From positions 124,001-188,000 of the forward strand of contig CAJNDT010005866.1 in assembly GCA_905221615.1 (NCBI GenBank): a stretch of DNA of 64,000 nucleotides, given 5' to 3'. The notes under the pieces were generated by a model that made no database searches, was not told where the DNA came from, and saw nothing but the letters and a program-made list of their open reading frames with translations. The stretch comes from Symbiodinium sp. CCMP2592. Its lineage: Eukaryota; Sar; Dinophyceae; Suessiales; Symbiodiniaceae. The first letter of the stretch is position 1, and every line of letters begins with the position of its first letter. Below, piece by piece: positions 1 through 64,000 of the stretch. A program made the position numbers and the translations under genes.

Positions 1-234
1 GAAGATCCAGGTAGCAAGAACCGAAAACCGCCATGCTGAATGACCACATGTCCTCTCCCTCTGTGCTTCAACCACGAAAGCGTAAGTGCCACCGCAGCTC
101 GTCAAGCAAATGACCTGCGTCGACAATAAACGGTGCAAGATGCCCATGGCGAAAGAAACTAGAAGGAAACCTACCACCCGAGCGATCTGCCTGCTCCGCC
201 ACACCACTGGAAGGAGCTCGGGCCACCGTGGCTC

Positions 235-545
235 ACACCCTAAACCCTAAACCGTGGCTACGCTCCGAGGTCATTCTGCCCGAACGCCTCGCGGAGACGA
301 AACCCTGAAGCAACCCTGGAAGAGCCTTTTTTCACAACCCTGTAAAGCCCTAAACCCTAAAGGCCCTAAACCCTAAACTCTGAACCCTAAACCCTAAAGG
401 CCCTAAAGGCCCTAAGCCCTAAGCCCTAAACCCTAAGGCCCTAAAGGCCCTAAAGGCCCCAAAGGTTCTAAAGGCCCTAAAGGCCCTAAAGGCCCTAAAG
501 GCCCTAAAGGCCCTAAAGGCCCTGAACCATAAAGCCCGATAAAGC
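235..545. repeat. Degenerate telomere-like array (CCCTAAA / GGCCCTAAA)
   Basis: The stretch alternates CCCTAAA heptamers with a 9-mer GGCCCTAAA that runs almost perfectly from about 470 to 525. It looks like an interstitial telomere-type array in which a variant unit has expanded. No gene is seen in 1-560. Confidence 0.85.
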
Positions 546-587
546 CCAAGCGGACCTCACAAAGCGCGAAGCTCCGAGGCCCCCCGG

Positions 588-648
588 AGCCCCCAAAGTG
601 CTTTCGAGGAGCTCACGCGCTTCGCCTTGGTCGTCTTGCCAAGGACCA
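588..648 (+). CDS. Exon-like stretch, unknown protein
   Basis: One frame reads SAFEELTRFALVVLPRTKRR with codon choices like the clear exons elsewhere (GAG, CTC, GTC, CGC). It is followed by CCAAG|GACCAA, a possible GA donor. No partner copy was found in the window, so only composition and the open frame support it. It could be chance. Confidence 0.2.
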
Positions 649-740
649 AGCGCCGCGAGCAGCCGGGGTCCCAAGCAGTGATTTTGGGGACTTAAGTGGG
701 GTTTTGGGGATGTAGGGGTTAGGGTTTAGGTTTGGTTTTT

Positions 741-1966
741 GGTGTTGGGGGTTTTGGGCTCTAGCTCAGGGTTTCGGACAGGGTTGTCCGATAGGATTTT
801 CAGTGGGGCATGCGAGGTTTTGAAGGGTCGTGACATCTGGTGTTGTTCGAAAGCATCGTCCTTTCACCATCTTACCTTTGGGCACAGCAAGAGGGCCCCA
901 TATCGAGCTGAGCCCCAAAAGGGCTGCTGAAAGCTGCTCAGGCCTCTAGACTCTAGAGCCAGGAAGGGCAAAGAAAGAGCGGAAAGTATCGCGGCCTCAA
1001 CTTCATCGGTGTGCTGGCAGTTTCTCTGCTGTTCCCACAACTCCAAGCCCCTCAATCCGTGACCCAGCCGCAAGTAGTCCCTAACCCAAGAGCTACAAGT
1101 TCACTATGCGAGTTCGGGCAAGATAGCTTCGAGATGGGGCTCCACTAACTCTTCCCCGAGTTCTCAGAGCAAGGTTCAAAGCAAACTGGGTGGCCCCTCA
1201 GGGCTTTGAAGCAAGCAAGCCTCGTGGATTTTGGGACCCATAGTCTTCGGCGTTGGATTTTGAGACCCGTAGTCTTCGGCATTGGGGAGAAGCCCTGAGG
1301 AATCCTGTCTGAGGTACTACTACCAGCTGAAGAGCTTGCTGACCTTCCGTTGGGACCACTGTTCCTGGGCGGATTTCTTTCGTTGAAGTTGTAGACTGGC
1401 CACCCGCCCAAGAGCCTGACAACGCTTTGAGACCCTGACCTCAAATCTTAAGCTTCCCACATGAGACTTCCTAAGTGCAGTCCCAAGTGTGGAGGAAATC
1501 TGGTTCCACTCCAGGATCCTTTCCATATGGATTGAGAGGAGTTCCGGAAAGTGGACCCTTCTGCCCTTGACAGGTCTTAGGCTCCTTCGCTTCAGGTGCT
1601 GGGATGCTTTGCGGGAGTCATCTTGAAGAGTCATCTTGTCTCGAATACCCTAAACCCTAAACCCTAAACCCTAATACCACGGAGGCCCACAAAGCAGATG
1701 TCTAGGAAACCTCAGCAAGAGCCGACGTGGTTCCGTCGCTCCCCAAGTCGAGCCTCCCGGGTTTTGGGGTTTCAAAATCCCCTCACCCCAAAACCACAGA
1801 ATTAGGGTTTGGGGTTTAGGGTTTAGAACTCCTAAAGCCGTAGTCGAAGCCTGGGGGTGTGGAGCCATGAATCGCAAAGCCTCGTGTCTCAGGCTGCCCA
1901 ACTCAGATGGTATTGGGCAGCACACTCCAGCGCGAGTTCCAGAGACCCCAGGCCTGTCTGGAGGGT
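741..1966. other. No gene recognised
   Basis: Open frames occur on both strands but none has a recognisable domain or a second copy. The stretch holds telomere-like heptamers near 715-735, 1647-1676 and 1800-1825 and otherwise unassigned mixed sequence. Confidence 0.5.
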
Positions 1967-2027
1967 TCATATATATGTATGTATATGTATATGTCTATGT
2001 CTATGTGTATGTGTATGTGTATGTGTC

Positions 2028-2064
<37 letters not shown>

Positions 2065-2090
2065 GTTTTTGTATGTGTATGTGTATGTGT

Positions 2091-2121
<31 letters not shown>

Positions 2122-2122
2122 G
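1967..2122. repeat. (TATGTG)n microsatellite
   Basis: Hexamer repeat TATGTG/TATGTA with few interruptions. It abuts the left arm of the large inverted repeat. Open frames across it (Val-Tyr/Met-Cys) are artefacts of the repeat. Confidence 0.95.
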
Positions 2123-2354
2123 CAGATAGCGCCGTTAGCGGGGTGGGGGGGGTTCGTTCTCTCGGACTATTGAGGGGGGGGGGGTCCTTACCTATTGAGG
2201 GGGGGGGGGGGTCTACTCCAGGAGTATTGAGGGGGGGAGGGGGGTTCATACTTCGGAGTATTGAGGGGGGGGGGTCTCTATTGAGGGAGGGGGGGTCTCT
2301 TTGGGAATGGTTGTTGTAGTATTTTGTCGGGTGAGGAAGAAGGAGCAGGAGAAG

Positions 2355-2412
<58 letters not shown>

Positions 2413-2413
2413 C

Positions 2414-2490
<77 letters not shown>

Positions 2491-2875
2491 CTACTACTAC
2501 TACTACTACTACTACTTATTACTACTACTACTACTGCTGCTACTACTACTACTACTACTGCTGCTACTACTACTACTACTACTCCTTCTTCTCCTGCTCC
2601 TTCTTCTTCACCCGACAAAATACTACAACAACCATTCCCAAAGAGACCCCCCCCCCTCCCCAAGAGTACGAGTCCCCCCCCCCTCAATAGTCTTGGAATA
2701 GACCCCCCCCCCTCAATACTCCTGAAGTATGAACCCCCCCTCAATACTCCTGGAGTATGAACCTCCCCCCCCCCCTCATATTCTTTCCACCCCCCCCTCC
2801 CCGCCTCTGGGGGGGGGGTCAATACTCCGGAAGAAGTAACCCCCCCCACCCGTGTCCTAGCGGCGCGGTCTCTGT
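2123..2875. repeat. Large imperfect inverted repeat (about 370-bp arms)
   Basis: The two halves are reverse complements around 2490/2491. From the centre outward each arm has a TAG/CTA trinucleotide tract, a GGAGAAGGAGCAGG-type purine segment, a TTTTGTCGGGTGAGGAAGAA segment, then several roughly 35-nt units of the form AGTATTGAG followed by a long G (or C) run, and ends in matching boundary words (left CAGATAGCGCCGTTAGCG; right CTAGCGGCGCGGTCTCTG). Small length differences in the homopolymer runs separate the arms. Confidence 0.9.
2356..2585. repeat. (TAG)n-(CTA)n microsatellite at the inverted-repeat centre
   Basis: About 45 TAG units switch abruptly to CTA units at 2490/2491, so the trinucleotide tract is itself a near-perfect hairpin. 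Poly-Val and poly-Leu frames here are not genes. Confidence 0.95.
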
Positions 2876-2971
2876 GTATGTGTGTTTATATGTATATGTA
2901 TGTGTATGTGTATGTATATGTATATGTATATGTATATGTACACATGCACATGTGTATGTAGATATATACAC

Positions 2972-3011
<40 letters not shown>

Positions 3012-3248
3012 TACACATGTATATATACACATTTATATACGCACATCTCTATATATGCATATATATATATATATATACATATGTATATGCATATGTATAT
3101 ATATATATACACATGCATATACATTTATGCATATATATATATATATGCATGTATGTACATATCCATAGAAATAGACATATATATATATATATCTATCTAT
3201 ATATATATAGATATATATGTCTCTTTCTATGGATATGTACATACAGGC

Positions 3249-3327
<79 letters not shown>

Positions 3328-3345
3328 TATACATATACATATACG
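2876..3345. repeat. TATG/AT-rich microsatellite region
   Basis: Mixed TATATG, TATG, CATA and pure AT tracts. It contains a distinct hairpin listed separately. No coding signal. Confidence 0.9.
3151..3244. repeat. Near-perfect 34-bp-arm hairpin
   Basis: The left arm starting GTATGTACATATCCATAGAA and the right arm ending TTCTATGGATATGTACATAC are reverse complements with one mismatch, separated by an AT-rich loop. The non-microsatellite part of the arm is unique sequence, so this is more than repeat periodicity. Confidence 0.9.
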
Positions 3346-4766
3346 CATAACTTCAGGGTTTAGGGTTTCATGTTTGTTTTTTAATATTCATATATTTGAG
3401 GGGATTTTTGCATGCATACTCCAGCATACTCACAGGGTCAAGTGGAAGTTGTTCGACAGCTTCACCAGAGGTGTCGGCCTGAATCGGCATCACTTGGTGG
3501 ACTCTGCTTGTTGAGATGGTCTCATGCTGAGGGCTTCTGAAGTAAAGCTTCATGTTCCTAAAACCCACAACCCTGAATCCTAGACAATGTCAAGGTCCTG
3601 TGACCTCGGGCTGTGCTAGGACAGGGGTGCCTCACGCTGTCACGCGGAGGTCTTCAGAAGCATCCTCCAGCAGATCTTGGTGAAGATGGGAGGTTTTCTC
3701 TGGGTGTGGATCTCGGTTATCGGCATTTTGGGTATGACTCATACCGTATGAGAGTTGTCTGGATTTACGGCCTAGGGGCCTGAAGGTTTGGGGGAGTTTA
3801 GGTTTGGGTGTTTAGGGTTTGGGATTAGGTGTTTAAGGTTTAGGCTTTCTTGGATTGAACTTGTGGGTTTAGCGTTTAGGGATTGTGGTCTGAGTCAGCG
3901 GGCAAGCTTCAGGGCTTTAAGGGCTGGAGAGAGAAGAACCGCAGCGGGCATGTTAGCCGAATCGTGGCACCTGCTCAGATGCCCTGATAATGTAGGACTC
4001 TGACTAAGACTCCTCCAGTTGGAAATTGGGATCTCTGTATTTCTTTGGGGATTTAGAAGCCCGTAGCCCTTCTGGGGATAGAGAACTTCCCATCCCCAAC
4101 CCCTCTGAGGATCTACCTCCCCAAGAGTACCTTGAACCCAACTGGTTTAGAGAAGCCCTAAACCCTAAACCCTACACCGCAACCCTGAAGCCTCGCTGCC
4201 TTAGTTCGCTGAGGCCATCTCTCCGTTGCCTTACCTCGGGCGGTCCATGCCACTGGTCAGTCGTTAGAGCTTCGAGTGCTTGGGGCTCAGGTTTTCGGGC
4301 TGGTTTGGGTTTCGTGGGGCTTAGGGCATTTGGGTGAAGGTTCCTACTCCAAGAAGCACGACGTGTTGAGGCCTGGTTGACATCCTAGGATGCTAAGCCC
4401 TAAGCACATCTAAGCACTAAACCCTTTAACGCATGACGCTATCTGTCTGATGCACTTGGGCTGCGAGGGGTTTTGGATTTCATGCGATTTCATGCTTGAG
4501 GCTTTTCTTGATCATTGTCAAGGGCTGAATGTTGTGAGGGCTTGAGGTTCAGAGTCTGGGGGCTGCTCCGAGGGGTCTAAAGGTGTAGGATTCGGAAGTT
4601 GATTAGGGAATGCCATCAGGGGCTCAACAGTGAGGCTCTTCGGTTCCTTAGGAACTCACTAACTTACACACCGTGAAGCTTTCAATTCTGAATCCCAGAC
4701 CTGATTCCCTCAACCTTCAACCATCGAATCCTAAGCCACCCGAACGTCCCCGAGGCATTCTGCAGC
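3346..4766. other. No gene recognised; scattered TTTAGGG-like words
   Basis: Telomere-like words recur (3357-3366, 3808-3825, 4157-4175). A short open stretch near 3640-3700 reads EVFRSILQQILVKMG, which could be an exon, but it has no partner copy. Confidence 0.4.
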
Positions 4767-4858
4767 ATATGGGATCTAGTACCCTAGATACTAGGATCCT
4801 TATTATACGAACCCCAAATAAGGTACCCCTACTTAGACTTTTCGGAAACTCCCATATC
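4767..4858. mobile_element. MITE-like element, family M2 (truncated left end)
   Basis: Shares the core TAGTACCCTAGATACTAGGA, a CCCCAAATAAGGTACCCCTA block and the right end TTCGGAAACTCCCATAT with the copies at 48364-48470 and 60295-60406. The left inverted repeat seen there (ATATGGGGGTTTCCGAAA) is mostly missing. Non-autonomous: no transposase frame. Confidence 0.75.
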
Positions 4859-5049
4859 CTGCTGCAACCCCCAACCCGCCCCCGAAATTTCCACCGGAAG
4901 CCTGCGCTCCTTAGGATGGTCCTGGGCCTGGACACCGTGAAGGCCAGCAATATCTTAGGGGTACTTAGATAATTTTTTTAATTTTTGGTTATTGTAATCT
5001 GTAAGAAACAGCTAAAATTCTAATTTTGCTAGGGTTCTAAGTTCAGTAT

Positions 5050-5140
5050 AGTGATTACCTATACGATTTTGGTGGTTCCAAATTATTTTTATAGTATAAT
5101 GGGCTCCTAAACCCTATTCTAAGACTAAAGCCTCTATCTT
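5050..5140. mobile_element. MITE-like element, family M1
   Basis: Diverged copy. It keeps GTGGTTCC, TATAGTATAATGGGCTCC and CCTAAACCCTATTCTAAG of the M1 core (see 41906-42003 for the best copy). Confidence 0.7.
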
Positions 5141-5773
5141 AGCACGATTTGATATCGGTGCCAGAACAGTGAGAGTAGGGTTGTAGCAGCATCTATTCTC
5201 GTATAGTTAGAGGTACAAGGAGAAGATACTGAGAAGAAGATACTGTTACTCTTTGAACAGACATCGATATTTGGGGTTTTTCGGGTGTGGACGAGCCCAC
5301 ATGAAAATCCCTAGCCGGTTCAATTTGAGGGCAGAACAGCTCGGCAGGTGTAGGGAAGATGCAGGCAGCTTTCCTCCCAAATGGTCGCCGGAGCCTACCC
5401 CTCTTCATCCTCGCGCTTGCAGGTCTCACGGTCACAAGACGGCTCGAATTGAAAAACTTATCGTTGTGAGTCTGTGGCGTGTTTTTTTGCCAAGCTTTAG
5501 CTCTTCAAAACCGAAACCAGCTCCTGACGCAAGCGCGAGTTTACACGACAGACTTTGCTCCCCAAGCCCCGCACCCCCTCGTGCTCACTGGTACCATCTT
5601 CAGGCAACGAAGGAATCGCCGATGCTTCAAGCGCTGAGCGCCTCGTGCAATGCCAGCCCGGCTGGCTTTTGATCGGCCCAAGCATTTCAGCAAACCGCTC
5701 GGTGTTGAAAGTACTTTGTCCCTGCTCCGGAACCCTTCCGTGGCTGTGTTTATCCGAGCCGATTGTTCGCCCA
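5141..5773. other. No gene recognised with confidence
   Basis: Mixed sequence with several overlapping open frames on both strands. No domain recognised. Confidence 0.4.
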
Positions 5774-6000
5774 ATGGCCCTACCCCTCAGCCCTATGCCC
5801 CGGAAGCCGCGCTGCAATGGGGTCCGTGCTTGCTTGCTTGTAGCTTTGTTATGGAGCAGCCTTCCTTCAAGAAACAGGGTATCGAGCCTTGTAGGGACTA
5901 GGCTCTACGCCTGCGCAGAAAAAGCTCACCACAAACTTGCAAGCTCCGGATCTACTCGTAGAGCGAGCAAAGATGCTGAAGAAGCGATCAGAGAAAATGG
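5774..6000 (+). CDS. Putative first exon with signal-like N-terminus
   Basis: An ATG opens a 76-codon frame. Its N-terminal region has basic residues and then the hydrophobic run ACLLVALLWSSLPS, followed by a hydrophilic stretch (KAHHKLASSGSTRRASKDAE). It runs into GG|GTTAGT, a good intron donor, just before AT-rich sequence starts. This suggests a secreted or plastid-targeted protein's first exon. No second copy or domain supports it, and other frames are also open. Confidence 0.25.
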
Positions 6001-6218
6001 GTTAGTATATAATGCATGTAGTATGTATACTGTATACATATCTATCTATCTACCTATCGCAAAGTACGCAATATCTTATATATATAGTGTGTAGCATATA
6101 TTGTAGAGTAAGCAGTATATCGTGCCAGGTCTACTTTACCAGCTACTTTACAACCTGGCGCATGGTCCCGCCGGGGGAGCCCGTGCTGCGGTCTGGCAGC
6201 AAGAAGCAGGAAAGAATA

Positions 6219-6288
6219 TAGGGGCCTTGATAACTACCGAGATTATTTTGTGGGGTTCCTTAGAATTATGGTATAATGGGCCCCCCAA
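6219..6288. mobile_element. MITE-like element, family M1 (5' portion)
   Basis: Begins TAGGGGCCTTGATAACTACC and reaches GGTATAATGGGCCCC, where the next copy begins. It is a truncated unit in a tandem pair. Confidence 0.85.
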
Positions 6289-6390
6289 ATAGGGGCCTTG
6301 ATAACTACCTACATTACTTTGTGGGGTTCCTTAGTATAAATATAGCATGATGGGCCCCAAAACCCTATTCCAATTATCAAGGCCTCTATA
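6289..6390. mobile_element. MITE-like element, family M1 (complete)
   Basis: Complete copy from TAGGGGCCTTGATAACTACC to the inverted end AATTATCAAGGCCTCTATA, with the TTCCTTAGTATAAATATAGC core. Head-to-tail with the truncated copy just upstream. Confidence 0.9.
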
Positions 6391-6668
6391 GTAGGTGCGG
6401 AACGGGAACGAAAATCACACCACTACGAACCCAAGTCAGGGGCTTGGGCGGGAAAGATACCAATCTACTGGTTCCGTACCTTCAGTAACTATTCATGAGG
6501 GATGTGGGGTAAGGCGTCTACAGGCTTCCGACTTTGCGAGATGAAAGGGGCAGGAGCAGCAAAGATACCTGAGGACCAAAACCTATAAGCACTTAAAGGG
6601 GTTTAGGGTTTAGGGTTTAGCCCTTTCAAACCTTGTTTCAAGCTTCCTGGATTCGTCCGGACAGGCCT

Positions 6669-6748
6669 GGGCCCCTAGTTCGCGAGGCGTTGCGCCACTT
6701 CGTCACGGTGCATCCTGGCCTGACCCGAAATGGTGGGCTTTCCCACAG
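6669..6748 (+). CDS. Exon-like stretch, unknown protein
   Basis: The frame GPLVREALRHFVTVHPGLTR has exon-like codon use and ends at CACAG|GTTCTT, a GT donor. It has no second copy and no recognised domain. Confidence 0.25.
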
Positions 6749-8298
6749 GTTCTTAATGGCCTCGCGGGTCCTTGAAAGGGTTTGCAGGCTTCGCTTTGGG
6801 GTGTTGTGGGGCTTGGGGCTTATGGTGTAGGGTTTAGGGTGGTGGGGTCAGGTTGCCTTGATTTCCAAGCATTTCAAGCCCTGCACGCCGCATGATATCT
6901 GAGAACTGGCCGGCCTCCGGACACTGTCGTCGTGTTCCGGGGAGGGGCGAGCGAGACTTGACCGCAGTTTCGGGCTTTGTCGTGCGAGACGGAGGACCGA
7001 AGTAATCAGAACAGGTCTCTGGGTGTCATATAGTCTGAACCCTACGCCATCATCCGTCGGCCAGTGACTCCAACAAAGGATTACTTCTATTGGATGTTAC
7101 CGGAGTTCCCTCGCAAAGCAGTATCGCCTCCCCGCATGTGAACAAGACCATAAACTTGAAGGCCGCGGGCTTTTGCAGGGTTGTGGGAAGCTTTGGGATC
7201 AAGCCTGTGCAGTGGGTTTTGCACATCTCCGCTGACACTCTGCTGGGTTCATGCCTGCACTTCGGTAAGAAAGCTAGCCGTAAGTGATGGAGATAACCCG
7301 AACCCTAAACCCTAAACCCTAAACCCCAAAAACCCTTAACCCCAAAAGCCTAAATCCGAAAATCTCGAGGCAGGGGCCGGTTGTTGCAGCGCACAATCCC
7401 CTCCCCCCCTCCCCCCTTTCCGCCCCCACCTTGAACCCCAACACCCTAAGCCCCTAAACCCCCAATATTTCTAGCCTTGAAGAGGCATGTCGCCTTGCTT
7501 CACCAGGCCCTACACGAACCAAAAGCCTTCCTTTAAACCTCAACATTCTCGAAGGCGAAGCCGCCCTTCACCCCCCATAGCCAGAAACCCCGAAAGCCAG
7601 GGCCCAAATTTTCCTTCAAAAACGCAAAAAGGGGTCCCAAAGCCTCCAACGAGCCCGAGGAGAGCCAGGAGTCCACGCTGACGGAGCGCTGGGTCAGTTT
7701 AGGGGTTCAGGGCTTCAGGGGTTCAGGGTCTAGGGTTTAGGGTTTAGGCTTCAGGGTTTAGGGGGTTTTATTCGGCGTTCTTTCGCTTGTAACACGGTGG
7801 GTTTTGGACCATGGCCGTCTTGGGTGTCGACAGCTTCCTGAAAGGCTGTGAAGGTGTGGACATGAAGCATCTTGTGCTGGTTGAAGTAGGGCCTAAGTAG
7901 GGCCGTTTAGGGTTTAGGGTTTAGGGTTTAGGAAGATGGATTTTGAAGGTTTGCTTCCCGCAGGCCTTGGCCTCACAGGTTTCGGGACGGTGGCCATGGG
8001 TTTCAAGTCGCCCTAAGGGCTTCAACCCTCAACCCCTGAACCCTAAACACTAACCCCTAGCCCCTACACCCTTAAGCCGTAAACTCTCAATCGTTCCTTC
8101 GTGGCTGGCCCTGAATGGACGGCTTGCTGTTGTTCGTGCTCAGGATTGCAGAGGGATCTGAAGATGGGCTTTGAGGATTGATCGACCTCAAGCCGACCCC
8201 GGATTTTGGGGATGGACTGTCTAGGATATGCGACACGTGATACGGGTTGTTTGATTCTGAGAAGTCGGAGTTTAGGATCTGGCTTGCGGGCTGCGAAG
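6749..8298. other. No clear gene; one open stretch and telomere-like repeats
   Basis: An open + frame at about 7070-7285 includes SSIASPHVNKTINLKAAGF, which could be coding but is unsupported. CCCTAAA/TTTAGGG words cluster at 7300-7325, 7725-7760 and 7905-7930. Pyrimidine-rich sequence occupies 7395-7430. Confidence 0.4.
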
Positions 8299-8429
8299 GA
8301 GCAAGAAGTCCATCATCCAACGGAGGGACTGCTGGTGGCCCTTCACGACGTGGCGAAGGAGGTCGATGCAGTGCAGGGTTTTGTGATTCAAGCCTTCTCG
8401 GTGCAGCGGTTTAGGGCAGAGGATGTAGG
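8299..8429 (+). CDS. Putative exon, unknown protein
   Basis: Frame containing EGLLVALHDVAKEVDAVQGF, preceded by an AG acceptor (GCGAAG|GAG) and followed by GG|GTGAGT, a near-consensus donor. The predicted segment is amphipathic and helical. It has no recognised domain. It may belong with the exon at 8591, but the phase I infer does not join cleanly, so one boundary may be wrong. Confidence 0.4.
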
Positions 8430-8496
8430 GTGAGTGGCTTCGAATTTCTTGGGGCTTGTGGTCTAAGATCCACAAGCACACCTTTTCAGCCGAATG

Positions 8497-8566
8497 TAGG
8501 GGCCTGAAAGTTGGTGCTTAGTATAATATACCCCTAAACCCTACCCTGATTATTAAGGCCCTTACT
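8497..8566. mobile_element. MITE-like element, family M1 (internally deleted)
   Basis: Has the TAGGGGCCT end, TAGTATAATATACCCC core and GATTATTAAGGCCCTTA end but lacks much of the left half. It lies between two putative exons and would make up about half of the small intron between them. Confidence 0.85.
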
Positions 8567-8590
8567 TTCACTACACAGATTCTCGGCCAG

Positions 8591-8662
8591 GTGTCGAAAT
8601 CGGTGGAGTATGAGAGCTGGGCTTCGCGGCTTTCGGTTGCCTACATCATGGCGCGCAGGAGG
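8591..8662 (+). CDS. Putative exon, unknown protein
   Basis: After GGCCAG| the frame reads VSKSVEYESWASRLSVAYIM and then ARR, with a GT donor candidate at the end. The codon pattern is strongly coding-like. No family recognised. Confidence 0.4.
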
Positions 8663-8740
8663 GTGTAGGGTTGAGGGTTTAGGGTTTGGGGTTTAGGGTT
8701 CAGGGTTAAGGGTTCGCGGCTTCGGGTTTAGGGTTCTGCT

Positions 8741-9190
8741 TCAGGTGCTTGTTGCCGAGCTTTAGTCTTGGTGTCGTGCGGGCTCTCAGGAGGCACTCCA
8801 CCCGCTTGCGTAGAAAGTTATGTTATGGTTCTTTGTTTTTCGGAGTTGTCAGCTTCATGTGTGTGCCGCCGCTCCAAGCAATCAGTGTCATCCTGGCCTC
8901 ACCTCAAGAGCGTACAGGCAGTGGTTTCGGAATTGAGGTTTCCTGGGTTCGTGCCGGAAGCAGGGGTTCCCGTGTCGGTGACTGAAGGAGCATCCGTCCT
9001 GCATGGAGTGATTAAACTTTGTGTCACTCACAGATGGTCAGCTCAATAATCAGATTTCCTGTTGAAGACCGATACCCAGAACAGCTCACTCGCAAAGAAG
9101 CCTTTCATCCTCGTATGCTCTGAGCCCTAAAGCCGAAGCTCGGCTACCTCCTATCAGGAGTGTGAGCACCCGCTTCATGACCGAAGAGTG
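8741..9190 (+). other. 5' part of segmental duplication, copy 1
   Basis: The words GAGTGATTAAACTTTGTG, CCCAGAACAGCTCACTCGCA and CTATCAGGAGTGTGAGCACC recur in the same order near 17935, 18045 and 18568. This is diverged duplicated DNA. An open 93-codon frame crosses it (from 8768), but the second copy does not preserve the frame, so it is not called a gene. Confidence 0.6.
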
Positions 9191-9477
9191 CGAGAACTTG
9201 CCGAGCGGCAGCTACTTGAAGCGACCAGGGTGTAGGAAATAAGGTTTGGGGTTTAGGGTTTGGGCTTTCGAGTTCAGGGTTTAGGTTAGTTCCGGTTTGG
9301 GGTTCAATGGGGGCGGTCGGACGGGGGAGTGGAGGGTGGGGGGGGGGAAGGTAAGCCTGCACTTTGAGAGTCTCGGGTCCAGGTGGTTTCCGGTGCGGAG
9401 TGCGAAGGGCGACTGCAGGAGAAGAAGAGGGAAGTTGCTGGGATGTAGCACGGCTGTACCGGGACCTTTTTCTACCA

Positions 9478-9567
9478 TAGGGGAATAATTACCTATACTA
9501 TTTGGGCGTTCCTCCTTTTTGTATAGTATAATGGGCCAAAAAACCTTATGATAATTATTAAGAAAGG
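9478..9567. mobile_element. MITE-like element, family M1
   Basis: TAGGGGAATAATTACC start, GTATAGTATAATGGGCC core, GATAATTATTAAG end. Confidence 0.8.
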
Positions 9568-9714
9568 GTGTGTGCAGCAGTGGATTTGCGCACACAGCAA
9601 CAGAAGCTGGCCTTCAGTGCACGGCGACAAGGGGTCCGCAAGCCGGGAGAAGTGAGCCATCTACAAGCGTGATGGATGTGTGCTTGTGCACATATGTATA
9701 TACACATATATATA

Positions 9715-9975
<261 letters not shown>

Positions 9976-10227
9976 ATGTATATGTGTCTATGTCTGCGTC
10001 CATGTCAATGTCTGTGTCCATGTCCATGTTTGGTATATGTGTAAAGATGTATATGTGTATATGTGTATATGTACACATGTATCCACCTAGATGTAGATGT
10101 AGATGTGGATGTAGACGTAAGTGTAGACGAAGACGTAGATGTATATGTATATGTACATGTATGTAGATGTTTCCAAACACATACATATACACACATACTC
10201 TCTCTTTGTTTATTTCTTTGTTTCATT

Positions 10228-10302
10228 CTTTCGTTTTTTCTTTATCTCTCTCTCTCTCTCTCTCTCTTGCTCTCTCGCTCTTGCTCTCTCTCTCTCTCAC
10301 TC
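10228..10302. repeat. (CT)n tract
   Basis: Dinucleotide CT repeat with TTGCTCTCGC interruptions. Confidence 0.95.
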
Positions 10303-11240
10303 TCTTTGTGGATGCCTTCCGCATCTGAGTTTCCTTGTACATTGCGCAATGTTTTTCACTCCAAACGAATCTCGGCTGTAAGAATCCTCGTAACCAGCTA
10401 CCAGCTATCATAGGTGGCCTAGGTTCGTAACAGTGCCGCCAGCAGCCTACCTGTGCCAGCCTACAGAACTAAGAAACGCCTTGCATGAGGCTATGTGGAT
10501 GAAGGTCTGGTGCCAGGCAGCTGGGCAACGAAACCTTGGCCCCAAAGCACATACCTCAAAAGCAGGCTTTGGTTCAGGGTTGAGCACGGTTATGCCTAGT
10601 GGGCTCAACCAGGCCTGTGCCTACCTTGCTGATGAAAGGCCCCAGTCTCGCAAGCGAACCCGAACACAGCCCCACACCCTGCACGAGCACTTCTGGCTAC
10701 CTTAATGTCTCAAGCGTTTCTCGGCTTTGGCAGCGTGGTCCAAGACTCAGGAGGGAATCCCCAAACACGAGACCGAGCACGCCCAGAAATCCTTGAACCA
10801 AAGCACAAAAACCTCGATGCCTAACTCCAAAGAACCAGGTAGACCTGCACTCCACCGAAAATTTTATACCCCTTACCCCATTTCCCCGAGGTCACTCCTC
10901 CGAGGAAGGCTCTACACGTATCTCGCCAGGGTTTATGGCTTTCGGGTTTGTTTGGGTTTAGGATTGGGGTTTTGGGGGCTTGGGGGTTTCGGGTTGAGTC
11001 TGGTTTGTTTGGTTTATTGTTTGTGCCATTCTCCAGTGGCTCAGCGGCCATAACGGTACTTGTGGTAGAGTTTAAACTAAACGCTAGGCCAAAATATTCA
11101 TTTTCTGAGTTGCTTGATTTTTTGAAGAAGATGTATTGGGTTCAGACGTTGAAGAGTGGAGAGGTTGAGAAATTTGGGGGTTCAGGGTTAAAGGCCTAAA
11201 CGCCTAAACCCTAAACCCTACACTCCCAAGTAGTTTTATA
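10303..11240. other. No gene recognised
   Basis: Unassigned sequence with telomere-like words near 10950-10990 and 11190-11220. Open frames are short and carry no recognised motif. Confidence 0.5.
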
Positions 11241-11289
11241 TGGCTTAGTTCCGGCTGGAAGCGCTTCGATGGGTCCGGCGGCTCGTGTA

Positions 11290-11871
11290 TGGCTTATATA
11301 GGGCTCCAACCCTCATAGAATCTATGCAGTAAGAAACAATATATGACGAGATATTCATCATAGACTTTGAGCCACGCATAATAAAAGACAACAATAAGGC
11401 GGGTAATGAATACCAAAAAATAATCATAATGATACGGGTAGTGGTACAGAGAATGACGATAATGATATCATGATACGGATACTTGTGGTAATGGCAGCAG
11501 TGATACTGGTAATGGTTTTTAATGACAAAACTAATCACAATGACAGAAAGAATGATACACAGGCAAATCATAGTCATCATTCCAATAATGGGAACCAGGA
11601 TAGTACTGGGAGTAACAAAAATGATAGTCATGACAAGATAGGTAAGAAAGTTAATAGTGATGATATTGATAGCCATGACAATGATGTAAGTTGTTTGATC
11701 AGTGGTGGTCATGATGATCATGAGTGGTCAGAGTGGTATTCATGACAGTCATGATACCAAGGATAAGGATGATGGTAAATATAATATAGTGATGACGACA
11801 AACGATACTGGTGTTGGTGGTAGTAATAGGAATGAGAGCAATTATACTAATTATAGTGATAATGGACTACG
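11290..11871. repeat. AT-rich low-complexity tract (GATGATA/AATGATA words)
   Basis: Degenerate tetra- and trinucleotide words (AATGATA, GATGATG, AGTAAT) fill the region just 5' of the SMB gene. A compositionally similar tract occupies 21700-22330. Confidence 0.75.
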
Positions 11872-12071
11872 TCAGTGAAGCCTCGCGAAACATTCGTGAC
11901 GGACTCTGCCACTGACCTCCTCAACGAAGTGGTGCGGTGCGCCTTGCTCGCTTGTGGCTCTTCGATGCTTCGGGCGATGGTCATTTGTGAGCACTTCCGA
12001 AGCATCGCGGCATCTCGCGGAAGCGAATTTGCTCAAGCACAGCACGGCGCGAGATTGTGTTCTTCGGCCCC

Positions 12072-12623
12072 ATGGCGCCAGTGCCGCGGATGCTGGCAAC
12101 GCTTCTTGTGGCAGCATCATGCAGTACAGCGTTGGCTCAGCTTCGAGGAATGTCGGCCCACAAGAACGAAACTAATGCAACAGATCAGACTGCTCTCCGC
12201 TCAGCATGGGGAAGCTGTCAGCTGTACGGTTGCCCTTCGACCTACATGAAGAGGCAGGTTTGCCAGTGCAATAGCCGATGCCACGACTACAACGACTGCT
12301 GCTCGGACATCGCCAGCTGCAGTGCACCACGTGATGATGCATGGGTGCCCATTTTCTTGAGCAAATCGGCCGACAAGAACGAAGCTAACGCCACACAGCA
12401 CAAGGCTCTACGCTCAGCATGGGGAAGCTGTCGACAGTATGGCTGCCCTTCGACATACAGGAAGAGCCAGGTGTGCCAGTGCAACAGCCGATGCCACAAC
12501 TACAACAACTGCTGCTCGGACATCGCCAGCTGCAGTGCCCCAGCATCACGTGGTGGTGGATGGGTGCCCATCTTCCTGAGCAAGTCGGCTGAGCAACCGG
12601 GCCCCGGCAACTCCACTCCTTGA
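12072..12623 (+). CDS. Secreted protein with two somatomedin-B-like modules
   Basis: 183 residues in one exon. The ATG at 12072 is preferred over the in-frame one at 12057 because the paralogue at 18777 starts at the equivalent MAPV. Residues 1 to about 22 form a signal peptide (MLATLLVAASCSTALA, cleavage probably before QL). Two modules follow at Cys49-Cys83 and Cys120-Cys154, each with eight cysteines in the somatomedin-B order, including the diagnostic CQCNSRC and NxCCSD(I) core. The modules sit in a repeated 70-residue unit that also includes LRSAWGSC and WVPIFLSKSA, so the gene arose by internal duplication. SMB modules are compact extracellular disulphide folds used for protein or surface binding. 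There is no catalytic domain. It is one half of the segmental duplication whose other copy carries a GH16 domain. Confidence 0.85.
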   Translation: MAPVPRMLATLLVAASCSTALAQLRGMSAHKNETNATDQTALRSAWGSCQLYGCPSTYMKRQVCQCNSRCHDYNDCCSDIASCSAPRDDAWVPIFLSKSADKNEANATQHKALRSAWGSCRQYGCPSTYRKSQVCQCNSRCHNYNNCCSDIASCSAPASRGGGWVPIFLSKSAEQPGPGNSTP

Positions 12624-13701
12624 GTGGCGCTGCTCGTGGCCTTGCCCCAAAGTTGATCTGGGGCCCTTTTCTGTCACATCCAGACAGGGTTGGGGGATCT
12701 GTTTCGTCGAGAGGTACCCTCTAGTGGGGCTCGTTTCGACAGGGAGGCCCTCTTCAATTAATTCGAGCAAGTTTTGAGAAGGCAGTGCCATAAACAGACT
12801 CCTTGAGTCACGATGTCCACAGGACTTTCAGCATTTAAGGCTCCGTCGTACGCCTGGGGCTAAAGGAACGTGTTTGTCCCTTGCTTCACATTATCTGATG
12901 TGGGGGCTCTGTCCCGGTCCAGCCCTGGGGGCTCTGTTTCGTCAACAGGTACATCACTCACGGTCCTTCTGGAATGTTTCAATTTTCGTTTCAAAGTTCT
13001 GAAACGGGGGGCTCGTTTCGACGAGAGGTACCCTCTAATTCGAGCCAGTTTTTTGGAAGGCAGTGCTATGAACAGACTCCTTAAATGGCGGTGTCCACAG
13101 GGCTTAGGGCATTTCAGGCTCCCCCATGAACAGCATGGCACTTTGGCCTCTTGTCGACCGTTCGCTCACCAAAGCGTAACGGAACGCGCCAAACCACATT
13201 CGTTACCTCATGACAGCAGTACGGAAAATGGCGAGACCTGCATGCAGCCAGGTCCTAGCCATGCAGACATCCTGCACCATGGAAACTTTCACCTGAACAT
13301 GGCAGGTAAACAGCGACGTCCGGGACGTCCAGTGCACCCAGAGCGGGAGGCTTCGTAGGGGATCATAGACACGATGTTCTCTGTAATGAACCCAGGCAAG
13401 ACAACCGAAATGCAAAACAAATTAGCTACCGAGCATCAGGCGCAGCATGCCGCATCTCAGGAAACCAGAAAAATATCAGAGAACCGGATCTCCAAGCCAA
13501 AGCAAGACAGATTACAGAGCAAATGAGATACGAACAGTGAACAAAGCGTATCAACATCATCAGCAGCCCTCAAACCTAAGTGCAAAGCCTTGGAAAGACC
13601 TTGGCAGATTATTGAACGGCATTCTCGCTGTTCCTCTTTTCTTGACTTGCCTCGGGGTTCAATATTACCGGTTAAGGCATTTAACCCTAAACCCTAAACC
13701 T
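12624..13701 (+). other. Downstream segment of the duplication, copy 1 (likely 3' UTR and flank)
   Basis: Shares TTCTGTCACATCCAGA, GAGAAGGCAGTGCCAT, CTCTTGTCGACCGTTCG, TTCTGTAATGA and ATCAACATCATCAG with 20385-20900 in the same order. It also contains an internal repeat: GTTTCGACGAGAGGTACCCT at 13015 resembles 12706. No convincing coding frame is conserved between copies, fitting 3' UTR and intergenic DNA. Confidence 0.6.
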
Positions 13702-13790
13702 TAGAAGCTGCCCCCACCCTGCAATAGTGACTATAAGGATTATATTAGGGCCCTGTTATATTCCGACTATACCACAAGTACAGGGTGGGG
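13702..13790. mobile_element. MITE-like element, family M4
   Basis: Left end TAGAAGCTGCCCCCACCCTG and TAGTGACTATAAGGATTATA; right end ACAGGGTGGGG, which lacks the outermost part. It pairs with 14972-15072 in inverted sense. The two M4 copies bracket the Piwi fragments of copy 1. Confidence 0.85.
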
Positions 13791-13843
13791 TTTTTTAATT
13801 TAACCTAAATTTTATACTGATTTAAGCCCTTGGTGTCATCGGC

Positions 13844-13935
13844 TAAAGTCGAGGTTTCGACTTCTACCTCGTCTCCCAGACCTACGTCATTGGGACTGCC
13901 AAGCCCACCCTGTACTCCGTGCCCGATTCTCAGCA
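13844..13935 (+). pseudogene. Piwi-domain fragment (copy 1), central block
   Basis: After an AG the frame reads GFDFYLVSQTYVIGTAKPT and then LYSVPDSQ. This matches the Piwi-clade segment around D-F-(F/Y)-x-x-S-Q-x-x-x-x-G-(T/S)-x-x-P-(T/S)-x-Y-x-V. In intact Piwi proteins it is followed within about 15 residues by the helix found here 650 bp downstream. The paralogous block at 21118 has a 12-nt deletion and a frameshift. No upstream PAZ/MID parts or catalytic Asp/His blocks were found, so I call it a relic; one exon of a live split gene is possible. Confidence 0.55.
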
Positions 13936-13946
13936 GGAGCCTTCTG

Positions 13947-14047
13947 GGGTAGTTGTGAAATTCATGGTCCCTTTTTGGGTACCCTAAATAATAGGTGCCG
14001 TATTATAATGGGGGCCCAAGAAGGGACCATAATTTTGACAACTACCC
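13947..14047. mobile_element. MITE-like element, family M3
   Basis: Ends GGGTAGTTGTGAAATT and AATTTTGACAACTACCC are inverted repeats. The core TTTTTGGGTACCCTAAATAA and GGTGCCGTATTATAATGGG match the copies at 47683-47782 (opposite orientation) and 53303-53402. It sits between the two Piwi fragments. Confidence 0.95.
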
Positions 14048-14594
14048 TTTTGTGGGCCCCAGCCGAAGTCCCAGCAACAGCCACGTGGTTTGCAGCTTGC
14101 ATGCGCTTGAGGGATGAAGGTGAGGATGAGGATGATGGTACCTAAAGTTCATGCTCCCTGAAGCCCTTAACCGTTAAGCCCTGGAGGCCTACAGCTTTAG
14201 ACCTACCTCAAAACCTTAAACCTCCGAAGCCCTATATCCCCGAACTTCAGAAGACGCGAAAGCAGCGGTCAGGGATTTTGGCTTGGAGTTTGGGGGATAG
14301 GATTTGAAGTGTAGGATTCAGGGTTTCAGGAATTACGGTTGGGGATTTGGGGTTTTGGAATATCCGGTTTGGGAGTTGGGGTTTGTGTTTTGTGGGGTGT
14401 AGTAGGGTTTACATCTACTGGCCCTTCGTCCTCCTGTCCCGGTTTAGGGCTTAGGGTTTAGGGTTTAAAACTAAACCCTTAACCCTAAACCCTACACCAG
14501 GTTGTTCTGACTCAGTTTTTCGATTTCGTTTCGGTCCTCCGAACGCGAGCCCGAACTGCCAGCAACACCCTTGCGGACGAGGCTTTACAACACA

Positions 14595-14650
14595 CTCACC
14601 TTCTCAAAGTCGGAGATCATCCGCCTCACCTACAGGCTTTGCGCAGTGCA
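14595..14650 (+). pseudogene. Piwi-domain fragment (copy 1), helix block
   Basis: The frame LTFSKSEIIRLTYRLC resembles the Piwi-family helix L-x-x-L-T-Y-(K/R)-L-C that follows the D-F-(F/Y) strand. The paralogue at 21535-21580 keeps TTCTCAAAGTCGGAG but lacks the next 20 nt. Downstream similarity continues to about 14790 (CCGAGAGGTCATTGCAA against CCAGAGGTCGTTGCAA), with stop codons in this copy. Confidence 0.5.
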
Positions 14651-14971
14651 GCCCGCCAGCATGTCAAGAACTCGTGATTCGCCCGCATCAACTCATGGTT
14701 TGGGGTACAGTCTGCCTGCAACGGCATGAGATGAGACCACGTTCTCCGAGAGGTCATTGCAACTGTTTCGACCCCTGCGCTATCTAGAAAGAGAACGACC
14801 ATCCTTGCCAGAGTATTGCGAGTAGTAGGTAGTCAGTCAGGTACATGACCTTTGCCGGCATGGTCGGGAACTCAGCGCAGTGCACTGGAGTGCCCGACGC
14901 AAAAGCTGCACGGCCGGTGGGGGGCGGTGGGTCGAGTCCGGATACAAACTCGCGAACATCAGCTGGATAAC

Positions 14972-15072
14972 TTAGAAGGGGCCGCCACCCTGTAATAGTG
15001 GTATAGCAGGAATATAATAGGGCCTTAATATAATCCTTATAGTCACTATTACAGGGTGGGGGCAGCTTCTAA
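14972..15072. mobile_element. MITE-like element, family M4 (complete)
   Basis: About 29-bp terminal inverted repeats: left begins TTAGAAGGGGCCGCCACCCT, right ends AGGGTGGGGGCAGCTTCTAA. Internal TATAATAGGGCCTTAATATA is also palindromic. No coding capacity. Confidence 0.95.
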
Positions 15073-15479
15073 TGGATAGCCCTAGCTGCTGGAGTTTTTT
15101 TCGCCGCCAGGTGGCATCCGGGCTGGCTTCAGATCTTCCGCTTGGGGGGGTGTTTGGAGTCATCAAAGTCGGGTTAGGGTTTATCAGGTTTAGGGTATAG
15201 GGTTTAAGGTTTAGGGTTTAGGGTTTAGGGTTTAAGGCGCAGGGTTTAGGGTTCAGGGTTGAGGGTTTAGGGTTTTGAGGACTATCTGGGCAGCTTGTGT
15301 CTGTATCGGGTACGGAGCCTTTGCGGACCAGTTTATTATGAAGCCCCAAAAGCCCCAGACCCCCGGACCCCTTGGGCGCCAAACCCTTAAAAACATACAT
15401 ATATATGTATGTATATATATATATATATATTTATTTATATCTTTATATATCTATATGTTAATAAACATATACATATATA

Positions 15480-15510
<31 letters not shown>

Positions 15511-16011
15511 GCTCAACCCGCATCACTCGAATGGCCCAGGTGTCGCTGCCCGCGCCCTTGAAGTACGCGGCCAAGGTCCTGAGCCTCCTGTCAAAGCTGC
15601 TTGGACCGATTTTTGTCTGGCTTGGGGTTCGGGCTTGGGTCGGGTTTTAGGGTTTGAAAGGCTTTGGGTTTGGGGTCTGCGGCTTCAGGGTTTCAAGGTT
15701 GGGATGCATGGCTACGATGAAGCTGCCTTTGGATGCCTCCGGCAGTCGTATTGCGCTTCGAGTTTCGGGCCTCGAGACCTCGCCATGACCCACGTTAAAC
15801 ATACACCCTGCATCCCTAGAAGATGTTCACCACTCTGAAACTCCGAACCCTAAGCTTTGAACCCTTTGCCCTGCTACTTCCTGCATCGAGCGCGCTCAAG
15901 CACATAAAGAAGCCATTGCACTTTAAAAAACCCCAAAAAACCCTCAACTCCAACCTCTGAACTCCAACCCTGAACTTCAAACTTCGTATACGAAAGTTTT
16001 ATCCCTTCAAC
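15073..16011. other. Telomere-like run, AT microsatellite, no firm gene
   Basis: TTTAGGG units dominate 15176-15275. TATA/CATA microsatellite fills 15397-15511. A possible exon at about 15560-15615 reads [20 protein letters not shown] but has no partner copy. Confidence 0.5.
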
Positions 16012-16070
16012 TTCTTATCATGTTTGTAGTATAAGATACCCCAAACCCTATTCATTAAGGCCCCTATATG
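16012..16070. mobile_element. MITE-like element, family M1 (3' half)
   Basis: GTAGTATAAGATACCCCAAA core and CCTATTCATTAAGGCCCC end only. Confidence 0.75.
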
Positions 16071-17258
16071 ACTTCTTCCACCTGAAGCCCCAAGAGTTGC
16101 TTATGGCGTCCCAGCTTACAGAAGCCATTTACCAGGTAAAGGTTTAGTTTCTTTCAGGGTTGAGGAGGTCGGGGTTTAGCGTTGATGCCACGCCCTGGAC
16201 AATCGAAAATGCACAGAATGAAAGCTACCGGGAGCCGAAGTGTTCATTACGTCCCATGCTCCTAAACCCAGCCATCTAGATCCGACCTGAAACGCCAGAC
16301 CCCCACATTCCCATCCTGGTTCCATGATAGGTCTGGTTTGGCGCTAGGAAAAGCTGTCGAATATGGTCGCTTAGTTGGAGCTTGAATTTTCAAAGGTGTG
16401 GCCAACTTCCGGAGCAACCAACAGGTGAGGTGCGTACCTGGAGGCGCCACTGCTTCAGGTTCTTTCGGGCTTAGATGCTACGGCTTCGGGGCTATTTGTG
16501 GTTTGAACTCAATCTCATAGCCCCTTGGAGCAATGGTATAAGCATATGCGTGTGTGTACAGATATATAAGAAATAAACAACTAAATGAATGAATATGTAT
16601 ATATGTGTATACATGTATGCATATACATGTATGTATGTGTATATACATATATGTATGTAAACATATTGTTATTTATAGATGTGTATGTGTATGTATGTAT
16701 GTATATATATATATATATACACAATACGCTGGTTCCAAACATCAAGGCCCAAATGCTAGGGGTATGGGGGGTAGAGCTTCACAGAAGCCTGCGGCTAGGT
16801 CTTTCGGGTTTTAAGGGCTACAGGAGTTTTTTTAAGGGTGTTTTGGCCGATCGGCGGTGAGGGTTTAGGGGTTTGCTGCTAGGGGTTTCAGCTGTGTTCA
16901 GGGTCGTTTGTGTGAGGTCCCGCTGTTTATCAGGGCTGGATCTTCAAGCTGTGTATCTACTCTGCCGGCATTGCCATCTTCCTTGGTGCTTTGTACAGAT
17001 TTGTTGCAGGGTTCCAGGTTGTGCATCAGATTGAGATTCTGATTTGTTTTGTGGCTTTGAAAAAACGGGTGTAGTGAGAGCTGGCCATCTAATCGAAGTG
17101 AAAGGAGACTTCAGGAGGATGTTCCTCAGATCCCTGTGGCCGCCAACTTTCGGCCTGATCTCGTGCAGGCCAAACCTCTTCTTCGTGTAAGCTGCGGCCA
17201 CGGGAACGTCAAGGACTGAGGGAGAGATCCACATGACACCTCGGCTCTGATTATCTTC
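16071..17258. other. No firm gene; TATG microsatellite inside
   Basis: TATG/ATAC repeats occupy 16590-16722. A - strand frame at about 17090-17230 reads VAAAYTKKRFGLHEIRPKV and looks coding-like, but all supported genes here are on the + strand and nothing else supports it. Confidence 0.4.
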
Positions 17259-17382
17259 TACTTAAAGGATCATTGGACTTAGTAACTGGGGTTATGAGTA
17301 AGGTAACTATGCTTATAACTACTTATAACCCCAATGAAGGTACTTATAACCTTACTTACTAAGTCCCATGATCCTCCAAGTA
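17259..17382. mobile_element. MITE-like element, family M8
   Basis: Terminal inverted repeats TACTTAAAGGATCATTGGAC and its near-complement ending CCATGATCCTCCAAGTA, about 27 bp per arm, with an inner palindrome of GGGGTTAT/ATAACCCC. Single copy in the window. Confidence 0.9.
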
Positions 17383-18260
17383 CCTGTTTGTGCTTCATTC
17401 CGGGCTTGAGAGCACCAGTCGCTCCAGCAGGGTGCACAGGAGTTCACTTTTTCGCAAGATCTTTCCACCTCTGCACGCGAGGCACTTTTCCACAGCCCTG
17501 CAGCTTCATCACTCTAAGATCTTCAAGGTGCAGGTCCTTGTCCTTGTGATCTGAGCAATAGGTCGCCTAAGGCTTCGGGGCTTGTCACAACAGAGTTCAG
17601 GGGGCCTCACCGGGGTTTCGAGTTTAAAGCGTTGGACTTCGTGATCCGTGGTTTTGATTCGGGAGCTGGACGGCTATCAACTTGGCAAACATCCAGAAGA
17701 TCGCCTGGGTGACCGGTATGCATGACACCACTGGCAGTATGCCGCGTGAGAGTCAGAGGCGAATCAAACGCAACACCGTCCGATCACTGCTCACCCTTAA
17801 ACTCCTACGCCTACGCCCCTGTAAATCCCGATAACAAGCCATGGAGCCCCTGTTTATAGTCCATCGTTGGCTCGCTCTGAGCGTCGGAGGCTGGGCGAAC
17901 AGGTGTCCCGTAAATGTATCTGCAGCTGGCAAGGGGTGATTAAGCTTTGTGGCGTTCACTTGAGCTCAGATTGGATAAGACAGCCTGTCGACGACCGATA
18001 TCGCCTTTAAGAGCCGCCCCGTACAAGTGGCAGCTTCGTTCCAGAACAGCTCACTTTTCGAGTCTTACTGCTGATGATGGTTATGCAGAAGCACTGCCAG
18101 ATGCCATGCACAGGCGCGGTAAAGAGTTATGTTTTCCGGACAAGCGAACAAGCTCATCCGCACATCCAGTGTATGAACGTGTTCGACATTTTCAGACACC
18201 GTGTCCAAGCCTTCGGCTCAGGAATACCAGCAGCCACTTCACGATCCACATTCCGAACAA
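17383..18260 (+). other. 5' part of segmental duplication, copy 2, plus unassigned sequence
   Basis: GTGATTAAGCTTTGTGGCG (about 17936) and CCAGAACAGCTCACTTTTCG (about 18042) match 9007 and 9070. The rest is unassigned. An open frame of 127 codons from 17947 is not conserved in copy 1. Confidence 0.5.
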
Positions 18261-18350
18261 TATGGGGCCTAGTGTTTTGGGGGTTCCTTATTATAAGTAC
18301 AGTATAATGGGCCCCAAAACCCTGTTCTAATCATCAAGGCCGGCCCCTAC
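18261..18350. mobile_element. MITE-like element, family M1
   Basis: ATGGGGCCTAGTGTTTTGGG start, TTATAAGTACAGTATAATGG core and CTAATCATCAAGGC end. Confidence 0.9.
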
Positions 18351-18776
18351 AACAAGCGGCCTTGTCGGAGGATTGGACCAAACGTCAGTAACTCGAAATA
18401 CCCGCGCTGGATCGGAGATGGAAACCCTAGACCTGAAACATCCTGAAGGTTTAGGCTTTTAGGGTTTTAGGGTTTTAGGGTTTAGGGTTTAGGACCTCAG
18501 TTTTGAACCGAAGCCCTGAGCCGTAAACCCTAGACTCTAGACCCGAAAGCCTAAGCTCAGCTGAGTCCTATCAGGAGCGTGAGCAGCCCGATTCGATTCA
18601 TCACCGAAGACGTGGTGCGCCCTGCTGGGTTTTAGATCCTCGAAGGTGGAAGCCGGGTCGATGGTCAGTTTCGCAGTTTCGAGGCGTGCTGGCACGGCAT
18701 GGTAGCAAATTTGCTCAAAGCAGTGGTTTTGGATTTTTGCCCGACCTCGGGGGCATCCTTTTGAGCCTTCGGCCCC
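18351..18776 (+). other. 5' flank of the GH16 gene, duplicated
   Basis: TTTTAGGG repeats at 18450-18495, then sequence related to 9128-9175 (CTATCAGGAGCGTGAGCA) and to 11930-12071 (GTGGTGCGCC, AAATTTGCTCAAAGCA, CTTCGGCCCCATGGCGCC). The last word spans the start codon in both SMB genes. No TATA box or other promoter motif is obvious. Confidence 0.55.
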
Positions 18777-19973
18777 ATGGCGCCTGTGCAGATGTTGGCA
18801 AGGGTTCTTGTGGCCGCATCATGGAGTACAGCCTTGGCCCAGCTTCGAGGTCTGTCGGCTAACAAGACCGAACTTAACGCCACAGATCAAACTCTCCTCC
18901 GCTCAGCATGGGGAAGCTGTCAGCAGTACGGCTGCCCTTCCACGTACATTCAGAGCCAAGCGTGCCAGTGCAACAGCCGATGCAAGGACTACAACAACTG
19001 CTGTTCGGACATCACCAGCTGCAATGCCGGAGCACCTGCCGCCGGATCGCCGGCCGGAGGGGCGCCCAGCCCCACGCAGATCTCCGGACATCCGGACCCC
19101 AGCAAGCAGTACCCAAGCTACCCGGGCTTCACGCTGGCGCTCGTGGAGGAGTTCGACAGCCCACTGGACCTGGACAGCGATCCAATCTGGACCTGGTCGG
19201 ACGGCGGGCTTTTCGAAGGCGACGTGCGCTTCGTAAAGCAGCAGATCCGCTTTGAGGACGGCAAGATGAAAATCACTGCCACCCAGAACCCTGGCTATTC
19301 CACACAAGCCTGCTCGCACGCCGAGGTGGGGACCGTTGAGCATAAGCCGCTGGTGAGCGGCGAGTTCCGCTCTAGAAGAAACATCTTCCGTTACGGGCGC
19401 TACGAGGTGCGCATGAAGGCTCCGGATGTGCAGCCCGGAAACCCGGATGTGGACGGGAACTTCGTTGCCACTATGTTCGTGTTCCGCGATGCCAAGTTCC
19501 GTCACTGGCGGGAGATTGACATTGAGGTCACTGGGGACTCGCCCAACTCCGTGACGACCAACGTGCTCCGTGCGGACAACACGGAGTTTTGGAGACCACA
19601 AATCGCCTCAGTGAGAACGACCAGCGTCAGCGGGAATGCACGGGCCGAGTTCCACACCTACGGCTTCGAGTGGCTGCCGGACCGCATCACGTGGTACATT
19701 GATGGCGTTCCAGTGAGGAGCCACTACGGCGGGAAACCTCCGATTCCGGACAAGTCGGCCAAGGTCATGATGAACTTGTGGATCTTTGGCCCCAAAGCCA
19801 ACTTCGGCGGCAGGCAGATTTACAACAATCGCTACCCCATGACCAGCGAGTACGACTGGTTCCGCTTCTACAAGTGGGACGGTGAGACGACCTACCCGTG
19901 CCAACGCTTCTCCACCTCGTGTTTGTCCAGCGATGACAGGCATGGGGGTGGCGTTCGTTTCATGAGGGACTAA
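18777..19973 (+). CDS. Secreted GH16 family beta-glucanase with N-terminal SMB-like module
   Basis: 398 residues, single exon. A signal peptide (residues 1 to about 22) is followed by one eight-cysteine SMB-like module (Cys48-Cys82), a Gly/Ala/Pro linker (about 83-103) and a GH16 catalytic domain (about 115-385). The catalytic signature REIDIEVTG is present with Glu246, Asp248 and Glu250, matching the family pattern E-[ILV]-D-x-[ILVMF]-E (nucleophile, helper Asp, acid/base). Also typical are YGRYEVRMKAP before it and FHTYGFEWLPDRITWYIDG after it. GH16 enzymes cleave beta-1,3/1,4-glucans or galactans, or transglycosylate; the exact substrate cannot be read here. A beta-glucan of the cell covering or of food is plausible. 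All key residues are intact. Nearest relative in the window is 12072-12623, which shares signal peptide and SMB module but has no GH16 domain. Confidence 0.92.
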   Translation: MAPVQMLARVLVAASWSTALAQLRGLSANKTELNATDQTLLRSAWGSCQQYGCPSTYIQSQACQCNSRCKDYNNCCSDITSCNAGAPAAGSPAGGAPSPTQISGHPDPSKQYPSYPGFTLALVEEFDSPLDLDSDPIWTWSDGGLFEGDVRFVKQQIRFEDGKMKITATQNPGYSTQACSHAEVGTVEHKPLVSGEFRSRRNIFRYGRYEVRMKAPDVQPGNPDVDGNFVATMFVFRDAKFRHWREIDIEVTGDSPNSVTTNVLRADNTEFWRPQIASVRTTSVSGNARAEFHTYGFEWLPDRITWYIDGVPVRSHYGGKPPIPDKSAKVMMNLWIFGPKANFGGRQIYNNRYPMTSEYDWFRFYKWDGETTYPCQRFSTSCLSSDDRHGGGVRFMRD

Positions 19974-20153
19974 TTGTCTTCTCAGGTGTAAAGGAGAGAG
20001 TTTCAAAGGTGGGTGGGTGCCTTCAAGGGAGCCCTAATCAGTCGGAAGAGCCCGAGGTATCTGGACGGCAACAACCCCTGTGATGGGCAGCCGATGCTTG
20101 GCACTTGGAAGGGCCAGGCTGCGTGCTCAGCATCCTGCCGATGAGCAGCTGGT

Positions 20154-20261
20154 ACTACGGTTGATGACATAAATCCTGCATTACCCATAATAAGGAATAT
20201 GCCATAATTACCCTAGTTTAGGGTATTTCAGGAAATGCAGGATTTATTTCATCAACCGTAG
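20154..20261. mobile_element. MITE-like element, family M7
   Basis: Ends ACTACGGTTGATGACATAAA and TTTATTTCATCAACCGTAG are inverted repeats, continuing through AATCCTGCATT/AATGCAGGATT. It lies 180 bp downstream of the GH16 stop codon, likely in or near the 3' UTR, and is absent from copy 1 of the duplication. Confidence 0.93.
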
Positions 20262-21032
20262 GGGGAAGCCTCTGGCTCCGCTCAGGTCTTGCCCAAAGGG
20301 CTTAGGGCATTTTAGATGACTTAAGGCTTCGTCGTACCTCCGGCGGCCGAAGGGACGTTTTGCCCCTGGGTTCAGGGGGGCTCTTTCCTGTCAGATCCAG
20401 AACGTTTTTTTTTTTTGGGGGGTGGGGGGGGCTAAGGTCCGTCTTGGGTAGGGTTTCGTCACTCTGGATCTGGGGATCGTCGGCCCCTGCTCTTTCTTAA
20501 GACAATCTTCAATTTCGGTGGGGTCTGCAAGCGGAGTGTAAAGCTGCCGGACCCTCTAATTCGAGCCGGTTTTGAGAAGGCAGTGCCATCAACAGAGTGG
20601 CACGTTTCATCCTCTTGTCGACACCGTTCGATCACGGAAAGCATCAAATCCTGCATGCCCGCGATTGCTAGCCACGAAGGCATCCGACACCATGCAACGT
20701 GTTCATGTCCAAAATGAACGGCAGGTGGACAACTACATCAGGGACGGCCGGAAGGCATGCCGGGGGCATCCTCTACTTGTAGATGTATAAGATGTTTTCT
20801 GTAATGAGCCATGCTGAAGTGATGGAAGCATCATAGAAACTGAGCCTCAAGCATCGAAGACATAGTACAGAACCCTCACGAGTCTTATCAACATCATCAG
20901 ATGCCCTAAACTTAAACCCGAAGCCTCGAAAGGCTTCTTCAAGCTGAAAGGCCTCATCGCCGTTCCCATTGTATTGAGGGTCAAGTTATCTTTAGGCTTG
21001 AGGTTTAGGGCAGGTTTAGGGTCTCGGGGTTG
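20262..21032 (+). other. Downstream segment of the duplication, copy 2
   Basis: Order-conserved similarity to 12650-13640 (see that entry). Includes a T10 G-rich tract near 20406-20430 and telomere-like words near 21000-21020. No gene. Confidence 0.6.
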
Positions 21033-21190
21033 GAGGTCGACGCCCTTGTCTGTACTTGTCATCATCCGCATGGAAGCTTCCAGAGGTCGGAATCGAGTTG
21101 CAGAGTTGAAGTTTTGACTTCTACCTGGTCTCCCCGACGGACAAGGCCACCCTGCACGGAGTGCGTCCGATTCTCAGCGTGGACGTCGAA
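21033..21190 (+). pseudogene. Piwi-domain fragment (copy 2), central block
   Basis: The frame with VCTCHHPHGSF recalls the (Q/C)K-x-HH-T-R-(F/L)-F strand of Argonaute/Piwi proteins, and FDFYLVSP matches the next strand. Compared with 13844-13935 it has lost 12 nt after the SP and then shifts frame at CGTCCGATT. A TGA lies just before the FDFYL segment. The combination points to decay. Confidence 0.5.
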
Positions 21191-21479
21191 TCTTAGCGAA
21201 CCCAAAGACGCCCCTACCCTACACCCTAAACCCTGAAACCCCCAATCCCCTAAACGTTCTGCGTTTTGCACGTCGCCGAGGCTAAAGCCCTGAATCCTCG
21301 AGGGTTGAGGATGTAGGGTTTGGGGTTTGGGATTTAGGATTTTTGGCATGGGGTTTAGGATTTAGGGTGTGTGCGAGTGTGCGTGTGTGTGTGTGCGCGT
21401 GTGTTTGTGTGCGATAAAGTTGTAGGGATTGTAGGGTTCAGAGCTCTAGAGTCGGAGCATTTTGACGGCCCGCCAGTCC

Positions 21480-21685
21480 TCCTGTTCGCCCCAATTCATA
21501 CCGATACCCACGTGGACGAGGCTTCACGACATGCTGACCTTCACTTCTCAAAGTCGGAGAGCTTTGCGCAGTGCCGCTCGTCAGCATACGTCCAGGGTTC
21601 GGTGCGGCTGCCCTGCAGCAGCATGGGGTTTAGCAATGTTGGTCCAGAGGTCGTTGCAAGTGTTGCGGCCCCCGTGCCTTGAATA
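21480..21685 (+). pseudogene. Piwi-domain fragment (copy 2), helix and following block
   Basis: Nucleotide similarity to 14560-14790 is clear (GTGGACGAGGCTTCACGACA, CTTCTCAAAGTCGGAG). GSVRLP and, in another frame, GLAMLVQRSLQ resemble the Piwi segment G-x-x-R-(V/L)-P-A followed by K-L-A-x-L-V. These homologies lie in different frames, so the copy is frameshifted. Confidence 0.45.
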
Positions 21686-21689
21686 GCAA

Positions 21690-22330
21690 GAATGGACCAC
21701 AATACTAATCACAAAAACCAACACAATAGGAATAAGCATGCCAACAATGATAAAATCAGAAAAATAATATTCATACGAATATTAGTCATAGCGAATAATA
21801 GCTAAAATTGCTAACGACAACAGTAATAACAGCAAAGATACCAGTAATGATGGTAAGGATGATACCAAGCAGAGAAATGATAGTGGTCACAGGAAGTAAC
21901 CATACTAATAATTGCATTCGTGGTCATTACAGTCTGCAGTATGGCAGAATTTCTGCCAGCATCTACAGTGCAGCGATCCACGTAAGCACCTGGGCTGAAT
22001 GGAGGCAGGCTGCAAGCACTCAGCATACTGCACTGAGTTTTCAACCAGGCCTGGCGGCAAAGGTCATGTACCTGACTGACTACTCACTCCTTGTGATACT
22101 TTGACCAGGTCTGTCTTTCTATTACTAGTATCTTTCGCTAGTTGTTGTCACAGATATTGTGGCATTATCTTTGTTATTCCTTCTGTTGTCATGGTTGTTA
22201 TTGTAGTTTCATCATTATCATGATGATTATTGTTATTGCTCCTATTACTGTGTTTATTGTTGTTGTAACCCTTAGAGTATTGTTGCTGTTACTGCGTTAC
22301 TACTATTATCAGTAGTCGTATTGTGAGACC
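21690..22330. repeat. AT-rich low-complexity tract
   Basis: TAATAA, GATGATA and TTATTG words, with a short normal-complexity island at about 21920-22080. Resembles 11290-11871 in composition. Confidence 0.7.
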
Positions 22331-22572
22331 TAGTCTTCGCTCTCTTCGTGTTTTGATGATAATAACCGTTGCCATCACTATGCTCATGCATCTTGGAGGC
22401 ATATCGGCCACAGACGATTGATGCTTCCTGTCCATCGGCTGTGCGGAAGGAGGCATACTTCGTGCAGTGTTCCAGGGTCTTCCGTCTCTTCTTGCTGCCT
22501 TGCTTTGGCGTGACGACAAGATCGATAGAGGATCGTAGTAGTACTTAGGATCGGTTGGAGCTTATTTGCAAG

Positions 22573-22725
22573 AGAAGCTCCAAAGGCCCAAACTCTTTTC
22601 TGGCAACTTTAGGCGGGACGTGTTCGTAGTGAGCCCGTTGGACCAGGCTGGCCAGGCAGAGTACATTGCGCGGACCTATCTCACAGGCGAGGAGCAACAG
22701 ATGTTGTTTCAGTTGACGAAGCGAG
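22573..22725 (+). CDS. Exon of an unrecognised gene
   Basis: The frame includes KLFSGNFRRDVFVVSPLDQ and AEYIARTYLTGEEQQMLFQL, with strongly coding-like codons. It is bounded by TTGCAAG| upstream and GCGAG|GTAGTT downstream. The next gene starts 100 bp later and is not in a joining frame, so this is probably the last-but-one exon of a separate + strand gene whose other parts I could not find. Family unknown. Confidence 0.5.
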
Positions 22726-22827
22726 GTAGTTGCACAGGTCGCCGAAGTGTGACGGCACGCGGCTTTCTGTTTCTGAGGGGCCTGTCCGCCGTCGCAAGTC
22801 AGGTCGTCCGTTAGACCTGTTAGGGCT

Positions 22828-24957
22828 TTGAAGACAAGATTTCAGAGCGCCTTTAGCTGTCTTGTAGCGTCCCGATTTCAACAGATGGCTGCCATGGCAA
22901 CTTTCGCTTCCGAGCTGCAGGTCTGCACAAAGAACACCTTCCTGCACTGCGAGGATCGTGAAGGGGAAGACCGGGCAGATGGACTTCTGACCCGGTCTCT
23001 TTCATGCCCAGCCTTCATGACGGACGTGACGACAGCCCCCTGCCGCTCTACCTGCCCTTCGGTGGTGAAGTCACCGTTTGAGGAAGACGACAGGTACAGC
23101 TCAGTCAGCACTGCAAACCAGGAGGGCCTTTACTCCAGCCCATGCGGGTCCGATGTCGAGTGCCTCAGCGAGCTCAGCGGAAGCAGCAGGACGAACTCGC
23201 CGCTCAACATCGGCTCCCGAACCAACTCACCGTGCAATCTCGGCGTAGTCGGCATCGCCGTGCCGATGGTTCTTACCCCAACCGCGGTTCCAGGGATGCC
23301 GCAAGCAATCCAGATGGTTGAGGTGCCCATGCCGACGCCGCAGCAAGCCATCCAGCAACCTTGCGGAACCGTTCCGGCCGCTCAGCTTGATCTTTCAGGA
23401 CCAGCTGGCCAGGTCGCGATGCTGGTGCCGCAGCAAGCCATGCAGCAACCCTCTGGAACAGTCCCGGCCAGTCAGCTTGATCTTCCGGGACCAGTCGGCC
23501 AGGTGGCGATGTTGACGCCGCAGCAGGCCATCCAGCAACCGTCCGGACCCGTTCCGGCCACTCAGCTTGATCATCCAGGACCAGCTGGCCAGGTGGCGAT
23601 GCTGGTGCCGCAGCAAGCCATGCAGCAACCCTCTGGAACAGTCCCGGCCAGTCAGCTTGATCTTCCGGGACCAGTCGGCCAGGTGGCGATGTTGACGCCG
23701 CAGCATGCCATCCAGCAACCATCCGGAACCGTTCCGGCCACTCAGCTTGATCATCCAGGACCAGCTGGCCAGGTGGCGATGCTGGTGCCGCAGCAAGCCA
23801 TCCAGCAACCCTCTGGAACAGTCCCGGCCAGTCAGCTTGATCTTCCGGGACCAGTCGGCCAGGTGGCGATGTTGACGCCGCAGCAGGCCATCCAGCAACC
23901 GTCCGGACCCGTTCCGGCCACTCAGCTTGATCATCCAGGACCAGCTGGCCAGGTGGCGATGCTGGTGCCGCAGCAAGCCATGCAGCAACCCTCTGGAACA
24001 GTCCCGGCCAGTCAGCTTGATCTTCCGGGACCAGTCGGCCAGGTGGCGATGTTGACGCCGCAGCAGGCCATCCAGCAACCGGTGCCGCTGGCTTGTTCCG
24101 GGTCCCATGCAGCCGTGCAGGTGTCGGCTGCGGCGCCTGCAAATGAAAGGCGGGCCCCCACTTCGAAGACCTCGGACCAACAGAAGCGGATCAACAGGGA
24201 GCTTGTGGTGGCCGGCAAGAGAAGCAGCCTCGAGGTCCTGAAGGTGGTGCAGCGGAACATTGGCCAAATGAACGGAGTGAACTTGGCTACAGCATTCCAT
24301 CGCATCTCGCGGGGAGGAGTTGATCTTCAACGAGTCTCCGGCTCCGGAATCTTCAACAGACTTCTGGAAGTGGCCGAATGCTGCGCTGAGCAGGAGCTGG
24401 CAAGCCGGGACGAAAAGGCCCTGCCTGCGAACTGTTGCACCATCATCGCCTGGTCCTGTGCGCAGCTAAGGGTCTTCCGGCCCTCGCTCTTTGCCAAGCT
24501 GGCGGGCGTCGCGACCCCGCACCTCCGCAGCTGTCAGCCCTATGAGGTCACGAACATGCTTTGGGCCTTTGCAGAGTTCTACAAGTACGACCAGGACTCT
24601 GCTTCCGGTGTGGCCCCAGAGCTCCGGGTTCTCTTGGATGCGGTGGCAGATGTCTTCAGCACACGAAGCCCTGGGGACTTCAAGGTGCAAGTCCTCACCT
24701 CGGCCCTCATGTCCGTGAGCGCTCTCCCCTGGGACCAGAGCTTCTCCAGCACTTGGCTCCTGAACAGCACCTTCCAGGAGCTCTCCTCTCGCTGGGAGGA
24801 GCTGGAACTCGAGGGCCAGGCACAAGTCGCCGTGGCACTCGAGCGATTGCGGGTGAAGTGCGCTCCCTTCTTCAACAGTCTCCTAAGCAGCGCCGGCCAG
24901 ACGTTTCCGGCCGTGAAGATCTCGCTGGAAGCTCATTTGCTGAGCCGGGTCCGTTGA
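22828..24957 (+). CDS. FASTK/OPR-like helical-repeat protein with PQ-rich tandem repeats
   Basis: 709 codons, no intron. A second in-frame ATG at 22885 (MAAMATFASELQ) could be the true start; the first 19 residues (FQSAFSCLVASRF) could form part of an organelle-targeting peptide. Residues to about 155 are Ser/Asn-rich and low-complexity. About 155-425 are a 30-residue repeat of the form QQAIQQPSGTVPASQLDLPG followed by VGQVAMLTP. About 440-700 are alpha-helical, with RSSLEVLKVVQRNIGQMNGV, NLATAFHRIS, CCTIIAWSCAQLRVF and YEVTNMLWAFAEF. This pattern is typical of FAST-kinase-like/octotricopeptide RNA-binding repeat proteins, abundant in apicomplexan and dinoflagellate organelles. No RAP domain is visible at the C-terminus. 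A role in mitochondrial or plastid RNA metabolism is inferred from the family only. Confidence 0.85.
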   Translation: MKTRFQSAFSCLVASRFQQMAAMATFASELQVCTKNTFLHCEDREGEDRADGLLTRSLSCPAFMTDVTTAPCRSTCPSVVKSPFEEDDRYSSVSTANQEGLYSSPCGSDVECLSELSGSSRTNSPLNIGSRTNSPCNLGVVGIAVPMVLTPTAVPGMPQAIQMVEVPMPTPQQAIQQPCGTVPAAQLDLSGPAGQVAMLVPQQAMQQPSGTVPASQLDLPGPVGQVAMLTPQQAIQQPSGPVPATQLDHPGPAGQVAMLVPQQAMQQPSGTVPASQLDLPGPVGQVAMLTPQHAIQQPSGTVPATQLDHPGPAGQVAMLVPQQAIQQPSGTVPASQLDLPGPVGQVAMLTPQQAIQQPSGPVPATQLDHPGPAGQVAMLVPQQAMQQPSGTVPASQLDLPGPVGQVAMLTPQQAIQQPVPLACSGSHAAVQVSAAAPANERRAPTSKTSDQQKRINRELVVAGKRSSLEVLKVVQRNIGQMNGVNLATAFHRISRGGVDLQRVSGSGIFNRLLEVAECCAEQELASRDEKALPANCCTIIAWSCAQLRVFRPSLFAKLAGVATPHLRSCQPYEVTNMLWAFAEFYKYDQDSASGVAPELRVLLDAVADVFSTRSPGDFKVQVLTSALMSVSALPWDQSFSSTWLLNSTFQELSSRWEELELEGQAQVAVALERLRVKCAPFFNSLLSSAGQTFPAVKISLEAHLLSRVR
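23371..24090 (+). repeat. 180-bp coding tandem repeat, four copies
   Basis: The sequence recurs every 180 bp with only a few substitutions (for example CAGCAGGCC/CAGCATGCC). Each 180-bp unit is two diverged 30-residue halves. Near-identity of units indicates recent expansion or homogenisation. Reverse-strand frames through it are shadows. Confidence 0.95.
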
Positions 24958-25914
24958 TAGTGCCAAGCACTGAGATGAGAAGAGTAAGGGGCCACTTGCC
25001 GAGTCTGGCCTTTGCAGCCATGAGCCGTTTCAAATGATTCTCGGCTGAATGCCCCAACCACAGAGTTTTTGCCACTTTTTGCTGGCGCCCTTTCCCCCAT
25101 TCCTGAGCTCGTGCACCAACTGCGCGTTCTAATAAATGAGCATGATGCATTATATATTTAGTTGGATCTTGTCTTGGCGACTGCGTTGCACCCTGAACGT
25201 CCATGAAAGCTTAAGTGAGGCTGTAGTGGTCTTGCAAACCGTCGTCATTCAACGATCCGCCTGCCGACCATGTTGGCCTAATCCTGCACGTCCTACCTTT
25301 TCTTCCGCTTGTTGCCATCGGGGCCTCAAGCAGACCTTCATACCACGCAGCACGACCTGGAGGCGAGATGCTCTGGGCACCTGTCTTTGCAAAGGGTGCT
25401 TGTGTAAAGAGAACTTGTACCTCATGCCCAGGCGTCACTGTTTGAAGCAGGGCATGCTGCGAGGCAATACCACGCACAGATTCCCCACGCTTGAGCAGAC
25501 CTCATTCGCAGTCGAAGCAGTAATAATAATAATAATACCAGTAATAATAATTGTCACAAGTGGTGTTCTTCGGCTCTCGCTCTCTGCTGGGGATTAGTAT
25601 TCTATCCGTCATGAGATGACCAGAAACCAGACAAGACAGAGGTTGCAGCAAAAAGTGTGCCAAGGGCCTGAGACCTGTTCGCCTGCCTGAACCAGCTGGC
25701 CGAAGCTCTTTCGCTTTGCAGGTGGTGGGCATCCGGGCAGCGGAGAAGCCAAGGGAGATGGCCTACCATGGCGCAGAGTCACTATGGGTATTGCCGGTCT
25801 GTACAGCCTTTCGCATGGTGACTTCTAGTATCACTGCGCGAACACCATGGAAAAGAAATCGCTGCACTCAAGGTGGTAAACTGGAGAACGAGCCTTTGAT
25901 CGCTTGTGTGCAGA
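24958..25914. other. 3' flank and unassigned DNA; one exon-like block
   Basis: A block at about 25723-25780 after TTTGCAG| reads VVGIRAAEKPREMAYHGAES and may be an exon. (TAA)n occurs at 25521-25545. Nothing else is recognised. Confidence 0.4.
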
Positions 25915-26122
25915 GTTTCTCCTCCTCCTCCTCCTCCTGCTCCTCCTCCTCCTCCTCCCGCGCACCCTCATCCCCATCCTCATTGTCCTCCTCCCCCTCC
26001 TTCTCCTCATCATCATCATCATCATCATCACCATCATCATCATCACCGTCCTCCTCCTCCTCCTCATCGTCATCATGATATTCACCATCATCATCACCAT
26101 CATCATCATGATCATCATCTTC

Positions 26123-26156
<34 letters not shown>

Positions 26157-26350
26157 TCAGCATCATCATCATCATCCTCACATTCATCACTGTCATCGTC
26201 ACCGTTATTACCATCACCATCATCATCACAATTTCCACCATCATCATCATCATCACCACCGTCATCATGACCATCATCATCATTATCCTCACCATCATCA
26301 TCTCCATCTTCATCACCTCCAGCACCATCACCGCCGCCATCACCCACAGC
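25915..26350. repeat. (TCC)n / (ATC)n trinucleotide tract
   Basis: CTC/TCC units to about 26000, then ATC units with CAC and GTC variants. It is open in several frames on both strands (poly-Ser, poly-His, poly-Ile, poly-Met, poly-Asp), so the long ORFs here are not evidence of genes. Thinner ATC/GCC-rich sequence continues to about 26990. Confidence 0.95.
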
Positions 26351-26990
26351 ATTTTTAGTGCCATCGTCATCATGTTCATGTTCATAATGATTTTCATGTT
26401 GCATCATCGTCATCGGCCTCATGGGCATCATTGCCAACCAAGACAATCAGCAGCCACACTATCACCATCGATACCGTCCTCATCTCCACCACCAGCCTGG
26501 TTGATGTTATTGAGCCTGCCATGGTCTCCATCGATTTCTCCATGAACAGATGCACCATGGAGCATATGTATCATTAGTATCAGCATCTTCTTAGTCATCT
26601 AATCAGGCTCGCCATAGCGATGGCCGTCGCAACAGCCACCTTCACAATCGTCATCGACCAGTTTATCGTTATCATCGCCAGCATAAGCGTCCGTTGACCA
26701 TGGGCACCAGAGACCCATATCTTGCTCATTATTGCCACCGCCTTCGTCATTAACCTTTTTTTGGTCGTCATCACCACCACTGCCACCATCATTGCCATGT
26801 CTTCGTCAAATAAACGTATCATTGTCATCACCCTCCTCCCCCTCCTGCTCATCCTCCTCGTCCTCGGCCTCCACCTCCTTCTCTTGCACCGTCACCATCA
26901 CTGCAGCCATTGCCATCACGACCGTTCTAGCTGAACTCCGTCATCGTCATCATTGGTGTCATCAGCATTATCGACACCATCCTGTGTTTG

Positions 26991-27207
26991 CCACGAGATG
27001 ATGGGATGTGTGGAAGTCTTCGTATTCATCCTCACCTGTACACGAGTAGATCAGAGGATCCATGCAGCACATGCCCCTCAAAACGAAGCGTTGCCAGATG
27101 TACGACTCGGCGCCCTCTAAACTGAGCAAGACGTTTGTCCCGTTGTTGATTCCGGGGTGTCCGATCCTTCAAGGACCTGCAGCAGATGATTGGAAGACGC
27201 AGCTCGA
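26991..27207. other. Unassigned normal-complexity island
   Basis: Open on both strands. A + strand frame reads SKLSKTFVPLLIPGCPIL. No partner copy or domain, so not called. Confidence 0.25.
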
Positions 27208-27760
27208 GTTTATATATATATATATATAGGTATACATATATATATATATACATACACATACACACATACATGTATTCACACATGCTCTCTCTCTGTCCCT
27301 CCCTCCCTCCCTCCCTCCCTCCCCATATACATATTATGCATACATATATATACACACACATTTATAGTTATATATATATATATATGTATACAAAATCTAA
27401 ATAGAAAGATGCGCGATATTTATGCAGCAACCAACGAATCAACATAAACACAACTACAGCTATACATAGAAGTTTGCATAGAGATATACCTGCAAACAGG
27501 AATGTCATTTGGATGTAAACAAATATGTACGCAAGTGTAAATTGAAATATGTATGTGTATATAATTATACATATGCAAATACAAATGTAAACCTAAATGC
27601 AAATTTAAGTACGCATGTAAGGATAATGTGAACGGAGTTTCCTTCTGTGTATGAATGTATGCCTGTATGTACGTCTGTATGTCTGCAAGTCTGTAAGTCT
27701 CCATGTCTGTCTGCCTGTCTGTATGTATGTATGTCTGTATGGCTACATTCAAGCCTGCTG
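27208..27760. repeat. TATA/CATA, (CCCT)n and TATGTCTG microsatellites
   Basis: AT tract 27208-27270, CT/CCCT tract 27285-27325, TATA 27340-27390, then degenerate ATAC/AAAT words, and TGTC/TGTA repeats 27650-27745. Confidence 0.85.
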
Positions 27761-28097
27761 CCACACAGGTTTTCGGCTGGAAGTGTGTAGCAGTGCAGAA
27801 GCCAAGATGAGAGGGTTTGCAACTTCTTGCCTAACGGTTAACACTTAGGCACCGTGCCTCCGACCTGCCATCCGTGAACATCGGGTTCCATCTGCTTCAC
27901 CGACGGCACAGACTAGATAGCCAAGTCTATGCAAGGGAGTCCGAACCTCTTGCAGCCACCCAAGGCGGCCTTACCGCACCCACATCGATCGTCCAGGTCG
28001 CTCTTCGAGACGAGGTTGAGGCCCAGAGTCTAAAGTGTACGAAGCAAAGTTCCTGGTTTCAAGACAGGGAGCAAAGGAGCCATTGGCAAGCCGAGCC

Positions 28098-28146
28098 ATG
28101 GCTTCGGCGTCCAAGCCTGCGACAAACATCGAGGAGATATTGGAGA
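28098..28146 (+). CDS. Locus A exon 1 (probable start exon)
   Basis: [17 protein letters not shown]. The partner at 51052 reads MAQKKPPSNIEAQMKDER, sharing the ATG context, KP and NIE. The 3' boundary is uncertain; GAGA|GCCCCG (GC donor) would join exon 30267 in phase. Confidence 0.5.
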
Positions 28147-31100
28147 GCCCCGGCCCCGAACTCAAACCTAAACCCAAGAATGCTGAACATCTCAGGGGAG
28201 GAAGCCGTCAATGTCCTGAACTTTGAAATGTAAGCCGTAGCGTGAAAAGGCTCCAGCCGAAGAGTGCAATGCATCTTGAAGCTTGCTCTGTCTCGTCCTA
28301 AACCCCTGAATGCCCAAACGTTCAGGTCTTCAGGTCGTTTTTCTCTGACTCATTGCGTTTGAGTGAGAAAACACGCAGAACCCGAGGATCGCTACAAGAG
28401 GTTTGAAGGCTTCTAGGCCTCGGAGTCGGAGGAAGGGTGCCATGATTTTCCAATATCAAAGAGAACTAAAGCCACTGAAACCGCAAGACGCAGCAGCGTA
28501 GAAACCCGAAGCCAAAACAGCTAGCCGCTGCGCTTTGGAGGCCCTAAACCCTGAACCTTTAGGCCGAAAGCCTAAACCCTCAACCTTCAACCCTGAACCC
28601 ATTTGCATTGGCACTCGAGGCTCCGACCGAGGCCCAGGGAGCGTCTCGTCAGAACGGTGAGGGAGGGTAAAGCCTCCTGGTATACGGGGACTGCCCTGTC
28701 CTGCCCTGCCCTACCCAAAACTGAGGCGACTGTACGAGCAAAACGTTGGTTTACGCTTCGAGCAGCCCTTACAGGGCGCGAGCGGCAGGCTGTTTGTTCG
28801 AAACCTTTGCTTTTCGTCGAGCGACCCGACACCAATCCATCTCTGTGCAATGTGGTCGTTTATGTATCGAACTGCGAAAAGAAGCAGAGAGCAAGAAAGC
28901 CCCCCTTGAGGGGGGTTTGGGGGTGAACCCTAAACCCTAATTGAGAACAGCTGCGGTGGGGCACGCAAGCGCGCGATAAGTGGGCGCACACCCAGTTCTA
29001 AAGAAGCGCACGCACCGCGTGCATACTGTCTACACACCTGCAACCCCAAACCCTAAACGCTCAACCCTAAAGCCTCAACCCCAAACCCTCAACCCTAAGC
29101 CCCCATCCCTAAACTGCCGAGAGCGCGGCTGACTGCGTGGGTGTTCGAGGCTTCGACCGAGGCCCCGGCCCGAGCGTCTCGACCACACGGGGGACGGAAA
29201 TGACTCGGCTACGCCTCACACAACACGGACGTCAGTCCGTTATAACGAGGACCCCAATACTTGCCCTGCCCAGCCCTGCTGCCTTGCCCTGCCCTGCCTT
29301 GTTCACACTTCGAGCAGCCCTACAGGGCGTGAGGGCCAACAGGCCGCGAGGACCCACAACCCGGCAACAATCCATGTCAGCTCTGCTTTCTTGACAAACA
29401 GAGTCGTTTCTGTGTCGAGCTGCGAAAAGAAGCATTGAGCAAGAAAGCTGCCCTTCAGGGGGGTTTAGGGGTGGAACCTAAACCTTACTTGAGAATGCTT
29501 AGGGTGGTTGGGCGGGACTAGATGCTGACGCAAGCGCGCGATATGTGTGCGCGCCCCTATCCCTAAAGGAAAAGGCGCACCCGCCGCGCGCATACTGTTA
29601 CACACCTTAAACCCTAGAGCCGCAACCCTAAACTTCGGCCCTAAACCCTCAACCCTGAACCCTAAAGCTTAGAGCCGACAGTCGAAAGTCTCGAGCCGCA
29701 GGAGTTCCTTTGGAACATCCATACGGCGCTTGCCGCAGCCGAAGGTGGCTCATGGTTGGCACCCGACAGTTTTGGCTTAAGGTCTTTAGGGTGGCATTTT
29801 CGTTGAGAAATTGTTTCACAGCTCTGCCACATCCGAGCCACTAGACCATAAAGCCTCAGCGCGAGCGACTAAACAGTCTACACCCGTTCCACTATAACAA
29901 AATTCCCTTAAGGCTTGGGAAGAACCACTTTAAAGTAAATAAGCTTTGGAACCGTTATCAGACGCGAGAAGTCGCCTAACGAGGCCTTCTCGAACGATGG
30001 GGGAAGGCCTGGGTCTCACTGCCAAAGCCAAGGCCCCCACGTGTGAGAGTTTCTGAAACTTGGGGTCCCCCATGTTCTGATATCGAGACCCTAAACCCAA
30101 AACCCTGAAGGGTCCCTATTGCTTGGTGTTCTAAATTATTTCCCCTACCTTCAAAACGTGAACTTTGACAAGCCTGCATGTATCCCCTAGTTGAGGGTCC
30201 CGAGGTGAAAAAAGTCCCACAGAGCCCGATGACAAAAGAGACACACGATTTTGGATCCAATGCCAGGTCCGATTGAGTTGGCGAACTTAAAGGATCATTA
30301 CCTCAAGCACCACGGCCACAAGCGGCTTGGCCGATAAAATCGAGCTCGGAGTTTCGCTGTTTGCCCTCTACGCTGAATGCAAATTCGGGGTAAACGTCGC
30401 CGTGGTCTGCCGACCAGTGTCGTATCTCCGACGGCCTGAAAAGAGAGAAGCGAGAGTGGTCATTTAAGAGTCACGGCAGTCTTAAACTTGGGTTTATCTC
30501 GCTGATGCTGTTGGTGTTCACTGTGTTGTTGAGTGACTTGATGCAGAGCAGTTTTATCCTCCAAGGCATTGGCTGGAACCGTTCTTCTTCCAGCAGTGTT
30601 GTTTTCCTACAGCTGCCCAACACAAACTCTTATTATACAGTAGAGTCAGTAGAGTGTGTCTAAACTATGTTAGGCTTACCATTGATCATTGTCAGCTGGC
30701 AAAAACGTTGTAGACGCCCAGTAGCATTCACATCGTCGCCCTGATCATTACCATCGTCACCATCATCATCAGCATCATCATCATCATCAACGTCATCATG
30801 ATCATCACCATCGGTATCGTCGTTATCATTATCACCCTTATCGTCATCGTCAGCGTTGTCATCATCACCATTGTCATCATCATCACCATGATCGCCAGCA
30901 TCATCATCATCATCATCAGCAGCAGCATGGCCATCACCATCACCCTCACCATCATCTGCATCAAGATAAGCATAAACATCTCCTGTGTAACATACACATG
31001 TAAGCCGAGGGTTCAAGCCGAACCTCATATCCACGAGCCCTAAAACTTGAGTGCTGAAACCTAAAAATAAAGGCTCTAAACCCGAAGCCACTGAACCCCC

Positions 31101-34100
31101 CCAATCCCTACATAAAACCCAAGGTGCAACATTGAGCGGTTCCTTGTGGTCGGTGAGGGAGGCCTTGGCGCCACTCTCAGGAGGCCACTTGACGTCCGTG
31201 GGAGCTGTTCTCGGGTGTAAGGAGGCTTCTCGGGCTTTGGTGTTCAGGACCTGGTTTTTTCGGGTGTCTATGGCTTCTGGCATTGTGCGAATGTGTTGGC
31301 TCAAGTGCCAACTAGTTGAAGCCCTGAAGGCACCGAACAAACCAGTGTGTGAGCAGTCCTCAGCCGAGACCCGGTATTTGCGGATTGGGGTCTAGGGTAT
31401 CCTATCGAGCGATGAGAGTTTAGGAAGCAGGCGTCACGGGTTAGACCCAAGAAGCTGAAAAGGATCCCTCACATTGTCAAAATCTCCGTGGAGTCCGGCA
31501 CCCCGGTCGTGCAAGCCACGCAGCCAGCAGGCGAGAGGAGATACGGGTTCAGTCGGAGCAAGTGTTGAGATCTCCTGCATGTGCCTGTACACCGTGTGCA
31601 CGTGAGTATCCATCTTTTATATACCTCATATATATATATATATATACGTATACACATATATACACACACATAATACATAGACGGACAAAACAAACACGAG
31701 ATCAATAGGTGTATATATGTATATATGTATGTATATATATATATATATGTATATACGCGTTATGTCGCGCCCTGCTTGATGTGCCCCACCCAAGACTATG
31801 CATAAGAGTTTCACTTGGGATTCATAGTAGCAGAAGGCAGCCCTTCACAGCCAGCGGAGCGGATTCGCGTCCCCAGGTTCTTTTGGCTCTCGGCCCTTAG
31901 CGAAAGGATCCACTTCCTGATGCCGTCTTGACTATTGCGAAAGGGACTGCAGAAGGAGGGAAGCGAAAGGGACACACACACACACAAACATCAACACGTA
32001 AATCAACAAAAAATTACATAGAGACATGTAAGTATTACATAAATAGAAGCACGTACACAGATACATGAGTACATAAAGACATAAATGCAGACGTATGTCA
32101 ACGTATACACACATAAATAGATAAACACATAACTGCAGAACTTGATTAATCACACCATACACGCATAAATTCACAAACACGTTACATAAACACAAGTACC
32201 AAATGCAAACAAGTCTGGAGCCACGGTTCAGGGTTGAGGCATCTTATACACATACATACATACAGACACACATACATGCAAGCTTTTGTATATGTATATG
32301 CCTATGTCTTATGTATATGTCTATGTATATGAATTTACTGGTTATTTGCCCAGTACCATTTATTTATTTGTTTGTTTATATGTATGTGTCTGTATCTATA
32401 CACACCCACTATGTATATGTAGACAAACAGATACATGAGCATTTAAACAAATCTACAAATAGATATGATATGTACATATATATATATATACACATGTATA
32501 TATATGTATATCTATATATGTATATATATATATATATACGCATGTATAATCAAGGAAAAATAGAAACATGTACGAAATATATGTATGTATATACACATAT
32601 ATGTATATATATACATGCATCTGTACATACATGTTATATGGTCTCAGACCTCCGGGATATGCCGGTTCGGGGCTCGTAGAGGGGGTTGCCACTGACAGTA
32701 CCCGAAGTCCTAAACTCTCACATCCTTCAATTGCGAGAGTTAGCCCCTCCCTCGCAGACATCGATCGAGCGCGGCTCATCGAAGAGGACATATGCAGAAA
32801 CCGGGAGGGGAGATTCGGGTTGTTTCACGGGGGGTTTGGGGGCTTGATGGGTTTTGGCAGGTGCATATGGGTTGAAGGTTTGGTGGGCTGTAGTTTGTTG
32901 CTTCTGTGAAGTTCTTTCATGGCTGAGGAGTGGCTTAGCGAAGTTTAGCCTCTTCAGTTGTAATTACATGGCTTTGAGCGGTCGAGTGTCCGGGGTTTGG
33001 CATTTGCACAGAGTCTTGGCTCTGCGGTTATGCTCTAAAGCTCGGCGGAGGTGGTAAGGTGTGGATGTCAGGGTTCATTTCCGCTTTCAGGTCTGTGCTT
33101 GGTGGTAAGGAACGCCAAGCCTTCGCTCCAAGAAGTTGTCAAACATTCGGCAAGCCGTGAACCCTGCATATTTGCAGGGATGCAAGATTTACAAAGCTCT
33201 CTGGGTTCGTCGCTTCCAGCTTCCTGCAGTTGTTTGACACTCAGCTTCAATCCGCACATCCCAGAGCCCAATGCCACAAGGACAAGAAGTATCGGCGTGA
33301 GATTGCCACGCGAAACGCTGCGAAGGCCAGCTGAGACAAGCAGAAGTGCTTCCAATTCCCCCCCCCCCCCCCCCCCCCCCCCCAAAAGCCAAGCCCCGGG
33401 TCCTACCCCATACACCCCAAACTTAGCCCAAAATCCTAAATCCTCATTCCCAAACCTTCAACCCAAAGCCCTCAACCCAAAACCCCGAACCCCAAGCCCC
33501 AAACCCTAAAGCAAAAACCAGGCCGCTGCCGCCGGGACCTCCAAGGCAAAGGCCACTGCCTCAGTTCGGTTCTCTGCTTAAACGTTGGGTATAGGCCTCG
33601 TTTTGCTAAACTGCCTCAGGCGAAGGCTAGATTCTATAAGGGTTATTGTAAGGATAAGCATAGGGGTCATTATAAGGGGCATTATATCCCGAGTCGTTGA
33701 CTTGAGTAGTGCAGGATTCTATGTGTCTCTGTAGAGGTAGGGCTTCGACCCGGTCCCTCCTCCTCCCGGTCTGAGCTGCGCTGCATTGAAATGTACGCGC
33801 TGGTAGCTGAAGTAGCATAAAATCTGCGATGGCCGGTGTTAGAATTAGCTTACCACTAAGCTGTGGCAGCCGACGTCGGGCCAGAGCATAAAGAAACAAC
33901 AGATTCACCGCAGACTCGCAAAGGGGTACCTCGATAGGCAGACAGGACAGGCACGGCTCTCTGCCGACAGAGATCTCGGTGAACTGAAAAGAGACGGAGT
34001 TCAAGTAGCTTGCTAGGCGCAAGCAGCACATACCAAACATCTGCATGTAAATGCTTCGTCGGGCCTTCTTCCGATTTGGGGGAGCTTCTTGCATGAGCTG

Positions 34101-37100
34101 CCTGGAGCTCCTTTCTTGCCGCAGAGCTCTGAAGACCAAGTCCTTCTTAGGCGCCGGGCCTGGCGGGGCCCACCGAAACTCTGAACCCTCTTTGCCCCAA
34201 ATTCCCGAAGTACCTGCTTCATTTCCAATGAGGCAGCACCGCCTTCGAAGGCGGCACCACCTCCTGCCGAGGCCGGCGAAAAGGTTGTGGGTTGGGCGTT
34301 GGGTGGGTGGGCGGGGCGGGTTTGAGGTTTAGGGGCGGATATAGATCAACAGAGATACGAACAATAAGCCAGGACTTTGGGCCCGCGGTGGCCGTCAACC
34401 CTTTCAACACGTGGGCTTGCTGCCTTGACTCAGCTGGGAGGGGCGGCCAGAGCTGTGGAACGGGTGAGAGAACCGTCCCGTTGCCATGACCCGCCGCACC
34501 TCGAATCAGCGCGAATGTGTGCCTGGAAAAATTCGTCGTGGGAGGAGTTGCAGCCTTCAGGGTTACCGGGAACCGCGGCGACCCAAACATCTTCAGAACC
34601 CTGGGCGGCGGCATTGTCCTCCTTCGTCATCATGGCTTCAGTGGGAAACCTACCCAGGCTCTTCTAGCTCCACATACATAGGGTTGTAAAAGGATGAGAT
34701 CCCACTTCTTACGGGCCAGATAGTTTTTGAGGTCCTGATCTTTTTGAACTGAGTCGAACCGCCTTCCGGTGCAGAAGCCGTGGACCCCGTAAACACTCTA
34801 AAGCCTAAGCCCCCAAACCCTTACCCCTAAAGCCCTAAACCCCCCTGAATCCTGACCTTAAGCCCTAAACCCTAAACTGGAGCCTGCGATTGCCAGCTGC
34901 GAGCGTGCCGAGTTGTCAGCGAGGCTGCTGGCTCCGTAGCTCGCGCCCGCGAAGGAGCCCCAGCACCGGCTCAGGTGCTGGCGCATGCGACAGGCATGCT
35001 GGAACAAGAGAACAAGATGACCCCAAACCTCCAGCCTCTGCAAGGCCGCTAGGCTTAGCAGTTGTGATTTCGGCTGCGAAGCGCTGACTTTCAGCCCCGG
35101 CTGCAATTCTGCGCTACCCGTCTTAAAGAAATGTAAATGCAAACCCTAAACCCGACAAAGGTCGTAGATTGGGTGGGCGGCTAGGAGCGTTGAACTTAGG
35201 CGTTCACAACAACACACGTCTCGCGTGGTGGTGTGCACGGAGCATCGACAAACCCCTAAACCCTACCCCTAAACCCTACCCCTAAACCCCAAACCCTAAA
35301 CCCGTAGACCCTAGACCCTCAACCCCTAAACCCTAAACCTTAAGCCCCTAAACCCTAAATTTGCACCCTAAAGCCCTAAACCCCAATGGCGAAGTCCTAA
35401 ACACTGAAGCCTTCATAAATCTCGTGGATCCCTGTCTTCCTCGAGTGCAGGGCAAGCGGCCCGCCGAGAGCGAGGCAAACGCAGAGAACAAGAAGCCAAG
35501 GCAAAAGGGGGGGTTCGAGTCAATGGAAAAAACAGGGTTATGTTGGGTTTAACAGTCTCTTGTTGGTGCGGTTATATGGCTTGTGTGAGGGGGTTGCCCC
35601 CAAACCCTAAACCTGGGGTTTGGAGGGGACAGGCTTAGACACAGGTTTCGAGGTCTCGTTGTTGGTGGAGAGCGGCCATCCCGAAGGGTAGGCAAGGCTT
35701 CCCATAACACCCGACCCCGGTTGGAAACCCCACACAACGGCAATCCTAGTCTTAGCGTCACTCTAACTACCTTCTACAAGAGACCCAATCTCCCCAACAC
35801 CGAACTAGAACCCCGGTAAAACACCCACTGAACGCTGAACCCAAACCACTTACACCCTGCAAAGCCACAACCCCAAGCTCCATCAATCCCTCACCCTTCA
35901 ACCCCAAACAGAAGACGGCAAAACCCACAACTCAAACTTGAGAACCATAAACGGCACTCGAACTTGACGACATCCCGCGCCCAATGTTTAAATACACACA
36001 GAGCCGAAGTCTTGTGTGCTCATGATGATTTATGGTTCGTAGTGTTGGCTGTACGAGAAGTTTTCGGGTTTGCACAGTGATTGAGGTTTGGAGGTTAGGT
36101 GTTCTCAGCGGAGGGAGTTGCGGGTTTACCTGGAGGAATGATGCGGAGGTAGAGACTCTGGCGAAGATGTTGATCCAGGCCCACGGGAGCTTGGGCAGTA
36201 CTCTTAAACATTTTCGATCGCGGCCCTGAACCTTGCATCCTGAACCCTAAACCTGTTCTGATTGCGGCAAGCTTGTTACTTCTCTTGCACTCTGTCTTTC
36301 GAAGTGCTAAGGTAGGCCTTGGTTTCCCATTTTGTGGGAGGGTAATCGGGGTTCTATGAGATGTTTTTGTTTTGGAAAGGTTTTGCAAAGGCTCGAATAT
36401 AAGGGCTTGAATACTTGCTAACATTATTCTGGAGGTTTCGTTGTTTTAGATACAGTACAATATATGCCAACATACCATTCTGATCATTACGGCCCTTGTG
36501 TTATAACGGTTTGCGAAGGGCTCTTTAAGCTGTGGACGGCCTGGGGGTGGGCTGCATTTCTGAGGCGGAAGCCCCACAAACCTCAAACCCAGGGTATTTT
36601 AACGTTAAGCACAACTACCACGAAGAATCTAAACAAATTAGTCAACAAATAAGTTGATGCATATCATATATATATATATATATGTATATATATGTGTATA
36701 TTCATTCCTGGACATGTGAAGACCATCTCTGGACCGGGAGTGCTGTGCTTTGTTGGTTGTGGTCTGTTTCTTGAGAATTGCTCTGGAAAGAAGCCGCGGC
36801 AATGAGTTGTTGGGTTGCCGGTGTGAGAGTCAACGCTAGTTTCCGGTTCTGGCGTTTACGTGCCTCTAGAACTCTAGGGTTTCAGCCAGACCCCTTGCCA
36901 GGGTGTGGTGAGAGTCTTGCAGAACCGTGCCAAGACGAGCAAGGGAGCCTGCGCCTTAGCGATGTGATGGTCGTCATTGGTGGTATGCCAAGAAGGGCGA
37001 GTTGTATAGACCCCGCGGCTCAGGGGATCAGATCGGGTGCCGAGCCTTTGGAGAGCAGACGATGGACTACTACTGCTGTGATGGTTACACCTACTGTCTA

Positions 37101-39641
37101 TCTCATGAACCAGTACACTCGCTAACGACGACGACTACTACTCCTGCTGCCAGCGCCAGTGCCAGTGCCAGTGCCAGTGCCAGTGCCAGTGCCAGTGCCA
37201 GTGCTGGCGCGAGTGCTAGTGCTGGTGCTAGTGCTAGTGCTAGTGCTAGTGCTACTGCTGCTAGTGCTAGTGCTAGTGTTAGTGCTAGTGCTACTAGTAC
37301 TGGTGCTACTAGTGCTATTAGTGCTACTTGTGCTATTAGTGCTACTAGTGCTCGTGCCAGTGCCAGTGCCAGTGCTAGTGCTAGTGCTAGTGCTGCTGCT
37401 ATTGCTAGTGCTACTGCTAGTGCTACTGCTAGTGCTAGTGCTAGTGGTACTGCTAGTGCTAAAGCTACTGCTACTGCTAGTGCTACTGCTAGTGCTACTG
37501 CTAGTGCTACTGCCACTGCTGTGCTATTGCTAGTGCTACTGCTCGTGCTGCTAGTGCTAGTGAGTGCTAGTGCTGGTGCTGCCAATTCCAGTGTCAGTGC
37601 CAGTGCCAGTGGCTAGTGCTACTGCTACTGCTAGTGCTACCGCTAGTGCTAGTGCTAGTGCTAGTGCTACTGTTAGCGTTAGCGCTAGTGCTAGTGCTAT
37701 TAGTGCTACTAGTGCTACTAGTGCTAGTGCTAGTGCTCGTGCCAGTGCCAGTGCTAGTGCTAATGCTAGTGCTACTGCTAGTGCTAGTGCTAGTGCTGCT
37801 GCTATTGCTAGTGCTACTGCTAGTGCTACTGCTAGTGCTAGTGCTAGTGGTACTGCTAGTGCTAAAGCTACTGCTACTGCTAGTGCTACTGCTACTGCTG
37901 TGCTATTGCTAGTGCTACTGCTCGTGCTACTAGTGCTAGTGAGTGCAAGTGCTGGTGCTGCCAGTGCCAGTGCCAGTGCCAGTGCCAGTGCTAGTGCTAG
38001 TGCTATTGCTAGGGCTAGGGCTAGGGCTAGTGCTAGTGCTAGTGCTAGTGCTAGCTAGTGCTAGTGCAAGTGCTAGTGCTGCTGCTGCTACCGCTACCGC
38101 TAGCGCTACCGCTACCGCTACCGCTACCGCTACTACTAGGACTAGTGGTACTACAAGTAGCACGACAGTACCTCGTGTGGCTACTGGTACTTCTGTCCAG
38201 TACTTCAGCTACTTACTAGCACCACCACTTCTACCACAGCCAGTAAATCACAAAGAATTGTGTGGTGTGGATGCTAGTTTTGCTGCTGGTATCGGTGGGA
38301 AGGAAAGTAACCCTGCAAAAGACATGACTGTTGGTGCTTTTGTCTAAATTGAGTTCACACCAACTGCAAAGACGCTCTCAGCCCCCACAGCCCGGCAGCA
38401 TCCTTGTCGTTGCCAAGGCCCTTCCCCTTGCCGAGCTCGAGCACGAGTTCAAGGACGAACCTCCTGCTCGTTGGACTCGCAATACGGTGACTCATGGTAC
38501 TGTTTGTAATATGTGTCAGGGTAACGATAGTGCTACCGCCACAAGGCCACAACGACAATGCTGCAAACAATAGGTCTATAAATGCCTGGAGCAACTTCGC
38601 ACAGAAGGTGCCGCATCAAGCTGGTAAATGCACATTGGCATCCACACACACACATACACACATATTATATATATACACACACATACATATGTATATATAT
38701 ATATACATATATATATATACACACATACATACATACATACATGCATACATACATACATACATATGCATATATATATATATATGTATGTACACACATGTAC
38801 ATACACATTGGCTGCGCCCGAATCGGACACAATGCTCAAAGCAGAAAGCGCATCATATGGTACCCCCCGGAATCCGCACCTTCAGTCTGCATATGTCTAG
38901 TATGTCGGTATAGTCCTGATCTACACACTTATCTCGCATCTGCGCATGCTGCAGAAGACAGACGCACATGCGGCACGAGCGTGTGCAGTCAATTAAACAA
39001 GAAGAATCACCCTATTCCTCGAGACAGTCAGTCACAGACATCCAAAATACCAAAGTCCATATGCCAAGCAATGCGCATGTTCCTCGCGATAGCCCCAAGA
39101 TAAAACACAGCCAAAAATGCCAACCTTTCAGAAAACTGAAATGAGAGTCTTTTCGAGACAGTCTCAACAATTTCAATAATACCAAGACCAATAGGCCAAA
39201 AATTTGAGCACATTCTTCCAGACAGTCCGAACAACACCAAAAATACCAGAGCCTCCCAGAGATCTGAAATGTGCATATTTCTCGAGACAGTCCCCAAACA
39301 ACCAAGAATACCGAAACCCATTCGCCAAAACATGAGCATGTTCTTCGAGACCGTACAACACAGCAAAGATGACAAGCTATCGGGACGGTCTCGAGAAATT
39401 GCCTTTGGAATAGCGCTAAATCTTGTTTTTTGGGACTGTCTCGAGGAATATGCTCATTTCGTGGCCTATGGGCTTTGGTATGTTTGTGCTTGTGGGGGCT
39501 GTCTCGAGAAATGGCCTTTGGAATAGCTCTGAATCTTTTTTGCTTTTTCGGTATTGTCTCGAGGAATATGCTTAGTTCGTGGCCTCTGGGCTTTGGGATA
39601 CGTAGGGTGGGTGGGTGGGGGGGCCTAGCAGCGCTGCACTA

Positions 39642-39677
<36 letters not shown>

Positions 39678-39708
39678 CATGAATATGTGAAACACACACA
39701 TATGTATA

Positions 39709-39742
<34 letters not shown>

Positions 39743-42447
39743 CATGTATGTATGTAAGTGTGTATGCGCATGTCTCTGTGCAGGAGCTTTGGAAAGTTCC
39801 GTTCAACGTGAAGCAGGCCAGTGCCTTTCATTATCGAGGCTTTGAAAGTGGGAAGGTCGTGGCATATCTTAATGCAAACTTTGAATGATGAGGATAGGGC
39901 TTGATGGTGTTTTGGTGTATGGAATGTTTAAAACATATAACGGTGTTCGTGCGATATTGCTTAGAGCCCTATGTTGGGCCAGGTCAGATCGTTTGGATCC
40001 TACATGTTGCTGCACGATATATGCGCATATACTTGCAATGCTCAGTACCCCTGTGTCTCATGTTCCATATTCGTTTCGTATTTGCATGTATAAGTGTAAT
40101 GTACGTGTTTATATATGCATATACACAGTTGCAGATGTATATATGCATATAAGCATATATACATGTTTGTACATACATACATATATACATCCATACATAC
40201 CTACGTGCACACACACACACACACACCACACACGCAAACACACTTCTGTGCGTAGGTATAAGCACACCTGCTCGATCCCCAGCTGCCTCGGCAACGTTTA
40301 ATGGGCATTGTCGAAGCTAGGATGGCGAAAGCTCAGGTTTCAGGTAGACGGTTGAGGCTTCAGGCTTTAGGATTGTTTGGTCGTGTAGTCAATGTGATGT
40401 TCAGGGTTTGTTAGGGTCCGAGGGTTCGGTCTCATTTCAGAATGGCTAATTGACATTGGCTGGAAGATGGCATCTAATGGCCATCTCCCAGATGTGGTGC
40501 ATCCTCCGGTCTGCATTTTCAGAGCTGACTTGTGGCCCAAGGCGCGTCCCTCGCCGCGAAGCCGATTAGTATTCCCAGTCATGGTACGGTCGAGCTGGGT
40601 GGGCCTTGTGGCTCTTCTTTGCTTTGTCTGTCAGAGTCTGCAGGGATGCGCAGAAGGAGATTCTGCTGGTTCTACGACGTCCACGAGCACAAGCACACCC
40701 TCTTCCACGACGAGCACAAGCTCAACATCCGCCGCCCCATCGCCGCCACTGACACCAAGTGACCTTGAAGCTGCATGCTCCTCCGTGGTGGCAGCTTGCA
40801 AAGAAGACACGAAAGTGTGTGATCCGGCGTGGAGTTGTATGGAAAGCAAGATGCACACATGCCAGGATGGTGGTCAATGCCTTGAGGAGGCGGCAAAAAT
40901 TGGAACAGACCCGGCCTTGGAAGCGCTTGCTGACTGCTTGGGGCATGCCTGCGAAGCAAATGTCACATCATCGAGCTCGGCATCAACAACAACGACGACA
41001 ACAAAAGACACTTCGCGCCCTATGACGGAGCAAGAGATGGAAAAGTCTTGCCCAGGATTTGTGGACGACACATGCAAGGAAGACAAAGTGTGCAAAACCA
41101 TTTGGCTCTGCATGTCTACATCGATGAAGACATGCAGTGATGGCAGTGAGTGCATCCAACGGACGATATCCATAATGCCTCCGACGTCCGCGGCGGAAGA
41201 GATTGCCGCTTGCCTCAACAAGGCGTGCACTGCGGGAAGCTCCACGTCAACTTCGACTCCGGCCGTGCCAGCAACGAAGGATTCTCGACCCATCACCAGC
41301 AAGGTCGTTGTTTGATGTTTCACCGCTTACACAGGCTAGGGGGGCTACTTGGGCCCGGAGGCCTCTGAAGCATGGGGGAGCGTTGAAGCGCGGAAAACTA
41401 TCAACATGTTATCTCCCATGAGCCCTGCAAATCCCACTCAACAATTCGAGATTTTATTCGCTTCTTTCTCGAGCTTAGTATTGGGATTTACGCTTGGCAA
41501 CGAGATCGCCTGCTCCGAGTCAATTCAGTTGCGTCTCCTCCAAGCTTGAAGAGAGAGTTTTCAGAATTGGAAGGGAGTCTTGATGCTCTAACATTTGTAA
41601 TCCTATTTCGCAACCTTCCCTTTTGGTAAAGCTTCTAAGATATAGTGACTGGTTGTGTCATATGGTTGTGAGTTGGGTAAAGTTCAGCTATGCATCTAGG
41701 GTCGGGGCGACTTGGGTGTCGACAAAGCAGGAAGGACAGGAGGCCCCCGACTGCTCATCTAGAAGCCAGCGCGCTTTAGGGTTTAGGGTTTAGAAACCCT
41801 AAACCCTAAACCCAGCTTGTTGGGTCTTGCAGGCCGGAGAAACCGACGTTCTTGGCTTCCTTCAGAAGTGGCCCGGGAAGGCTGACCGGGTGAGAGCTAG
41901 TAATGTAGGGGCCTTCATGTTTAGAGTAGGGTTTTGGGGTTCCTTATTACAAGTGTAGTATAATATACCCCCCAAACCCTACTCGAATTATTAAGGCCCT
42001 ATATGGTAGGGGCCTTAATGATTAGACTAGGGTTTTGGGGGTTCCTTAGTCTTATTGGCTGTAAACTCAACTTTTCAACTATTGGGGCTCTTATAAGGCA
42101 ATCGGTTCTGAAAGTTTGAACTTTTATGTCCTTGGGTTTTGGGCCAGTGACTATTACAAGTATAGTATAATGCCCTACTCTAATTATTAAGGTCCCTATA
42201 TAGTAGTGCGTTGCGAGGGGGAGACTGTCTGGTCCGAGGCTTGCAGGATGAGGCTGCGGGTGTTTTTCTCGGCATCGTCGAACAATGAGTGTGATGGTCA
42301 TGACGTTGGGGATGACGATGTCTTCTGTGGAACATCGACCGTACCATATCTGCAGTCCCTCACAGTGCGAGACTTTCAAGCCCAACCGAAAGCCAAAACG
42401 TCCCCCGTGCTTCAGGTGGAGCTGCTTGCCACGGAAAGCGGCTCCTG
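28098..42447 (+). CDS. Locus A: split gene with LOTUS-like domains, at least 12 micro-exons
   Basis: Twelve short coding blocks run in one direction over 14.3 kb and recur in the same order in locus B (51052-63450). The first block begins with an ATG in an AGCCATGG context. Blocks at 36149, 36902, 38417, 39784, 41833 and 42416 join in phase 0 and spell about 70 residues that fit an OST-HTH/LOTUS fold: a basic helix, [20 protein letters not shown], a GETD turn, [10 protein letters not shown] and a final VELL strand. The block at 30267 resembles the first half of another LOTUS unit. LOTUS domains bind RNA or helicases in germ-granule proteins; that function is not shown here. Phase breaks show further exons still unfound after 30267, 31124 and 35451. 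Introns hold microsatellites and MITEs. Most apparent donors are GC or GA. Confidence 0.6.
28605..29085. repeat. Diverged tandem duplication, unit 1 (intron 1 of locus A)
   Basis: Shares with unit 2, in order, GAGGC(T)TCGACCGAGGCCC-like, CTTCGAGCAGCCC, ACAGGGCG, TCGAACTGCGAAAAGAAGCA, GAGCAAGAAAG, GGGGGGTTT, AAGCGCGCGATA and GCGCATACTG-like words. No conserved frame. Confidence 0.85.
29135..29650. repeat. Diverged tandem duplication, unit 2
   Basis: See unit 1. This unit contains (CCCTG)n-like CTGCCCTGCC runs and ends, like unit 1, in telomere-like CCCTAAA/CCCTCAA words. Confidence 0.85.
30267..30329 (+). CDS. Locus A exon, LOTUS-like first half
   Basis: 63 nt, same length as the B partner (52488). 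After an acceptor TGCCAG| it reads P then [20 protein letters not shown]; the B copy reads VKLTSLKDQWLKFHGHKRFG. Donor candidate TTG|GCCGAT. The pattern L-x-x-L-K-D-x-(Y/W)-L-K-x-H-G matches the start of OST-HTH/LOTUS domains. Confidence 0.6.
30741..30965. repeat. (ATC)n-rich trinucleotide tract
   Basis: ATC/GTC/ACC units. Long Asp-rich, Ile-rich and Met-rich frames here are artefacts. Lies in an intron of locus A. Confidence 0.95.
31124..31180 (+). CDS. Locus A exon, GEGG block
   Basis: 57 nt: [19 protein letters not shown]. Partner at 53025 (60 nt) reads [20 protein letters not shown]. Of the aligned codons, eight differ silently and one by Ile/Leu, the strongest single sign of purifying selection in the locus. 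Donor AG|GAGGCC (GA) against AG|GTGGGT in B. May be the C-terminal strand region of the first LOTUS unit. Confidence 0.7.
31618..31765. repeat. TATA/CATA microsatellite
   Basis: AT dinucleotide and TATG units, in an intron of locus A. Confidence 0.9.
31970..32640. repeat. Degenerate CATA/TATG microsatellite region
   Basis: CACA, ACATAAAT, TACATACA and TATATG words with short unique stretches. No coding signal. Confidence 0.85.
32758..32786 (+). CDS. Locus A exon, LIEE block
   Basis: 29 nt: IDRARLIEE after CTCGCAG|AC. Partner 54224-54252, also 29 nt, reads LDQAGLIEE. Both end GAAGAG|GAC (GA donor) and join the next exon in phase 0. Confidence 0.55.
33281..33325 (+). CDS. Locus A exon, KYRRE block
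   Basis: 45 nt: [15 protein letters not shown], between CACAAG| and GCGAAG|GCCAGC (GC donor). Partner 54997-55041, also 45 nt, reads DKRYRKELASRNAAK with a GT donor. Five silent and four conservative codon changes. Basic helix. Confidence 0.7.
33358..33383. repeat. Poly-C run
   Basis: About 26 consecutive C residues in an intron of locus A. Confidence 0.98.
33386..35255. other. Intron sequence of locus A, no exon firmly identified
   Basis: CCCTAAA-like words at 33420-33510 and 34800-34880. An Ala/Glu-rich open stretch at about 34880-35020 ([20 protein letters not shown]) may be an exon; locus B has an Ala/Pro-rich stretch at the equivalent place (55826-55965) but the two do not align well. 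Confidence 0.35.
35256..35392. repeat. Telomere-like array (CCCTAAA)n
   Basis: CCCTAAA and CCCCTAAA/CCCTAC variants, 49 bp upstream of an exon of locus A. Confidence 0.9.
35451..35500 (+). CDS. Locus A exon, Lys-rich KRPAE block
   Basis: 50 nt, identical length in B (56505-56554). Reads [18 protein letters not shown] reads GKRPAEGGENNAEKKPR. Both start after GCAG|GGCAAGCG and end in phase 2 with AG|GCAAAA (A) or AG|GTTGGG (B). The two basic clusters could form a bipartite nuclear signal. Confidence 0.75.
36149..36178 (+). CDS. Locus A exon, MLIQ block
   Basis: 30 nt: [10 protein letters not shown], then CAG|GCCCAC (GC donor). Partner 57347-57379 reads ETAMLGRMLMQ, then CAG|GCTGTC. Phase 0 at both ends. 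Confidence 0.55.
36421..36500. mobile_element. MITE-like element, family M1 (diverged)
   Basis: GGAGGTTTCGTTGTTT, ATACAGTACAATATATGCC and CATTCTGATCATTACGGCCC correspond to the M1 core and right end. Confidence 0.6.
36902..36946 (+). CDS. Locus A exon, [10 protein letters not shown] block
   Basis: 45 nt: [15 protein letters not shown]. Partner 58420-58464, 45 nt, reads [15 protein letters not shown]. Both follow CCAG| and precede a GC dinucleotide (GCCTGC, GCCGTG). GTC/GTG, TTG/CTG, AAC/AAT and CGT/CGC are silent differences. Confidence 0.7.
37135..38160. repeat. 1-kb (GTGCTA/GTGCCA)n minisatellite with internal duplication
   Basis: Hexamer-type AGTGCT/AGTGCC units throughout. About 190 bp at 37390-37585 is repeated at 37795-37965 almost word for word, so the array grew by a larger duplication as well. 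It reads as poly(Ala-Ser) in one frame and Leu-Val/Pro-Val in others. A Cys-rich stretch just upstream (37005-37120, [20 protein letters not shown] then TTTTTT) might be a secreted-protein exon running into an Ala-Ser linker, but intronic repeat is more likely. Confidence 0.9.
38417..38452 (+). CDS. Locus A exon, LOTUS helix block
   Basis: 36 nt: [12 protein letters not shown], between GCCAAG| and TTCAAG|GACGAA (GA donor). Partner 59254-59289, 36 nt, reads ALPLADLETEFK with donor GCCGGT. Both ends in phase 0. Confidence 0.7.
38640..38808. repeat. CACA/TATA/CATA microsatellite
   Basis: (CA)n, (TA)n and (CATA)n tracts in an intron of locus A. Confidence 0.95.
39010..39600. repeat. Inverted arrays of a roughly 60-bp minisatellite
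   Basis: The marker GACTGTCTCGAGGAATATGC and its relatives occur forward at about 39382, 39434, 39496 and 39552, and as the reverse complement at about 39016, 39078, 39150, 39212, 39279 and 39340. The two blocks meet head to head near 39370. Each unit continues with TTTCGTGGCCTATGGGCTTTGGTAT-like sequence. Open frames through the units ([15 protein letters not shown]) follow from unit length and are not taken as a gene. Confidence 0.9.
39640..39765. repeat. TATA/TATG microsatellite
   Basis: AT dinucleotides then TATG units, ending 19 bp before an exon of locus A. Confidence 0.95.
39784..39816 (+). CDS. Locus A exon, LWKVPFNV block
   Basis: 33 nt: [11 protein letters not shown], after CTGTGCAG| and before GCCAGT (GC donor). 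Partner 59956-59988, 33 nt, reads [11 protein letters not shown]. Three silent changes and one Gln/Glu. Confidence 0.75.
40085..40230. repeat. TATG/CATA/CA microsatellite
   Basis: TATATGCATA words then (CA)n at 40207-40228. Confidence 0.85.
40581..41315 (+). CDS. Secreted protein with two 8-cysteine modules, nested in locus A intron
   Basis: 244 residues in one exon. The ATG at 40581 is chosen because it begins a signal peptide ([19 protein letters not shown]). A Ser/Thr-rich linker follows (about 30-62), then two homologous modules of about 60 residues. Each has eight cysteines with the shared pattern C-x6-C-KED-x-VC-x4-W-x-CM-x4-(M)-x-TC-x2-G-x-(Q/E)C, ending in L-x-x-AC. A second Thr/Ser linker ([14 protein letters not shown]) separates them, and the protein ends in a Thr/Pro tail. 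This is an extracellular mucin-like, disulphide-rich architecture. I do not recognise the module as a named family. It lies on the same strand inside the intron between locus A exons at 39784 and 41833; the equivalent intron of locus B lacks it. Function unknown. Confidence 0.75.
   Translation: MVRSSWVGLVALLCFVCQSLQGCAEGDSAGSTTSTSTSTPSSTTSTSSTSAAPSPPLTPSDLEAACSSVVAACKEDTKVCDPAWSCMESKMHTCQDGGQCLEEAAKIGTDPALEALADCLGHACEANVTSSSSASTTTTTTKDTSRPMTEQEMEKSCPGFVDDTCKEDKVCKTIWLCMSTSMKTCSDGSECIQRTISIMPPTSAAEEIAACLNKACTAGSSTSTSTPAVPATKDSRPITSKVVV
41774..41816. repeat. Head-to-head telomere-like words
   Basis: TTTAGGGTTTAGGGTTTAG is followed directly by AAACCCTAAACCCTAAACCC, a palindrome of telomere-type heptamers, 17 bp before an exon of locus A. 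A similar inversion occurs at 14448-14503. Confidence 0.9.
41833..41880 (+). CDS. Locus A exon, GETD-FLQKWP block
   Basis: 48 nt: [16 protein letters not shown], after CTTGCAG| and before GCTGAC (GC donor; a GTGAGA 9 nt further is an alternative). Partner 62975-63022, 48 nt, reads AGETDALSFLRKWPAK. Seven codons differ silently. Matches the second half of the LOTUS core. Confidence 0.75.
41906..42003. mobile_element. MITE-like element, family M1 (reference copy)
   Basis: Starts TAGGGGCCTTCATGTTTAGA and ends GAATTATTAAGGCCCTATA. The core is GGGTTTTGGGGTTCCTTATT, then GTGTAGTATAATATACCCCC and AAACCCTACTC. Ends are inverted repeats of about 25 bp. Inserted about 25 bp downstream of an exon and adjacent to a second copy. 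Confidence 0.93.
42007..42203. mobile_element. MITE-like element, family M1, with a 103-bp insertion
   Basis: Left half TAGGGGCCTTAATGATTAGA to TTCCTTAG (42048), then about 103 bp of unrelated AT-rich DNA, then ATTACAAGTATAGTATAATG to TAATTATTAAGGTCCCTATA. The break falls in the M1 core, so the extra DNA is a nested insertion. Confidence 0.85.
42416..42447 (+). CDS. Locus A exon, VEL strand block
   Basis: 32 nt: [11 protein letters not shown] (last codon split), after GCTTCAG| and before GACAGC (GA donor). Partner 63422-63450 reads VELQKDNDSW before GAAGGC. It joins the previous exon in phase 0 and supplies the expected closing strand of the LOTUS fold. Confidence 0.5.
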
Positions 42448-42961
42448 GACAGCCACCGCAGCTGGTTTTTCTGAGGGCTTCGCTTTCGCATTCTATCGGA
42501 GCATGCATCCACCGCATGCGCCCTAAAAACCCAAAGTGCCATGTCCAAAGAACCTGAACCCCTATGCCCCCCCAAACGCTGGCCTGACAAGAACCACAAT
42601 GCAAGCCTGCCCCCTTGAACCCGAGACACCAAATCTTTCAATTCCAAGCCCCAGACCCTCAACCCTGGAACTAAGTCTTTTCGGGCCCCGACCAGCCGTG
42701 CCTATGAGCCAAGAGTGCGGTCCCTGAGCATCAGTAGAAGCTTCTTTCAACAAGCACCGTGTCCAAGCAAGAAGCGTCCTTAGTTTCCCATCCACCTCCC
42801 TGTCCGCGCCAGCTCCAACTAGCGAAGAAAGCGACCACACCCCCAACGGCGGCAAAGACTGCTCTTCGGCTGCGCTGGTAGTTTGATGTTTGGGGCTCTC
42901 GCCACAGACCCGTACAGCCTGGTGGGCTTTAACTCCGACATGGGGGGCTACATGTCCAAGG
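42448..42961. other. Intron or intergenic DNA, no exon identified
   Basis: CCCTGAA/CCCCAAA-type telomere-like words. No duplicated block or strong frame recognised. Confidence 0.4.
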
Positions 42962-43081
42962 GTAAAAGGAGGGACCCTTAATAAGGACCCCTAGGTATAT
43001 ACCCGTAATATAGCTATTATATACCTATATATAGCCCATTATAGGGTGGGGGTCCCCATTAAGGGTCCCTCCTCTTCCCCT
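42962..43081. mobile_element. MITE-like element, family M5
   Basis: Ends AGGAGGGACCCTTAATAAGG and CCATTAAGGGTCCCTCCT are inverted repeats of about 28 bp. The interior has TATATACC/GGTATATA palindromes. Single copy in the window. Confidence 0.93.
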
Positions 43082-43650
43082 TTGAACATGGAAAGGCTTT
43101 CTGTGATTTGAAGACTAGGGCCGACACAGACTCAGGCGCCTGCAAAGCCACCTCCGAAGGCGTATTTGCCGAAAGGTTCAGGGCAGGGTCTGTGAGACTT
43201 GGAGGACTAAAGAATTTAGGGTTTAGGGTTTAGGTTTGGAGGCGCAAAAGGCCTAAATGACTTGATTCATTGGGGTTCATATTTCAGCCTCTAGGTTGCT
43301 TGGGCTGGGACTTCCCGACAAAGCGGGGTAACAAGGCGCAAGATCAGGGGGTGCTGCAATTCGCATGCGCATGCGGGGTTTCAGGATGTTTTCGGGCAGA
43401 GCTTGGAGATTGGGGTGGAGGGCTTTCCATTCCATAGCCCAAGCCCCAAGAGGCAAGCTCCAGGCACCACGAACTGAATCTGAAAGCGGTGGCTTCTTCC
43501 ACTCCCGGAGACCAAGGTCACTGCACTTTCCTAGGGTTTAGGGTTTAGGGGACTGTAAGAATCCCAAGTCCCAACCCCCTCAAAGCTAAAGCCTCGGCTC
43601 CGCAACCCTTCCTGAGCAGCCCGAGATTGTTGGAGGCTGTTTATGTAATA
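43082..43650. other. No gene recognised
   Basis: TTTAGGG words at 43217-43235 and 43533-43550; otherwise unassigned. Confidence 0.5.
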
Positions 43651-43749
43651 TAGGGCCCTAAATAATCACCAATGCTATTTTGGGGGTTTCCTTATGATAA
43701 TTACAGTACAGTGGGCCCGAAACCCTATTCTAATTATGGAGGCCCCTAG
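43651..43749. mobile_element. MITE-like element, family M1
   Basis: TAGGGCCCTAAATAATCACC start, TTACAGTACAGTGGGCCC core, CTATTCTAATTATGGAGGCC end. Confidence 0.9.
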
Positions 43750-43780
43750 TTTATAGCACCCTCACAGATCCCCTTTAAAG

Positions 43781-43815
43781 GAGCCCTATTCTAACTATTA
43801 AGGCCCCTTTATATA
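43781..43815. mobile_element. M1 right-end fragment in a composite unit
   Basis: GAGCCCTATTCTAACTATTA then AGGCCCC, preceded by CCCTCACAGATCCCCTTTAA. The same arrangement occurs at about 47980-48033. Confidence 0.75.
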
Positions 43816-44309
43816 CAGCTTCGCCCCTGTGCAAGAAGCCTCGAGTCTCGCAGGCTGCGCCAGAGGAGGCCCCTATGGCAGCTCGAAATAAGCGAGCAGG
43901 CGAGCTTGGGATTTCGCCACCTTGTAGGAGGCATAGGCCCAATGTTAGAACTGCTAAACCCTAAACCCTAAACTGCTGCAGACGGCAAAGAGCTTTCAAC
44001 AAAAGCACCCTAAAATGCTAAGCTCGCAACTTCCCCGAACCATTGAAGCCTTCCTGGCTACGTGTCTACGCACGGCCGTGTCCGTGTCTGCTTGGCAAGT
44101 CGGGCTGGGTGTCCGGGTTCGGGTGTGGGTTTCAGCGGAGTCAAAGGTTAATGAATAGCTTTGAGGCTTTCTGGCTGAGCTCTTCCGATCAGGTAATTTG
44201 GTAAAACCGTAAAAGGTGTGAACCTGCATCTACCCCTCCGCGACCGAAAGCTGAACATCTCTGTTTTTCGGACGCAAGGCCTAGTTCCGAGGCTGAAAAT
44301 ACCACCGCA

Positions 44310-44415
44310 ACCCCTAAACCCTAAACCCTAAACCCCTAAACCCTAAACCCCTACACCCCTAAACCCCTAAACCCCTAAACTCCTAAACCCCTAAACCCCT
44401 GAACCCCTGAACCCC
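44310..44415. repeat. Telomere-like array (CCCTAAA/CCCCTAAA)n
   Basis: About fourteen units of CCCTAAA, CCCCTAAA and CCCCTGAA. Confidence 0.93.
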
Positions 44416-44477
44416 AGATCTCCAGGATGGCCTGGCTCTTGAAAACCGAGCGAAGCATCGGGAAATCCGGAGAATCT

Positions 44478-44569
44478 AGAGGCCTTCATAATTACCGATA
44501 TTATTTTCGGGGTTCCTCATTATGCTTATGGTATAATGGGCCCCAAAACCCCTATTCTCATGAGGCCCC
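44478..44569. mobile_element. MITE-like element, family M1
   Basis: AGAGGCCTTCATAATTACCG start, CTTATGGTATAATGGGCCCC core, TTCTCATGAGGCCCC end. Confidence 0.9.
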
Positions 44570-45320
44570 AAAAATGCCCCAGTCTCGGTCGCCTCCTGTG
44601 CAGGAGCTCCCTCCCAGGACCGACTTTGGCATGGAACCGATCAGATAATTCAGAGGTTAAGAAGTGTAGGGCTTCATGTTTATAGGGTAAGTAGGATTCA
44701 TAATGGTTGAGGGAGGGCATTTCGGATTTAGGTCTTCGGGCGAAAAAGAAGCTTTCGTGTGCAGGTAGTCCAGGTGGAGGGCTATAGGGCTTGAGGCTTT
44801 CATGGCTTATGTCAGTCAGCTTTCAGGACTGTTGCCTTGCCGGCTACGCCTTCGGGTTGACTTAGGACACAGGGTTTAGGGTTTAGGGTTTAGTTAGAGT
44901 TCAGTGGGTTTCATGCCTTCAGTGCTTGCGGTCTTCAGCGTCGATATCCAGGCTCACAGAAGAGCGGGGTGCGCGAAGTTCAGCCATCGGATATCCATGC
45001 GAATAACAATAACCGTCTAAACCTTCAAAGCCAAAGGTGTGTTTTTGGTAGCCTAAGCCATCTGATCTACCGGTCCAGGATATGCCAGCCAATGAGCCGG
45101 TGGAGGTGATTACCACGGCGGAGAGGCATGGGAAGATCTTGATCACTAGTAATCTCCCCACGCATATCAGTAGTCTGGTGAGTTTAGTGGTACTACTTTT
45201 GCTGTTCATGTTGCTGTGGCTATTGCTTGCCCGGCTATTACCATTTGTGTTAAGGGTTAAGGTTAAGCTAAGGGTTCAGGGCTTCATTGCAAGATGCTGC
45301 TCAATCCATAGGCCAAGCCC
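44570..45320. other. No gene recognised
   Basis: Unassigned, with TTTAGGG words at 44872-44893. Open frames on both strands lack motifs. Confidence 0.45.
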
Positions 45321-45344
45321 ATGAGAAGCGTGATAAAAGCATTG

Positions 45345-45495
45345 CAAAGCTGAAAATACCTGGAAGTCCCACTAAACAAACCCCCATAAGAGCTTGAAGA
45401 CACTTCAACACAGCACCTAAAGAACCCCATCTACACAAACTTCTATAAAACCTTGAAGACACTTTAAAAAAGCACCGAAAGAACCCCTTAAGGCC
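45345..45495. repeat. Short diverged tandem repeat (about 64 bp, two units)
   Basis: AGCTTGAAGACACTTCAACA...AGCACCTAAAGAACCCC is repeated as ACCTTGAAGACACTTTAAAA...AGCACCGAAAGAACCCC. Confidence 0.8.
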
Positions 45496-45620
45496 CATTG
45501 AAATGCGAAAGCTCCCAGAAGCAGAGCAGGCCGGCAGAGGCCCAAGCGCCTGCAGTCAGGTGCTGAGGACCTGGCAACGTTGTTGTTGTTAATACGCTAC
45601 AAAGGAGCCGTAAAGACTAA

Positions 45621-45653
45621 ACCCTAAACCCTATTCTAATCGTTGAGGCCCCT
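45621..45653. mobile_element. M1 right-end fragment
   Basis: AAACCCTATTCTAATCGTTG then AGGCCCCT. Only the right end remains. Confidence 0.65.
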
Positions 45654-45857
45654 GCAGAAGAGCTGTGCAGCGGTGTTTAGCCACTAATGATGAGGGTTTT
45701 TTGTCGCTCTTCGGGTGGTCCCTGGTGCTTCTGGGCTTCCTATGAGGGTTCCTGTAAAGCTTCACAGGCGTTCCATGTCCCTCAGGGTTCTGATTCAGGT
45801 TTGGCGTCTCAGGTGTTGTGGGTTTCAGGTCCTGGGCCTGAGATTTGCTGCCACAGT

Positions 45858-45878
45858 TTGGGGGGGGGGGGGGGGGTT
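45858..45878. repeat. Poly-G run
   Basis: About 20 consecutive G residues. Confidence 0.95.
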
Positions 45879-46852
45879 TCCTTGTTAAAAGAGAAGAAAA
45901 ATGTACCCCCATCAGTAGATGGGCCAAAACAAACTCTCTCGGTCTCGAAGCCTTGGACCCTAAAGGTCCCACACAAAACAAAAAGCAAAAACATCCCAAA
46001 GCTCCAAATGGCCCGGAACAAACACCCCAAGCCCAGGGAGCTTTCAATGACTCGACTTTAGGGATCGGAATAATCAGCAATAGTATTATCACCGTATATC
46101 CTCCGGGACTCTTATGCTAATCATCTAGGCCTGGTAGTAATCGCGGTAACCCTTCAAAGAGCTCTATGTACGACCAAGGCCCCTCTGTTGCCCGAGGTTG
46201 CGGCCCTTTCTCAGAGGCTGCCGGAGCTGCAGCGACAGGCGCGGGGTGGTTTTTTTTGCAGGCATTACAGGGTTTGATGGGGGCCTGGCAAAGTTTTACA
46301 GTGTTTTGGTGTTGGGTCTGTTTGGGTCAGTTTCGGGGATTCTGTGTTCCCGGGTTCGGGGTTAAGTCTACATGTTGAGCTCAGGGCAGATGACAGGGTG
46401 TCTTCTGGCCTCAAACAAGCCCCAAGGCCCATAGCCCCCAAACGCCTATTGGGATGAGAAATTCCTTGGACCCTCAGTGCTGCGTTTGGAATTTCGAGGA
46501 GGTTTCGGGGCAGGGGATTTTGGAATGCTTAAACTACTGTAAGCCCTAAGCAAAAACCGAAACCCGACTCCCCAAGTCCCGATAATGGCAGGTGTTGTGG
46601 CTGAGGTCTTAGCTTCAGAGCTCTGCTTAAGGGTTCCTACAAGCTTCCTCGTAGGGTACCTTTGGATACTATACGACAAGAACGAGAGTTGCGTGCAGTG
46701 TACCCGTAGGGGTTACTTTCAAAGATGTCGATACTTTTTGCGACACCGAAACCCTAAACCCACACCCAGCCCGAATGCCCGATTGCCCCCCACCTTCTAA
46801 ACCCTAAACTCTGAACCCCAAACCCTTGATGACACCCAATAAAGCCTTCCAG
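45879..46852. other. No gene recognised
   Basis: A possible decayed M1 copy at 46066-46132 and telomere-like words near 46750 and 46797. Otherwise unassigned. Confidence 0.4.
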
Positions 46853-46900
46853 GCAGACAAGATCCTCGAGGGCATGAAGGCTCTGATTGCGCAGCAGGAG
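46853..46900 (+). CDS. Putative exon, helical block
   Basis: 48 nt: ADKILEGMKALIAQQE, after TTCCAG| and before GCCATC (GC donor). Length, boundaries and codon use match the locus A/B micro-exons. The partner expected for locus B would lie beyond the window, so this may be a 3' exon of locus A. Confidence 0.5.
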
Positions 46901-47251
46901 GCCATCGGGCTGGGTTGGTTATGGCAGGAGACTGGCTTCTTCAGGGTCTCGAGTTTTGGGCTTTGGGGTTTTTGGGATTTTTTTGTGGATTAGGGCTCTC
47001 AAACCCTAAGCCGTAGAGGCTTTCAGGCTTGACTCTTCGTCTCCAGGATGTCAGAGCGAGGAGGATTCGGGTTCCTAGGGCTTCTGCCTTTGTGGGCGAG
47101 CCTCTGGGCGCCGTTGGCTCAGCGCTAAACTCGGTTTAGGGTTTAGGGTTTTGGGTTTAGGGCTAAACCCTAGGCCCTAAGTTTGGCTTGCTTCGGGTTC
47201 CCGCAGATGGCTCTTTCCAGATCATTGCGCTGAGAAAAGTGAAGTCCTTGA

Positions 47252-47408
47252 CTCCATGTTATTATTACTATTACTATTAGTATTACTATTACTATTACTA
47301 TTATTATTGCTATTACTATTATTATTATTATTATTACTATTACTATTACTATTATTATTACTATTATTATTACTATTACTATTACTATTACTATTACTAT
47401 TACTATTA
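47252..47408. repeat. (TATTAC/TATTAT)n microsatellite
   Basis: ATT/ACT trinucleotide units; poly-Leu and Ile-Val frames are artefacts. Confidence 0.97.
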
Positions 47409-47482
47409 ACGCGCTCAAAGCCCGATCCGCTGTCTCGTCTTCTGCAAACCCCAGAGAGCCTTCGGAGAGCAGCGATCAGCTT

Positions 47483-47603
47483 CCCAGACCCCCGGGAGGA
47501 TCCAAAAAGTAGATCCCTTAATGGGGGTTCCTATAAAATACCCTTAGTAGTATAGGGCCCCAAATTAGGGGATCTACTTTCTAGATCCTCCCGGGGGTCT
47601 GGG
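47483..47603. mobile_element. MITE-like element, family M6
   Basis: Ends CCCAGACCCCCGGGAGGATC and GATCCTCCCGGGGGTCTGGG are perfect inverted repeats, continuing as AGTAGATCCC.../...GGGGATCTACT. Single copy, 80 bp from an M3 copy. Confidence 0.95.
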
Positions 47604-47682
47604 TTACTACAACCTGAGCCTGGCCCCCCACCTCCCAAACGCTTCCTGTAGGCTTGGAACCACTGAAACCCCAACCCTACAT

Positions 47683-47782
47683 GGGTGGTTGTCAAAATTA
47701 GGGTCCCTTTTTGGGTCCCTATTATAATCCGGCACCTAATATTTAGGGTACCCAAAAGGGACCCTGATTTTGACAACTACCC
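47683..47782. mobile_element. MITE-like element, family M3 (inverted relative to 13947)
   Basis: GGGTGGTTGTCAAAATTAGG start and GATTTTGACAACTACCC end. The core GATTATAATAGGGACCC is in the opposite orientation to the copy at 13947. Confidence 0.95.
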
Positions 47783-47884
47783 ACATCACTGGATAAATAC
47801 AGGAGCTCCGTACAACTCTGCCTTAAGCCTCAGCACACCATGCGTGCGCAGCCTGCCCATCCCCAAGAGACTTTGGCCTCCCCG

Positions 47885-48033
47885 TATATATTATATTATA
47901 ACTATAATGAGTAACCGCCAAAACCCCATTTTAATCTTTCAGGCCCCAACACTATGTCCGTAAAATGGCTCTTATAGTAGCCCTTACAGACCCCTCTAAA
48001 GGAACCCTATTCTAATTCTTACGGCCCCTACAT
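47885..48033. mobile_element. M1-derived composite (two right-end segments)
   Basis: GCCAAAACCCCATTTTAATC then TTTCAGGCCCC, then TAGTAGCCCTTACAGACCCC and GGAACCCTATTCTAATTCTT, ACGGCCCCTACATTA. The CCCTTACAGA spacer also follows the M1 copies at 43749 and 60168. Confidence 0.7.
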
Positions 48034-48059
48034 TAATGCCCTGATGCCCGAAGCAGCAG

Positions 48060-48185
48060 GCGCTGGTTGCCGACGTGGTCAAGCTGAAAGGTTGAATCGG
48101 CAGGCCATCTGGGCTGAGGCTAAGGAGTTGAACCTAGAAGACTGGATGTTCACGAGTATGAAGCACGGTTCGTTTGAAGCCTTTG
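48060..48185 (+). CDS. Putative exon, unknown protein
   Basis: Frame with ERLNRQAIWAEAKELNLEDW and MFTSMKHGSFEAFG, from AGCAG| to TTTG|GTGAGT, a near-consensus donor. Just downstream another open stretch (GNARNEILRHVLAYAK, to about 48293) also looks coding but is too close for a separate exon, so one of the two readings is wrong. May be a late exon of locus A. Confidence 0.45.
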
Positions 48186-48363
48186 GTGAGTGTGTTCAGG
48201 GCTTATGTTGAAGAGTGGCAAGCGTGCGTTTCGGATCTGATGTTGGGAATGCTCGTAATGAAATCCTACGTCATGTGCTTGCTTACGCCAAGGGTAGGAC
48301 ATTCAGGATCCCCTGCAATGAACTATTTACAGCGTCGAAATCTGCAGAATTCACAGCTCTGCA

Positions 48364-48470
48364 TTGGGGTTTCCGAAAACAGGGGACCCTCAAAAAGTAT
48401 CCTAAATAGTAGGATCCTTATTATAAGGACCCCCAAAAAATTTACCCCGAATTTTCAGAAACTCCTGCAT
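48364..48470. mobile_element. MITE-like element, family M2
   Basis: TGGGGTTTCCGAAAACAGGG start and TTTTCAGAAACTCCTGCA end are inverted repeats. Core ATCCTAAATAGTAGGATCCT and TTATTATAAGGACCCCC. Confidence 0.9.
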
Positions 48471-48964
48471 GTCGAGCTGTGTACGCAGTACGTTTCCTTT
48501 GAAAGGGCCATCCACCCCCAATTGCAAGCTTCGTTTTGCGAGTTGAAGCTTGCTTACCAGTGCTAAGGGCTTAAGTTTAGTGTTTTTGGACCCTGTGTAT
48601 CGCATCCTTTGACGTGAAGTTTCTTCGGTTTCATGGTTATACGCTATTGGTAGAGCGCTGCCCTGAAATACCACGCGCCGGGAACCCTCCGAACATATCA
48701 AAGAAGAGTTTGGACCTTGCTGAGTCTGGGAGTGATGCTTCGTTCGTATGTAGAACTGATACAGTACTGTATGTCGGTCACAATCACAAGGCAGGATACG
48801 CTTGAAAATTCATTCTGAGCCTGTGGAACTTCCAGCGACTTGGACTTGACGAAGCTGAAGCATTCAGGTACAAAGGTGTGCTGCTCCGTTGCACGAAGAT
48901 GGGGTTTGCAGGGCTTAGGGATCTGAGAACTTCAGGACTTCCTTGTGGGATCTTGGTTCGGGAA

Positions 48965-49085
48965 GACCCTAAACCCTAAACCCTAAACCCTAAACCTTAA
49001 ACCCTAAACCCTAAACCCTAAACCCCTAAACCCTAAACCTTAAACCCTAAACCCTAAACCTTAAACCCTAAACCCTAAACCGTCC
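48965..49085. repeat. Longest telomere-like array in the window (CCCTAAA)n
   Basis: About seventeen heptamers with three CCTTAAA variants at regular spacing and one CCCCTAAA. Flanked on both sides by ordinary sequence, so interstitial. Confidence 0.97.
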
Positions 49086-49286
49086 AGCAACGCCTGAACC
49101 CTTAGCCAAGTCAACTTCGGATCAGATGCCGCAGGTCTGCGGGGGAGCTGGACCCTGGAGTTCTGGAGATGTGAGAGAGCTGCATTGTCTGGGTTTTAGG
49201 GCTTTCAGGGCCGTGTGACACAAGGCAGAAGTTTCTGCAGTTTAGGGTTTGAGGTTTGACTAGGGGCAGTGCGTCTGGCGATGTGG

Positions 49287-49342
49287 ATAGTTTCCGCAAG
49301 GACCCCTGAAATGGATCCCCCAATAGCAGGATCCTCATTATG
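49287..49342. mobile_element. M2 fragment (left half, decayed)
   Basis: AGTTTCCGCAAGGACCCCTG, then AATAGCAGGATCCTCATTAT matches the left half of M2. Confidence 0.55.
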
Positions 49343-49729
49343 CGTTGTCACATATCAATGGTTGAGTCCAAATTAATGCCCGAAAGCTCAGGTCAGAAAT
49401 TTAAACAAGAGTTTGACTGAAGGCTTGAAGATACCATGAGAACCGTGATTAGGCCAGTGCCTATGTTTCTCGGGCAGCTGTCTGTGAGAGCTAAGCCGTT
49501 CGATTTGATACCGAAAACCCTAAGGCCCTAAGCCGAAAGTCCCACCAGAAATCCAGCAAGACCACACAAAGGAGGTTATGTGGGGTTTCTGATTCGGAAG
49601 CAGGGAGCTCCGGATCCAAGTCAGAAGCCGGCAGAAGACAAAGCAACACGGACGTCCTTTCATCAAGGGGGTTTGTGCTGATGGAGTTCTCAGCATCCAG
49701 GTAGTCTTGGGGTGCCGGGGGACTTCAAG

Positions 49730-49792
49730 TTTGGAGGGCTTCGAGCTGGATCATGAGAATGCGGCCAGGGCAGTGGGAGTTGTGTCGGCAAG
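49730..49792 (+). CDS. Putative exon, unknown protein
   Basis: 63 nt: LEGFELDHENAARAVGVVSA, after TTCAAG| and before GTATGT, a good GT donor. Codon use like the other exons. No partner copy in the window. Confidence 0.45.
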
Positions 49793-50057
49793 GTATGTGA
49801 AAAAGCGCGAGAGGACAGGGCCCTGAATCGGGATGAGGCTGTTTCCAGTTCTGTGTTCGGATTTGACGTCTCAGGTTCATCTGGAGTAGTTGCATGACAG
49901 GCCAGGGTGGACAGCTTAGGGCTTAGGGTTTGGTGTTCAGGAGGGTTCAGGGACGTTCTGCTGTTGAGGCCAAGCGATCTGCTACGAGGGATAGTTGGCT
50001 CTGTATCCGATCCAGAGATACTCGGTAGTTCTCTGTCGGCTCAAGAGGAGCTCTGCA

Positions 50058-50196
50058 CAAACCCTAAACCCTAACCCCTTAAACCCTTAAACCCTAAACT
50101 CGAAACCCGATAGCCGATAACCCTAAAACCCTAAACCCGTAAACTCTAAACCCTTAAACCCTAAAGCCCTAGCCTAAACCCCAAGCCGTAAACATG
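50058..50196. repeat. Degenerate telomere-like array
   Basis: CCCTAAA, CCCTTAAA and CCCGTAAA-type units. Confidence 0.85.
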
Positions 50197-51051
50197 GCAG
50201 GACGATGTCAACGCTAGGTAGAGGATCCCAAGCACTTTTCTGAATGCATCATGTACACTACAGCATGGTACTTTGAAGAACTATCAATGTGTGTTGCAAA
50301 CCAAACCAAACGAAGCCAAGCCGCGCTTTAAAACGACAGCTGTCATAGCTCCTAAAACCGTTGTCTACAGGAAGCGAAGACTCTTTCTCGCAGAAGACGC
50401 TAAACGAAGACCCTATGCAACAGGAAACCCTTTCTGACAGAACACCCTATGTAACACTATTCAATCCTAAACGATCTGCAGACTTCTTCATCATGCCATA
50501 GACACCCCGTCACCGTCTCCAGAGCGTGATGGCAGATTGGACCCCAAACCGTGTGCCCGAGAATACTGTAGGGGCCCTAATGGTTAGAATAGAGTTCTGT
50601 GGCCCATTATACTTACTATACTTATAATAAGGACCCCCCAAAATAGTATAGGTAAGTATTCAGGCCCCTACATTACCTCTCTGAAGTCCCTGAAGTCCGG
50701 AGCTTTCACGTCCTTCCGTCGCCGCGTGGGCTCGAACAAGGCGCTCCAGAGCACGCCACCAGTTTTGATGCCCAGCGCAACTCATCAGTGCCATAAGCCG
50801 CCGGTTAGCCGAGGCATCTCTTAAAGTGCCGGAGGCCTTCGGGCTCTTAAGCTGTGGCATAAGCACCGCTGCCCACAGCTCTCAGACGACAGCAGCGAAG
50901 GATGCGCGACCTGCGATCAATACCTGACCGAAGACTTAGCCACTCCGACAGAAGCTCAGACAAAAAACAGGTCTTAGATTCTTCCTCACCCCAGCCAGAT
51001 AGGAAAAAACACGTGCCTGTGCAGCAAGAGCCAGCTCAGCTAGCAGACGCC
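50197..51051. other. Probable region 5' of locus B; one M1 element; no firm exon
   Basis: Open stretches such as KSGAFTSFRRRVGSNKALQ (about 50700-50755) look coding-like but have no convincing match upstream of locus A. No promoter motif was recognised. Confidence 0.35.
50569..50672. mobile_element. MITE-like element, family M1 (core inverted)
   Basis: TGTAGGGGCCCTAATGGTTA start and AGGCCCCTACA end. The core CCCATTATACTTACTATACT and TAATAAGGACCCCCC is the reverse complement of the usual orientation. Confidence 0.92.
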
Positions 51052-51104
51052 ATGGCTCAGAAAAAGCCACCCTCGAACATCGAGGCCCAGATGAAGGATG
51101 AAAG
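51052..51104 (+). CDS. Locus B exon 1 (probable start exon)
   Basis: ATG in a CGCCATGG context; MAQKKPPSNIEAQMKDE ending AG|GTTGGG. The frame is open upstream too (QQEPAQLADA), so the start could be earlier. Confidence 0.5.
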
Positions 51105-54100
51105 GTTGGGGGTTTGGGCGCTGAAAAATCGGAGCCTCGTTGTGAAGGTGGGCAGGGTTAGACATGTTCAGGCTTTTCGGAGGGGTTTTGATGGAAGAGC
51201 TTGGGTTTCTCGATGCCTGAAGTGGTGCACAATGTTGGTGCATTTTCATATTTTACAGAATTACTAAACTTGTAGAGAAATCAAGAAATTAAATTGTTTG
51301 CGGCTTGAGTAGGGATTCGGGCTTCGACCTGAAGACACCCAAGGTCCCAGCTTCGCTCCAGTGGTCGTGCACCGATGAATGCAATCGTTTCAGAAGCCCA
51401 GGGTCTCATCTAAACCCTAAATCACATTCATCAAACGTGTGCCTAAACCCTAAAGCCTAAATCACTATTCATCAAAAGTGTGTAATGTGTCAGGGTCCCC
51501 AGCCACCTGAAACTACGGCCTGCGAGGCGCCTCCCTGCAAAATGGACCCAGCCCGACATGAGACGACGGCCCGTGGCAGGAGTTCCTATGGTGTATGCAC
51601 TCCATGCTCGTTTCCGCAGGAGGCCAGGGTTTAGGGTTTAGGGTTTAGAGTTTAGGGTTTAGGGTTTAGAGTTTAGGGTTTAGGGTTTAGAGTTTAGGGT
51701 TTAGGGTTTAGAGTTTAGGGTTTAGGGTTGCTGATCTTCGCTTTTTTGGGGGGTCTTAGGTCTTGAGCTGTCGGGTTGAAGCTTCTTGCGGTTCCTCGAC
51801 TCGACTAGCCCTGACGCCTTCTGATCCAGCGGCGCAGCCCGGTACAGAAGTGAGTGTCTGACCTAAAACTTCAAAGCTGGAGCGCGGAAACACTGCAACC
51901 CTTACTGTCCGTGTCCCTGATGAATCAAGGCCCCCCTGCTTTCTGCTCGGCGCAGCAGGTCTTAATCTGAACTTGGGCAGGGTGAACAGTTTAGGAATGA
52001 TATCGGGGCCTTCAGCGTTAGGAAGGGCCTTTGACCAGGGTCCTGCTGTACATGCAAACTCGTCTCCAGAAGTGTTTCGCGAAGGGTGGAAGTTCAAATC
52101 GAGACAGGCGACTATCGTTAGTATTCAACGTCCGAAGGCAAGATTTGGGAACCATCCTCGGTAAGAGGCCATGCTGGTCGTGGTTTCGTTCTTGTTGACA
52201 GCAGCCCCAGCTTGCTGGCCGGAGTTTTGGGTTTGTCTTCCAATATTTAAAAGGAGTCTACTTATGGGTTTGGGATTAGGGTTTAGGGATTTCTGGGGAT
52301 GAAGCATGACTGAAGGCTTATCTCTCGTCGTGATAGTCATAGATGACTGTCCAGCTTATAGGTGAATCATGGAAAAGCACCCGCAAACGCGGATTACGAC
52401 CACATAAAGCGCCATCTTGGAGAGCAGAAGACCTGTTGATCTCCGAGTCGTCGCAAAGCAAAACTTTCCACGAGATCGCCTCTCCAGGCCCCGTGAAGTT
52501 GACCAGCTTGAAGGATCAGTGGCTGAAGTTCCATGGGCACAAGCGCTTCGGCCGAATTTTGGCTTGCAGGGTTTGGGGTTCTGGGGTTCATGCACAGCCA
52601 AGTCTACGGGTGGTGGAGTCAGCGGCCTCAATGTTCCAGTGCGCGCACAAGCCCGACGCGGGTGCTCACGCACGCACGCTCTTTCTGTCTCTCTCCACCC
52701 CTCCCTCCTTCTCTCCCTCCCATCTGCTGGAGTGTTTGAGCCGTAGAGTGGAGCATACTACTACGTGCTGTGATGTTATATTTTCGGAGCCTGGAAGCCT
52801 TGCGCAGGTTCGGGGTTGAAGCTTCAATCCACATACAGGCGGGTGCAGCTGGACATGGAAGCAGGGTTTTCCAATATAGTTTGCAAGAAAGCATCTTGGC
52901 CTTACTGAAGCCCGAACCAACTTAGGGCTTGAATGGTAAATCCTATGCCCTAGACCCTAAACCGCTTAAGCCCGAAACTGCAAACCCCATGCAGAGCTGC
53001 GCACCCTGGGCCACGGATTTCGAGGTGCAACATCGAGCGGTTCCTGGTCGTCGGGGAAGGGGGCATCGGCGCCACGTTAAAGAGGTGGGTTGGGAAAGGG
53101 GTAAACTTGTAAAATTGACAATGGAGGGTTTTCGTTCGAGGATTCTGCGGCAGATTCCGTTAAGGATTCCACCTGACCTTAGGGTTTACAGTTTCGGGGG
53201 TTCGGAACAATTGACAACGGTATTTGCTAGGGCTCCTGATCAGAAGTAATTCTGCTATACTCGGCCTCACCACCCTATCCTATTGATTCAGACCACTATA
53301 TCCGTAGTTGTCAAAATAGGGGTCCCCTTTTAGGTACGCTAAATATTAGGTGCCGGATTATAAGAAGGACCCCAAAAGGGACCCTAATTTTGACAACCAC
53401 CCATATAGTACAAAGTACCCTGCCATACTAGCACTTCTTTGGAAAGAAGTAGACGAACCATTTCATGTCCGTGAACAGCTTGACTTCGAGGGACGGGGTG
53501 GCTTGATAGCAGTTGTAGATTCTCGAACTCTGCAGAAGAGCGTATTTCGGGCATGCGCTCAGATCTTTGAGGCCTGCTGGAGAAGCAATGCCAAGTCCTT
53601 TTCAGGGGCAGGTTTTAGGCTAAGGTATAACGAGGGCCCTACGCCTGAACCCCGACATCTGGAGCCTTATCGCATGCCTCAAGTTTCAACTCTTTGCTGC
53701 TCAAACCCGAACATTCGCAGTAGACATGAAGCAACAAATCCTTGCAAATCTTTGCGTCGGAAAAGCTTTGCGTTCGAGAGGATTCCACATGTGGTCAAGC
53801 TTGTACAAGAGTCGGGAGCGACCTTCGTCAAGGCAGCTCAGTCGGCAGGCAAGCGGGGCAAGTTGGCCTAAGTCTTTACTTGCAAAGACCCCTTTAGGCT
53901 TGAGGCCATCAGAGACTGTTGAGCCGTGAATCCAAGCCTTTGCCCGTTCGGTCATGAACTCTCGATTTCTCGGCAGCTGATTAGGACTGTTCTGATGACT
54001 GCTGTCGGTGTCAGCTAGCCTTCTCATGTTCTGGACCGTGATGAGCATGGTGCTGCAGGATGCGGTCGTGGCAAGAACTCCACGCTAATGCCAGCTAGGA

Positions 54101-57100
54101 GATTTTCAGACTCTCGAAGCTTCTCTGCTCCCTCGTAAAACAAAGTCGGTCTCAAGCCCTAAGCCGTCTTGGAACTCTGCACCCTTAGCCCTTATAGGAC
54201 CCCAAACCTGACATTGAATGCAGACCTGGATCAAGCTGGGCTCATCGAAGAGGACGATCTTGCGACATCAGCTCCGGTTTTAGGGACCGTAGTCCCAGAT
54301 GATCGGGTGGGGCTTTGCAGCAAATGAACAAAGCCTGGGGAATTTAAATGTAGCGAATTTGAAAGTAGCGGAGCCACATACTCCCACAAGAACCAGCCAA
54401 TCAATGAACGCAAACTCGATGCACCCTGCACCATCAGCCTCAATAGTGCCCACTGCCAAAACCCTAAATCACCTCACCTCGCTGCACCTTGAGCCGGAAG
54501 CTCATCAACGAACCAAATCACTCCAACCAGGAATCCGAACTCCTCCCGTGTCTCACAAACACAAACCTCCTTGATTGAATGTAGGACCAGGTGGTGCAGT
54601 ACAGTTGTTTTGTGAGGGGAATTTTCGACAGGTTTTGAAGGCTTGTTTACAAGGTCCTGGCACCATTATAGTCTTAAGTTGACGTGACACGAGTCACCTC
54701 GTTCATAAGGCAGTACTTAGTACGGTAAGTGCGGGACGAGACCCCCGCTCGATGCGCGAACTCCCAACGCCTCCAAATTGTAAGAGCCCGCAAGCTCAAA
54801 AGCGATGAAGGACCCCGGAACTGCCCCAGAACCCTAAACCCGAAGAGCCCACCTAAGCCCCAACCGTTCTAAAGCCTTCTAAAGACCACGTCATGTCAAC
54901 TATTGTAGTTTTTGCTTTTGTCGAGGTATAATGACATTTTGCAAGCAAGGTCGGAGGTTGGAACTTTTAGGCTTCATGCCCGCATGGCCGTGCAAGGATA
55001 AAAGATACAGAAAGGAGTTGGCCTCGCGAAATGCTGCGAAGGTGGGTTTCAGGGGAGCTACTGGTAATGTAGGAACCTGATTAAGAAACCCTGGGCCTAT
55101 AACGCCAACATAGTAGGCTTCATATGAGGAACCCGAATAAAGGCCCAAGGTTTCTCAATCAGGTTCCTACATTAGGCACGGTCGTAAGGATGTTGAAGTT
55201 CTTGAGTTTGGAGGGTTCGGTTTCAGTCGTAGACAGCATCCAGCAAGCGGGGTCCTTCACACCATCAGCATGTAGGATCTTCTAAGGGAGTTTGGTTTAG
55301 GGTTCAGGGTTTGAGGGTTTAGGGTTTGATGCTTGTCTGGGAGATTGTTAAAAATGCGTTGCTTAGGCACAGATTCTTCTTGCTCAGTGGCTCAGTCGGT
55401 AATTCGGGCGCTGCCATCGTTTGAGATGCAGCGCTACACTGCAAAAGCCAGGCACCCCCGAAGCGTGAAGCTGTGATAAACTGGCTCAGGTGCAGGAATG
55501 CCACGGGGGTAAGGCATTGCCTGCGTACGTCAGACAGCAAGCCTGACATCCCAGCTAACCCTGCTGGAAGTCTACCCAAACCCTCTCGACGCTACACGCC
55601 CAAAAACCCCAACGTAACGCAACGTCGCAACCATGAGCCCCGTGTCCTATGTCCCACTCCAATGCCAGGCGGCAGCGATGGGCACCTCTAAGGCCGCGAC
55701 AGGGTTGGCGGGTAGCAGAGGCTGCACGGTGTGAGAAGCAATGTCAATCTCATTCCGTGGGATGTCAACTAGCACAAGACCGGTATACAGGACCTTTAGG
55801 CTTTTTGGAAGAGGCTGCTTCGTCGCGCAGCTCAGTTGCAGGCGGCACCTGCATCGAAAGCAGCTCCGGCTGCGGCGCCGCCGGCCGCTCCCGCCACGAC
55901 TGCAGCGCCAGCACCAGCGACAGCAGAGCCTGCAGTGGCAGAGGCGGAAGCAAGTCCCCTCCCCTAGCATCTTACTGAGAGGCTAGGTTCTTGTGAAGTG
56001 GGTTGTGGGGATGATCCATCAACCCTAGCTTCTGCCTTGCGTCACGAATCCTGTCCTGAGCCTTCAAGATGGAGCTCATGGGCTATGAGTAGCAGCTATT
56101 CGGTACCGTTTCGAGGGTGCAGGGTTTGGAGACAGAAAGCCAAGACCAACCAGTTTATCCAACACCAGCAAGCTCAGGATCTGGCTGCCCCGACTTTAGC
56201 AGCGAAGTTTTCAACATGGCAGACCCTGAAAGAAATCAAATCAGCGCCCGATCCTCGCTGAACCCCGAAATCACAGCCCCTACCAAAAAAAGACCAACGG
56301 AAGAACACGACGTAAGGTACATGATTGAGCAGAAGCTTAAAGTCATAGTACGACAAGTCTACACTCAAAGATGAACTTCCAGCCACCAAGAGCCTTCTAG
56401 CCTTCAGTATCTTCTTCCATCTTGAACTTTCTTTCTATGTTCAAGCTCCTGCTCTGGCTTCCCCACACCCATGCCTACCGCCCATGCGTGGCCCTGAAGC
56501 GCAGGGCAAGCGCCCAGCAGAGGGTGGCGAAAACAACGCCGAGAAGAAGCCTAGGTTGGGCCCCGTAGAAGCTTCAGGGCTTCTGGGCCCTAAAATCCTG
56601 ACCCCAAACCCCTTAACCCTAGACCCTAAACCCCTGGGTTCATGGGTCATGAGAATAAGTAGGCTAAGAACCTGCGCCCGAAAGATCCCAAACCCGTAAA
56701 GCCCAGGATCTAGTGTTGGGCGGTTTGGGTTTGCGGCATGGGAGTTGGGGCTTTGAGGCTTGGGAGTTTGGCTTGAGGATCTTTGGGGGTTAAGGCTCTT
56801 TGCTAGAAGGCTCAGGGTCTTGGGTCTTGGATCTACGTCGTTCAGGGTTTAGTTTAGTCAGGCTTTCGTTTGAGGATCTGTTTGGAGGGTTTGGGGTTTG
56901 GGGATCTAGGGGGTGTCAGGTTCAGGATTGGGGGTTAGGGCGCGTTCGCTTCGTGTACGGCGGCCGAAGCAGTAGCAGCTGTTTTGGTTGGATTCTTGTG
57001 CAGAGTTCGACACAGTCCTGTGTTAGGCTGCGACTGTGTGTTGTGAAGACTTGATATCTGGCTTTCGAGGTTGTTCGTGTGTCTTCGTCTGTGTAGATGG

Positions 57101-58891
57101 TCTCTTGTGTTCTTGTGGCAGGTGCGGTTCACTCGCTCTCTCGCTTGCGGTTTCTGTATACAAGGGCTTCGTGGGAGATGATTCTCACCTAGATTTATCT
57201 GTTAGTCTAACTGTACAAATGCATGGTTGAATCAAGAAGATAGTACAGCTCGACACATGTACCTAACCAGGAAGATGATCTAGGACAACTACCGTAACCC
57301 TTAACCTTGGAGCCTAACATCCTGCTACTGTACCAGGAACGAACAGGAGACTGCAATGCTTGGAAGGATGCTCATGCAGGCTGTCCGGTGGGGGTCAATC
57401 GTGGTGTTTCAGGGTTTACTGGAAACTCGGGTCAAGCGACTGATGCACTCGAGTGCCTGCAAGGATCCCTTGCTTAGTAAGCCCATTAAGGTTGCAAGGA
57501 TCTTCTTTTCTGAGTGGCTTTGGGGGTTGTTTGGTTGGGCACCGTCCCTCTCACCAGAATTTGGGCCTGTTATGGGCAACACGTATTCGCGGAGCGGACG
57601 CAGCTTGTCTCGGTGCCCGAGTGTATGTTTGCAATCCTCCCGAGCAGCGGTTAATGTGTGTGCGGCGCAGCACCGAAATCATCTAATGAGAGTAATGCCA
57701 GCATGATTTAATAATGTACTTTGGCGGCAGCAACCACTATGCTGCCGTCGGAGGGATACGAGGTTGCCACACGAGTACTTCGGCAGGTGAGAAGTGCTTC
57801 CGAAATTCAGCTTTCTCGCAGAGCCTTTTTGTTCGAAACGTCTGACTGCAAGCATTTAGTTGACTGTACGGCCCTCTCAAGACATGTTCGGAGGCAGATT
57901 GGAGATTTTATGCCTTAGACGAGCCAGCCGAGCCTTAGGAAGACACGACACCTCGTACATCCTTCTGAGTGCATTCTTCTGAGTGTTTGGAAATAGAGTA
58001 CGTCAGCTGTAAGAATTTAAGGGCAATCTCGCTTCTCTCCAGTACTACTCCACCGCCAGACTGTGTCCTAACCGCTGCCCGAAACCTTAGGCCGTAAGCC
58101 GTGCTCGAGCATCTTAACCCTCAGCCGGAGCCTCCTGCACGATGGTAGCCAGCAGAACCTCCCTGCAAAAGCCAGCTCATTCAGACTTTCTATGCTCCAA
58201 AGTGAGCCTGACCATGAAAAAGCGCGCAGGTGAGGCCCCCCCCAACGCACCAACTCCCAAAGCTTCCCTCTACTTCAGGGGCCGCCGAGAACGCCTGAAG
58301 AGCTGAAACCGAAGGCAAAGCCCGAAAAGCATCAAGCCCGGACCTCAAACCCTAAAGCCCCTAAAGCAAGCCATCTCTTCGACAGCTCTTGGTTCTGAAA
58401 CTCGGAGCTTCGATCCCAGGGCGTGGTGAGAGTGCTGCAGAATCGCGCCAAGAATAACCAGGGGGCCGTGCGCTCAAAGGGCTTTCGAAGTTTGATGCTT
58501 GCTTGTGAGCTTGAACTGAGGGTTGAAATGGCTCAGGATTTTGGTTTGGGATTGAGGGGGTCTCAAGATTCAGGCATTCATGAGCTTTGTTTGTATACCG
58601 TTAGTCCCATTACCCAAAGCCAATCAACTGGACTGATAGTCTATGCGTAGGTCTTGGTAGGTGCTGGTGGGTCAGAACTGTGAGAATTTCGAGACTCAGG
58701 AATCGGAGGTACTTGCTGGTAGCAGGAACAGTCCTTTGCATCATTCTGGTTACACCCTGACCCCATGACCACCTCGCCCCGACCCATCGACCACCAGCAC
58801 CACCCGCACCACCGCCGCAGCTGCCGCGTCGTCGAGGTCGTTGTCGTCGCGGGAGTCACAGTCGGCAAGAGTAGTAGTAGTAGTCGTCGTC

Positions 58892-58936
<45 letters not shown>

Positions 58937-61900
58937 AACAAAATCACGAGAATATAAATGGCAGTAGTGGCGGCGGTCGCTCGTCGTCATTGTCGTCTTC
59001 GCTGTAGATGTTGCCGCAGTATCACTAGAGTCACTAGACCATAGACCATAAGCACAAGCTCTCGAGATGATACAAACAACAACCGTGCCCGCGACAACAA
59101 GCAATCATAATAGAACTTGCTAGTCAGACAGATTCCTGCGTATGGAATTCATGCGGAAGTCGCAAGAGTAGCAAACTCTAACCTTAAATGCAATGTGATT
59201 GTTCGTGAGCCTCGCAACCTGAACCCTAAACCCTAAACCCATTCCGAAGCGAGGCCCTTCCATTGGCTGATCTGGAGACTGAGTTCAAGGCCGGTTTATA
59301 TGTAGTTATGTAGGACTCTTAAACACGGTTATATGTATTGAGCAGAATTCTGGGCATATGTCGCTCTGATCATGCTTGGGTGTGCAGCGCACCATCCATT
59401 CTTTTCAGAGTGCCTGCCTCAACGCACATGTCGTCTTTATCAACACTGTTCGTCTTGTTTTCGATGCGATTCTATACAATTTTGAGGGGTTCCTTAGTAT
59501 ATTTACAGTATAATGGGCCTCAAGTCATTAAGGCCCCTGTGTTGCCACGACCATCGATGCTTCAAGCCCAAACCCAGAAGCCAAGAGAAGGGGCCCGCAG
59601 CTCGGTCCAGGCATGTACCATGGGGGCCTTGATCATTATAGGGTTTGGGTGTAGGGTTTCGGGTTTAGGACCTACACTGCTTTGGGAGAGGCCCATATTA
59701 CAGTTATAGTATCATGGGCCCCTGAAGTAGGCGAGAAACCTCAGGGCCTGAACCTTCGAGAGTGAGTTCGATCTTCTTAAAGCTTGCGTTTCCCTAGAAC
59801 TGCAAGCAGCTCACTGAACTTCAAACGAGCTGTATCATCTCGATGAGGACTGATGGCTAGACTTAGGCGTCCCTGGCACTGGGTCTAGATCATTGGTTTG
59901 GGGTTTAGGGTTCAGGTTTAGTTTTATGTGCCTGTGATTCTGAGCTACTGTGCAGGAGCTGTGGAAAGTGCCCTTCAACGTGAAGGAGGCCCGTCCTTCG
60001 TGTGGTCTTACTCTCGCCTTTAAATATTAAGGCCCCGTATTCGTTTACTTTTGGGGCTTCAACAATTACCTATTCATTTGCTTCGGGGGTCCTTATTACA
60101 GTTATAGTAACTTATAGTATAATGGACCCCCAAACCCTATTCTACTTATTTATTAAGGCCCCTATATCATAGTACCCTTACAGATCTGTCATGGTAACCA
60201 GCCCTCTTCTCAGCATTCAGGCCCCATGTTCGTCTAGTTTGGGATTCAAGATCACCGGCCTGCCCGTCTGGATCTCCTCATGCAAAGCCCCCGGATATGG
60301 GGGTTTCCGAAAGTAGGGGACCCGACCCTAATCTAGTACCCTAAATAGTAGGATCCTTAATAAGGATCCCAAAATAAGGTACCCTAATTGTTGGAAACTC
60401 CCATATGCTGAGGGGCTCATCCATCGATCATAGTAGAAACAATAATACCTCTTTGTTTTCTTTGTTGTTATGAATATACTTTTAACACTTATACACTATT
60501 CATCATGATCATTATTACTTTTCGTATCATTAGCACTTAGGGCTTATTTTCACCCCAACAAAGCCTAAAGGTCTCACCTCAGGAAGTCATACTTCAGAAC
60601 CCGAAAATGGGTTTAGGGTTTAGGGTGTCGGGTAATTAGGGTTTAGCCTTCGAGCGATTTGACAGGAGTGGCTCAGGAAGCTGCATTGCTATTGGACTCA
60701 TAATATAGGGCCGGAATACGTTGTTTGTTATGATGATATTGCTCTGGTTCCGCATGATAACTATAGAACAATATACGCCCCCCAGCCCTATTCTAATTAT
60801 TACGAACCTGGAGTTCTCGAGTTCTTCGTGTCTTACTTCATCTGAACTGCTTGGCGTTTTCGGGGGTGCAGCGCCCTGGAGCCTTTGTTTGCCCTTGACG
60901 TTTAGGGTTTAGGGCAATCTGTAGGTCCTGAGAAGAAGAGGAAGATCCACCAACGAACGTCATATCAAAATCTGAAAGGTCCGAGAATCGGGGAATTGGG
61001 AGATGTTCTTCCTTAAGGTTCCTAAATATCAGTATACGAGTTCGTTGCACCATGTACACGTTCGCTGTGGACAGGTCCGACTCGACAAGCGTATAGACCG
61101 GTTCCGGTTCCCTGCAGCTTGCTTCGCTCAAGCTCAAACTAGCTTCGCAGGAAAACCCTTCATACAGCCAAATGCCTGAACACCAACACGTGAGCTGCCG
61201 GATCGAGGTCGAGAGGGAACATCCGAAACGCAGTGCGCTGGGATCAGCCCCCTCCCAGGAAGGGGTCCTTCCTGTGCACGGATGCACTGCAATTAACGAA
61301 AATGCAGTGCGAAGAACCTATTTACCTGCACTGTCCTTTCGACTCGCACCTCTGCCGCCACCTCAGAACTTGGACGGTGGATGGCGAGCAAGGATGGATC
61401 TATTAGGAATCGATTATTCTGAAAACCAATTCCTCCCCGTGTCTATTCGCAAGGTACGGCCGGACGTGCACGTGTGTTTCGACATGACCCTCGACGGCCC
61501 GCACAAACTTCTGTACGATACGCTTTATCCGGAGAAATCATTTTGGAGCTCCTGGCGCAAAACCGAGTTTTTTGGGCTGCGTGCAGTCCATGCTCCGCTG
61601 ACCGTTGGGCAACATGGAGCAGCAACACATCGTGTCCCACGAGCAACCTCCGGTGGTTTTGGACACTTCAAAGGCCGAGACGGAGCCGGGCCTCTCGGAC
61701 GTCTGAGTTCTTTGAGTCAAATAGCATCTGCAGACCAAAAAGCGGTTCGGCCTATGTGTCGGCACGACATCAAAAACCGCGCACAGTATGCCACAGCGGC
61801 GGATTTCGAGTGCCGCACATCGCTCCGACGGGACGAAGCCCTTACTACCTGCAAAATATGACGTGAGGATCATGCTCAAGCTTGCTCAAGACGGTCATGC

Positions 61901-63450
61901 TCGCAATGAGCAAACGCCACCCAGGTCGCAATGCATTTGGGACGACTCTTCTGCAGTTAAAAAGCAAGCAGCAGCTATTCCACCCCTATATGTTAGGTTT
62001 CAGCTAGTCCGGTTTTTCTGGAAAAGGCCTCTTCCCTGGACCTTAATTAAGCCCGGGTTCAGAAGAAAAGCCCTAAGCCCTATGTAAAGCTTGAACCCTA
62101 CAACCTACAGTGGAAGCCAGAATGTTGGAATGCGGTTAATGGCCCGCGCCGGTAAATAGGCCCACATTCTAAGATTCGTTTTCGTGGCAAACATGTATCC
62201 CGCGCCTTCGGAAGATTCTGAGCGGGTATACGGTTACATTCCAACTTTCATTTGAAAGGGCCATATCCTTTAGAGCCCACCGGCCCGAGACCAGCATTCC
62301 CGCACCCAGTGTTTTTTTGCGCGTGTGGGGGGACCCGCACCCCCCCCACCAAGGTCGACGTGTAATTGGAACTGCGCAGTTTGTGCTTTGAATCCCGTTG
62401 AACCGACCATTCCTTTCACTGTTCTCCCCCCATTTTCGTGCTGTCGCTTGGCGCTCCAACTCCTGCAGTTTTTGCTATGCCGACCAATCCTTTCACATGT
62501 TTTGCTGCTCTCTTTCATTTTCGTGCATTGACCCTTGCTTTCCTTTCTATTGAGCTCCAACTCTCCGGGCAGGTTTTGGTGTGCTTTCACAGGTTTTGCT
62601 GCTCTCTTCATTTTCGTGCGTTTGCCTTCGCTTGTCTTTTTGATTGTGCAACTCATTTAAAGGTTGCTCAATTTTTTTTGTCGACCAGTCCTTCAAGCTC
62701 CGTGAAGTTTTTGGTGTGCCGACCATTCTTCAAAGCAAAGAGTGTTCTGACTCGGGAAGGGTTGGAATGCAAATTCCAAGTTCAATCTTGAACCTGAAGG
62801 TTGGAATGGAAGCCAAGGTTGGGATTCATGAAGCTTGGAATTTTTGAAACTTGGAATGTGTCAAATCTTCCCCCTAACATGCAGGAAATTTGGGTTTGCA
62901 TATTCCAAGATTTGGGCTTTCACCATAAACCGTGAAGCCTAAACCCTAGAGCTTAAACCGGTCAAGATCAAGAGGCCGGGGAGACTGACGCCCTGAGCTT
63001 CCTGCGGAAATGGCCTGCGAAGGCTTGGGTGTTTTGAAGTGCATGGGTCCTTGGTTTGAGAGGGTTTAGGTTTTACGGTTTAACCTGTCGGGCTTGGGCT
63101 TCTTTGCGGTTGCGGATTTTAGCGGTCTCGGGGGTTGAGATCCCACAGTACATGATTCAACACCCTTGCAAGGCGGCTTGATTACGAAGATCTACGAAGT
63201 GTTCCAATACTCCATGGGGCTTGTTATGCTATGCTCGAGGTAGGACTATTTAGGAGTCTTTAAGTATAGTGGGTTTGAAGAATCCCTCTAAGGGTGTCTA
63301 CACTAGTATGGTGGAATATACCCCCCCGAACACCCTGTTCTGACTCATACGGCCCCTACACTGCAACTCTTGAGGATGCCTCAGGTGACCTTTCCCCTTT
63401 AGCAATCGAAGCGCTGCACAGGTGGAGCTGCAGAAGGACAACGATTCCTG
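51052..63450 (+). CDS. Locus B: tandem paralogue of locus A, LOTUS-like, at least 12 micro-exons
   Basis: The twelve coding blocks of locus A recur here in the same order, about 22-23 kb downstream, over at least 12.4 kb; the 3' end is probably outside the window. Intron sequences are not alignable between A and B, while the exons keep length, phase and residues, with many silent changes. This contrast argues that both copies have been under protein-level constraint since an old duplication. Domain content as for locus A. Donors are GT more often than in A (51104, 53084, 55041, 56554). The join between the first and second blocks is out of phase with the boundaries chosen, so an exon is missing or a boundary is wrong. 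Whether both copies are expressed cannot be told. Confidence 0.6.
51629..51729. repeat. 21-bp higher-order telomere-like repeat
   Basis: The unit TTTAGGGTTTAGGG plus TTTAGAG repeats nearly five times without error: every third heptamer has GGG changed to GAG. Confidence 0.97.
51730..52487. other. Intron 1 of locus B; open stretch of unknown status
   Basis: A + frame at about 51997-52140 reads AVHANSSPEVFREGWKFKSR and then QATIVSIQRPK, and may be an extra exon. Not matched in locus A. Confidence 0.35.
52488..52550 (+). CDS. Locus B exon, LOTUS-like first half
   Basis: 63 nt: VKLTSLKDQWLKFHGHKRFG after a leading Pro. Acceptor CTCCAG|, donor TCG|GCCGAA (GC). Partner of 30267. Confidence 0.6.
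53025..53084 (+). CDS. Locus B exon, GEGG block
   Basis: 60 nt: [20 protein letters not shown]. Acceptor TTTCGAG|, donor AG|GTGGGT. Partner of 31124; one codon longer. Confidence 0.7.
53303..53402. mobile_element. MITE-like element, family M3
   Basis: CGTAGTTGTCAAAATAGGGG start and TAATTTTGACAACCACCC end; core GCTAAATATTAGGTGCCGGA. In an intron of locus B. Confidence 0.95.
54224..54252 (+). CDS. Locus B exon, LIEE block
   Basis: 29 nt: LDQAGLIEE, then GAG|GACGAT (GA donor). Partner of 32758. Confidence 0.55.
54997..55041 (+). CDS. Locus B exon, RYRKE block
   Basis: 45 nt: DKRYRKELASRNAAK between GTGCAAG| and GTGGGT. Partner of 33281. An M9 element begins 24 bp after the donor. Confidence 0.7.
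55065..55174. mobile_element. MITE-like element, family M9
   Basis: Ends TAATGTAGGAACCTGATTAA and TCAATCAGGTTCCTACATTA are inverted repeats; arms extend through GAAACCCTGGG/CCCAAGGTTTC. The outermost TAATGTAGG is shared with the best M1 copies. Confidence 0.95.
55175..56504. other. Intron sequence of locus B, possible unmatched exons
   Basis: An Ala/Pro-rich open stretch at about 55826-55965 (AAPASKAAPAAAPPAAPATT) and QQAQDLAAPTLAAKFSTWQ (about 56165-56220) look coding-like but have no clear partner in locus A. Confidence 0.35.
56505..56554 (+). CDS. Locus B exon, Lys-rich KRPAE block
   Basis: 50 nt: GKRPAEGGENNAEKKPR, from GCGCAG| to CTAG|GTTGGG. Partner of 35451. Confidence 0.75.
57347..57379 (+). 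CDS. Locus B exon, MLMQ block
   Basis: 33 nt: ETAMLGRMLMQ, from GAACAG| to CAG|GCTGTC (GC donor). Partner of 36149. Confidence 0.55.
57721..57918 (+). CDS. Open stretch in locus B intron, unknown
   Basis: The frame PSEGYEVATRVLRQVRSASE and SRRAFLFETSDCKHLVD ends at a TAG. It resembles coding sequence in composition, but no counterpart lies between the matching exons of locus A. Could be an extra exon or a small nested gene. Confidence 0.2.
   Translation: MAAATTMLPSEGYEVATRVLRQVRSASEIQLSRRAFLFETSDCKHLVDCTALSRHVRRQIGDFMP
58420..58464 (+). CDS. Locus B exon, [10 protein letters not shown] block
   Basis: 45 nt: [15 protein letters not shown], from CCCAG| to GGG|GCCGTG (GC). Partner of 36902. 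Confidence 0.7.
58869..58937. repeat. (GTA)n microsatellite
   Basis: TAG/GTA trinucleotides, in an intron of locus B. Confidence 0.95.
59254..59289 (+). CDS. Locus B exon, LOTUS helix block
   Basis: 36 nt: ALPLADLETEFK, from AGCGAG| to AAG|GCCGGT (GC). Partner of 38417. Confidence 0.7.
59467..59538. mobile_element. MITE-like element, family M1 (left end diverged)
   Basis: TTTTGAGGGGTTCCTTAGTA, TACAGTATAATGGGCC and TCATTAAGGCCCC. Confidence 0.85.
59622..59722. mobile_element. MITE-like element, family M1 (with telomere-like words inside)
   Basis: GGGGGCCTTGATCATTATAG start and TTATAGTATCATGGGCCCC. The middle is replaced or invaded by GGTTTGGGTGTAGGGTTTCG-type telomere-like sequence. Confidence 0.75.
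59956..59988 (+). CDS. Locus B exon, LWKVPFNV block
   Basis: 33 nt: [11 protein letters not shown], from TGTGCAG| to GAG|GCCCGT (GC). Partner of 39784. Confidence 0.75.
60022..60168. mobile_element. MITE-like element, family M1 (expanded)
   Basis: A right-end AAATATTAAGGCCCC piece, then a full core GGGGGTCCTTATTACAGTTA, TAGTATAATGGACCCCC and ATTTATTAAGGCCCCTATAT. Probably two overlapping copies. Confidence 0.8.
60295..60406. mobile_element. MITE-like element, family M2 (complete)
   Basis: Ends ATATGGGGGTTTCCGAAAGT and GTTGGAAACTCCCATAT are inverted repeats. Core TAGTACCCTAAATAGTAGGA. Confidence 0.93.
60704..60811. mobile_element. MITE-like element, family M1 (diverged)
   Basis: TATAGGGCCGGAATACG start, ATGATAACTATAGAACAATA core, CCCTATTCTAATTATTACGA end. 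Confidence 0.75.
61172..61861 (+). CDS. 229-codon open frame in locus B intron, uncertain
   Basis: One long + frame includes LLGIDYSENQFLPVSIRKV and RPDVHVCFDMTLDGPHKLLY. A second + frame (61474-61866) and two - strand frames are also open across the same DNA, so the true frame, if any, is unclear. No domain recognised. It occupies the intron equivalent to the one holding the 8-cysteine gene in locus A but is not related to it. Confidence 0.25.
   Translation: MPEHQHVSCRIEVEREHPKRSALGSAPSQEGVLPVHGCTAINENAVRRTYLPALSFRLAPLPPPQNLDGGWRARMDLLGIDYSENQFLPVSIRKVRPDVHVCFDMTLDGPHKLLYDTLYPEKSFWSSWRKTEFFGLRAVHAPLTVGQHGAATHRVPRATSGGFGHFKGRDGAGPLGRLSSLSQIASADQKAVRPMCRHDIKNRAQYATAADFECRTSLRRDEALTTCKI
62395..62740. 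repeat. Diverged tandem repeat, about 90-bp unit
   Basis: ACATGTTTTGCTGCTCTCTT/ACAGGTTTTGCTGCTCTCTT, CATTTTCGTGC, GTGTGCTTTC/GTGTGCCGAC and CTCCAACTC words repeat three or four times. Followed at 62755-62905 by TTGGAAT/ATTCCAA words. Confidence 0.75.
62975..63022 (+). CDS. Locus B exon, GETD-FLRKWP block
   Basis: 48 nt: AGETDALSFLRKWPAK, from CAAGAG| to AAG|GCTTGG (GC). Partner of 41833. Confidence 0.75.
63296..63360. mobile_element. M1 right half (diverged)
   Basis: TAGTATGGTGGAATATACCC, then ACCCTGTTCTGACTCATACG and GCCCC. Ends 61 bp before the last exon of the window. Confidence 0.6.
63422..63450 (+). CDS. Locus B exon, VEL strand block
   Basis: 29 nt: VELQKDNDSW (last codon split), from GCACAG| to TG|GAAGGC (GA donor). 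Partner of 42416. Confidence 0.5.
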
Positions 63451-64000
63451 GAAGGCCAGGTTGTTGGATTGTTTAGGGCTTCAGGGTTCTGGCGTTTATG
63501 GCCGGTTTAGGTTCTGAATTTAGTTATCCCAATAAAGCTCAAGGCTTTTGGATTTTGGAAATCTCGCCAAGAACTTTTCTGCCCTTCAAGGGGGCTTTTG
63601 CAGATAGAAACGAGGTTTTTTGCCGTTTGCAGATGAGTCTAAGGTTTCAAGGCTGGTTTGGTTATGCTTACCAGTCTTTCTTTGCATGCTTCTTGACAGG
63701 GGTAATCATGAAAGCTCTGCGGAAAAAGGTGTTCTGCTGTGAGGCATCATTGGGCGATGCATCCGATAAAGGCGGGTCGCCGATCGTAGCGACATGAATA
63801 ACGGTGGCCAACCCGTGCCCTCAACCCTAAACCCGAAGACTTTTGGAACCTAAGCCTGGCATATTGATCCCGGAGACCTACGGATCTTCGCCCGTTAGAA
63901 ACCCAAGCGTTGAACTTATGAGACATTGGTTTTAGCCTCTGAGGTCAACACAGGTTGTTGGCCCGTGGACGTTAGACCTTGCCTACATGCTAACTCCTAA
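63451..64000. other. Window end; intron of locus B, no exon identified
   Basis: An open + frame at 63498-63797 has no recognised motif. Later exons of locus B are expected beyond the window. Confidence 0.3.

Follow-up and report, generated by a model that had tools for sequence, protein, structure and literature searches.

Three old tandem copies of a micro-exon gene in Symbiodinium sp. CCMP2592, with a predicted small double-LOTUS-like product

The DNA analysed here, a stretch of 64 000 nucleotides (the window) on a 516 kb contig (C5004) of a dinoflagellate, belongs to an array of three old head-to-tail copies (A, B and C) of one micro-exon gene. Each gene spans 15–17 kb and has ~16 tiny exons set among large introns, the coding sequence per copy being 0.7–0.8 kb once the ~15 modelled introns (mean ~1 kb) are removed. 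We consider it probable that these are three anciently duplicated, co-oriented dinoflagellate genes under purifying selection, with mostly GC-AG introns and a small double-LOTUS-like adaptor protein as their product.

Exon structure of the copies

A preliminary description of the window, made from the sequence alone, had listed 12 short coding blocks in two tandem, collinear copies. All 12 were found to be real exons, present in the same order in A and B on the + strand. The tandem and collinear arrangement was likewise borne out but the number of copies was not, a search of the 1.1 Gb genome having recovered a third collinear copy, C, that starts 2.4 kb beyond the window end. The list was also incomplete, with two internal exons (1b and 3b) and at least one 3′ exon overlooked. 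The revised models are as follows (a slash marks a splice site).

28098..28133, +, A exon 1; start codon context gccATGG, donor GAG/ga
29702..29744, +, A exon 1b; missed at first, sought after a phase conflict and paired with B
30267..30321, +, A exon 2; LOTUS-like domain 1
31124..31183, +, A exon 3; LOTUS-like domain 1
31463..31530, +, A exon 3b; missed at first
32758..32786, +, A exon 4
33281..33325, +, A exon 5
35451..35500, +, A exon 6; bipartite-NLS-like KR(x10)KKPR, read by eye
36136..36178, +, A exon 7; start corrected from 36149 by phase and the equal 43-nt length in A, B and C
36902..36946, +, A exon 8; LOTUS-like domain 2
38418..38453, +, A exon 9; LOTUS-like domain 2, start corrected from 38417
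39784..39816, +, A exon 10; LOTUS-like domain 2
41833..41880, +, A exon 11; LOTUS-like domain 2
42416..42451, +, A exon 12; end of LOTUS-like domain 2
43136..43159, +, A exon 13 (APAKPPPK); new, 24 nt in A, B and C
43854..43880, +, A exon 14 (AAPEEAPMA); tentative, picked by eye, gene model open at the 3′ end
51052..51084, +, B exon 1 (MAQKKPPSNIE)
51580..51622, +, B exon 1b (EFLWCMHSMLVSAG); missed at first
52488..52542, +, B exon 2
53025..53084, +, B exon 3
53781..53848, +, B exon 3b (IPHVVKLVQESGATFVKAAQSA); missed at first
54224..54252, +, B exon 4
54997..55041, +, B exon 5
56505..56554, +, B exon 6; bipartite-NLS-like
57337..57379, +, B exon 7; start corrected from 57347
58420..58464, +, B exon 8
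59254..59289, +, B exon 9
59956..59988, +, B exon 10
62975..63022, +, B exon 11
63422..63454, +, B exon 12
65229–65894 (window-equivalent; C5004:189229-189894), +, B exons 13–14; beyond the window
66422–83417 (window-equivalent; C5004:190422-207417), +, copy C, whole; beyond the window

The blocks had been called phase-compatible, which holds after correction; as first given, they clash between exons 1 and 2 in B, 3 and 4, and 6 and 7. Because of these conflicts, missed exons were sought in introns 1, 3 and 6, with three phase options for intron 1 and one each for introns 3 and 6. A paired exon scored above all controls in two of the three introns (1b and 3b, in both A and B). Nothing in intron 6 rose above its controls, and a three-copy search of that intron, run without a control, gave nothing convincing; the mismatch between exons 6 and 7 disappeared when the start of exon 7 was moved to an upstream AG/G in all copies. 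The phase could also be mended by shortening exons 3 and 6 to aligned GC donors, but this was rejected by eye as it removes conserved coding sequence. With boundaries set by phase, 10 of the 12 original pairs are equal in length and exons 1 and 12 differ by 3 nt, in place of the earlier tally of eight equal pairs, three differing by 3 nt and an uncertain first pair. Most exons are of one length in A, B and C. Exons average 42–49 nt (medians 43–44) in the three copies, and the estimate that ~4 % of each locus is exonic agrees with computed values of 4.3 % (A), 5.3 % (B) and 4.1 % (C).

Comparison of the 3′ flanks between copies, with low-complexity sequence masked, gave no common exon, merely weak or repeat-like matches. 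The best three-way match of an acceptor-anchored search was exon 13, with a score of 110 against 77 for the runner-up in the same phase; in the other two phases, overlapping or low-complexity sequence produced scores of 105 and 90. Exon 14 (tentative) and exon 12 of C were chosen by eye. The joined exons contain no internal stop over 226 codons in A, 260 in B (followed by TGA) and 229 in C, the counts for A and C being those of partial models (both open at the 3′ end, and C at its 5′ exon). The modelled exons are presumably transcribed and spliced, and ~15 introns would be removed per gene to give the coding sequence.

LOTUS-like domains of the predicted protein

From remote homology alone, the protein is predicted to carry two LOTUS (OST-HTH)-like domains, one on each side of a bipartite-NLS-like linker. 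The predicted layout of this small protein is an N-terminal LOTUS-like winged helix (domain 1), a charged linker with the bipartite-NLS-like motif (identified by eye), a second LOTUS-like domain (domain 2) and a proline/alanine-rich tail.

The top-ranking Pfam family for joined A was OST-HTH, at 18.4 bits (E 0.002), below the PF12872 gathering cut-off of 23.8 bits, which was not reached in any Pfam scan. Among the separate domains, OST-HTH was matched by C domain 1 (16.3 bits), B domain 2 (13.8 bits, E 0.055) and C domain 2 (11.4 bits, E 0.3), and not by A domain 1, A domain 2 or B domain 1 cut out alone. Domain 1 cut out alone matched MOSC_N and not OST-HTH (E 0.03 for A, 0.15 for B and 0.038 for the consensus), A domain 2 alone matched no Pfam family, and in the first joins, still incomplete, A matched OST-HTH (E 0.037) and B matched HTH_27 (E 0.17). 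No Tudor, RRM or NYN domain was matched in the modelled protein, then without the completed exons 7, 13 and 14.

When compared with four PDB LOTUS sequences using hhalign, domain 1 gave E 1.4e-5 (probability 80 %, 53 columns) and domain 2 gave E 6.8e-6 (85 %, 48 columns), each E-value being that of one comparison, which does not count the many families from which LOTUS was picked. Neither score was equalled in 300 column shuffles. Against 8wxs alone the scores were 25.0 (domain 1) and 30.8 (domain 2), compared to maxima of 12.6 and 11.3 for 99 overlapping control pieces; matches to the other single LOTUS sequences (3rco, 3s93) were weak (E 0.002–0.07). The chain 8wxs_A, which Pfam scores as OST-HTH at 52 bits, was the second of three matches of the A/B/C profile to the PDB (E 1.0), and a PDB search with part of A domain 2 returned no LOTUS. 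Its match to domain 1 (E 1.3e-4) is unselected, because 8wxs entered through domain 2. The two domains align with each other in the same register (E 0.002, probability 13.7 %).

It could be that the gene models are right and the domains are not LOTUS, the protein having another small winged-helix or alpha/beta domain in duplicate, given that the Pfam cut-off was never reached, that MOSC_N and HTH_27 also come up at E 0.025–0.2 and that A domain 2 alone has no match. We regard this as unlikely, since both stretches match LOTUS sequences over 48–53 columns and, weakly, each other, and since shuffles and control pieces score below the LOTUS matches, of which that between domain 1 and 8wxs was unselected. 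A six-frame PF12872 search of the genome gave nothing at E 0.1, the exons here being shorter than the domain; in practice, this gene was overlooked by a six-frame search for the domain made without regard to introns.

Like the PF12872 family (MARF1, Oskar, TDRD5/7, Tejas/Tapas), the predicted protein has domains that align over 48–53 columns to PDB LOTUS; unlike that family, it falls below the Pfam cut-off, has no Tudor, RRM or NYN match, is small and has an NLS-like linker. Plant and bacterial NYN-LOTUS proteins also belong to the OST-HTH/LOTUS family. LOTUS has been described from bacteria, fungi, animals and plants (PMC5458760). Among alveolates, the closest LOTUS protein that we found in the literature is Md1 of Plasmodium falciparum, a protein of cytoplasmic foci with one LOTUS domain, an OHA domain and an N-terminal extension, whose proximity-labelled neighbours include CCR4-NOT and DEAD-box helicases (PMC9750867). 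The available text of that report gives orthologues in Haemosporida and Piroplasma only, with Symbiodinium minutum among the species screened. By description only, Md1 shares the LOTUS/OST-HTH domain and differs in having one such domain rather than two and in being cytoplasmic rather than perhaps nuclear. Also likened by description only are the paralogues MIP-1 and MIP-2 of C. elegans, with two LOTUS domains each and disordered regions, which differ as germ-granule proteins of an animal (PMC8331183). A literature search with little reach into subscription journals found no report of a dinoflagellate LOTUS/OST-HTH protein, and the gene provides a candidate. By analogy with the family, the two domains may bind RNA, an RNA helicase or a decay partner, and the protein would most likely act as an adaptor, perhaps in the nucleus.

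Arrangement, selection and age

The genome search at E up to 10 returned 42 matches, with 14 on the contig of the window, one on another contig (C1187) and 27 weak ones elsewhere. The last (E 2.19 or worse; 26 of the 27 to residues 65/66–141 of copy C, at 32–34 % identity) are taken for chance. The match on C1187 (C1187:70689-70748) is a fragment of exon 3 that has decayed and carries a TAG in frame. No uninterrupted (retroposed) copy was present among the candidates scored (16 in one scoring, 55 in another), and no relatives were found in collections of viral and genome contigs. The duplication is of an ordinary kind, in an unusually finely split gene. Telomere-like and palindromic repeats are abundant at the A and B loci and common to the two.

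If B and C, or perhaps the whole array, formed one transcription unit, the product would be a polyprotein with at least four LOTUS-like domains. Copy C has no in-frame ATG from its first exon back to the nearest upstream stop, and this exon begins in phase 1 at an AG/G acceptor 527 nt past the stop of B; exon 14 of B has a donor-like GAG/GC site in phase 1 ahead of its stop (by eye), and polyproteins are described in dinoflagellates (PMC11453091). However, A and B both begin gccATGGCT at the same place, B reads through to its stop in exon 14, C could equally well have a short 5′ exon of its own and the 7.2 kb gap between A and B contains no recognised exons, and we consider a shared transcription unit improbable next to separate genes.

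For the separate genes, the pN/pS of the joined exons was 0.29, 0.37 and 0.33 in the three copy pairs (bootstrap upper bounds 0.37, 0.47 and 0.41), and all three copies are under purifying selection. The differences between A and B number 46, 37 and 111 at codon positions 1, 2 and 3. For the exon 3 pair (31124/53025), the earlier count of eight silent differences was right, and the conservative ones are two (L/I and R/K, counted by eye) rather than one. Protein identity among copies is 60–67 % and dS is 1.35–1.76, i.e. saturated, so that unalignable introns are expected. The genes are best read as an ancient family, arranged in tandem and coding for double-LOTUS-like proteins, in which an old tandem duplication would have given rise to three co-oriented head-to-tail genes still held by selection.

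The decayed fragment indicates that decay does happen in this family, but it is very improbable that any of the three copies is a pseudogene or silent relic: a dN/dS near 1 with in-frame stops had been named as an outcome that would refute the tandem gene copies, and we found pN/pS well below 1 in all pairs, no internal stops and phase-consistent exons. Despite the repeats common to both loci, similarity by chance or through repeats can be dismissed, as the preliminary description had argued, since the 13 exons that are equal in length in the full model agree between A and B at 411/579 nucleotides (71 %), compared to randomly placed B stretches that averaged 25 % and never exceeded 30 % (1000 draws), and the exons are ordered and occur a third time in C.

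Introns and splice signals

The splice signals are of dinoflagellate type, with GC, GT and GA donors (31, 9 and 5 of the 45 modelled introns) and AG/G acceptors. All acceptors are AG, and a G starts 42 of the 45 downstream exons; the modelling imposed AG and the three donor dinucleotides and did not require the following G. In the available text of two studies of Symbiodiniaceae (PMC9412976, PMC10666404), donors are 43.6–58 % GC, 23.6–36.6 % GT and 17.4–19.8 % GA, the AGG acceptor makes up 96–97 %, and genes have 15.7–17.2 exons, with mean introns of 486–869 bp and mean exons of 99–120 nt. The array is like the genes reported there for Cladocopium, Durusdinium and Symbiodinium natans in being intron-rich, in its GC>GT>GA donors and AG/G acceptors and in tandem duplication, and unlike the Symbiodiniaceae average in exon size (42–49 nt). 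This is best read as a normal dinoflagellate intron landscape at 2–3 times the usual intron density. A dinoflagellate origin, guessed beforehand from the letters, agrees with these signals and with 429 exact genomic copies (217 forward, 212 reverse) of a 21-mer that we take to be the dinoflagellate spliced leader, the reversed controls giving 0 and 0. No relict spliced leader was present in the window at up to 3 mismatches.

The introns of A and B had been said not to align. With simple and telomere-like repeats masked, the 15 homologous pairs averaged 20.9 bits, scarcely above the 19.8 bits of 210 non-homologous pairs. Copy C lacks the first intron of A and B and reads NIE-DFLW straight through, which supports the junction between exons 1 and 1b in those copies. 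Its own first intron lies 11 nt downstream of the A/B site, between the two units of a 7-nt direct repeat, which as a maximum is not unusual (P 0.56); introns in this gene may move. The three-way comparison thus offers an intron-saturated gene in which the protein is conserved, the A/B introns are unalignable and one intron position has changed, so that gains and losses of introns can be traced from one exon to the next. A broader proposal, which we offer tentatively and consider doubtful as a whole, would be a dinoflagellate family of small, perhaps nuclear double-LOTUS proteins from an old tandem array, possibly in part a polyprotein (B and C), with introns gained and lost within a conserved protein. 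No introner-type terminal inverted repeats of at least 8 nt were found within 30 nt of the ends of the 45 introns, and two were of 7 nt. Direct repeats across the 45 intron boundaries averaged 3.78, compared to 3.32 when shuffled, with one of 2000 shuffles as high.

Copy number and exon structure

The window spans bases 124001–188000 of a contig of 515,866 bases (C5004), in a genome of 1.098 Gb and 5383 contigs. Translated searches recovered all 12 paired coding blocks of copies A and B in order on the + strand. The collinear exon order of the preliminary description therefore stood, but its count of two tandem copies did not, as genome search and fetched flanks located a third copy, C, directly downstream (C5004:190422–207417), with the same exon order and a gap of ~530 nt from the end of B.

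The blocks joined exactly as first listed gave reading-phase conflicts. The three conflicting introns were searched for paired exons bounded by an AG acceptor and a GT, GC or GA donor. Exon 1b was found in intron 1 with a score of 39 after three phase options were tried, against control maxima of 34 (36 regions, three options) and 24 (12 regions, its own option). Exon 3b was found in intron 3 with a score of 59; one of 12 controls reached 48 and the rest at most 25. For intron 6 the paired-exon search gave no candidate exceeding the controls, and the conflict was removed by moving the start of exon 7 to an upstream AG/G (43 nt in all three copies). Exon 13 follows exon 12, and exon 14 was tentatively placed after exon 13.

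In copy C, exons 1 and 1b are not separated by an intron and NIE-DFLW reads unbroken, which supports the exon 1/1b junction predicted in A and B. The first intron of C, within 66422–67424 in window numbering extended past the window end, cuts exon 1b 11 nt 3' of the A/B intron position. A 7-nt direct repeat flanks this intron.

The dN/dS check on joined exon pairs, over 213–215 aligned codons, gave pN/pS values of 0.29 (A/B), 0.37 (A/C) and 0.33 (B/C), in agreement with the protein constraint first described. Protein identities were 67, 60 and 66 %, respectively, and Jukes–Cantor dS was saturated (1.64, 1.35 and 1.76). As had been claimed, similarity was lacking between the A and B introns; with divergence this saturated, no special explanation is called for.

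The donors of 45 introns were GC (31), GT (9) and GA (5), and the mean intron length was 1010 bases. The models were built to require AG and one of these three donors, but not the G that follows the intron in 42 of 45. Published values for Symbiodiniaceae are 43.6–58 % GC donors, 96–97 % AGG acceptors, 15.7–17.2 exons per gene, and mean lengths of 99–120 bp for exons and 486–869 bp for introns (PMC9412976, PMC10666404); other annotations of the family give 25–74 % GC or GA donors and mean intron lengths reaching 893 bp (PMC11453091, PMC7789003). By these values the exon number and splice signals of this gene are ordinary. That dinoflagellate genes are often tandemly duplicated and rich in introns is well known (same four sources).

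Elsewhere in the genome, an isolated, decayed exon-3 relic (L005, C1187:70689–70748) carries an in-frame TAG and is closest to B, which it matches at 85 % over 82 nt; a further 29-nt match, to B intron sequence, lies near the relic. Among the best candidates and single exons, which were all that was scored, so that diverged relatives could be missed, no further relatives were found beyond weak matches (E 2.19 or worse). Those to copy C residues 65/66–141 were taken for chance. They number 26 (E 2.19–8.57, 32–34 % identity), fall on long open frames, and are spread over C1943, C4212, C2605 and other contigs, apparently as one dispersed multi-copy family. The dinoflagellate spliced-leader 21-mer had 429 exact genome copies, against 0 for its reversed control.

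Probable LOTUS-like domains and proposed function

The joined proteins as modelled comprise 226 (A), 260 (B) and 229 (C) residues, and two stretches in them resemble the LOTUS (OST-HTH) domain. Pfam scans covered A and B as joined before exons 7, 13 and 14 were completed, and the separate domains of all three copies. OST-HTH was the best match of joined A at 18.4 bits, below the cut-off of 23.8, and scored 12.2 bits against the same cut-off in joined B. Of the single domains, both of C (domain 1, E 0.0087; domain 2, E 0.3) and the second of B (E 0.055) matched it; domain 1 alone gave MOSC_N instead in A (E 0.03) and B (E 0.15), and A domain 2 alone matched no Pfam family. An A/B/C profile searched against PDB had the LOTUS chain 8wxs_A among its three matches (E 1.0).

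Profile–profile comparison with four PDB LOTUS sequences gave E 1.4e-5 for domain 1 and 6.8e-6 for domain 2, each for one comparison, and none of 300 column shuffles scored as high for either domain. As controls, 99 overlapping segments cut from four ORFs of the window scored at most 12.6, against 12.7–30.8 for the three single LOTUS sequences. Domain 1 compared with domain 2 gave a weak match (E 0.002, probability 13.7 %), with both in the same register. Sequence comparison thus makes both domains probably, though not provenly, LOTUS-like.

In published work, LOTUS domains of some animal proteins bind the DEAD-box helicase Vasa and stimulate it (PMC5458760), those of MARF1 recruit the CCR4-NOT deadenylase (PMC6168497), and one of plant DNE1 interacts with RNA G-quadruplexes (PMC9181182). 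Judged from this family, the small two-domain protein would most likely serve as an adaptor that links RNA to a helicase or to a decay complex. Between the domains, KR(x10)KKPR reads by eye as a bipartite nuclear localization signal and suggests a nuclear site, whereas Md1, a LOTUS protein of the alveolate Plasmodium, is found in foci in the cytoplasm, close to DEAD-box helicases and components of CCR4-NOT (PMC9750867). Symbiodinium minutum was among the species screened for md1 in that study. The full-text literature, as far as retrieved, yielded no paper linking dinoflagellates to the LOTUS domain or OST-HTH, and the dinoflagellate papers mentioning microexons appeared unrelated by title. 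The functional label is likely new.

Other features of the window and flanks

Further features in window numbering, extended past the window end where larger than 64000
12057–12623, +, single-exon ORF, encodes a somatomedin B repeat protein and contains a 213-nt tandem repeat
18777–19973, +, single-exon ORF, glycosyl hydrolase 16; also matches somatomedin B below threshold
22828–24957, +, 709-aa ORF, 180-nt (60-aa) tandem repeat with 97 % matches, Pro/Gln-rich by eye
40467–41315, +, intronless 282-aa ORF
13947–14047, 47677–47786, 53304–53408, palindromic element
69173–69280, 78734–78837, palindromic element
48966–49081, 51626–51729, telomere-like repeats (examples)

The 282-aa ORF is nested in A intron 10–11 on the same strand. 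It matched no Pfam family at E 0.01 and, among 93 candidates scored, had no second genome copy at E 1e-3; by eye, a signal-like hydrophobic segment and a pair of Cys-rich repeats can be made out. Three of the five copies of the MITE-like palindromic element (~105 nt) lie within introns of copies B and C. TTTAGGG/CCCTAAA heptamers numbered 191 across the window, against ~8 expected from base composition, and form interstitial telomere-like repeats.
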